A stretch of DNA of 64,000 nucleotides, taken from the NCBI GenBank assembly GCA_964019415.1, contig OZ025875.1:6409806-6473805 (forward strand). Reading direction: 5' to 3'. Below are positions 1 through 64,000 of this stretch, one piece after another. The position numbers were made by a program, and so were the translations under genes. The notes beneath the pieces were generated by a model. It made no database searches. It saw only the letters and a program-made list of their open reading frames with translations, and was not told the origin of the DNA. The DNA comes from Ianthella basta. Lineage: Eukaryota > Porifera > Demospongiae > Verongiida > Ianthellidae. The stretch's first letter is position 1, and each line of letters opens with the position of its first letter.

Positions 1-3000
1 CCCTAGGTTTGGCAAAGATGCTTCTTCTGTTCCTCATAACAGACCCTTTGATGTCAGATGGGAGACCAGCCTTGCGAGGCAAATGAGGAGATGACTGCAG
101 GGAAGACAGCAGCAAAGAGACAGGGATGGACCATGAGGCCACCACATACGTACAGCTGCACATGGACATACAGTACAAACACACAAACATTCTCCATCAC
201 ATACACACACATATACACAGTAGAAGGTAAGGGCTTCATCAAGCTGTTAGAGTACATCAGAGAAGCTTCTTTCTGACCCCGTTTCAGCTGATAGACTAAG
301 CATTCTGACTGGTTGAACAGTGTGCAACTCATTCATTAACTGAAGGCAGGTTGCTTAGTCTGACACCTCCAACACATCAATTAAACACACACACAAGTGC
401 AAGATTGGACATAAGATGCCACACACAGAAGACAAGAGATACATGGTAAGTAAGTGTGCTACCAAAAAGTGCACAATAACAATGTACATACTACACAAAT
501 ACGTATAATTATGTACAATTGTATGTATTCATTAGTGCACTGGGACGAGTATGAAACATAGATATGTATTAGAACACGTACGTATGCATGTATGGACATT
601 ATGTGACATATAAACACACAAGTTCATAGGGTAATGTATTAGGTTGAGCACACACGTACATACCTCAAGTACAGAAGATAGTCTCTGGAACTGCTTTAAA
701 GATGGGGACAGCTTGCTGTACAGTGGTAGTACTGAGGGTGGAGAGGAGGTGGAAGGACAGAATGGGCTTAAGGGATGGGAGGGAGTGTGTAGGACAAGGG
801 TTCGAGGGAGGCTAAGGAATGGAATGAAGGGTGGCAGCACAAGGAATGGCAGAGAGTGCGGGGATGGATGAAAAGGAACAGACAATCACAGAACTCCTCT
901 GTATTCCTGCACACACTGACATCCAAAGAAGCAAGGATGGTTGGTGTACTCACAAATGATAACTTGTACTTATCAACAGCGAGTGCTTCTTAGCACTTCA
1001 TTTCAACACTACACATGTAGCTCTGCTGGAAGACGTAGTGCATGCACACTCATACAGAACATAACTCCCCCTCTATGCACATTAGTAACTTGCTGTCTCA
1101 CCGTCCTTGTCCCGGTCTTGCTCCAGGAAGGTCAGTTTTGTGATGCAGGAGGTGTTGACCAGATCACACAACTTGCCAACAAGGATCCGAGTGCCTGAGC
1201 AGGAAGGAAGGATGCAGTGAGTTTCAGATAAGCAAGGAGAAATGCTGGATTCATTTGATGACATTGCTGTGTTCACACACCCCATATACACTGTGCCTTG
1301 CACTACACACCTCACTCCCTGCAGCACTACACACCTCACTCCCTGCAGCACTACACTCCTCACTCCCTGCAGCACTACACACCTCACTCCCTGCAGCACT
1401 ACACACCTCACTCCCTGCAGCACTACACACCTCACTCCCTGCAGCACTACACACCTCACTCCCAGCAGCACTACACACCTCACTCCCTGCAGCACTACAC
1501 ACCTCACTCCCTGCAGCACTACACACCTCACTCCCTGCAGCACTACACACCTCCCTCCTCACACATATAATACCTCTAACATAGCCACTATTCATCTTTT
1601 CAATCAGGTGCCATATCGGGTTCTTGTCCCAGTTGGAGGGGTCTCCTAGCATCAGTTTCATGATCGGGAGGGTCATGGTCGGCCGACCTAGCTTCTTCCA
1701 GTTGCTACGGAGATAAGCTATGGCAGTTCGAATGAGATCTACCAGCAAACTGTTGTCCAACCACAGATAGAACTGCTCCTGATCCATAATCTAAATTTAA
1801 TAGAGATAGAAACATCAACTGCTGCTTATCAGAAAGCTAACATTGCACTAATAGCTAGAGTATAAGTAAGCATGCAAGCCTGAATTAGACCCACTTAGAC
1901 CAGTAGTGGGACGCACATGAGAGTGAAGGCTATACTGGCTAACCAGTGAACACTGAACAGTGCTGTAATGGTAAGTAACATTATCAGTGCAGTGGAGCCT
2001 GTCCAAGGTGGTCACTTTATTAAGGCCGTCACCTCTTTATAAATAAAGCCCACCTACCTGGCCCGACATAGCAGTAAAAATTGCAATCTGTACCTCTGTA
2101 GAGCAGCCACCTCTCTATAAAGGTCAGTTAGAACTGGATCACAACTGGCTATCTTAGACAGGTTCCACTGTACACTAAATATACCTACAAGTACTATCCT
2201 ACAACATTCTCCTATCAGGCACCTTAAGTGGTTCTGCACATTGTGGACCTACAGTATACGTGTACCTACCTGAGGAGTGAAGGCATAAAAGTTCCCTTCA
2301 TACGTGTACAGTTGACTAGTGCTCAGTACTCCCATCTTCTGTTGTCGACGCCCACCCAGGCCCATCTTCTTGTTGATGCCCAGTCGCTGGTAAGCTGCAC
2401 CGAGGGACTTGGCTGAGAGGATGCTCAGCGGGCTCTGGCAGGAGATCTGTGCCTCTGATACTGTCTGCACGTCAATGCCTCGGCTAGCCAGCTGTCGTTG
2501 CAAGGAACGATCCTCACACACTAATGCCACTGCACAATCAGGGGGGGAGGGGGGGGAGGGATGGGGGATCACACCATGCACATACACCAGCAGTGCATGA
2601 GCTGTACAGCTGTTACAAGAGTACACAGTATCGGGTAAATGACCTTACATAAATACATGTACATTTGTGCTGCCCTGGAGAGCATATGCACATATGCAAG
2701 TGCCCATCCATTTCTGTTCATTCACTTCTGATATTACTAAACGTGTAGTATGAATACACATTGCAGACGTTCATTGCCATGTATTGATGTTTTAGATGAT
2801 TCCCTAGTTGTTGGTCAGAAGGAGGTCACACTGGCGACCAGCTTGGACAAGTTCAGCACTATACGTAAAATGAGGAGTGCTCACAGATGGCTTCAATACA
2901 GCAGTGAAGATTAAATGGTGTGCTACATGATTAAGCTGTCGTGCCACCAGCACTCACACACTGTACGGTATACACACCTTGGACTACAATGTCCGGCCTT

Positions 3001-3206
3001 GGTTGGGCTGCCAGCCTACGGTTGAGTGGATCCAAGTCCCCAACCTCAACAAAATCCTGCAACAACAAACAAAGAAAGAGATATAACACAAATACAAGTT
3101 TGGAAGTCACAGAAAAGATGATCACTACACATATGTACATATATACACTATTCAACTTTACACAAAACTTAACAACCCTGTTAGCACGCACGCAGGCACA
3201 CACACA

Positions 3207-3276
<70 letters not shown>

Positions 3277-3566
3277 GTCCCTTCCCACACCTGTCGCAGT
3301 AGGTTTGCGAGGATGTACAGAGACTGTGCCCACATTGACTGCCACTTGGTCCCCCAGTACCTCTCCTGACTGTGAGGGGCTCGGTACTCCAACTCCACCT
3401 GGACACACAAATATGTAGAGATAAGCAAGCACACAAACATATGCACATGTTCACTTGGCAAGTACATATGAACATATGCACACTTATGTATATATTGTAC
3501 ATGTACATACACACATCCTCACATACTTCCACACATGAACACATGTGTGTGTGTATGTGTGTGTGT

Positions 3567-3647
<81 letters not shown>

Positions 3648-6600
3648 TGTGTGCACACCTTGTCCAGTGGCACATAGTAGAGCTCAGGCATATGGACCAG
3701 TCCGTTTTGATCCCGAACAACACTCTTCTCCATCATCTCACCAAACTTGGCCACCTGCAGAGACAACACATCACCAGTACAGTACACTGTAGCTGCACAC
3801 ACACAAATCACATTCTCAAATAACACACCTCGTACACCAACACATACACATTGTGAGGGGATGTCAGCACAACGATGAGTAGTGAGCTCTCTGTGCTTCC
3901 TGTCACATGATACAATATGTTGCTATGGTGACCTCAAGACCATTGGACAAAATGTACTGTGTATATGCACATGTACACAGACCCTTCATTGCCATTATGA
4001 CAGTATAAGCCATCTGCTGTGGCCACCACATGTGTACCAGCTAAGTCTTCTGTCCTGCCTCTATGTTTTCTACGCTGTCTTCTTATTCAACAATAATCAG
4101 CTCGTGGAGAATAGAGGCTGGATGTGAGAATAGTTGCAGCTACGTATGCCTATTCATCCCCTCCCTTAACCCCAATCAGTACTAACACACAGAAGGGCAT
4201 CCCTTGTACAGTACAGCCATCTAACTGGGTTACAAGGTCATGTAGAGTGACCAACTTTGACAGTCTCTTCTGCCCCAGTCAGCCTCACCTGCTGGAGGTT
4301 GCCGGTAAAGATGCCATCAATGACCAGAAAGGAGAAGAACAGCGGCCACTCACACTCAATGTTGTCAAACATCTTCAACTCAGCTGGATGATAGTACAAA
4401 CGGCTTGGATCCTGCAGAGATGGGATGTACATGTACATGTACATACATGTGCAGTCATGCAGGAGGACAACCTTGTACAAAAGACCCACTGGAACACCAT
4501 GTTACATATGTAGCTGCCAAGTGGTAATAATAGCATTCTACTGGTAAATATTGCGGATTTAGTGTCCACTTAACACTTACGCAATAATATGGATTAAGCA
4601 CGTAACCTGCTATGGAGTAAGACCTACACTGTAACTATTTCCAGATACAGCTCCTGGTGGTTAGTTCACATACGTACGTAGCGGTTGCTTCTCCATCCCA
4701 CCCCAATTCCACACCCCTTCTCTGTCCCTTCCCCACTCCTCGCCCCACCCTGTCCCACCCCCGTCTGTCCCCCTCTCCCACCCACCTCTTTGACTGTCTG
4801 GTACCCATCACGGAGGAACCTCTTGCAGCCGTAGTTACCAAGTAGCTGTGTGAGTATCTCCTCCTTGACTTGCTCAATAAGGTCACCCTTCTGAACAGCA
4901 AAGGCGGGGAAGCTGACGATACTCAGCAGAGCAGCGTCAATCTCCTGCAGAAGAGGGGGAGAGGGAGAGGAGGACATTATTCAGTATTCGTCCTTCCTGA
5001 TCAGTAGCTGAATGTTACACTGGAGTACACACTGACACGAAGCACACATGGATGTGCAGGCCCACCTTGGACATTGACTCCCGTGGTAGGAGGGACTCCA
5101 ACTTGGCCTGAGAGGGTTTGATGTGATGGTATACACCAACCAATTACCTTACAAGTTACAGCATGTGCTTAAGTGGTCCACCATCTACAACACTACACAG
5201 ACACCCCTCACACCTCTCTCCTAACCCTCACACCTCTCTAACTCATCCCTCACACCTCCCTCCCCACCCCTCACGTTGCACTGCTGTAGCTCATCCTCCA
5301 TAACGTGTATCACTGAGGAAGGACCACCGCGAGACCCAAACAGGTCTAAACCATCCAGAGCCTGCAGGGCAGCCTAACACGACAGAGGGATGAATCTCAT
5401 TAGCAACTGTACACCAATTCTGTCTCACCTGTCTTACTTCAACTCACAAACAACAGGAGATGGCAAAAAAGCAAGTAGAGAAAGAGATACACAAATGGAC
5501 ATACACATTTACATACAGATGTAGACAATTTGGAAGTAGCCTCGGGTAGCTAGACCGTTATTTTGCTCAGACGCAAATGAACAAATGGAAGTCTGACTAC
5601 CCAAGAACGATTCAGAAGCATGTAAAACAGACATACACATGTAGAAGAATTGAAGTACAGTGAATGCTGGAAAAGTGCATGTTAGAAATTAACATACGTA
5701 AATAGAAAGTTGTACCTCAGATGGAACAGGAAAGCATCATTTCAGGTTTCTGTTTCATATTCTACATTGAGCACTGCTGCACGCAGTCACTCATGAGTCA
5801 GTTAGCGCATCTGCACCATGCCAGCACCACCACCACATCCACCTGAGGACCTCGCTCACCTTGGCCATACCAATGGAGCTGGCATTCAGTTCAGGCTCTC
5901 CATTATTAGTCTTGTCACCTCGCTCCCAAACACCATAGTCCTACATGAGGTGGTGTTGACAACAAACAAACAAGCAACAAACAAACAAACAAACAATGAC
6001 TTCTACTGACACCTAGCCTACCCAATGGCAGATGTCACCTACTGTATGTACAACATCGCTACATAATATTATGTAATAGTACTAGTACATTGCACAATAC
6101 TATACATACAGTATGTACGTATAGCACTCAATACACATGCATGCATATCATATACGTACGTATGTACAATCTAATGTATCACTTTGATACAGTTTGGGAT
6201 ACAGTATATAGTACATACATTGTATATAACAGTTTCCGTGAACAGTTTCATTCATCCCTACACTACTCTCCACTCACGGGGATCCTGTAGGCTTCCTCGA
6301 TGTAAAACACGAGGTTCTGAATGAAGGCAACCTCATCCAAAGAGTAGATTATCTGTAGACCTGAACCACAAGGTAAGAGGGACATGCACTCTAACACACC
6401 ATTGCTAGAAGTCAAGAGAATGCCAATGCATTGTACAAATAGTGCATTAACAACACTTAATGCCTCTACTGTAAAAGTGCAATACAAATAACAATGGGAG
6501 AATGTCTATCCATAGTTAGTTGTATAAGTCTCTGTTAAAACTTTTAGCTAACGTTCTAACGGCAACAGCAAAGTGATAAGCATTCCTCAGCAAAGAGGAT

Positions 6601-7028
6601 GTCACCAGCTCTATGTCATACTCACCCGAGGCTGTCATCTGCGCCAGTGTCAACAGGTAGAGTGACGTTGCATCAATTTGGAGGTGACCCCATTCATTGT
6701 CACCCACTGCAGTAGTACCAGTGTCTGCAAAGACAAAACAAGAAGATGTACTGGAACTAGCATAGCATTAGGAATAGAACTGAAAGTACAGAAATACTGC
6801 CTGTCTATGCTGTACTATTGGGGCCCTGCACATACATATAGAATACCAGTGCATTTGTACTATATATTATGCATACACATGTATGGGCATACATACACAT
6901 TTTGTATGTAGTCACGTGTACACATGCTAGCCCTTTCATCAGCAACATGAAGATGGACACATAAAGTTCTAATACACACACAAATAGACACACACACACA
7001 CACACACATACACACACACACACACACA

Positions 7029-7101
<73 letters not shown>

Positions 7102-8082
7102 GCACACACACACAACGTACGTCTGTTGTACTTTGCATGTAAGCATTCATATCTGGACTGAGTAGCTTTGAACCGCTCCACCTTCCCAACCTGTTGCATC
7201 ATGCAGAGGAGCAATCCTCTCATGTGCTTCACAACCGCCTGGGAGAGAAGGATGATGGAAGGACAGAAGTTGTTAACACAAGCTCAATAAATTATCGAAC
7301 ATGAACAACATATCAATGCAAGTACATAGGAACAATAGTGTCTTCTATTATACACATACATACAGTATATATATGCTAGTGATATAGATACTACCCATGG
7401 GTACAGTGGAACCTGTCTAAAGTTAGGCTGCCACCTCTCAAACACTGTAAGCCTCCCTGCACTACAGCATTGTAATCTACCTCTGTAGAGCAGCCACCTC
7501 TCTATACAGGCCAGTTAGGATTGGCCCACAGGTGGCTGTCTTAGACAGGTTCCACCATACAATAGGTATAATACACATACATATCTACTAATACATATGC
7601 ATGTATACAATACAAATAAGTTGTATGCTGTGTCATACGCACTATACCAAACAGTACATGTAAGATGTATGTACATGTATATGGTACATTGTATGTGCAT
7701 ACAGTATATACATATAAAAGAGGCAACGATATGCATATGTCCACGAATGAAACTGTAACAAACATGATAAAAGAGACTCTGAGCATCCCAAATAAACTTT
7801 GCCTCTATGCCTTACCTGCTCAAGCTCCACAGCCTTGGCTGTGTTCTCCTTCAATTCGTGCTGCCTATGATAGGCTATGGACAGTGCCCACACACACATG
7901 ATTGTGTATGTGTTGTCCCTAACCCACGCATCACTGGTGGAAGTGCCATCACTCAGTAGGAAAGCAGGAAACAGCCCAGTTATGGGGTCCTATACAGGAA
8001 TGGCATGGAAGGAGAAGTGTGGAGAAGAGAACTGGATTGGTCACAAGGCAACAGGACTGCGTCTATACTGCAAAATGTCATA

Positions 8083-8119
<37 letters not shown>

Positions 8120-8302
8120 ACATATTCACTCTGTCTCTATACACACATACGTACATACGTACGTACAACATACACACGCACACACTATATAGAGCTGCAT
8201 ATGCGTGATTACCTGGTACGCTAATATTGTTTGCTGCACCGTGTGGTACCACTCATGGAGGGCATCTCCGGTTAAGCTTCTGCTCCTCCTATACATCGCC
8301 AT
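1..8302 (-). CDS. PHKA: Phosphorylase b kinase regulatory subunit, alpha type (partial; 3' end off the left edge)
   Basis: Large regulatory subunit that holds and restrains the glycogen phosphorylase kinase catalytic subunit in the cytosol. Exons in transcript order: 8302-8213, 7989-7816, 7238-7121, 6724-6626, 6360-6278, 5940-5860, 5373-5275, 5107-5066, 4944-4786, 4411-4289, 3754-3659, 3398-3291, 3056-2978, 2529-2270, 1790-1574, 1194-1102, then less certain 731-664 and 94-1. All junctions are GT-AG and keep frame (about 694 codons). The GH15-like N-terminal domain is clear: [63 protein letters not shown]-type [22 protein letters not shown] and FTPQ follow the vertebrate alpha order. ATG at 8302 gives MAMYRRSRS; a second ATG at 8296 is possible. 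The last two exons resemble the region after the catalytic-like domain but are weakly conserved, and the acidic segment present in vertebrates seems absent. Beta subunit is the alternative; the motif wording favours alpha. Confidence 0.88.
1301..1558. repeat. 24-bp minisatellite, about 10 copies
   Basis: Tandem 24-bp unit containing CTCACTCCCTGCAG, with single-base variants (CTACACTCC in one unit, CCCAGCAG in another). It lies in the PHKA intron between exons 1790-1574 and 1194-1102. Because 24 is divisible by three, it leaves long spurious reading frames open in several frames; none joins the gene. Confidence 0.93.
1990..2170. mobile_element. MITE-like TIR element, family 1 copy 1 (PHKA intron)
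   Basis: The ends are inverted repeats: left CAGTGGAGCCTGTCCAAG, right end TTAGACAGGTTCCACTG. A second copy lies at about 7402-7559 with the same internal core (CTCTGTAGAGCAGCCACCTC). No coding capacity. The terminal sequence resembles mariner-type MITEs, which is inference. Confidence 0.72.
3187..3275. repeat. (ACGC)n/(AC)n microsatellite
   Basis: Perfect ACGC tetranucleotide run changing into (AC)n, in the PHKA intron just downstream (sense) of exon 3398-3291. It is (GT)n-rich in the transcript. Confidence 0.9.
3542..3655. repeat. (GT)n microsatellite
   Basis: Long TG run with occasional TA and GC steps, ending four bases before PHKA exon 3754-3659. In the transcript it is a (CA)n run immediately after the donor. 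Confidence 0.9.
6979..7113. repeat. (CA)n microsatellite
   Basis: Almost uninterrupted CA dinucleotides next to PHKA exon 7238-7121, right after its donor in the transcript sense. Confidence 0.93.
7402..7559. mobile_element. MITE-like TIR element, family 1 copy 2 (PHKA intron)
   Basis: Starts CAGTGGAACCTGTCTAA and ends TTAGACAGGTTCCACCA, an imperfect terminal inverted repeat flanked by TA on both sides, as expected of TA-targeting elements. It shares its core with the copy at 1990-2170. Confidence 0.75.
8084..8118. repeat. (CA)n microsatellite
   Basis: Short perfect CA run in the first PHKA intron. Confidence 0.85.
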
Positions 8303-8441
8303 AACTAGAGTCAAGCCTTTACATACTTCCGTTCGTGAAAACTCTCCCCAATCAAGGATCCCGATTGCGCAATTCAAACACGTGGTTCTGCGCATGCGCA
8401 ATAAGCTCGTGATTCACGTGTATCAGACTGTGTAGCTTGCA
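8303..8441. promoter_or_regulatory. Bidirectional PHKA / RPS3A promoter
   Basis: Only 139 bp separate the PHKA start codon (minus) from the RPS3A start codon (plus). The interval holds a CCAAT box (8348-8352), the perfect C/EBP-type palindrome ATTGCGCAAT (8364-8373), an E-box CACGTG (8379-8384), the perfect NRF1-type palindrome TGCGCATGCGCA (8389-8400) and a second E-box CACGTG (8415-8420). The motifs are read directly; factor binding is inferred from vertebrate consensus sites. Confidence 0.72.
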
Positions 8442-10418
8442 ATGGCAGTCGGCAAGAATAAACGGCTCTCGAAGGGGAAGAAAGGCAGCAAAAAGAAAGT
8501 GTAAGTCATCCAGCGCACACTATTAGCAGAACTAACAATGCTTGCTTTAGATATTTTCATTGCATGATAGATGGACTCGTTGTAGTCTGGTTTATATTAT
8601 GGTGTTGGTTAATTGAGTTCTGCTTTTGGTCATGTTGCAGCGTGGACCCCTTTGTGAAGAAGGAGTGGTACGATGTGAAGACTCCGATCATGTTTAACGG
8701 CGATCAACGGCTAATCGGCAAGACACCAGTAACAAAGACAGCTGGGAAGAGTGAGTTCCTGTCATCACAGCGCGCACACACACACTACTAACAGGACTCA
8801 GCAAGTTAGCCTGTCATTTATGCGCGGGAAGAAGCGCTACTGGCATTCGTACACATGCTCTAGTGAAGTCTGATTGGGTATCTATAAGTGTACAACACCT
8901 CCCTGTAGTTAAGAGTACTGTGCATATTTGGAGGCATACGTTATATAGACTTTCTCTGAGCAGGCAGCTCTTGAACAGGCTCAGGTTAAGGAGGCTATAC
9001 TTGTACAAGTAGGGGAGTAGTCGTGTAATCCACATGTGGTGAAGACTCCGGTTACACTCTGTTATGTCTGATCTCCTCACAGAGCTGGCATCTGACGGTT
9101 TGAAGGGCCGTGTGTTTGAGTGTGCACTGGCTGACATTCATAAGGACGACACAGCATACCGGAAGTTCAAACTAATGGTTGAGGAGATACAAGGGAGGAA
9201 CTGCCTGACAAACTTCCACGGCATGTCACTCACAACTGACCGAATCAGATCGCTGGTGAAGAAATGGCAGGTACGTCTGATGAGAACTACAGAATCTTCC
9301 AATGCACTTTGGGAATGGAAATGTATGATTTTACTGCAAAACTGGCATATTCGGTGTAGATTACATTCTTACATTGATTGAGGACTGTTTGCTTGTCTGC
9401 TGAACTGTTTGTGCACTGCACATTTGTCTCAGTACTATTGACGCTACTCACAGTTGTTGGTGCTTGCTGTAGGGTGGTGTGGGGGGAAGGGGGGTGGGGG
9501 AGGGGTAGTAGCATTGTTATGGGTGGATTTGCCTGTTTTCAGTTTCTGACTCTGTCAAATTATCCATACTTGTACACACACGTACAAAGTGCTTGTAGCT
9601 CCTTTGTTCATTTTCTCTATCTGTCTTCTACATCTTGCATGCACCACTCCATACTATATCCCTTTGTGTTGTGTGCTACAGACAATGATTGAGGCAAATG
9701 TTGACGTGAAGACGACTGATGGATACCTTCTTCGTGTGTTTGTCATGGGGTTTACGAACAGAGCTCCCCAACAGCAAAAGAAGTGCACTTATGCACAGAG
9801 CTCACAGATAAGGACCATTAGAAAGAAAATGGTTGAAATTGTGACAAAGGAGGTCTCTGCAGTTGAGCTGAAGGAGGTTGTGAACAAACTGTGAGTGGGA
9901 TGTGTGTGTGAGGGGGGGGGGGGGGGATAACACAGAGGTCTTTTGAGAAGTGTCATAATTGTAGAAGATTTACAGACAATGGACATCCTCTGTGCATGTA
10001 CTAGTGAAATTGTCCATCCTTCAAGTTTGATAATTTCTTTTGCCCAGAATCCCTGATTCCATTGGAAGGGAGATTGAGAAGCGTACACAGTCAGTGTTCC
10101 CCTTGAAAGATGTCTGTGTTCGGAAAGTGAAGGTGCTGAGGAAGCCAAAGTTTGACAGTAAGTGTCGCACATTGCATGAGTGCACACATGTGTTTGATGT
10201 ATGCTACATGTGTAGACCTTGCCCCAACCAAAGAGGTGTCCATAACACAGGCTGTCCCTTCATCTCGGTCCACTGTCAGCTAGTGATGTGCCCTTCACTC
10301 CTCCTCTCTCCCTTCCCTGCTTACAGTTGGAAAATTGCTTGAAATTCACGGAGAGGCAGGAAGTGGAAAGGGAGGACAGCAGAAGGGTTACGAGCCTCCT
10401 GTCGTTGACCAGGTGTGA
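8442..10418 (+). CDS. RPS3A: 40S ribosomal protein S3a (eS1)
   Basis: Small-subunit ribosomal protein eS1. Exons 8442-8500, 8641-8750, 9083-9270, 9682-9890, 10048-10157 and 10327-10418 splice with GT-AG borders into a 255-residue protein (human 264). The N-terminus [12 protein letters not shown] and the segments [45 protein letters not shown] and the C-terminal GYEPPV are family hallmarks. The Lys-rich start, the absence of internal stops and consistent phases suggest a functional copy. It shares a short divergent promoter with PHKA and is followed 112 bp downstream by the CHIC gene on the same strand. Confidence 0.97.
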
Positions 10419-10530
10419 CCATGCCAGCCTGTTGAAGGAACTAACAGTAATAGAGCATTTCCAATTGTGTCAATCATTATTGATATTATGGTGAGGTAAT
10501 GAGGGGTTCCCCCTGTGATGTAACTTAAAC

Positions 10531-11270
10531 ATGGCGGACGCTGCTAGTGATCAAGGCGTAGTAGAAGTCGAGCCAGTTGTCCACATTGTGGAAGTTATCG
10601 AAGAAGAACAAGAAGGTATTCATTATCCTGCAGACGAATTTCTAGACTTGGACCTGCTACAAACTACCGTTCCCGACCCGATTCGTCTGAGAGGCGTCGG
10701 TGGAACCACAGTGTGAGTTGTACCATTTAGTTTATACAGGGAATGAACGTTCTGTGCTTTTCTCTGAATTGCGCGCGAAAGACGTGCTTTGAAATCTCTC
10801 TCTCATGGCATGTTTTACAGGTTCGGACTCAGTAGTCGCTTTGCAGACGAGTATCCGTCGTACCTCAGCGGAAAGGTAGGAACGATGGGAAAGGGCCTTA
10901 CATTTGAGTGGTCCATTGGAAGAACAATGAAGCATATATAATAATCTCTCTGGGGAAGAGGGACGAAAGTTGGGAGACAAGATTGGGACGTTTTTGTGGG
11001 TCTGAAGTGTTGATGTGCCTTAAAGGGTAGTCGGGACTTTAGGAGAACACCTTGTCCCCTTCTTCTTCCATCCACGTGTTTCTGTCCTTTCTACTTCCTC
11101 TCTCCCGCCCTAAGGTGGCATCGGAGGAGTTCTATGGTACAATTCAACGGGTGAACTCCATTCTCCAGAAGCAGGTTCCTCTTGGGTTCAAGTGTTTCCT
11201 ACTGGGGTGCTTCTGCTGCTGCTGCACGGCTGGGCTCTCACTGGGGCCCTCTGTGATACTCAGCAAGAGG

Positions 11271-11320
<50 letters not shown>

Positions 11321-11757
11321 CTGTGTGTGTGTGTGTGCCTGTGTGTGTGTGTGTGCCTGTGTGTGTGCGTGTACATCTGTGAACTTGTGTGTGTGTGTGT
11401 GTGTGTATGTGTGTACCTGCATATGTACATGTGTCGTGTGTATGCAAATGTGTGAAACAGAAACGTTGCCTGTAGTCTATGTTTATTTGTGCACGTGAGC
11501 ACTCAACTCTGGACTCCATGTTCTGTTCTTCTGTTCTTCCCTCCTCAGACAAGGTATTTGGTAGAGAAGGTACTTGAGCAGGAAAACCTACGACTTTACA
11601 ACAGGGTGGGTGTACAGAGTGGCTGTATATAGGGTGGGTGTACAAAGTCATGGTCATGAAGTACAATTGCATGTTCCCTTATTGTCCCACTGTAGCTTGG
11701 ACTCAACTGGAGGTTGATCAGTGAACGCATTGAGAATGTGCACTTGAGAGAATATGT

Positions 11758-11793
<36 letters not shown>

Positions 11794-11877
11794 CCGCTCA
11801 CACAGGCCCACTGCTCTCTTCTGTAGGTGATTGTAATTGAGTTTATGCCAAAGCTACCCTTGTACCGTCCAGACTGA
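10531..11877 (+). CDS. CHIC2: Cysteine-rich hydrophobic domain (CHIC1/2-like) protein
   Basis: CHIC proteins are small palmitoylated membrane proteins related to Erf4/GCP16, partners of DHHC acyltransferases. Exons 10531-10712, 10821-10875, 11115-11270, 11549-11605, 11696-11755 and 11827-11877 give 186 residues. The N-terminus (about 1-50) is acidic. VFGLSSRF and a Cys-rich hydrophobic centre with CFLLGCFCCCCTAG follow, then LSKRTR, RLYNRLGLNW and a C-terminal FMPK...RPD matching vertebrate CHIC2 (IEFLPKTPIFRPD). The ATG context AAACATGGCGGACG contains a YY1-like ATGGCGG core overlapping the start codon. CHIC1 versus CHIC2 orthology cannot be settled here. Confidence 0.93.
11275..11407 (+). 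repeat. (GT)n microsatellite in CHIC intron 3
   Basis: GT run starting directly at the donor of CHIC exon 3 and broken by GTGCCTGTG units, so the splice donor is itself the first repeat unit. Confidence 0.88.
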
Positions 11878-12788
11878 TGACAGAGACACCAGTCACTAAT
11901 TCCTCTACTTCTGTGTGTGTGTAACGTGTGTGTGACTTCCTGTCATTTGTACCTTAGCACTCGTAGTAACTGTTGCGTTGTCTTCAGCGTATTTATTGCA
12001 GGTCTGCTTCTAATGCTGTTAGTGCCTCTTGTACTTCTCACTCAGCATCCTACTATAATAATTATGCTTGTGCTGTTTACCTTCAGCTGAGTGTGTTTTT
12101 GTACTTGTAATGTAGTCACACAAATGCACTGGATCACTTGGTTGTAATATTAGATGTATTGTACATTTATATAAACATCATGCAACCATCAATGGCATTT
12201 AATTATTGTGTGCTGTGAACAATGGTATATATACGTATACATTGCTATGAATGGTGAAGCTCAAATGAATGGAGCAGATCAAAGTGCAGAAGCTTGCATA
12301 GCGCTAGGTACTGGAATTGTGTAGTGTTGTTGCAGTTCCATAAGTGCAGGCATAATACATTGTGTGTGTGTGTGCGTGTGTGTGTGTGTGTGTGTGCGTA
12401 TGTATGTCCCTGAGACACCTCAGACAGCAATGACACAAAGATATGGTTACAGAACTTACAATGTCCACAATGGACATACGTATTTAATGTAACTGCAACA
12501 CGTCCACATACATACACAAACCAATAGAGTGGCATGTATGCATTTCAACATGCTATATTAGTATAAAAACATGTATTGCAATCACTAAACATGTACATAT
12601 TAGTGTAGAAACATGTACATACTAACAGTGTATAAAACATGTTTTAAAGGAGCAAACATGTGCAAAGTTACCTGATTAGCGTATGAACATGCAATACAAA
12701 ACACAAGCATGCACTGTGTAGAAGCCAGTCCGTTCAACATGAGTGTGTTGAGCAGTTGTGATGAGCTCCTTCCCACACCCGGGCTCTT
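11878..12788. other. Convergent intergenic region (CHIC 3' end / SAM-phosphatase 3' end)
   Basis: No coding signal recognised. It is AT-rich, holds a (GT)n stretch at 12361-12400, and presumably contains the 3' UTRs of both convergent genes. Irregular repeats of the type AAACATGTACATA occur around 12560-12660. Confidence 0.6.
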
Positions 12789-14214
12789 CTAGTCTGACTC
12801 AAGTTCTGAGATGAGCTTATAGTAGCCCTCGGGCTGTTGTTCCATAATACAATGTTGGCAGTTGCGAAAGTTCCACAATTTGTGAAACTTTTCCACCTAC
12901 AGATTCAAAAAGGGCACCAAACAACAAGCAGTGGCACTGTAAGAGTAGAACTGCAGGTGTATACAAACACTTGTAAGTGTAGAATAGTGTAATCAGTCCC
13001 AAAGTTCCCCTAAAATCTTCCTTCATTCTCCAATTATCTACATTATCTCCAGTGCTGAACAGAAATGGGATTTTTCTTGAGCAGTCACATAGCAAAGACG
13101 TGTAAGTTAGTGAGACGTCTTGACCTCAAGGGTCTTCGCCAGTCATTTATTGACTGGAGAAGACCCAGAAGGTTGAAATGTCTTACCAATTTACCTGTCT
13201 CTGCTGCATGGCTGCTCAATTAGTAATGACACTTTAAATCTTCCTTTGTATTGACAGATAGTTGACACTGGATGCTATGCTGAACATGTCTGCTACATGT
13301 ATACCAGGGTTAGTGTCTCAAGGAGGCCGGGGCCTGAGCTAGCTCTATGAAGTGGCAAACAGTGGCGATCATCCTCTCTAGTCATCCTTCAAATATGCAT
13401 TGAACCACAGACAGCTGTTTAGGACAATTAAGGTGCACTAATGAGCTTCAATTAGCAGCCAAAACAGCTGTCTGTGGTTGTTACAGTACATCATTGGTGG
13501 ATGACTACTGGGGATAACCAACGGCACCACTATCCCCCAATGTCACAGATACACCAATACTGGTTCAGCAAGCTGATTCAGCGTAATATCCACCAAAGAT
13601 CGAGGATCTTTGAATCCAGTGATTAGCCATCTGCTAACCCAACTGAACTATACAATACATGCACTGTAGTGGCCTAATGCTAGGGACTGATGCTACCGTT
13701 CCAAGTGTCATTTGCATGAAGACAACTGAAGGCCCAGAAGGAGGTGATGCAATGTGCATGATGTCACAAGGGCTCACCGGCCAGTGGTAGAAGCGTGTTA
13801 GAAACAGTCGACAGAACAGACCATGCGTGACAATTATGGCATTGTCACCACAGAGACCTGCAGTGGAGGTGTACGGGACAGGTGGGGGGGAGGGGGGGAC
13901 AGGTGCACTGGGAACAGGGAGTCAAGTGGGTGGGACAGGTGAGGGGACAGGTGAGGGGACAGGTGAGGGGACAGGTGAAGTGAATGGGTAGAGGGTGATC
14001 TAGTAGGGTTCTTCGGGAGCAAGAAGGGTTCTGTACCCTCCAAAAACAGCCTACAGAGAACACTGCACACACACACACACCACACACACCTTTCTGCATG
14101 TCCCTATACAGTGTTTCCAAAAAGGTGGATACTCTATCAAACACGTCAGCACCACTGCAGACAGGAGGCCACACATGTTAGCAATAACTGACATTACAAG
14201 TGTGCATATACTCA

Positions 14215-14265
<51 letters not shown>

Positions 14266-14861
14266 ACACACTGCACTGCTCAGTCTTACCTTTCACCAGT
14301 GGGAAACCTGTAATAGAATGCACCGATTCTCCTTCTCTCCACCATTACATTCTGCATTTGGTTGGGGTCTTGGAAGTTGCCCCATTCCTGCTCACGTATG
14401 CGAGGATCTTCTCTATAGTACAAGACCTGAGAGAAAGCAAGGGTGGAGTGGGGGTGGGGCAGGGGATGGAGTGGGGGGCGAAGTGGGGGTGGGGCAGGGG
14501 ATGGAGTGAGGGGCAGGGGGCGGAGTGGGGGTGGGGCAAGGGCAGAGTGGGGTGGGACAGGGGGTTGAGCAAATGAGGATGGCAGAGGGTGTGTACTTTA
14601 AAGGCAACTGCAGCTGTGAAGACAATAAAAGTGTAAAGCACATGTTTACTTGTATAGCTGAAACCGAAGTAAACACACATACACGCACACACACACACAG
14701 CTCACCTGTTCGTCATGGAAGCCTTCCCTGAGGTACTTGTGCGTCTGTCTGGACCGCACAAAAGGAGATACATAGAAGCTGACAGTCTCACTCCCAACCA
14801 TGTCCTGCAAGACCTTGCCTGCTTCCTGCCACAAAGATATAGAATAAGATACGTACGTACA

Positions 14862-14892
<31 letters not shown>

Positions 14893-14906
14893 GTGTGTGT
14901 GTGTGT

Positions 14907-14957
<51 letters not shown>

Positions 14958-17913
14958 TGTGTCTGTCTGCATAGCTATACACTACAAACAAGCCAATTTT
15001 GAAAGAAGCACGCCACAACAAACACGCACAATCTCACAGTTCTAATCTTCTCACATACATGACATCTGCCAACACTCCCCACAAAACTATTCCCTCCCTC
15101 ACACCCTCCATCTTTCCCCCACCCTCACCACACCTACTCTCACACCCACCCCCACACCCACCCTTGCCTGCTCCTTCCCACGATCAGTCAACTCTAGCTT
15201 GCAGTCAGGGACATACTCATAGATGGACGGGTCCACATTGCCTTGAGACTGTGTGGGCAGAAAAGGGAGGGGCAGTCAGTGGGTGGGGCAGTACGTGCAT
15301 CCTAGAAGTACCACTCATCAATGTGGCAGTGCCATACAGCAATTGGCCCACACTATTGTACAATGTCATGTGAACACTAGAGGCTCCCAATCTATACACA
15401 GTGTCCTTCACAAGTGCTTGCATTACATGTTAAGGGCTACAGATTACGTAGCACATTACAAGGAGTGGGTTGGTGCACCAGTGGTCCTACCTCGCCATGC
15501 CTGATGAGGATGATGCGTTTGGGGTAGGCGGCTAAATGACGTTTGGCTCTCACCATGTCCAGTCTATGGGAGGAGAGTGCAGTGTGGGAGGGGAGGGAGG
15601 GGAGCGGGGGAGTGCGGCATATGACTAACAAGGGAATCACATCGCTACTACAACCAAAGTAAGTCGTGTGTGCGTCATTCAACAAGTTGATGTGTGCGCA
15701 CTGTCACTGCACATAATGCCATGCAAAGACACTCAGATACTAGCACATGGCTCACAAAAACATATGTGTTTGTGTGAAATTCCATAGTACCATTCATAAC
15801 TGCCATAAGCAATCGTCGAACATTAAATATAGACTAGTCGATTACATAATCAGAATAAAGCAGTCTTATCACAGTCACGTGACAGGAATACCTGCCAATT
15901 ATGTGTTCATCACACGCCATGTATAACTTTCCCCAATACACACACCACAGTGTAGAGACACGACTCAATGAGACTGGAATGTGATAGCAAAGGATGGAAG
16001 GACTTGACTACCACAGGAATTGCCTTGTGACTACATTCAACCCACACAATGTAGACAAACACACAATCTTGTGAACTACCAGGTTGTCTGGCCAGCTAGA
16101 CCCTCCCCTCCACTTGTTTACCAACCTCCATTCCCCACAGTACTCCTTTGATTGCTTTTGTTTACTAAACCACACATGCTTTAGGCTTCAAACTTGGACA
16201 TTCCACTGCTTATCCCAAGGTCTACCAGTGCTGGAAAAATTGGATCATCAACACGTTTAGAAAATAATAGGTGGGCTCACTTTGGAATTATTAATAGTCC
16301 CATTGCACATTACTGTGAGTTTGTTGGACATTGAAATAAGGAAAACTGCCATGAACAGCAGAACAAATTACAAATCATCCTTTCTTTCCTTTCCATGTGT
16401 AGTTCCGAACGTTATCTTTCAAATTACAAATCCTTACAAGACTACATAACCACAAGACCTCATAACCACATATAAGGTGACAGCAATGTGTCATCCCGTA
16501 CTTTACTGTACAGTGACAAACGTATACAGACAGATCACGGAAGGCACCAGTCCAGCTCGTTCGCCCCATACAAAGAAACATACAGGTTAACTTTCGGTGA
16601 GACATGGTATACACAAGTACAAACAATACCAGATGTCTAACAATAGCACTGCTGCACACACTCATGAGAGACAACTTTACACTAACTCAGCAGTGGCATA
16701 TAACATAATTGAGCTATGAATACTGTATATTACAGCCAGACAGTGGATCCTACTTATACATACATACATACATACATACACATAAGGGCCACCTGTACGC
16801 ATATGTGCTTCTATCTGCCCCATATAGTATAGAACTGCCCTAGTATATATGTAATGCACAAATGCAATGAAGCTACCTGCCATATATAGCAGCCAGGTTA
16901 AGGGTGACACATGTGACCGGTTTGGACCAGTTCTACTATACTCCAGCCACGCAACTTACTGGTCCACCAGTGTGTCCACTTCAACATGAGTCACGGAAGG
17001 CACTAGTCCGGCTCGTTTCCGCAGGTCATCCAAGGCCTCCAGCAGTGCCAGGCGATCACCAACCTTCGCTATACCCATCTCCTTCAAATGCTCCTCCTCC
17101 AAACGCAGCAACACACTACCTTTGCTGATGTTCTGCTCATCAAATATACGCAACATGCTGTCGGTATCTGGAAGCTGTACCTCGTCAGAGAGCCATGTTC
17201 TAATGTCTTCCCTTCCCCATGTCTTAATGCTGAAGTCGATTGGGGGTGTCTCTGACGCGGGGTAGATTTGTGGTGAGGGCTGGCGTTCGTGGACTGGTGC
17301 TAGAATGTCCTCCGATCTAGCCCCACTTAAACCTGATAGAGCAAATGGAGAACAGAGTAGTCTATACACAAATAATGTATTGTGAACTACCTCAGATCTC
17401 CACACAATAAATGTTTTTGCTATGTATTACTTTACATGCCTACATTAAGAACAACATGACCATTTTATCTGTTCCAAGACTAGTCAGAAATCATTGCAAA
17501 TAAATTACTCCATCTTTATGATCACATTAATATTTAATACATGAAAATACATATAATACAAAAGATGACTGCAACAGTTAACTTTCACCTACAATGGTGG
17601 TGCTTCACCGGGTGCTATCAGTAAACAATGTGGAAGTGCCTGTGCTCCACAGCTGTGTGCCATCAACCTGCCTCACACACTCCACATCACATTCACCCTC
17701 TTACCGCCAACCCTAAAAAGTTACCTTGCAGGGACAAGATAGAATCGCTCTATCTAGCTAGTTACCTCCAATCTCTTGCAGGCGCTCACCTCTGGTGGGA
17801 AATGGAGTGTAGAAAGTGTGGATCTTTGTTAGAGTACTGGGAAGCCTCGGGTACTCAATGTCGATACTTGGACGCTTTAGAACGTCCACAGTCGGTCGCT
17901 TTGTATTCGCCAT
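12789..17913 (-). CDS. SAM domain-histidine phosphatase fusion (DET1/AT74-type phosphoglycerate mutase-like)
   Basis: Exons in transcript order: 17913-17766, 17332-16960, 15563-15491, 15248-15162, 14825-14706, 14426-14290, 14154-14090, 13857-13778, 12896-12789. They join in frame into 397 codons (396 residues). Residues about 85-155 form a SAM domain (TWGREDIRTWL, LLRLEEEHLKEMGI, GDRLALLEAL). From about residue 185 a histidine-phosphatase fold follows: catalytic LIRHGESQGNVD (residues 193-204), SPFVRSRQT, REQEWGNFQDP, YYRFPTGES, ADVFDRV, second catalytic His in IIVTHG, then a C-terminal WNFRNCQ segment. These motifs match the plant AT74/yeast DET1 phosphatase family rather than glycolytic mutase or UBASH3. 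Protein context via SAM (oligomer or scaffold binding) is inferred; substrate unknown. Confidence 0.85.
13111..13185. mobile_element. Foldback (hairpin) element 1
   Basis: Near-perfect inverted repeat: GGGTCTTCGCCAGTCA and TGACTGGAGAAGACCC separated by a 5-base loop, with the outer arms also pairing. It lies in the last intron of the SAM-phosphatase gene and resembles MITE hairpins. Confidence 0.65.
13379..13507. mobile_element. Foldback (hairpin) element 2
   Basis: Ends TAGTCATCC...GGATGACTA enclose a perfect inner inverted pair CCACAGACAGCTGTTT / AAACAGCTGTCTGTGG. Same intron as foldback 1; no coding capacity. Confidence 0.62.
13556..13650 (-). repeat. Possible tRNA-derived (SINE-like) fragment
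   Basis: On the minus strand TAGTTCAGTTGGGTTAGCA resembles a Pol III box A, followed about 30 bases later by GGATTCAAAGATCC, a degraded box B. No intact cloverleaf, so it is not called a tRNA gene. Confidence 0.28.
13926..13980. repeat. 13-bp minisatellite (GGGGACAGGTGAG)
   Basis: Four or so tandem copies near SAM-phosphatase exon 13857-13778. In the transcript it is a C/T-rich tract between exons 7 and 8. Confidence 0.75.
14219..14262. repeat. (GT)n microsatellite
   Basis: Perfect TG run between SAM-phosphatase exons 14426-14290 and 14154-14090. Confidence 0.88.
14436..14570. repeat. G-rich imperfect minisatellite next to splice acceptor
   Basis: Repeats of GGAGTGGGGGTGGGGCAGGG type on the plus strand. 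In the transcript sense it is a C/T-rich tract ending just before the acceptor of exon 14426-14290. Multiple G4-G5 runs could form G-quadruplexes on the non-coding strand. Confidence 0.75.
14862..14962. repeat. (GT)n microsatellite
   Basis: Long GT run with a few GC steps in the intron upstream (sense) of SAM-phosphatase exon 14825-14706. Confidence 0.88.
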
Positions 17914-19093
17914 TGAATCGTACCGCCTAATTAGAACCGAATGCAACCGAATGGGTAAGAATCACCAAGTTCCAGCTGAGATTCCAGACAATTAGCTACC
18001 TCTGATACGCAACACTCGCTAACAGCACTCGAAAGAGACCACAAACTCTGATACAAGTTACCTTTCAGTCCAGAGTGTAGTTCCGCACACAATCACGTGC
18101 TTTCATGAGAATTTCTATAATAAAATGCATGCTTTCTGTGGTTGGGGAATTCCCTATTCGTGGTGTTGTCCCCGCCCCCACGATCTGTTTACGTACTCGG
18201 TGCTCTCTGAAACGCTGTCGAGGAAGGCCAAGTGGACGGTCGGAGAAGGCCAGGTAAGGAACTCTCAACTGTGGGCAGTGGATACAGAGGGTAGAAGAGT
18301 GCTACCAGTGTATAGAATGCCGTAGAAGTGTGGTTCTCGTCACACGGGACGCAACCCCCTCCCCAGTGACTTCGAATTCTACAGTAATAGCCATTGATCC
18401 TCATTGAGAACACGTTCTAAAAGGACGTACGTGTTTTCGTTGTCTCCTCTTTACTGTCTAGCGATTGTCCTTCCGCACGAATCATTAGCAAAGTGAATTG
18501 TTTGAAGGTGGTTATGTCTTGATAGCAAACAGCCTATATGTAGGAACAGCCAATCTGGCAACACGTAGGATGACCCTACTACTTAAGGATGTAGGAAATG
18601 CGGCCATTGTTCGCACATTAATTCTTATCCGACTACGGCTGTTGTGGCTCAGCTGTCTGAATGCCATACAGCCCCCCCCCCCCCCCCCCCCAATGGATGA
18701 CATCACGTGTGTGTGTGTGTGTCTGGCTAACCAATCATAATAAATGTCCTGAATTGCGAAAGTCATTTTAAGTAATGCTCTGAGTGTCTTCATTTGAGAG
18801 TTACTATGTTTGGATGGTGATGGACATTACTGGCAAATTTGCATCTTGAGGTGTATTGGCGAACATGGTTTGAAAGCGTATTTCATTCTATTTTGTGTAC
18901 TAGACAGTGTTGGTGTTGATTGTGAGTAGAGCATGGATGGAGGAAGGGGCACAACTGCTTGTAGTCTGTAGCTGTAAGAGGCTATCTTTGTACAGGTGTT
19001 GTGTGTGTGTGGTCCAGTGTGGTGTATGTAAGTGTGTGTGTTGTTATTAAGACCGTGTGTTGCTGCTTTCACTGTCACATTGTGCACTTGTTT

Positions 19094-19127
<34 letters not shown>

Positions 19128-19305
19128 ATGTACATATATACAGTATATGTATTAATATGCATATGTATTCATGTGCTTGCGTATAATTATGTCTTTGTGT
19201 GAGTATCTTGACTATTTTATTGTGTCTTGTTGTCGCAGGTGATCCCTAAAGTAGTCACCTTTCCTGGGTCAACATAACTCTGTCTCTTGCCGGGCTGTCA
19301 GCACC
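17914..19305. promoter_or_regulatory. Divergent SAM-phosphatase / FRY upstream region with probable FRY 5' UTR exon
   Basis: Head-to-head interval. A GC-box-like CCCCGCCCCC lies at about 18170. A good plus-strand donor (GGCCAG|GTAAGG, about 18252) and an acceptor at 19239 (GTCGCAG|GTG) suggest a non-coding first FRY exon spliced to the exon that carries the start codon. A 20-base poly-C tract lies at 18672-18691. No convincing ORF is present. Confidence 0.45.
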
Positions 19306-35151
<15,846 letters not shown>

Positions 35152-36054
35152 GTGGAGTGTATAATACATACATACATCGATTGGTTGCAGTAGAGTTTTG
35201 CAAGTTAATGTCGGAGTCGAGGCTGCTGCACATAGTAGCACACATTGCTGAAGTTAAGAGTGGTACAGTGGTATTCTACAGTACATGCAGTATACCACTC
35301 TGCATATGGCATGTGCTGCATTTTTATGTACGTATGTGCTGGAGTATACACGTAGTGCCTCTCCTACTCCTTGTATAAGACAATATGGTTATTTGTACTG
35401 TACAGCAGGCACACACACACACACACATAGTGTCAGAGAGAACGTCTTGGTCTGTTTAATATGGTATGCTTTGCACACGATTGCCAGTAGATGCTGTGGT
35501 CCAGCAGTGGTACTCAGCCTTAGTGTATTCTCCATTGATGGCCTAAATGGGACCATTGTGCATTGTGGTGGCTCTGTATCCTTGTTCTCCCAAAATAATG
35601 TACCTCACCATTTAAAGCCACTATTGAACTTTCCGTGCTTCTCCACTTTGACAGTCTTGGTGTATGTCCAACACACACATACTCAACATGAGATATGTTG
35701 CTTTTAAGCATTATTCCACTTCACGTTTGTACACTTTTGAGATAGTGTACACACATTGTTTGGGTGTGAGCTGAATAACGCATAAATGCACTTTCTCCAA
35801 TTGTGTTCCATATTCGTGTGACATACATAATGGAAGCTATAGGACATACGTATGTGTATAGTAAAGGAGTTCATTTAATTAGAATCTAGGTACTGTTTGG
35901 TGTAACAGAAATTATATTGTTTGAGGAATAAATGGATGACACTGCTATGTTGTCCTATGCCTACTTTATGTGAATGATGCAGAGAACCTGCACATCCACA
36001 ACATGCATACACACTCTCACACAGTTTATGGTCACTGACTTCCTAAAGACCGTT
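35152..36054. other. Intergenic region after the last FRY exon
   Basis: No coding signal recognised. A plus-strand AATAAA at 35927-35932 could serve FRY; a short CA run lies at 35410-35427. The minus-strand receptor gene A ends at 36055. Confidence 0.5.
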
Positions 36055-39000
36055 CTATTCTGCTTTCATACCCTGCCTTATTTTCTGGTACTCATTCTTC
36101 TCCATTGTCCAAGGGTCCAATGCTTGGTACGGTGACCTCAGATTTGTATTGTTTGCTGCTGAAAGCCCTTCGGTGCAGACCTCTGCATATGTCCCAGCCC
36201 TTCCTTCCTCCATTTGTGCTGGACTACCAACATCATTGTAATAAGTGTGCCTTGAGGCAGTGGTACTTGTCCCTGTCCAGTGGTTCGCACTTCCCCTTTC
36301 ACTTTCTGGCTGAATGCCTTCAGTGGTGCGCATCGGCAGCTCTTTGCGATCTGTGTTTCTCTGTTTTACTTGTCTTAGTTTATTGACAGTCACTGCTAGA
36401 GCGACTGCAAGTACAGCCACATAAGTAATGAGGAGTAGGACTGCCACAATCGGGGAGAGGATGGCTAGGAGGAGGGGGTTGCTAGAGGGGGCCGTGGAGG
36501 GGACTGTGGAGGGGACTGTGGAGGGGGCTGTGGAGGGGGCTGTGGAGGGGGCCGTGGAGGGGACTGTGGAGGGGGCTGTGGAGGGGACTGTGGAGGGGGC
36601 TGTGGAGGGGGCCGTGGAGGGGGCCGTGGAGAGGGCCGTGGAGGGGACTGTGGAGGGGACTGTGGTGGGAGCTGTGATGAGTGAAGGGGAAACATGAATG
36701 ATAAGTTATGGTATACCTGCAAACATACTATTTTTCACTATCTTCCGCTTCTGCAATGGTGTACATGCACTGTATGGAGGTTAGACAGTTTGGAATGTAT
36801 GTAGCATATTGGCCTTAAATGTCTGCATTTATCTGCCTCCTGCACTCACCAACTATACATGTTTATCAGTCTGTTTAATATAACTTTTATAGAGTTCTCC
36901 TCGTTCTGTTTGTGCCAAGTATGTTTAAATGGGAATGTTGACTGAAATTATACAGTGATTTATGGTAGCTGCAAAGGGGGTACCCACATTGCAACTGATA
37001 AAGGCCTGTCATAGTGTAAAAGTTCCCCTGCCAAATTAGTTCCCCCGGGCCTAAAACGGCAGCGATGCGCTTGCTGGGGAACCAATTTGGTTGCAGTTAT
37101 GATTCCGGGGGGCCTACTTTGGGGGGCGTCCAAATTTGGCATGACAGGCCCTTTTGGGGCGGAACCTTTATTCTCATTGAAAGGTCTGCCACGTGATTAA
37201 CGCTCAAGAATCTTCCCCACCCAAATTCCTGGACGTGGTAATGAATCTCCTTTGAATTACTGTATTCCATGTACATTATTAATAGTTAGTGGAATTCTAT
37301 TGTGTTCACTAGGAGCTGGTCAGTTCTATCCCACTTCAATCTCTTGTGATAGTGATCCTCTTTAAATGGAGTGAGAATGTTGGAACTAAGAAACTAGAAA
37401 TATTTGGTTGCCTGATCTAATGTGTGTGAAGTGAATCAGTGAATCAATGAAGCGCTCTGCAGGTCTCCTTTACAGGAGGTAGCCAGTACACATACGACAA
37501 AAAGACACAAAGTTAGCATACCAGCATAATCTATTGTCATGATCAATAGCTAATTGCATTAGTGTTACATTAGCTATAATACTACTTAAAATACTCATGC
37601 CATCTCTTGTGTAAGTGTGAGTGTAATGTGTATGTGATAGCTGATTCTTATCCACCAGTTTTGGAACATGTACCTGTATACATACCTATCCATATTTGAA
37701 CTCACTTGCTTCTGCAGTAGTAACACTCTCCACTGCTGGTGCTGCACTCCTCCTACCACTGTCAAGTGCCCATGCTGTAATCCTGTACTGAGCACCTGGT
37801 ACTACAGGGCTAATTGTAACTTCCCCCCTATTCATACGTAGGCGTACGTTCAAATGATCTCCTATCATTGGTATACCAAAGCGGAACACTTCATTCCCTG
37901 TAATCACGCGAGTCATTCTCCCATTCCTCCTTTCCACTTCATATTCCACTGATGAAATTGTCTGTTCCTCAATCCTGAGATTTGGAATATTGAGGGGACC
38001 TGAATAACAGAATAAGCATTTTGTCACTACATACACAGCTCCTTCAACAACACTACTTGCTTATGCAGTAACTAATGTTGATAAATTAGTTTGGCACTGT
38101 GAGTAGATTGTGATAAGGGTATTTCAGTGCCACTTATGTTGCTGTTCTGATTTTCTAAGTATAGTCACTTCCCCCCTATTCATACGTAGGCGCTCGCGGG
38201 AGAACTTTGCGAACAACTGTTTTGCACTTCTCTTTGTATATATAAATTATGATGTTTATTGTATTACGTATAATAATAATATAATGAAACATCGCAGTTG
38301 GAATAGTCCAACCAGATGTGTTTGCAGCCATTTGTGCTTTTGAACTCACTGAGTACTAAGGATGTAGACGATCCATTCAATAGGCACTGAAATGCCGCCC
38401 AACTGGTGCCTGCAAAATCTATTCATACTACTTGTCACTCAGGCTCTTTGTGCCCTCAAGTTTTATGCTCTAAGTCCTGCAGACACCTCTTGGTAGGTAT
38501 GTAACTACTACATAGTCTTCCTACATGATGGGCTGATAGTACGTATATGTTACCCAGTCGGTAGACCAGCAGTGTTGGTGGTAAGTGTTTCCATACAGAT
38601 ACTAGACATCATGATAACATACTGGAGCACTATGGCCTTAATTGCTGGATACGGTACATTTATGAGAAAGGAGTTACAGAAGAAGCTATTGACTTTGGTA
38701 GATTTGTTGTGTTATATTTTATCGCGATATGCAAATGAACGCAGATGGACTACTGTCCATGCAGTACTGTACATACAGTACCATTCAGCTAGAGAGGATT
38801 TTCCTGCTAGCATTTCAGTGAACTCACTGTTGCCAGAGATGAAGAGGTAAAAGTAATTTTCCTCATTATTGCAGAACGCTTCCCTGTTCTCAAAAGTGCC
38901 AGTTGGATCCACTGCCAAAGTTGTTGTAGTTCCGTCTCTTGTCTCAATCACTCCCCCAGTTTGTGGGATTCCATTTATTGTGAACTCAGCTGTTCCACTG

Positions 39001-40051
39001 CTGACAGTGCAGGTGATCCTCCCAATCCCATCTGGACCAGATATCTGTTGTAAATCAGTTATGGGGAACTCACGAGGTATGAGTCTCCCATAGCTGTGGA
39101 CAACACGACCACCTACAGGCATGGTTTAGGGCATACTGAATGTAAAGTACAGTACAACAATTCACATGACGTTTGTTCACTTGTTATACAGCTGTAGTAC
39201 TAGGCAAACATACCGCTAACACTGAGTGTGAAGTTCCCATTAGCTTCCTGTCCCCCTGTAGCTGTCACCTGACAGGTGTATGTCCCTCCATCACTTGTGG
39301 AAGTCGTGTTAACAGTCAGGATGTGTTCATTGTAGACCTTTCTACCATAATACCCTTCTACTTCACATGGTCCATTTGGACAGGTCCAGGTGTAGCTGAG
39401 TGGTGTTCCAGAAAGTAGACCAACAACCCGACAGACTAAAAGTAGTGGAGTTCCAAGCTGAACTGATTCATTGGATTCAATGGTATCACTGCGTGTATAT
39501 CCATCAATAACAACCATTGGTTGTCCTATGTATCCACAGTAAGGAATAAATAATGGTTCTAATTGGAGCAACATGGCATCATGTATACTGTATACAGTAT
39601 ACATGGATATGTGGAGTATATGAATGCATACTAGCTGCAGGTGTACACAAATGAAAGTTGCGACATTGGAACTTTTATGTTTTAGAATCTTGTGAAACTC
39701 TACTGTTGCATCACAAATGTAAGCAACAGTAAAGTTGGCACTCACACATTAGGAAGTTGCCAAGATAGGTGGCTGAAAGGGTTAAAAGTGTGATTTTTCT
39801 GTATAACGTCTAGTTTGTCTTGATCTATCCTCATTTCTTGGACCATGGTTTTATATACCCCATAGTATGCATAGAAGAGAAAGTTACGTATATTTGGTAA
39901 GTGTTGGTTTGATAACTGTTCACTGTTGTGGCGTATTCCTTAATCCAACATTTTTGTTGTACTCCTTCTCACCTTCTGCTGAGTAACAGACATGTAGCAG
40001 TCCAGCTGCATAAAGAAGTAGGCACCACACTGAACCTGCTCCTGTTCCCAT
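36055..40051 (-). CDS. Ig/FN3 receptor A (type I membrane protein with long mucin-like stalk and ITAM-like tail)
   Basis: Exons: 40051-39973 (signal peptide MGTGAGSVWCLLLYAAGLL), 39525-39214 (Ig1), 39112-38828 (Ig2), 37999-37706 (FN3), 36671-36055 (stalk, TM, tail); 1587 nt, 528 residues, all joints phase 1. Ig1 has the core LVCRVVG...YTWTC...DGGTYTCQV; Ig2 has ITCTVSSG and a late Cys (EAFCNN); the FN3 has PGAQYRITAWALD. The stalk is about fifteen TVPS/TAPS units encoded by a 12-bp repeat, likely O-glycosylated. The TM helix (VAVLLLITYVAVLAVALAV) is followed by a tail with YAEV and YQALDPWTMEKNEYQKI. The second FN3 of B, D and E is absent. Ligand and function unknown; the design resembles immune-type receptors. 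Confidence 0.82.
36480..36671 (-). repeat. 12-bp coding minisatellite (TVPS/TAPS stalk)
   Basis: About 15 tandem 12-bp units of GGGGCTGTGGAG/GGGGACTGTGGA type on the plus strand, encoding Ser-Thr-(Ala/Val)-Pro in gene A. The other family members carry only one to three units at the same place. Confidence 0.9.
38161..38192 (-). pseudogene. Fragment of FN3 exon in gene A intron
   Basis: About 30 bases, including CCCCCCTATTCATACGTAGG, match the FN3 exon of gene A (37806-37844) almost exactly, followed by unrelated sequence. A stray partial duplication. Confidence 0.6.
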
Positions 40052-41788
40052 CCTCAGAATAAACTGAAGATTTAGTGATCCTTGACTAGTTTTTGTCAGT
40101 TGATGGCAGTTACAGAGCTTCAGTACCTTGCCATATATGGTCATGATTGCATATAGTATGTTCATGTTTAGTTTTTGTAAGGTGTGAGTGGCTAGGTAGC
40201 TTTTTCATGACTGCTCTGTATATGCACAAGCTAAAGTTGAAATCACTTATTCTGATACTTTAGTGTTACTACCGATGCCTTCATCACTGATTGGGTAAAT
40301 ATATTAACTAAGAGTAATCGATTTCAACCTTGACTAGTGTGTACAGAGTTTTTTCTTCTAATTATTGGCCAAATTCCATTCCTGCAAGCACTATATGCAC
40401 AAAGTTAATTTTATGTACAATACTAAAACAATGTAATGGTTTGTAAACGTCCCAGCACCGAGGATGTAAACCGTATCAGGTACATTGTAAATAGAACATC
40501 AAAGATGCCAATAAGTGGTCTTTCAGCTTACTGGAAGGGCTCTCCCTGCCAGCTGCTGTGTCTCATTTTGAACAGACTGAATAGCATTTGTGTTGATTCT
40601 GTGTGACTTCCTCTGAGTATTACAATAGCTCATGAATGGCTTATGAGGATGTGCTCAGACTGTGAGCCAATCTGTAGGACCTGATGTAACGTGTTTACCA
40701 TACCATATACAATGTTAATCATGTGTAGAGATTGCTTTACACTTTAACCTGAATACCTACCTGAATGGGGTGTAGATGTCACTATATGGTGAGCACTGCT
40801 GTTGCTTCGTCAGCCACCATAATGTTTATTGAGGGGACTGCATGTGTATGTGTATATGAAATAGCCTTTTAACTCGATTGTGGTGGCTGTGTGAGCTCCT
40901 GGTTCAAGACAGCATGGTTGTGCTGTCAAGTGCCATCTCCGAACATGCAGTGTGTATATGGTGTTGTATATTGTCATTATATCCACACACGCCTGTTGGA
41001 GAGCTGGCTTTTTGTAACAGTATTCATTGTCCTAACGTTTTTTGTGATGCTCATATTTCACATCATTTCCTGTCATCTCGTCATCTCTTGTTGTCACATC
41101 ATATTTTCAGTGTTTCTGTTTAGCTATTCATTGATTAAAGTGTCCACATAGTGACACCGAACCCAATTTCAACATGGGCAAGTGCATACACAGCTGTGAT
41201 GAACAAGTTACAGTATGTATGTACCTAATAAGTATAGCCACTTGGGTCTTTACAAGTAAACTCACTACTGCCAGAGATGATGACGTACAAGTAATATCCC
41301 TGTATTACTACAGAGAACTCTCCTATTTGTCTGCTAGCATTGGGTGGTGTGTGAAACGATCAACTTTACTTACGTAGTTAGACCTTTGATGTTAATGAGG
41401 CACTATACTGTTAGTGGCACTGAATTTGATTGTCTCTTGCATGTTTCCTCACCTGGAGTATAGTGTTTGGCTGTATTTATCTGAAGCTAGTCACAAGTGA
41501 TATTAAGTGGGGCTACATTTGGTGCTGAGTTACAGAATAGAAGTGAAGCATATTTAAACAAGAACACACTGTCATTCACCATGCATCTTTTTCATTCATG
41601 ATAATATCTAATGGATAGATACACTTATAATTAGGCTAGGCTAATGCACTGCTTCATATTTTAGCTACCCACTGTATGTAAAGACTTATGTTATATATTA
41701 TTACTGAAATATGCACTTTAATTGCACACACTTCTGATGTTACTGCAAACAATAGTTATTCTTAAAGTCTCTCTCCCCTCACTGTCCT
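40052..41788. other. Intergenic region between receptors A and B
   Basis: No intact gene seen. It holds an Ig2-exon relic at 41258-41331 and presumably the promoter of gene A at its left end. Confidence 0.5.
41258..41331 (-). pseudogene. Relic of a receptor Ig2 exon (3' end)
   Basis: AACTCACTACTGCCAGAGAT and the following bases align with the 3' end and donor of gene A Ig2 (from 38822) with a few substitutions, but no other exons of this copy are seen. It is probably the remains of a deleted family member. Confidence 0.6.
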
Positions 41789-44700
41789 TTAGACCTTTGC
41801 ACTGTTTTTTTTCTTGCCCAAGGTCTCATACTGATTCCTTTCTATTGTCCCCAGTTCCAGCCCCTGATAGTGCCCCCACAATTCCCCAGTAGGGTCTGTC
41901 CCCTCCCCCACCTCATCATAGATCCGCTCCTTGGTCTGGGCATAACAAAGTGGGTCAGTGTGAGCCTTCTCTGCCCTCAACTTGTTCAGTTTATTGGCAG
42001 TCACTGCTAGAGCAACTACCAGTAGAGCCACACAAGTGATGAGGAGTAGGACCACCACACCCAGAGAGGCAGTGGCTGGGAGGAGTGGGTTGCTGGAGGG
42101 AACTGTGAGAGGGTCTGAGAGGATTGGGAGGAACATTTCAATGCTAAATAGTTGAAGTGCTTTCGTCCCAATGTGTGTGTACCTGTGAATGTGCTGATTT
42201 CATTTCCTCCTCCTCCTGCAATGATCTCCACTGTATGGAGGATAGAAGACAGTGAACAGTAGGCACTGTAAGTTATACAGGTAATGAACATTAGTTCCCT
42301 GTGCGTATATACAGTCTGAAGTAATGCTTACCAGGTGGTGTGTGGAAGTACCATGTTATTACTGCTTCACTGTCTGACCTCCCAGCTGAGTTGACAGCCT
42401 GTACTGCAATGTTGGTGTACACTCTGTTCCTCTCAAGTCCTGTCAAGTTGTAGTGGGTCAGGTTGCTCCCAGTGTCAATTGACTGTTCTGTGCCACTTTC
42501 TGGTGTGTAGTATATGACATAGTGCAGTACCTCTCCATTGGATTCAGTAGGAGGTAGCCAGTTCAGTTCTATTCCATTCTCAAATGCCCTGGTAACAGAT
42601 AGATGCCTTGGTGATGCTGACCCTGCAGTGTGGACAGCGAACAAAGCACAATTGCACCTAATTACGTATGTACTGTAACTGAAAGTGAAGGTTTGCCTGG
42701 GCTACTTAGTTGTGTGACACTACGAGAAGGGTGCTACCATGTAAGTCATGAAATAATGTAGTGTGACCCAGTGAAGGAACCTTGACTAGGGATCTCAGTT
42801 GTGATGATTTGTGATTCTAAATTAGAATCATTTCTAACTGTACAATACGTATGTACTTTGTACTTTTGGCAGGATGTTGCTAGATATTTTCTTCATACTA
42901 GCTGAATGCCTGCCCTTTGGGCGGTTCCAGTCTACATTTCATAATTTGAGCGTTTAGCCACACAAAACTGTCCCTTTAATTGGGAGCATTCCGTAGACTC
43001 ACTTCGTACAACTCTGTGCGCACAGAATTTACTTATGTTAATCCACTTTGTCTAAAAGCGTTCAGTGGCGCTAACCACCTTAGGTCACCCCCCCCCCCCC
43101 CTCCCCCCTGGATTGCCGTGATGTGCTCTTCTATGTTTGGTGAAGATTGCTGGAAAATTGAAAGAGGAGTTTCTGGACAACGAAACACAATCTTTTCTCT
43201 ATCTCTTAGATATGGTGGTGACCATAAAAGTGGCAAGAACTTGGACGTAATGGCGTTAAACCAAATTTCGGCTTGGCGAGGTTACTCACACTACGCCTCT
43301 TCGTAATCCTACCATGTTTTGCAACGCTCCGTCCAGAATTGAAGGAGTATATCCCGAAGCAACGAAAATGTGTGTTACTGTACGTTTATTATAAGAAGAT
43401 ACGTATGCTCTAATCATGGTGAACTTGCATGGAAGATTGTGTCACCAAAGTAAAGAAACAAGCTGTTGGCTTACTGCTGCAGTCCTGTTTTAATACAACA
43501 GATAACTCTCTGAGTATGTACTGTACACACATGCATCTCCTATTGCATGTCCATTGTGTATTGAAGTCATGCAGCATGCTGTGTGAAAATAGTGCATTCG
43601 TAAACTCACTTGCCTCTCCAGCGGTAGCACTCTTCACTGCTGGTGCTGCAGTCCTCTTAGAACCATTGTCTAGTGCCTGTGCTGTAATCCTGTACTGAGC
43701 ACCTGGTACTGTAGGGCTGATTGTAACTCTCCTCCCCGTACCTGTATTCACATACTCTCCTATCATTGGTACTCCAAAACGGAGCACCTCATATCCAGTA
43801 ATGACACGAGTTGTTACAGTGTCACTCCTGTTCACTTGGTACTCCACCCTTGTTCTGGTAGCTGCGTTGACAGTGATTCTTGGGACACTAAGTGAATCTG
43901 GGTGGTTAGCAATATATATCCTACATTATAATGTATATTATTTATTATATGTATTATACTATATATAATATGCTCCACGCACGCACACACACAGACAATG
44001 CAACCCTTCCAAGGTAATCTATAGAGTGCTACCAGCACCTTCTGCGAATGTGAGAGGGACCCTACTGTTTGATCACTTATGAAAGGGTTTGTCCATCATA
44101 ACACACACACACTGTGCAAGTCATAGCCACTGAAGAAGTGAAGAGTTTGCTGCTGTAACATTTGGTGAAGATGAATGGGTTTGGCGTTTCTACCATACAT
44201 ACTATAATTATACAGTATATTGTATGTGACTGCTTTGAGAAAAGGGGGCACTTTGTGCTATGTATAAGGTGTCACTACAGACAAAAACATGCAACCGAGT
44301 GATGTTTTGTGTAAATTGGCGATTTGCATATTCTGTACCTGTGGTATCGTCCCAACTTCTGGGCCAAGTTGAAATCTGTAGTCCCATCCCATGCTTCAAA
44401 CCAGGAATAATAGTTACGCCATCACCATGTTTACGCATAAAAAGTACAGAAACAAGGAAAGGCTACTACACAGTGGAATTCTCCATTGTCCCTACATTGA
44501 AGAGTGCTGCACCATACAATACTACACTCTTGTATGTAGTGACAATGGTGAATGCTCCACTGTGTAGTAGCCTTTCCTTGTTTCTGTACCTTTTATGCCA
44601 GCCCTAGCTACATCTTTAGTAGGTTTTGTAGAAAATTTTATTCTTTCTAGTTTCTGCACTTTTATGGAATGTAAACTCATATGATGCCACAACCACAGTA

Positions 44701-46937
44701 CAGCAATGCAGTTATACGACCCTCATGTTTTTATTCAGGAGCAGAACCGAAGTGGCAGGCTGAACCTAGACTCCGCACTAATTCAGAAACGTCCACCGGA
44801 AGTGACCTCGCAGTAATTAAAAATAGCGTCCCACTGGCACAACCATTGCGGATGGCACGCTAAATGGCATAGTGGCTAACGGCAACCGAAACTTGTCCTG
44901 TATGCACTTGTGAACGCTCATCTTACTGCATTTTGGGGCTGTTGGCCCAAAACAAGAGGACTAAGTGATCAACCGTGGTATATATATGATTACATCATTG
45001 TAAGTAGTGTCTTGTGCCTAGCAACGTCTCACGAAGGCCCGGAAACTGCCATTGGTGGACTGTTGGCTCATAGAGCCATCTAACCTACAAAAGGCACTTA
45101 TTGGCCGAAACCATCATAGAACTGTGGATGAATTATTCTTTTACTATTTAGCGTTCGTGAGTTACAACTAACAGAGAAGAATAAGAATAAGAATGAAATG
45201 AGAGTAAGACGAAGTACCGAAAAAAACGTCTATGCTTTCTACTCGACGGCGCCATGGCGCTTGGAAGTAAAGTTAGCAATGTAAACTGTATGGCCTCCCT
45301 TCCTCGCTGGTGATTCCTTTTGTTGGTTCTTGCCTCTGTTCAGGAGTACGTAGCACCACTTTTCATTTGTATTACAGCATGCAAACAACCACGGTCATCC
45401 CTACATAGACAGCAGAATTCAGGAGCATTACAGGCCATTTTCTCGTAATTGCTCCGAGCGTATTTTCATACTTTGAATGAGCATATCCCGAGAGCAGGAG
45501 CAGCTATTGAAGCGAAACAATGTGCAGCAGAGAGCTTTATCAACTGTACTTCTACCCAGTACCACTAACTCGAATCAACAAATGACACAAAAGCCCCCTT
45601 TTTTTCATATCTGCTCACATATGCTGTAACTTAACAGATATGTACTTACTGTATTTACATACATATGTAAAAGTACGAAAGGAATGGATTTGTGGTATTA
45701 TTGCGAGATCACATATAAGTACAAACTGTATGTGAACTCATTGCTGGTGCTGCATTATTCATCCCTGTTAGTGGTGACATTTTATTGTAGTATCCTTTGC
45801 TAAGTGTTCAACCAACATTTACATTACATGTAATCATGCATGCTAACTTGCACTTGAGATGAACAGATAGAAGAAGTTGGTGGCAGTAGTAGTGCAGTAG
45901 AGTTCTCTGTTCTGGAAACTGCCAGAATTGGTTGGATTCACTACCAGTGTTGCTGTAGCTCCTTTTCTTGTCTCAGTCACTCCTCCAGTTTCTAGCTGCC
46001 CTCTATTGGCACCAAACCTAGCTTCTCCACTGCTGACAGTGCAGTTGATTCTCCCAATCCCATCTGGACCAGATATCTGTTGTAGATCAGTTATGGGGAA
46101 CTCATGAGGTATGAGTCTCCCATAGCTATGGACAACACGACTGCCTGAAAGGTTCAGAGGGTAAATGTTATTATTCAACTTGTACAGTAATGCCACAAGT
46201 GAATTAGCTACACTAGAACACACCAGTGACTCTGAGTGTGAAGCTCCCATTAGCTTTCTGTCTTCCTGTAGCTGTCACCTGACAGGTGTATGTCCCTCCA
46301 TCACTTGTGGAAGTTGTGTTGACAGCCAAGATGTGTTCATTGTAGACCTTTCTACCATAATACCCTTCTACTTCACATGGTCCATTTGGACAGGTCCAGG
46401 TGTAGCTGAGAGGTGTTCCATAAGGTAGACCAACAACCTGACAGACTAGGATGAGTTGAGTTCCAAGGGTAATTGGATTCCCATAGAAGAGTGCGCGGTT
46501 GTTTATATAGCCATCAATCACTGCAGTAGGTGGCCCTGAAATTCCGAATAATAACATTTACAAAGCCATAAACATATGCACATCTGATAAATCAGTGACT
46601 AATGCACATACATCTGTGAGTAGAGTGTACTTATATACTGGCTAATGTGTATACTTGTGCAATATTTAAGCACGTATTAAGCATATGTATAAGTTTGCTC
46701 TTTGTTCTTGTTTGTACACATCCAAAGCAAAAGTGTGATACACAGTGTGCGTTGTAGCTTGTATTTTAACAGAATGCCCAATGTCTTACGTAGTTGTAAG
46801 TGTAGTTGGTACAGCTGTATATGTATTATAGTACCCTACTTTGTGCGATGTAAGTTCTTACCTCCTGAACATTGCCCTGCTAGTAGTCCGGGTATCAGGA
46901 GAGTAAGGCACCAGATTGAGCCTACTCCTCTCTCCAT
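41789..46937 (-). CDS. Ig/FN3 receptor B (two Ig, two FN3, TM, ITAM-like tail)
   Basis: Exons: 46937-46862 (signal peptide MERGVGSIWCLTLL), 46535-46224 (Ig1), 46144-45848 (Ig2), 43897-43610 (FN3a), 42622-42332 (FN3b), 42230-42183 (48-nt Gly/Thr linker), 42114-41789 (TM and tail); 1638 nt, 545 residues, all joints phase 1. Ig1 carries YTWTCPNGPC and DGGTYTC; FN3a PGAQYRITAQALD; FN3b IELNWLPP and HYNLTGLERNRVYTN. The TM is VVVLLLITCVALLVVALAV with a basic stop-transfer side. The tail contains YDEV and YQGLELGTIERNQYETL. The large intron between Ig2 and FN3a (2 kb) contains a foldback element. Several NxT/S sites suggest glycosylation. It is the fullest version of the family in this window. Confidence 0.85.
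43090..43108. repeat. Poly-C tract
   Basis: A run of C bases (interrupted once by T) in the gene B intron between FN3a and FN3b. Confidence 0.7.
44435..44598. mobile_element. 164-bp palindromic MITE-like element in gene B intron
   Basis: Starts GCATAAAAAGTACAGAAACA and ends with its inverted copy TGTTTCTGTACCTTTTATGC. The arms pair over about 70 bases each (AGGCTACTACACAGTGGA is perfectly conserved), so a single strand would fold as one long hairpin. Confidence 0.82.
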
Positions 46938-47754
46938 CTTGCTATCTTATTATCTCACTTACGCATTGCAGAGTTGTGAGCTATGTAGGTGTTTGCAGTT
47001 CACTCTTATATGCTTTCCATCCCACATACATAGTTGTATGTTTGGCTTCTGTTAGGAACTACCTAGCAGTGGCTGATGCTTGGTAGCAGTGCTTCATTTG
47101 AAGTTTAATGACTGACCTACCATACAACATGCAGCCCTTAATGTAATGGCCTCAAGGTACAAATATCATATTGTATTGAAACACTATTAGCACCTAATTG
47201 TATAGCTAGTGCTTGCAGGAGCTAACAATGGAAAGCACAATCTCTGTTACAGCTGTGGTGTAAGCTCTAATACAGTTGTAGCTGTGATATGCCATTCTGC
47301 TCCACGCATTGCCCCTATGTTGCTTACATGACTTGTGTGGTTGTATTGGTTTAGCACAATTACAGTAGATATATGCAGCTATCTATGGCAACTAATGTCT
47401 TACCTTTCAGAGCAGTCATTGTTGTGTGTCATGTGGGTGGATTGCTAATAGAGGTGGACTGAGCTTGTTGTTTGTGAGAAGCTTTTGAAGTTTGTCCAGC
47501 TGCTTCTTTTCTGTGGGTGCAATTATTATAGAAATCTTGTATGGGCTGTCTTACCTCACAACAGGCTTCTGTCAAAGATAACTTGATACCCTTCATCTTT
47601 CTTTGTTGAATCCTTACATTGAGCAAGGCAAGGAAGTTACATTTCTTTCGTATTGTCATACTGATCAGTTGAGTGCACCAGCCTGCCTTATAAGCACATT
47701 TCCTTTGTTTGGTGCATGCACATTTCCTTACTGGTTTCTGCCATGTTTGTTAAG

Positions 47755-48124
47755 TAGTCTCATGTGCCAGACCCCCTGTGGAAGGGTTCAGTATTTTTGC
47801 ATTGCATAAGCCGATTATTGCATTAATGTGGTTAACTCTTGAACAATGTTGTTCGTAGTGCGGTAGTGCACAGCGAGTGAAGTATGGAGTGCCTAAATTC
47901 ATATTGTTTTGCTTGTACAGGTCATTCTTGCTCTGATTGAGAGTGTACCCAAGCGAAGTTGCGGCACATCCAACTCTATCCTTTGACGCTATGTCTAAAT
48001 TTTAGGCTGACGTCATATAGCAAACGGCGAATCTGATCGGTCAGGACAGGATCTCATCCTGGACACAAGTCTGCGTACACAATAGTACCAGACCCTTCTG
48101 CAGGGGGTCTGGCACATGAGACTA
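47755..48124. mobile_element. 370-bp TIR element between receptors B and C
   Basis: Left end TAGTCTCATGTGCCAGACCC and right end (inverted) GGGTCTGGCACATGAGACTA are perfect terminal inverted repeats that extend to about 34 bases with mismatches. No ORF inside; non-autonomous DNA transposon. Confidence 0.8.
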
Positions 48125-50442
48125 GTTTGTTCAGCTGCCACTGATCTATGTGGTTCTCACATTCATTGAGGCAGATATAGGAACTGCCAGTACAGCATAA
48201 ATTACATACTTAGCTACAGTGCATGCCGGACGTAAATGGGGGAAATGATGTGATAAAGGTTTGGCTTCTGCTTCTATGAAAAGTGTAAGTGTAAGTTTTC
48301 TGTGTCACAGACCATATGTACTAGCCACCATATACATACACATGGTGAAGGCCTTAGGTTGGTCATTGAGCTAGTACTGTATTGGTGGCCGATGCTATGC
48401 AACAGTGCTTTTTAGAAGTTTCCGCTTGAAGCTCAGTGGCCAACCTTATGCTATAACCATGTATAGTAACTAGTACATATGTAGATGCGATCAGGTACTA
48501 TTGCATTGATAGTCAAAGTGATTGGTTCTTTATGCCTGAGTATCTGAAATAATGTGCCAGCGCAGTTAACGTGAGCATACTGTACTGTAATTCTATCCTT
48601 ATTTTGTTGAATTGAGTGATGACATGAATTACTGTAACCCTTCTACTGCATATAAATATTCATGAAGACTTTGTATTGTATTTCAACTCTGACCTTTCAA
48701 AAGTTAGGTGGAGTGTGTTCTTTGTGCCTTGTTGTGGAATTATGAAACCTTTTGCAGACTTCCAGAATACATACTGTAACTGCAGGTTGCCAGACATTGT
48801 GGTGCTGTTAGCTTCCATGCAGTGATGTCAAACTTGCCCACTAAAGTGCTTTGTTTGCTGAACTACAGATATTCTAAGGTTGCACTGTGATCAATCCTTC
48901 CCCAAGTATACCTCTTCTGTGTTACTGTTGCTTCTGGTATTCCTGATTGTCTGAGAAAGTTGTGGGTTAGCGCTTTCATGGCTTTCATACTTGCTCAGAC
49001 CTAGGATGTTTCGTATATGCTGGAGCTGAAAAGTGCTCAACATTGACACCTGACTTGGAACATCAATTTCGGCAGCACAGATAGTCAGCACAGGTGTCAT
49101 CATGTGATATAATTATAGAAGTTTAGATCAATCGAAATATTGCACAATTCATAGATATCTATGTGCAAATGCACAATGCCACCTTTGGGACCTGGTTCAT
49201 ATTGGAAGGCAATACTTTGCAGCTGGTAGTCATTGCCAAGGTTAGATAGATTGCCTCAACTTTAGAGTGAAAGATTCCAATTTTTCAACAATTCAAAGCA
49301 AGATTGCAGCTAATTTATGAAAACTGGCCTTCAAGTATGCAAGAAGTGAAGCCTTGATCTACTGTACATATGTATATATACTTTGAACTACTTGTTAGTA
49401 CTGTACCTTGTTTATTTAGTGAGTGCAGTAGTTGATAATAGAGGGCCAAGCTCTGCTAGCACGTGTATACTGTACATTATGCTGTAGGCTCTAAAACAGT
49501 TGTAAGATCTACAATTCTGCCCCACACACTGTACCTTCCCCCATGGTCACGGCTGTGTTAATATCATGCGTTGATGTACTGGTTAGCTTACAGTATTCCT
49601 ATGAATGTTGCGGCAGTGCCTTATGCAACACAGTCTTGCCTTTCAGTTTCACTAGCTGTTGTGTCATGCAGTTGGATGGCTATAGAATGGTGCACTGGGC
49701 TTGGTGTTGGGAGAAGCTTGTGATGTGTGCCCAATTGCCTCTGTGGGAGGGTGCAGAAACCATGTGTGGTGATGATGCCTCCTGACATGGGGCTTCTGTC
49801 AAAGAAGATGTAATGGTATTCCCTCTTTGTGAGTGCCTTTGCTTGGCCCATTTGTGCATAACTGTAATGAATTATCGGTATCCAGTTTCACTGTTGCTGG
49901 GTGGCATGTATTCATGTGTACATGTACCGTTTACAGTCTTTATGGTGATGGAAGCCACATGAAGTGGAGTGAGTGTGAGTGGAACCCTCTAGTGCTTAGG
50001 GTTGACTAAGGTAGAAAGATGAAAGCTCAATGTACTGTATGTGGAAGGTGTTATCACACATGTCTCACAGAACGATTGAATTTGGATGGACATACATACA
50101 TACTGCCCTCCTCCAAGTTCTACCTACATAGTTGACAGTTCTACCTGGCACTACATTTAATTGCAAGATGTGCAACACTGATGTGTTACTGTATCTGAAA
50201 GGTGTGGCACTGTTATAGCCACTTATATGTAAATTTGCCAACTGTTAATACTGTACATCCACACATAATCTATGTAACCACACTCTCCACCTGTGACATA
50301 CTGCCACCAAAGTTGGTATCACACTTGTATGAACACATACATTGTGGCAATATTATAGCCTACGTCCGATATTACTTTTTTGTCAATCTACTGTATGTTA
50401 TACTATGTCTTCCACGCACACACTCACACACACATACACACG

Positions 50443-50446
50443 CGTG

Positions 50447-50506
<60 letters not shown>
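50443..50506. repeat. (CG)/(CA)n microsatellite
   Basis: GCGTGCGCGCGC followed by perfect CA, just downstream (3') of receptor C. Confidence 0.9.
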
Positions 50507-50508
<2 letters not shown>

Positions 50509-50554
50509 GGACAGCTTACAACCTTAAAGCTACAGGTCTCTTGCAGCCCCATCC

Positions 50555-53500
50555 TTAGAACTTAGCAGTGGAGCTCTTATTCAGGCTTTCGTACTGTCCC
50601 TTCTCCAGTGTTCCCACTTCCAGCTCCTGGTAGTGTCCCTTCTGTCCTCCATTAGAGGCTGTCTCCACCTCCATCTCCTCATAGGCCTCCTCTTTAGTCT
50701 TACTTTCCTTTTCTCCTGTCTGATTGTAGTAGTGAGGTGGGTCAGAGTGAGCCTTCTCTGCCCTCAATTTGCTCGGTTTGTTGGCTGTCACTGCTAGAGC
50801 AGCTACCAGTAGAGCCACACAAGTGATGAGGAGTAGGACCAGCACAGTCAGGAAGACAACAGCTGGGAGGAGGGAGTTGCTTGAGGGGGTTGTGGAGGGG
50901 ACTGTGGAGGGGACTGTGGAGGGGAGTGTGAGAGAATAAAGATTAACGATCTTTGTTTGTATTATTTGTGGGGTACTTGAACTTCACCTGTATTGCTGCA
51001 AATTTGGCCATCTCCCTCTGTACTTGTAGTAGCTGACAGTGTAAGCAGAATACACACATTTTTGCAGTGAATGAGGCACGGGCAGCATGAGATATGGTAT
51101 GTGAATATATGTGAAATCCTAAATGCTTTTAGGGTTTCACAAGTGTGTGTATCTCGATAGCTTTGAAGTAGCGTGGTGTTGATGTGGCGGTAGACCATCT
51201 GTTGCCGTATCTGCTCTAAAAATTCGTCATTCTAATTTTTGTCAGGGAAAAAAATATGCTCAAGTGCACTCTAATCGTGACAAATTTTCTTTTCTGTCTC
51301 TCTAATTTCTGCCATTGGCCTCTAATTTTTGTCATGAACAGGAAGCGTTCTAAATATTCGTCGGAAATGCCTGCAATATGGCTGTGACGGCCAAGGAACT
51401 AAGCCTAGGAACAAAGCCAACAATGCTCGCTGTTGTGTTTGTTCTTCTGGCATTGTTCTGTTCATCTATAAGCCTTCTCGATGCTGTGTACGTTGTTCAT
51501 TTTCCTTTTGGTGCGACAATGAGTTCAGTGATTGTGAATCTTCTCCAGATCCTTCTCCTTCGGACGGAAGCTCTGCAGAGTTTGTTGTGGATACGCCAGG
51601 CCCAGACTGGGAAGACGACCCTCCGACTATTGTCTTGAGTGACAACGAGGAAGGTCCGCCAAAGCCGAAGAATAAGACGCTCACAAAGTATTTCACGCCT
51701 ACTCCTCGTAGTACCTCGTCCCCGATTGCCGGAGCCCTGATGTCCTTGTACACGTGGTAGCATAGCACTGCTGTTCACACGGTCAATGTGAAAGTGGCCA
51801 TTTCAGCAAGGAACGTTCATACGAAAAAGCTCTCTAATCTTTCGTCTTTGCTCTAAAATGTGTTTCGTCTGATAACTCTAAATATTCGTCCCCTTCGACA
51901 GTCTTCTCCATTCCAGTTCTAATTGCCTTGAAAAGACGAAATTTTCGCTGCACTAAGGGTGACGAATATTTAGAGTGGATACGGTACTAACAATTTAGGG
52001 CCCTACCCCTGCTACCTAGTCTTTGTTCTGGGCCTTTGTCCTACTGTGTAGACTGGATACATACATGTGTACTTGTTATCATTGGGTTGATTAATGGTGT
52101 TGAGGCTGATACTTTCATGAGTTAAGCGTGAAGCTCTCGGATTGTGGACGGATAGTTACACATGCAACAATTCTCTCATCATTTCCTGCTGTACTTGGTG
52201 GTCTAGGTGGTGTAGGGGATTTTGTTCTGAATGTGGAGCATCCTGTGCCTACCCAAACATGTTACTGTTCAGTCTCAAATTCTTGTACCACAGATATCTC
52301 TTATTAGTCCACATGTATCCCTCTCACCATTTATTGACATGCAAAAAGAGCTTAGTAAGTGGCTGTTCTAAAGTGATAGATTCAAAGTGATCATGTAGGC
52401 AACTGATGGGGGTACACCTTATTGTCCAGTAGTGTTAGAGATTGTTGCTCAGCTATCACCAGTGCTGGCTTGAACAATGTGAGAGCAACTCACTTGCTTC
52501 TCCAGAAATAACGTGCAACACTGCTGGTGTTGCACTCCTCCTAGTACCATCATCAAGTGCCCATGCTGTAATCCTGTACTGAGCACCCGGTACTACCGGG
52601 CTGATTGTAACTCTCCTCCCTCTACCTGTATTCACATACTCTCCTATCATTGGCACTCCAAAGCGGAACACCTCATATCCAGCAATGACACGAGTTGTTG
52701 CATTGTCACTACTCTCCACTTGGTACTCCACACTTGTACTGGTAGCTCTGTTGACAGTGAGTCTTGGGACACTGAGTGGATCTGAATGATAGGTAATGTA
52801 TCTAGTGCATTCACATTACATGTGTGCATGCACTACCTACGTACTATACACAGCATGTATCAGACGACACGCTCGTGACATCTAACGAATGTGCCCAATA
52901 ACAATGGCTACTCTTATTTTGATGTATTAGTGCTCTTCAGTGAAAGTAGCCAAATGGTGGGGGCGCGGAACAATTGACGGTCATGGATAGGCTTTTTTGA
53001 TGTATTGAAATGCCAATGAACCCAAAGCCAACCTGGAGTAAGAAGAAAGCGGCTTTTGCTTTTCATACCCCATTTTGCTTTTCATATCCTTCTCCTTCTT
53101 TCCACTGAATTTTGCGTGCTCCTAGTGCATGATACAAGGCACCTACCAACCCAAGTCGTGTACAAGTACACACATACTGACGTGAAGGGTGAATATCCAA
53201 GTGCCAGTGACAATCCAATAAGTACGGCACTCGAGAGGGTATGAAGTTTGTCTTCCCCATGTATTTAGCTACCCCAATGCTGCCATTTTGCTGTTATGGT
53301 AACACGGCAGCTGGTTCATCTAGAGTGGCATAACTGTGCTTGATGTTCTGCACAATCTTCATCTAGTTTATTAATCTGATGTAGCCATAGTCCTTTTGCT
53401 ATGCAAAAACTGTACAAACTAGTGTATAAACATTCGTTTAGAATTATGTAAAAGGGACATAGGAATGGCCAGCAAAAATGCATAGAAAGAGCAGCAGTAA

Positions 53501-54725
53501 CTCAACATCATGATAAACAACATTTCCGTGAAGTTCGCTCTGCATTCCTAATTTCCTTGTAGCTAGTGGGATTAGCTACATAGATAGACATTTGGGTCCA
53601 TTTAACTTATAGCCATTCCTAAAATTTATATACATTAGTGTACATACATTACCTCAGGTTGTAGATATGTAAGTCAAGTAAGTAAGGCAACCTGAAATAA
53701 GGCCACTGTCCATAATACATAGTCTGTGCTAGGGTATGTTTTACTCTAATGTACTGTATACTGTACATACAAATTTTCATGGGACGTTATTTTTGTGAAG
53801 TTTGGGAATTCATGGAGGTTCGCAAATTAAAACTGTGTCCCACACATTCCACACACACATTCAAGACTACATTGCACATAGTCACATTCACTAACTTGTA
53901 CTTAAGACAGCCAGAGAGAAGAAATTGGTATTGATTTTGGTGCAGAACAACTGTTTGTTTTGGAAACTGTCATAATCAGTTGGATTTACAACCAGTGTTG
54001 CTGTAGTTCCATTTCTTGTCTGAGTCACTCCTCCAGTTTCTAGCTGTCCTCCATTTTCAACAAACCTAGCTTCTCCACTGCTGACTGTGCAGGTGATCCT
54101 CCCAATGCCATCTGGACCAGATATCTGTTGTAGATCAGTTATGGGAAACTCATGAGGTATTAGTCTCCCATAGCTGTGGACAACACGACCACCTGAATAA
54201 TTCAGAGTGTGTCTGAATACAAAATGCCACCTGTTTTCAGTTATTTCAGCTCTAATGGAACACATACCAGTAATTGTGAGTGTAAACCTCCCATTAGCTT
54301 GCTGTCCTCCTGTAGCTGTCACCTGACAGGCATATGTCCCTCCATCACTTGTGAAAGTTGTGTTAACAGCCAAAATGTGTTCACTGTAGATGTTTCTACC
54401 GCAGTACCCTTCTACTGCACATTGTCCATTTGGACAGGTCCAGGTGTAGCTGAGTGGTGCTCCGTGAGGTAGGCCAACAATCTGACAGACTAGAATGAGT
54501 TGAGTTCCAAGGGGAACTGAGCTCCCCGTTTTGAGGGTACTGTTGTGTGTGTAACCCTCAATTACCACTGCAGGTAGTTCTGTGAGTAAACAGTATCGCA
54601 TATTGCACCCTTTATATTTAGATGCCTACCTATAGGTGTAGGGTATCTACCTCACCTTGTGAGTGACACCCTGGTAGGAGTGCCACACAAGTTAAGACAG
54701 CTAGAAGAGCTCCCTTTTTCATCAT
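50555..54725 (-). CDS. Ig/FN3 receptor C (one FN3, ITAM-like tail)
   Basis: Exons: 54725-54656 (signal peptide MMKKGALLAVLTCVALLPG, unlike A, B and D), 54579-54268 (Ig1), 54192-53896 (Ig2), 52781-52494 (FN3a), 51032-50988 (45-nt linker), 50913-50555 (short VPST stalk, TM, tail); 1371 nt, 456 residues, phase 1 throughout. Ig1 has altered surface Cys (CAVEGYCGR). No FN3b exon is present; its expected position, between FN3a and the linker, holds a 780-bp TIR element. The TM is LVLLLITCVALLVAALAV; the tail has YEEM and YQELEVGTLEKGQYESL. The stalk acceptor could slip by 12 bp because the repeat unit itself ends in CCACAG. The 75-bp Ig1-Ig2 intron is in frame and lacks a stop. Confidence 0.82.
51205..51984. 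mobile_element. 780-bp TIR element with an internal coding-like segment
   Basis: Ends CCGTATCTGCTCTAAA and (inverted) CCGTATCCACTCTAAA, followed on both sides by ATTCGTCA-type sequence that is also repeated internally. It sits in the intron of receptor C where other members have FN3b. Target duplication not clear. Confidence 0.68.
51340..51760 (+). pseudogene. Coding-like segment inside the TIR element (unrecognised)
   Basis: A plus-strand frame open from a possible acceptor (GAACAG, about 51341) to TAG at 51758, with no ATG at its start. It has a Cys-rich part (KCLQYGCDGQG, ARCCVCSSG, RCCVRCSFSFWC), then an acidic Ser/Asp/Pro part and KNKTLTKYFTP near the end, which resembles a PCNA-binding box. 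It looks like a terminal exon of a transposon or captured host gene. Function not recognised. Confidence 0.4.
52915..53040. repeat. Interspersed repeat, copy 1
   Basis: Shares ATGTATTAG, GAACAATT, GTGGATAGGCTT-like (CATGGATAGGCTT) and GATGTATTGA blocks in the same order with 59462-59590. Both copies lie in introns or flanks of the receptor genes. Confidence 0.6.
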
Positions 54726-55883
54726 TTGACTACCTCAATCTGTTCTGCTAGTTACTGCCACTGTTCTTACTGCTGTGGCTTCACTGGAGTTTGTGGTAAA
54801 CTGTGTATTGCAGCCTTACTATGCTAGTGTTGATCAGTTGTTCTTCCTCTTTGTGATCAGACTATCAGAAAATATGAAGACGAATCGTATGTTTCGCCAC
54901 TAATGTTAGACATCTGGTACACATACTGGAATAAAGCATAAGCCTCCATCTCTTTGGACATGTCATGCATTCACTGCAATTGCTCTTACTGTATGCCATG
55001 ATGTGTGCTGCACAGGAGGCCACAGAAGTGTATCACAGTTTGACTCCAGTGCAGATGACAGGATGTTTTAAATGTACCTGTTTAAGAGGACAGGATGTTT
55101 GCACAACTGCTTAAGTGAACCATTTAAGTGATGATTGTGTTATGAGTTGTGGTGTGGGTGCACATACTGTAGCCTGGAATAGCCAGAACACTTTTCAGGC
55201 TAAGCGGTCTGGCCATGCAAGCCTAGTATGGATAAGCCTCACTGATCTGTGTCATGTGGTCCAGGACATTACTCAGTGGTAAATTCATGTGTAGGGTAGC
55301 TGCATACAACTGCAGAAAGATATTACCAGCTCTTGCTTGGCTATGATATGTATGTATGCACATGTACTGTGGTGTTCAGTGTTGTGAAAGTTGTGGCATA
55401 CCTAAAGATGGTTGGGTCAGTTACGGTAACTGAGTGTCGCCTGTTTGTATAGATACTATATGTAGTCTTGGTCTGCTGCTTTTGTGGATCACATGTGCAT
55501 GTAGTCAGTGTGTGTTGATCAGTTGTGTATTGTTGTTGTGTGTGTGGAACTGTGTATGTTCATTGTCAGCGTATGCACTCCTTTGCGTCACTGACTACTG
55601 TCATATTTGAACAAAGCTACTGTACATATGGTACTTACTGTACGTGACGTTGGTGTCTGTCACTTTTGCTGATTGAAAACACACTTCCCGAATAATTTCA
55701 CCAAACAAGCAAGGACATTGCTCTCATTCACAGTCAACTTTCAAATGTAATGTATAGTTAACAGTATATGTTAATAGATACACACTGTATTTGTATGCCT
55801 TCACACAGTACATGGTAGAGGACTGGTACTCAAATGTTAGTAGTATTGCAATTACATTACACACTGCTGTTGTTACTGTCTAC

Positions 55884-55938
<55 letters not shown>

Positions 55939-55939
55939 T
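54726..55939. other. Intergenic region between receptors C and D
   Basis: No gene recognised. The part at about 55480-55640 (3' of gene D) resembles 62140-62270 (3' of gene E), including TTGCGTCACTGACTACTGT / TTGTGTCACTGACTACTGT. A CA microsatellite lies at 55886-55937. Confidence 0.5.
55886..55937. repeat. (CA)n microsatellite
   Basis: Perfect CA run ending three bases before the stop codon of receptor D. Confidence 0.92.
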
Positions 55940-58900
55940 TTATTGTTCAGTTTGCATGTTAGTGTTCAGGCTCTCGTACTGTTTATTCTCCATATCCATT
56001 GTCTCCATTTCCAATTCCTGGTATTTTCCACGCTCTCCTCCAGTAGTGGTTGTCTCCACATCCATCTCCTCATAGTCCTCCTCATTAGTATTCTCCTCCC
56101 CTCCTCCTGTCTGGTTGTAGTTGTGAAGTGGGTCAGTGTGAGCCTTCTCTGCCCTCAACTTGTTCAGTTTGCTGGCAGTCACTGCTAGAGCAACTACCAG
56201 TAGAGCCACACAAGTGATGAGGAGTAGGACCACCACAGTCAGAAAGACAACAGCTGGGAGGAGGGGGTTACTGGAGGGGACTGTGGAGGGGGCTGTGGAG
56301 TAGCAAAGACTAGTTACTGTATATATTTTAGTTGTGAACTAAATACGTACTGTATATGCCAGTTCAGTAGTTAGACCTCACCTGTACTGCTACAGTACAA
56401 GTTGTGCCCTCTACTGTAACTGTAACTGTGAAGCTGACAATGAAGCTATAAAAGTGGCCATTTGTACTGTAGTAATTGAACTGTGTATTTGAATTACCAA
56501 GCGTGTGAGCATTGCTTTGCACACTAGTTACCCTCCACATACAGTACATTACTTATGTACTTCACAGCATACTATGACGTTGTATGAAATGTTTGTGTCG
56601 ACTACTACATTGATTGATACAGTCCAGTTGGCTATTGGCAAGAATACGCAGCATGTGCATAACCAATTGCTGATTTCCTAGCATTTTCTCTCTGCTTGAA
56701 TGCAACCACTTCTAGTCAACACACTATTGGTTCCTGTTAACATGGAATGCCATGTGAAACATTACAGTACAGGCATTATCAGAACGTATGTGTGACAGCT
56801 GCTAAATCATTTTTGTACGTTATACTTAATGGTCTAAGTGATACAGGGAATCTGTGCGTGGGAGTCTGGCAGGTAGATGACAACGTATGTAATTGGGGCA
56901 GAGTGCTTTTCAGTCATACTTCATCAATTTAAATACACTGCTTTTGATAGTATACATATGCATGAATATTTTCATAATCTAGGCCAGGACTCACCAGGTG
57001 GTGTGTGGTTGTACTGTGCTATTACTACACTCCTATCTGACCTCCCAGCTGAGTTGACAGCCTGTACTGTAATGTTGGTGTACACTCTGTTCCTCTCAAG
57101 TCCTGTCAAGTTGTAGTGGGTCAGGTCGCTCCCTGTACCACCTTCAGCTGTGTAGTATATGACATAGTGCACCTCTCCTTTGGGTTCAGTAGGAGGTAGC
57201 CAGTTCAGTTCAATTCCATACTCAAATACTCTTGTAATGGATAGTTGTCTAGGTGATGATGGTCCTGTAGGGTGGATGGTGATGCATCTAGATACGGATG
57301 TGCATAATGCAGAATAGTGTACAAAATTCAATATTTTTTATTGTTACGTTGTATGTAATATCTTTGAGGTCTCTTGTTGACTGGTGTCTGCCCTCACTTG
57401 CTCCTCCAGTGGTAACACTCTTCACTGCTGGTGTTGCACTCCTCTTAGTACCACTGTCAAGTGCCCATGCTGTAATCCTGTACTGAGCACCTGGTACTGC
57501 AGGGCTGATCATAACTCTCCTCCCTCTACCTGTATTCATATACTCTCCTATCATTGGTACTCCAAAGCGGAGCACCTCATATCCAGTAATGACTCTAGTT
57601 GTTATATTGTCACTCCTCTCCACTCGGTACTCCACACCTATACTGGTAGCTGTGTCCACAGTGAGTCTTGGGACTCTGAGTGGATCTAAAAATTTAATAT
57701 GAAGTAAAGTGTATTTGTCAACAGCACCCATTGTATAGCAATCTCATCGCTTTACTATGACAGCAGGGACAGTAACGCGTGTGGCTATAAGTGAGCTGTA
57801 TTTTCCTTTAGTGTTTCATTAGCCAACCTTTCACCAGCTGCTGTTTTGTTATATACAAATGCTGGTGTGAACTGAATAAATGTGCAATGGTGCAATACAA
57901 TTAACATTGGTTGTTTTATTATATGTACGGTACAGTACGGTGCATAGAAAACATGACGATAATTCCATTTATCGGTTAACTCTTTTCGTCATTATCACTC
58001 CTTTATCCGTGAATATTTTTGATTACCTGTTAGCGTTTAACCGGTAACAGTCAACAGAAAACCATTAATTGAAATAAAATGGCCGTCAGCAAGAACTGCA
58101 AGACGAGCGATTTCAACCCATGGAGAACACTCCTGGAGTCCCACTTTATAATCCCTGAGAGTTTAGTGGCACCCTGTGCAGTAGTAGTGCTTTTCGGAAT
58201 CTATTGCAGAGACACGGCCACTATTATTATCAGATAGGAAGACAACGGCTCAGCGCGCTACGATGGGACCATTCTCCTTCGCAAACACTGGAAACTGCTC
58301 CTGCGCACCTACATATACTGTTGCCCTTTAGTAGGGGTAAATTCGCTACCAGTTAACAATTAAACGTAACTAGATACCGATTAACGTTTCACCGTTCGCT
58401 GTTTGCTAACGATAACCGATGATAACTGTTACCAGTTTTCTGTTAACGTCATGTTTTCTATGCACCGTACCGTATGTTTTCATGGTTTACCTGAATGCAT
58501 TTTGTATATACTGTATGAGTGAGCAGGCAGACTTGTATAGCCAGTCCTCACACATATCAACGCTTGTGTGGAAGATTGTGCCATGTTTGCATTATTTGCA
58601 TGCATGTGTACTAACTTGTACTGGAGATGGCCAGCGAAAAGAAATTGACATTAATATTGGTGCAGTACAGCTGTCCATTCTGCAAACTGTTAACATCAGT
58701 TGGATTCACTACCAGTGTTGCTGTAGCTCCATTTCTTGTCTGTATCACTCCTCCAGTTTCTAATTGTCCACCATTAGCAGCAAACCTAGCTGCTCCATTG
58801 CTGACAGTGCAGTTGATCCTCCCAATCCCATCTGGACCAGATATCTGTTGTAGATCAGTTATGGGGAACTCGTGAGGTATGAGTCTCCCATAGCTGTGGA

Positions 58901-59746
58901 CAACATGGCTACCTGCATAATTCAGAGTGTGACTGCATGAATACAGTATGTAACCTGTTTTAAATTATAACAGCTCTAATACAACACTTACCAGTAATAA
59001 TTGTGAGTGTGAAGCTCCCGTTATCATCGTGTCTTCCTGTAGCTGTCACCTGACAGGTGTATGTCCCTCCATCACTTGTAGAAGTTGTATTGAAAGCCAA
59101 GATATGTTGATTGTAGACCATTCTACCATAATACCCTTCTACTTCACATGGTCCATTTGGACAGGTCCAGGTGTAGCTGAGTGGTGTTCCATAAGGTAGA
59201 CCAACAACGTGACATACTAGGATGAGCTGAGTTCCAAGGGGAACTGAGTCCCGAGATGCGAGGGTACTGTTGTCTGTGTAACTATCAATCACTACAGTAG
59301 GTGACCCTGAAATTAGAATTATGTGTGAAGCATGTGATCGATACCATGAATAGGGCCATTAACAGTGCCCTATCTTTGTTGTGTATGATGCACATCTTAA
59401 TCGGTGCGTAAACGGGAATGCAGGGATGTGAAGCAATTCAATCTGTAGATATATGGTATCTCCTATGTTAATGTATTAGCACGCTTCAGCGAAACTATCC
59501 AAACGGCGGTGGCAAAGAACAATTAAAGGCTGTGGATAGGCTTCTTTGGATGTATTGATGATGGCAGCATACCCAAAGGCAACCTGTTATTTAGGCTATG
59601 GTTGTTTGTGTAGTCATGCAGCTATGCAGTGTTTGTCATTCAGTACAAAGCAAGTACGTACAGTACTTACCTCCTGAGCAGAACCCTGATAACAGTCCAG
59701 TAACCAAGAGAACAGGACACCAGATTGAGCCTACTCCTCTTTCCAT
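55940..59746 (-). CDS. Ig/FN3 receptor D (two Ig, two FN3, TM, ITAM-like tail)
   Basis: Exons: 59746-59671 (signal peptide MERGVGSIWCPVLLVTGLL, nearly that of B), 59306-58992 (Ig1), 58912-58616 (Ig2), 57685-57398 (FN3a), 57264-56995 (FN3b), 56292-55940 (APSTVPS stalk, TM, tail); 1599 nt, 532 residues, phase 1 throughout. A linker-like exon near 56391-56440, homologous to those of B and C, is one base out of phase and is probably skipped. The TM is VVVLLLITCVALLVVALAV. The tail has YEEM and YQELEMETMDMENKQYESL, with 11 residues between the two motifs instead of 9. The intron between Ig2 and FN3a contains a TIR element (57935-58470). Confidence 0.83.
57935..58470. mobile_element. 536-bp TIR element in receptor D intron
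   Basis: Left end GTACGGTGCATAGAAAACAT and right end its exact inverse (ATGTTTTCTATGCACCGTAC). Subterminal GTTAACG/CGGTTAAC motifs recur in both halves. No transposase ORF; non-autonomous. Confidence 0.85.
59462..59590. repeat. Interspersed repeat, copy 2
   Basis: Second copy of the repeat at 52915-53040, in the intron between the signal-peptide and Ig1 exons of receptor D. Confidence 0.6.
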
Positions 59747-60880
59747 CTCAATCTGTGCGTCACTCTATCTCACTTATCGCAGAGTTTTGTGGGTTAAGTG
59801 TCTAGTTCATTCTTATATTTTCTGCCATACAGTACACATAAATGTATGTTTGGCTTCTGTTTTCATCCATAGAGGTGGTAATGGCTGCTGATAACATATG
59901 TAATAATTGTTAGTATGCATTTGAAGATGTTTTTAGCTGTGGTTTAATGGCTGACAAAAACATGCAATGTTTTAGGTAATGGAGGGCAGTGTGCAAGAAA
60001 CACTTCCTTTACCACTAATGGCACTAATTGTATAGCTAATGCAAATTAAGCTGTGATGTATATCCAGCTCTACCCACACACTGCACTGATCAAATCACTG
60101 CTGGTGAGTGTGTGTACTTTAAATGGTGTGCATGCAGTACTGATTGGCTCGTATGTACATACGTACACAAGTGACTGGATGTCACATTGCCTTACCTTTC
60201 CAGTTCATATTTCTGTGGTGTGTAATCGAATCTAGTGACTCTAGAACTGTGAACTGGTGTTTTGATGTAGCGTATTTGGTGGAATTCTTTAAGAACAAGA
60301 CATAGTACCTCTGTGCATATAATTGATATGCCGGACTAGCTACTGTACCTCTCATCCAAAGCACCAAATGGTGCACTCATTGAACCAATTCCATACTTGT
60401 GATTTCATTGGCAATATCTACTGTGCACCAGTGACTCTATGGCCTCTCTATTGTTGCTGTGGTGTTTAATTCTGAAATATTGTTTGTACAGTGCAGGGTA
60501 CTGAAAAAGGTGTTCTCTTGCAGAACAGTGCATACAGTAGGCTATCAAGTTCATAGTTCTCGATGACGTACGTATGTATGTATCCATGCACACCTCTTGG
60601 ATGTCATGCTCAAGCCCTGTGTATGATGTAGGGTTTTCTGATTTCAGTGAAGCCACTGAAGAGTGTGTGGCAGTACATTTTCTTGTGTGAATGTGTGATA
60701 CATCAATAACTACTGGTCTGGCACTGTCAGACAGATCAATGGGCTTTGGATGCCCAGATTATTTGAAATTTATGGCTTGACAATACTGTGGAAAGCTGTT
60801 TGCCAGTGCAGAGTATGAGTTGTATTGCACACATGTATTGGTCATATCACACACTAAAAGCATACGTATCTTAAGAGTTG
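59747..60880. other. Upstream region of receptor D
   Basis: No gene recognised. The first about 120 bases resemble the upstream region of receptor B (shared CAGAGTT...TTCTTATAT and ATGTATGTTTGGCTTCTGTT blocks), consistent with duplicated promoters. Confidence 0.45.
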
Positions 60881-61452
60881 TCACTTTTTCTTCTTACAAC
60901 TCTTATCCATGACTGCATAGACTATGTTGCCACTCGGAGCCTTGCTGTCTCCATCACTCCACTGCCCAGACTGGCTGTCTGCCTTTGGCTCATGCTTGAA
61001 CCCTGTCGTGTTGTCACCCTCTACCTCCCCCACATCACCAGTCTCGGCCACTCTTCTCCCTTTATCTGTTGTCTTATCCATTGGCATGGCATGCAGTTCA
61101 TCCTTGTTTGTGATGGCAGACTCATCATCCTTCCTCTGTCCCCCCTTCTTGCTCTTGTTCACAACAGCATATAGTTCTTCAACATTGGTTCTCTTGGTGG
61201 AGTGGCCGTTTCCTATGAAACTGCTGCCGTCCTGTCAGCATCCTCGTATTGATCAAAGCCATCGTCAACTAGCATTGTAAGCCCTGATCTTCACTCTAAC
61301 CGTTGCTTCTCCTCTGAGTCATGCTGTGGCACACTATAACTCCTCAAATTCCTCCCTTACTCCCTACCAATCAGTCCTACCCCTCCCCAACCCTTCCTAC
61401 CTGATTGAAGGGTGGTTGCAATGAGTCCTAGTAGAACCACCAGCACTTTCAT
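60881..61452 (-). pseudogene. Gene F: small receptor-tail gene with signal peptide, apparently frameshifted
   Basis: Exon 61452-61401 encodes a signal peptide MKVLVVLLGLIATTLQS with a phase-1 donor, as in the receptor genes. The acceptor near 61291 leads into LVDDGFDQYEDADR, which soon stops. One base out of frame, a longer frame runs to the stop at 60881 with VEELYAVVNKSKK, a hydrophilic Asp/Glu/Lys-rich stretch, and NIVYAVMDKSCKKKK. The two YAV(V/M)xKS repeats look like cytoplasmic tyrosine motifs. No TM or ectodomain is seen. It may be a decayed receptor gene, an unseen splice form, or a one-base sequencing error. Confidence 0.42.
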
Positions 61453-62302
61453 TGTCAGAGTTGCCACATTTTGTACACTGGGGATGGGTAGTTTGCTGTA
61501 TTTCCCCTTTGCGCACTTCCTGCTGCTGCTGTTGTAGCAGACTTGGTGCTTCCAGTGTAAAGCAGTGCAGCACAGAAGACAGTAGTACAGTATGGTACTG
61601 TAGCCCTCTAGTGTTTTGTCCATATATGGACATTCTGTGTATATTGACACTGTTATGTTTGCATCCAGCAGCTGTTGGTCTTCATGTGTAACAGGAGCTG
61701 ACCTTTCTGTTACCATGGAGCTTCAGCTGCACCCATCTAACACACAGGTCATGTAGCAGGCTTCAGGTAATGCAATACTTCTAGTTGAAACCCATGCAAA
61801 CACATCCAAGGAGTGGGTCGCTAATTGCTCTGTTAGCTGTTGCTTAATCTGCTGCAGCTGCTCTAGTACGTACAGTATGTGCAGTATGTTGGAGTTCAGA
61901 TTTGTGATTTACAGTAGTATGGAGCATTCATTTCCTGTCATAACATAATGTGCAATTTCATTAGCATGATTTCATTCTGTATGCAAGTTAAGTCTATCTG
62001 TGCACATACATACATATGTACGTATGTATGTAGCGATTGAATATGCATTTTGCATAGCTTCAGACTATTTGTTGAGATTTGGCACAGACTTGTGTACGTA
62101 GTTTTATTGTAGTGCTGTATTATGCTCATACATTAATGATCTGCTGTCCAATGGGTCACATGTGCATACAGTCATTGTGTATCTGTTGTGTACTAATGTA
62201 GTGTACGATTACTGTCACCACACTCCTTTGTGTCACTGACTACTGTGATGTTAGAACAGAGCTATGGTATCAGCACTAGTATGATGACTCGTACTGCTGC
62301 CA
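61453..62302. other. Intergenic region between gene F and receptor E
   Basis: No gene recognised. It contains the sequence shared with the 3' flank of receptor D (62140-62270). Confidence 0.45.
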
Positions 62303-63983
62303 TTAAGGTCTACAATGCACACATACACTGGGGGTTTTATTCAGGCTCTCGTATAGTCCTTTCTCCAGTGTCCCCAGTTCCAGCTCCTTGTATTTTCCCC
62401 TCTGTCCTCCAGTAGAGGCTGACTCCACCTCCATCTCCTCATAGACTCCCTCCTTAGCCTTCCCCTCCGCTCCTCCTGTCTGGTCATAGTAGTGAGGTGG
62501 GTTAGTGTGAGCCTTCTCAGGTGTCAACTTGTTCAGTTTGTTGGCCGTCACTACTAGAGCAGCTACCAGTAGAGAAACACAAGTGATGAGGAGCAGGACC
62601 ACCACAGTCAGGAATACTATGGCTGCAATGATGGAGTTGCTGAAGGGGGCTGTTAGGAAGAAGATAGAAAGATCTTTCTTTTCTGGCTACTTTTGTGGCT
62701 GAGATATGTACGTAGCAAACAGTGTGGGCAGAATATGTTTATTTCCTAGTATTTGAGGTATTTGAGCATATACTCATTCTCTTCTAAAGTGTTACTCACC
62801 AGGTGGTGCGTGGTTGGAGAAATACCATGCTATTACTGCACTCCTGTCTGACCTCCCAGCTGAGTTGACAGCCTGTACTGCAATGTTGGAGTACACTCTG
62901 TTCCTCTCAAGTCCTGTCAAGTTGTAGTGGGTCAGGTTGCTCCCAGTATCAATTGACTGTTCTGGGCCATCATCTGGTATGTAGTATATGACATAGTGCA
63001 CCTCTCCATTGGGTTCAGTAGGAGGTAGCCAGTTCAGTTCTATTCCTTTATCAGACATCCTCATAACAGATAGGTGCCTTGGTGATGATGGCTCTGTAAT
63101 TTGGATGATGAAGTTTATACAGCATAGATGTAAGGGAAATGTAAAGGTAGACATAGTGCACCTCTTCATGGGGTTCAGTAGGATCTGTATTCTTTGCTAT
63201 CGCCAGTGAAGGCTTGTACAATGTGACTTTGTAGTGCAAGCAACTCACTTGCTTCTCCGGTGGTAACAATCTGCACTTCTGATGTTGCACTTCTCATAAT
63301 TTCACCAAGTGCCCATGCTGTAATCCTGTACTGAGCACCTGGTACTGCAGGGCTGATTGTAACTCTCCTCCTTCTACCTGTATTCACATACTCTCCTATC
63401 ATTGCTACTCCAAAGCGGAACACCTCATATCCAACAATGATGCGCTTTGTAATAGTGTCATTGCTCTCCACTCGGTATTCCACACCTGTGTGGGTAGCTG
63501 TGCTGACAGTGAGTCTTGGAACACTGAGTGGATCTGAAAGTAAGCATTTTATGCCAGTAATGTGAGTAGCACTACTTTACCATTTGCAAGGGACATGTTA
63601 CAACATAGCATTTTACATTACATAGCAATGAAGATAGCACAATGCGCACATTCAAGATTACATTGCATGTAATCACGTTTGCTTACTTGCACTTGAGATG
63701 AACAGATAGAAGAAGTTGGTGGCAATATTGGTACAGTACAGGTCTCTGTTTTGAAAACTGTCAGAATCAGTTGAATTCACTACCAGTATTGCTGTTGATT
63801 CATTTCTTGTCTGAGTCACTCCTCCAGTTTCTAGCTGTCTTCCATTGGCAACAAACCTAGCTGTTCCACTGCTGACAGTGCAGTTGATCCTCCCAATCCC
63901 ATCTGGACCAGATATCTGTTCCAGATCAGTTATGGGAAACTCATGAGATATGAGTCTCCCATAGCTGTGGACAATACTACCAC
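62303..63983 (-). CDS. Ig/FN3 receptor E (partial; 5' end beyond the window)
   Basis: Exons in the window: 63983-63687 (Ig2), 63533-63249 (FN3a), 63093-62800 (FN3b), 62649-62303 (short stalk APFS, TM, tail), all phase 1. Ig1 and the signal peptide must lie to the right of 64000. FN3a reads RRRRVTISPAVPGAQYRITA and lacks two residues found in B and D near ALGEIMRS. The TM is VVVLLLITCVSLLVAALVV. The tail has YEEM, YKELELGTLEKGLYESL and a unique C-terminal extension ending CVHCRP. No Gly/Thr linker exon is present between FN3b and the TM exon. Confidence 0.83.
63148..63184 (-). pseudogene. Fragment of FN3b exon in receptor E intron
   Basis: ACATAGTGCACCTCTTCATG and GGGTTCAGTAGGA repeat the FN3b exon sequence at 62989-63023 with small changes, inside the FN3a-FN3b intron. 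A partial local duplication. Confidence 0.65.
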
Positions 63984-64000
63984 CTGCATGGTTGAGGGTG

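Follow-up and report, generated by a model that had tools for sequence, protein, structure and literature searches.

A tandem array of Ig/FN3 type I receptor genes with tyrosine-motif tails in the sponge Ianthella basta: a candidate recognition-receptor complex

Introduction

The Alr genes of Hydractinia are described as clustered genes for single-pass membrane proteins of the immunoglobulin superfamily (IgSF), with at least 41 loci and additional pseudogenes (PMC11067881), and ITIM/ITAM-type motifs have been reported for them (PMC12065747). The FcoR family of Botryllus is described as comprising 53 loci for type I proteins with Ig domains and ITIM, hemITAM or YxxI/L/V tails; the ectodomain is given as a V-type Ig, a sushi and two C2-type Ig domains, and the genes are paired with fester genes (PMC12065747). 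Vertebrate paired receptors (KIR, LILR and others) are portrayed as gene clusters that combine similar ectodomains with different signaling, the activating members having a charged transmembrane (TM) residue and a separate ITAM adaptor (PMC3533184). For sponges, there are accounts of a Geodia Ig receptor tyrosine kinase and of Ig-TIR receptors (PMC12018476, PMC6208332), and of grafts in which self is discriminated from non-self (PMC5450542).

The locus described here lies in a stretch of 64,000 nucleotides from Ianthella basta (the window). Like Hydractinia Alr, it consists of clustered IgSF single-pass genes with tyrosine-motif tails, but it differs from the Alr genes as described in its 182 units (among the matches listed), higher paralogue identity, fixed Ig-Ig-FN3(-FN3) order and tail classes arranged in blocks. 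With Botryllus FcoR it shares a large type I Ig family with tyrosine-motif tails, whereas FN3 domains are present and no sushi domain was found in the six proteins scanned. As in vertebrate paired receptors, similar ectodomains are joined to different signaling tails within one gene cluster; unlike in those receptors, the motif sits in the same chain, and the TM helices of the window contain no charged residue. The likeness to the Geodia receptor tyrosine kinase and the Ig-TIR receptors is an Ig ectodomain on a membrane receptor, but the window tails carry neither kinase nor TIR domain, and FN3 domains and SH2-type motifs are found instead. NCAM, contactin and Dscam resemble the locus in Ig1 fold and sequence profile and in FN3 fold; the locus differs from them in having only two Ig domains, hundreds of tandem copies and classes of tyrosine-motif tails.

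We consider it probable that the locus encodes a large and rapidly evolving set of type I receptors for recognition, operating in the manner of paired-receptor complexes from immune or allorecognition systems. We found no report of a sponge tandem Ig/FN3 receptor array with tyrosine-motif tails, which is weak evidence of absence, as subscription papers and bioRxiv were largely outside the search. The domain recipe was in none of the papers searched.

Results

Five genes at positions 36055-63983 of the window

The initial annotation had proposed a tandem cluster of five Ig/FN3 receptor genes. Its exons were recovered in open frames on the minus strand, in five genes (A-E) with the order Ig1-Ig2-FN3a(-FN3b)-TM-tyrosine tail and phase-1 exons:

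36055..36671, minus strand: gene A Ser/Thr/Pro repeat stalk, TM helix and divergent tyrosine tail (YAEV, YQAL, YQKI); open frame, tail-class match E 3e-14
36471-36676: gene A 12-bp repeat x17 (stalk)
37704..37999, minus strand: gene A FN3a exon; open frame, paralogue comparison, phase-1 acceptor
38826..39112, minus strand: gene A Ig2 exon; open frame, paralogue comparison, phase-1 acceptor
39212..39525, minus strand: gene A Ig1 exon; open frame, paralogue comparison, phase-1 acceptor
39971..40051, minus strand: gene A signal-peptide exon, coding part; leader alike in L040, L044 and other loci
41789..42102, minus strand: gene B TM helix and tail (YDEV, YQGL, 9 residues, YETL); open frame, paralogue comparison
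42330..42622, minus strand: gene B FN3b exon; Pfam fn3 E 2.2e-13, phase-1 acceptor
43608..43897, minus strand: gene B FN3a exon; paralogue comparison, phase-1 acceptor
45846..46144, minus strand: gene B Ig2 exon; paralogue comparison, phase-1 acceptor; genome-search query
46222..46535, minus strand: gene B Ig1 exon; Pfam Ig_3/Ig_2/I-set, phase-1 acceptor; genome-search query
46857..46937, minus strand: gene B signal-peptide exon
50555..50901, minus strand: gene C short stalk, TM helix and tail (YEEM, YQEL, 9 residues, YESL); paralogue comparison
52492..52781, minus strand: gene C FN3a exon; paralogue comparison, phase-1 acceptor
53894..54192, minus strand: gene C Ig2 exon; paralogue comparison, phase-1 acceptor
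54266..54579, minus strand: gene C Ig1 exon; paralogue comparison, phase-1 acceptor
55940..56280, minus strand: gene D TM helix and tail (YEEM, YQEL, 11 residues, YESL); paralogue comparison
56993..57264, minus strand: gene D FN3b exon; phase-1 acceptor
57396..57685, minus strand: gene D FN3a exon; paralogue comparison, phase-1 acceptor; modelled as FN3
58614..58912, minus strand: gene D Ig2 exon; paralogue comparison, phase-1 acceptor
58992..59306, minus strand: gene D Ig1 exon; open frame, paralogue comparison, phase-1 acceptor
59666..59746, minus strand: gene D signal-peptide exon
60884..61180, minus strand: stray exon similar to the YAVV-DKSKKK tail class of C8:7.18-7.47 Mb; 34.5% identity, E 5e-7
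62303..62649, minus strand: gene E TM helix and tail (YEEM, YKEL, 9 residues, YESL); paralogue comparison
62798..63093, minus strand: gene E FN3b exon; phase-1 acceptor
63247..63533, minus strand: gene E FN3a exon; paralogue comparison, phase-1 acceptor
63685..63983, minus strand: gene E Ig2 exon; paralogue comparison, phase-1 acceptor; Ig1 outside the window

A phase-1 AG acceptor, one base ahead of the first full codon, precedes all 17 Ig/FN3 domain exons of the window in a scan limited to phase-1 sites, in agreement with the annotated exon phase, and 11 of the 17 also have a phase-1 donor. When the genes are compared with the first paralogue, identity far exceeds chance throughout: 72-78% for Ig1 (4 genes), 65-80% for Ig2, 55-75% for FN3a and 34-68% for TM helix plus tail (5 genes each).

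The architecture is less uniform than had been annotated. A signal peptide had been assigned to all five genes, but signal-peptide exons were found in A, B and D only: gene C has no recognizable one upstream of Ig1 within the window, and gene E none in the DNA examined past the window end (loci L023, L039). Two Ig domains per gene are present in the window for A-D; gene E is truncated by the window end, and its Ig1 lies at G000:C8:6473872-6474177. One or two FN3 domains are found as claimed, FN3a in all five genes and FN3b in B, D and E, while the window exon search found no FN3b in A or C. The Ser/Thr/Pro stalk, thought to be common to all, is long in gene A, short in C and little developed or missing in B, D and E. 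The stray exon at 60884..61180, which did not appear among the matches of one genome search at E<=0.001, may be a relic or an alternative tail. RNA families gave zero matches in the window at the gathering threshold.

Domain identity

Ig1 of gene B matches the Pfam profiles Ig_3, Ig_2 and I-set, which places it in the immunoglobulin superfamily, and by fold and sequence profile the Ig1 domain of the family is nearest to Ig domains of NCAM, titin, DSCAM and contactin. FN3b is an FN3 domain by its Pfam match and FN3a by its predicted fold. Ig2 and FN3a had no Pfam match at E<=1 (one member each scanned), and none of 90 FN3a relatives matched Pfam fn3. The FN3a model (pLDDT 65.7) matches FN3 domains with a best E of 8.7e-5 and a TM by target of 0.73; predicted models support an FN3 fold for FN3a and, more weakly, an Ig fold for Ig2. 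Recognition of Ig2 as an Ig domain from its sequence was not obtained, and its assignment rests on the predicted fold.

Pfam scans of six window proteins gave no match to TIR, SRCR, sushi or aggregation-factor domains. A kinase-bearing receptor was also rejected for the window genes, as the five window tail exons terminate at stop codons without a kinase domain; no PF07714 match fell in C8:6.26-7.66 Mb among the matches listed (130 of 2397 candidates scored).

Family size and chromosomal arrangement

Five members turned out to be a large undercount. Whole-genome searches for Ig1 and Ig2 gave 182 units among the matches listed, where a unit is an Ig1 and an Ig2 paired within 2.2 kb; 129 hold both domains and 53 a single Ig exon, and the unpaired exons, tallied as separate units, can inflate the total. 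Coordinates come from the matches listed, and more members may exist. On one chromosome (C8), 149 of these 182 units span 1.39 Mb, a clustering of IgSF transmembrane genes in one interval that bears out the annotated likeness in kind to Alr-type complexes. Judging from these matches, the five genes of the window are the edge of a receptor family with roughly 180 units. At loci L053 and L056, two ectodomain cassettes precede a single tail.

The closest compared relative lies within the same genome for 47 of 53 own genes, in a comparison whose "other" set may include same-species proteins. The family is multi-copy here and also occurs in one or more assemblies that fail to match this genome, which speaks against single-copy conserved orthologues. 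The annotated tandem IgSF receptor complex with tyrosine-based tails is upheld.

In-frame stops occur at 4 of 150 Ig2 and 2 of 150 Ig1 places among the listed matches and in 5 of 43 tails, with more in another search, and two pairs of Ig2 places among the listed genome matches share equal scores. Such stops and equal-scoring pairs, the 53 single-exon units (among the matches listed), the stray tail and the two members without signal peptide would fit a mostly birth-and-death expansion with few working members, its size overstated by unpaired matches and by exons that are partial or relics. We consider this very improbable, since stops are rare among scored exons, the per-domain paralogue identity of 65-78% is too divergent for haplotype copies, and tail tyrosines are conserved across assemblies.

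Tail classes and tyrosine motifs

In the genes read, one cassette occurs with tyrosine-rich tails of at least six classes, which were grouped by eye with a TM-plus-tyrosine filter that missed at least the tails of gene E, L046 and L054. The classes lie in chromosomal blocks: 66 labelled tails (T1 and T2 labels being search matches minus fragments, other labels tails read) form 11 runs, against 41.9 expected and a minimum of 30 in 5000 shuffles. YxxPhi motifs account for 69 of 156 tyrosines in 21 tails, against 22.3 expected (maximum 37 in 1000 shuffles), and 11 of the 21 tails hold tandem YxxPhi pairs (spacing x6-12; Phi = L, I, V, M), against 0.76 expected; these counts are not independent, as the tails are related to each other.

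The window class combines an ITAM-like YxxL pair with YxxM/V; other classes have YxxP, YxN-like or YAVV motifs. An ITAM is usually defined as YxxL/I-x6-8-YxxL/I. The window motif is ITAM-like but not an ITAM in this strict sense, the spacing in four window tails being looser: 11 residues separate the pair in D, and 9 do so in each of B, C and E.

The window tail class recurs in other assemblies, its four tyrosines being 94-98% conserved in 86 tails, after 9 of 95 had been set apart as same-species (supported for contigs 442452 and 878056, assumed for 221924). Among the contigs behind the 86 tails, 4666589 and 2013018 were compared with this genome, by one protein each: the best full-length match was 67% for the former (partial pieces up to 72%) and 76% for the latter. 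In the 13 tails from these two contigs, which do not match this genome, the four tyrosines are kept in 13, 13, 13 and 11.

The genome has 70 SH2 domain matches, and SH2-kinase open frames are also present. Syk may be present but was not found; the single tandem-SH2 locus read, L060 (C14:6.595 Mb), is presumably phospholipase C gamma.

The tails also bear on a cell-identity or adhesion code, in which homophilic Ig/FN3 molecules would sort cells within an individual, like Dscam or clustered protocadherins, and the tails would tune adhesion. The nearest relatives of Ig1 would be in line with such a code, as would the two cassettes ahead of one tail, which would suit splice choice; the order Ig then FN3 is common among adhesion molecules. 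We nevertheless regard this code as unlikely, given the strong enrichment of tyrosine motifs in the tails, their conservation, and tail classes that differ by block, all of which is unneeded for adhesion alone, and that most own genes are closest to one another and not to counterparts elsewhere.

Variation and selection

Domain statistics were taken from 55 Ig1, 57 Ig2, 48 FN3a and 35 FN3b exons; as 30 loci had entered as top-scoring Ig2 matches of gene B, the sample leans to one branch. Mean paralogue identity is 65-78% per domain. Conservation within the ectodomain is highest in Ig1 (0.78), the part farthest from the membrane, opposite to many recognition receptors. The BC, C'E and FG loops of FN3a vary by 1.61 bits, against 0.70 for AB, CC' and EF (0 of 10,000 permutations). 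Variation is also found in the AB loop (1.48) and in strands A (1.58) and G (1.40), so that the contrast between the poles rests on the conserved CC' and EF loops. In Ig2, the FG loop is the most variable element (2.05 bits).

Pairwise dN/dS has a median under 1 in Ig1 (0.61), Ig2 (0.51) and FN3b (0.44), and ectodomain-wide positive selection is unsupported, with FN3a as a possible exception: its median is 0.89, and 35% of 1111 pairs exceed 1, a value near 1 that could reflect diversifying or relaxed selection. Silent difference is 0.18 in Ig1 vs 0.34 in Ig2 across 44 genes (bootstrap difference 0.11-0.20), and 0.18 vs 0.24 when the 15 genes to the left of 6.53 Mb are taken alone (bootstrap difference 0.03-0.08), in an analysis with FN3b loop limits placed by eye. 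The lower Ig1 value suggests homogenization by exon-wise gene conversion, codon constraint being the alternative. Between exons that belong to one set of genes, distances show a moderate correlation (rho of pS 0.32-0.56).

Discussion

The variable binding-type loops, the lineage-specific turnover and a tandem IgSF complex with tyrosine-motif tails, as described for Alr and FcoR (PMC11067881, PMC12065747), would all suit an allorecognition (histocompatibility) complex, whose polymorphic members would bind themselves or partner alleles on a neighbor and whose tails would set fusion or rejection. We hold this to be a possible but doubtful account of the array: members are 65-78% identical on average, against the low overall identity described for Alr proteins (PMC11067881), about 180 units exceed the need of an allodeterminant, and the main text of an Amphimedon graft transcriptome study contains neither "immunoglobulin" nor "receptor" (PMC5450542).

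The reading as a paired-receptor-like recognition complex draws on the array, the tail classes in blocks, the YxxPhi enrichment, the conserved tyrosines, the loop variation, the genomic SH2 domains and the closest relatives in the same genome. Counting against it are the conservation of Ig1 at the membrane-distal end, dN/dS medians below 1, the looser ITAM spacing, and genes C and E with no recognized signal peptide.

We suggest a model in which the shared ectodomain Ig1-Ig2-FN3a-FN3b would serve as a conserved frame, with members differing mainly in the loops of FN3a and in the latter half of Ig2, sites that are probably read by ligand at inter-domain junctions. A single TM helix would link this ectodomain to the class-specific tail. 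Upon ligation, Src-type kinases would phosphorylate the tail tyrosines and SH2 proteins would dock there, and one sensor frame would thus be wired to different outputs through the tail classes. The role would be to sense microbes, symbionts or self/non-self.

A more specific version can be put forward only tentatively: a sponge-lineage recognition complex, and candidate for the unsolved allorecognition locus, with about 180 germline sensors whose conserved Ig-Ig-FN3-FN3 frame bears hypervariable loops, six or more phosphotyrosine output codes in blocks, and two-cassette genes with possible splice choice. If true, a logic like that of the leukocyte receptor complex would predate those of cnidarians and chordates or be independent of them. 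The array offers a concrete, countable candidate locus for sponge non-self recognition, a test of whether the tyrosine-motif logic of paired receptors preceded cnidarians and chordates or evolved separately from them, and a sizable natural collection in which to study how a single sensor frame connects to many SH2 outputs.

Almost 200 "cytokine receptors" with kinase, Ig and FN3 domains are described in Halichondria panicea (PMC8242945), and Ig and FN3 genes are cited as commoner in low-microbe sponges (PMC6208332). Relatives of the array may sit unnamed in such gene sets.

Genomic organization of the receptor array

The five receptor genes of the window, named A to E from left to right (36055-63983, minus strand, transcribed leftward), devote one exon, an open frame, to each domain, in the order signal peptide, Ig1, Ig2, FN3a and FN3b, followed by a single exon for stalk, TM helix and tail. 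FN3b is present in B, D and E among the five genes, and each of the 17 Ig/FN3 exons within the window begins at an acceptor in phase 1. Upstream searches detected no signal-peptide exon for C and E; those of the other genes are as follows.

39971-40051, minus strand, signal-peptide exon of gene A
46857-46937, minus strand, signal-peptide exon of gene B
59666-59746, minus strand, signal-peptide exon of gene D

A stray exon behind gene E (60884-61180, minus strand) is tail-like, of a class other than the window's.

Single-exon searches of the 209 Mb genome gave at least 150 Ig2 and at least 150 Ig1 places, and a third search added more. When Ig1 and Ig2 places within 2.2 kb were paired, the matches listed comprised 182 units, 129 of them with both domains. 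On C8, the contig of the window, 149 listed units lie at 6.264-7.653 Mb with a median spacing of 7.0 kb. Left of 6.4 Mb, 16 of these run on the plus strand, and the 133 to the right are all on the minus strand; the remaining listed units are on contigs C16 (18), C3 (10), C4 (4) and C20 (1). The window (C8:6409806-6473805) is positioned where the two arms converge. A frame at 22403-22984 (plus strand) matches Pfam MOR2-PAG1_N (cell morphogenesis, Furry type); the left half appears to be a Furry-type host gene lying in the gap between the arms. Adjoining the host gene is a Ty3/gypsy-type LTR retrotransposon whose gag-pol-like frame is open (27762-31778, minus strand) and has Pfam matches to reverse transcriptase, RNase H, integrase and zinc knuckle. 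Also seen were a 2.3 kb CA repeat with strong strand skew (23988-26320) and about 39 copies of a 17-bp repeat (20271-20940).

Two equal-score Ig2 pairs among the C8 matches listed (6842444 and 6862126; 7490959 and 7540811) are perhaps recent segmental duplicates. The stretches L053 (4083-9238) and L056 (1382-9029) each carry two consecutive ectodomain cassettes before one TM/tail exon, which may represent receptors built of two modules or sensor exons used alternatively. At C12:1.688-1.713 Mb, the FN3 exons with the highest scores in the genome are densely arrayed, several with repeated scores.

Ectodomain variation

Mean amino-acid identity is 0.78 for Ig1, 0.66 for Ig2, 0.65 for FN3a and 0.72 for FN3b, with median pairwise dN/dS of 0.61, 0.51, 0.89 and 0.44, respectively. 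The BC, C'E and FG loops lie at one pole of the FN3 domain and are its usual binding loops. In FN3a they average 1.61 bits of variability, versus 0.70 for AB, CC' and EF, a contrast reached in 0 of 10,000 permutations. However, the AB loop (1.48 bits) and strands A (1.58) and G (1.40) are also variable, which runs counter to a simple pole rule. Unlike in FN3a, the BC loop of FN3b has 0.29 bits. The most variable element of Ig2 is its FG loop (2.05 bits), and its first third is almost invariant.

Tail classes and proposed signaling

Genes read elsewhere in the array combine a recurrent ectodomain cassette with a changing tail. The window class (YEEM or YDEV, YQEL-like, 9-11 residues, YESL-like) has 43 matches including fragments: 38 on C8, 37 of them within 6.26-6.49 Mb, four on C4 and one weak match on C15. 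Among genes read, the class with YAQP/YAKP, YYNTR and YDYAVV was seen at C8:6.51-6.98 Mb; it is complete in stretches L046, L047, L051 and L052, lacks YYNTR and YDYAVV in L048 and L049, and is a fragment in L040, with a similar tail in L044 (C3). The YAVVDKSKKK class (76 matches including fragments) occupies C8:7.18-7.47 Mb, with weaker matches up to 7.52 Mb and also on C16. Other tails carry YQPI/YTNG repeats (L042), multiple motifs with YQEL/YEQL/YQKV (L043, L054, L057) or YQSI-x9-YASL (L056). Along C8 the classes are grouped, the 66 labelled tails forming 11 runs versus 41.9 expected. At C8:7.29-7.45 Mb, some stop-bearing tail matches are close to intact tails.

Motifs were counted against shuffled tails in 21 tails passing a TM and tyrosine filter (156 Tyr), which are relatives, so that the counts are non-independent. 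Of four statistics, only YxxPhi (Phi being L, I, V or M; 69 of 156 Tyr versus a shuffled mean of 22.3) and tandem YxxPhi pairs (11 of 21 tails versus 0.76 expected) exceeded every shuffle; YxxP (17 versus 7.7) and YxN (13 versus 7.4) were matched by shuffles reaching 19 and 20.

These features suggest a model in which variable loops would be displayed on a conserved frame, ligand contact would cluster the receptors, Src-type kinases would phosphorylate the tails, and SH2 proteins would dock on them class by class. The genome encodes SH2 domains and SH2-kinase open frames. Judged from sequence, the motifs would not allow a safe call between activating and inhibitory output. Among the matches listed, four receptors on C4 with the window tail class (2.900-2.924 Mb) are flanked by SH2-kinase (Src-type) open frames at 2.797 Mb and 2.944-2.954 Mb.

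Comparison with known systems and relatives

Among the known systems compared, the array is nearest in logic to Hydractinia Alr (at least 41 clustered loci of low identity; PMC11067881), Botryllus FcoR (53 loci, whose motifs are ITIM, hemITAM or YxxI/L/V; PMC12065747) and vertebrate paired receptors (PMC3533184). It differs from them in domain recipe, size and tail-class blocks.

In a database that covers proteins from both genomes and metagenomes, searches returned 515 relatives of Ig1+Ig2, 983 of FN3a and 95 of the window tail class. Compared with a small part of the genome, 12 of 240 proteins match Ianthella basta DNA at 95% or more, so some relatives are from the same species. Two contigs of the database, compared through one protein each, have best full-length matches to this genome of 67% and 76%. 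Four tail tyrosines are 94-98% conserved in 86 tails assigned to other assemblies, and in 13, 13, 13 and 11 of the 13 tails from the two non-matching contigs. Among the relatives compared, the closest is in the same genome for 47 of 53 own genes and elsewhere for six, and own genes and outside relatives are interleaved in the tree. This pattern fits an older receptor family whose turnover would be partly lineage-specific.
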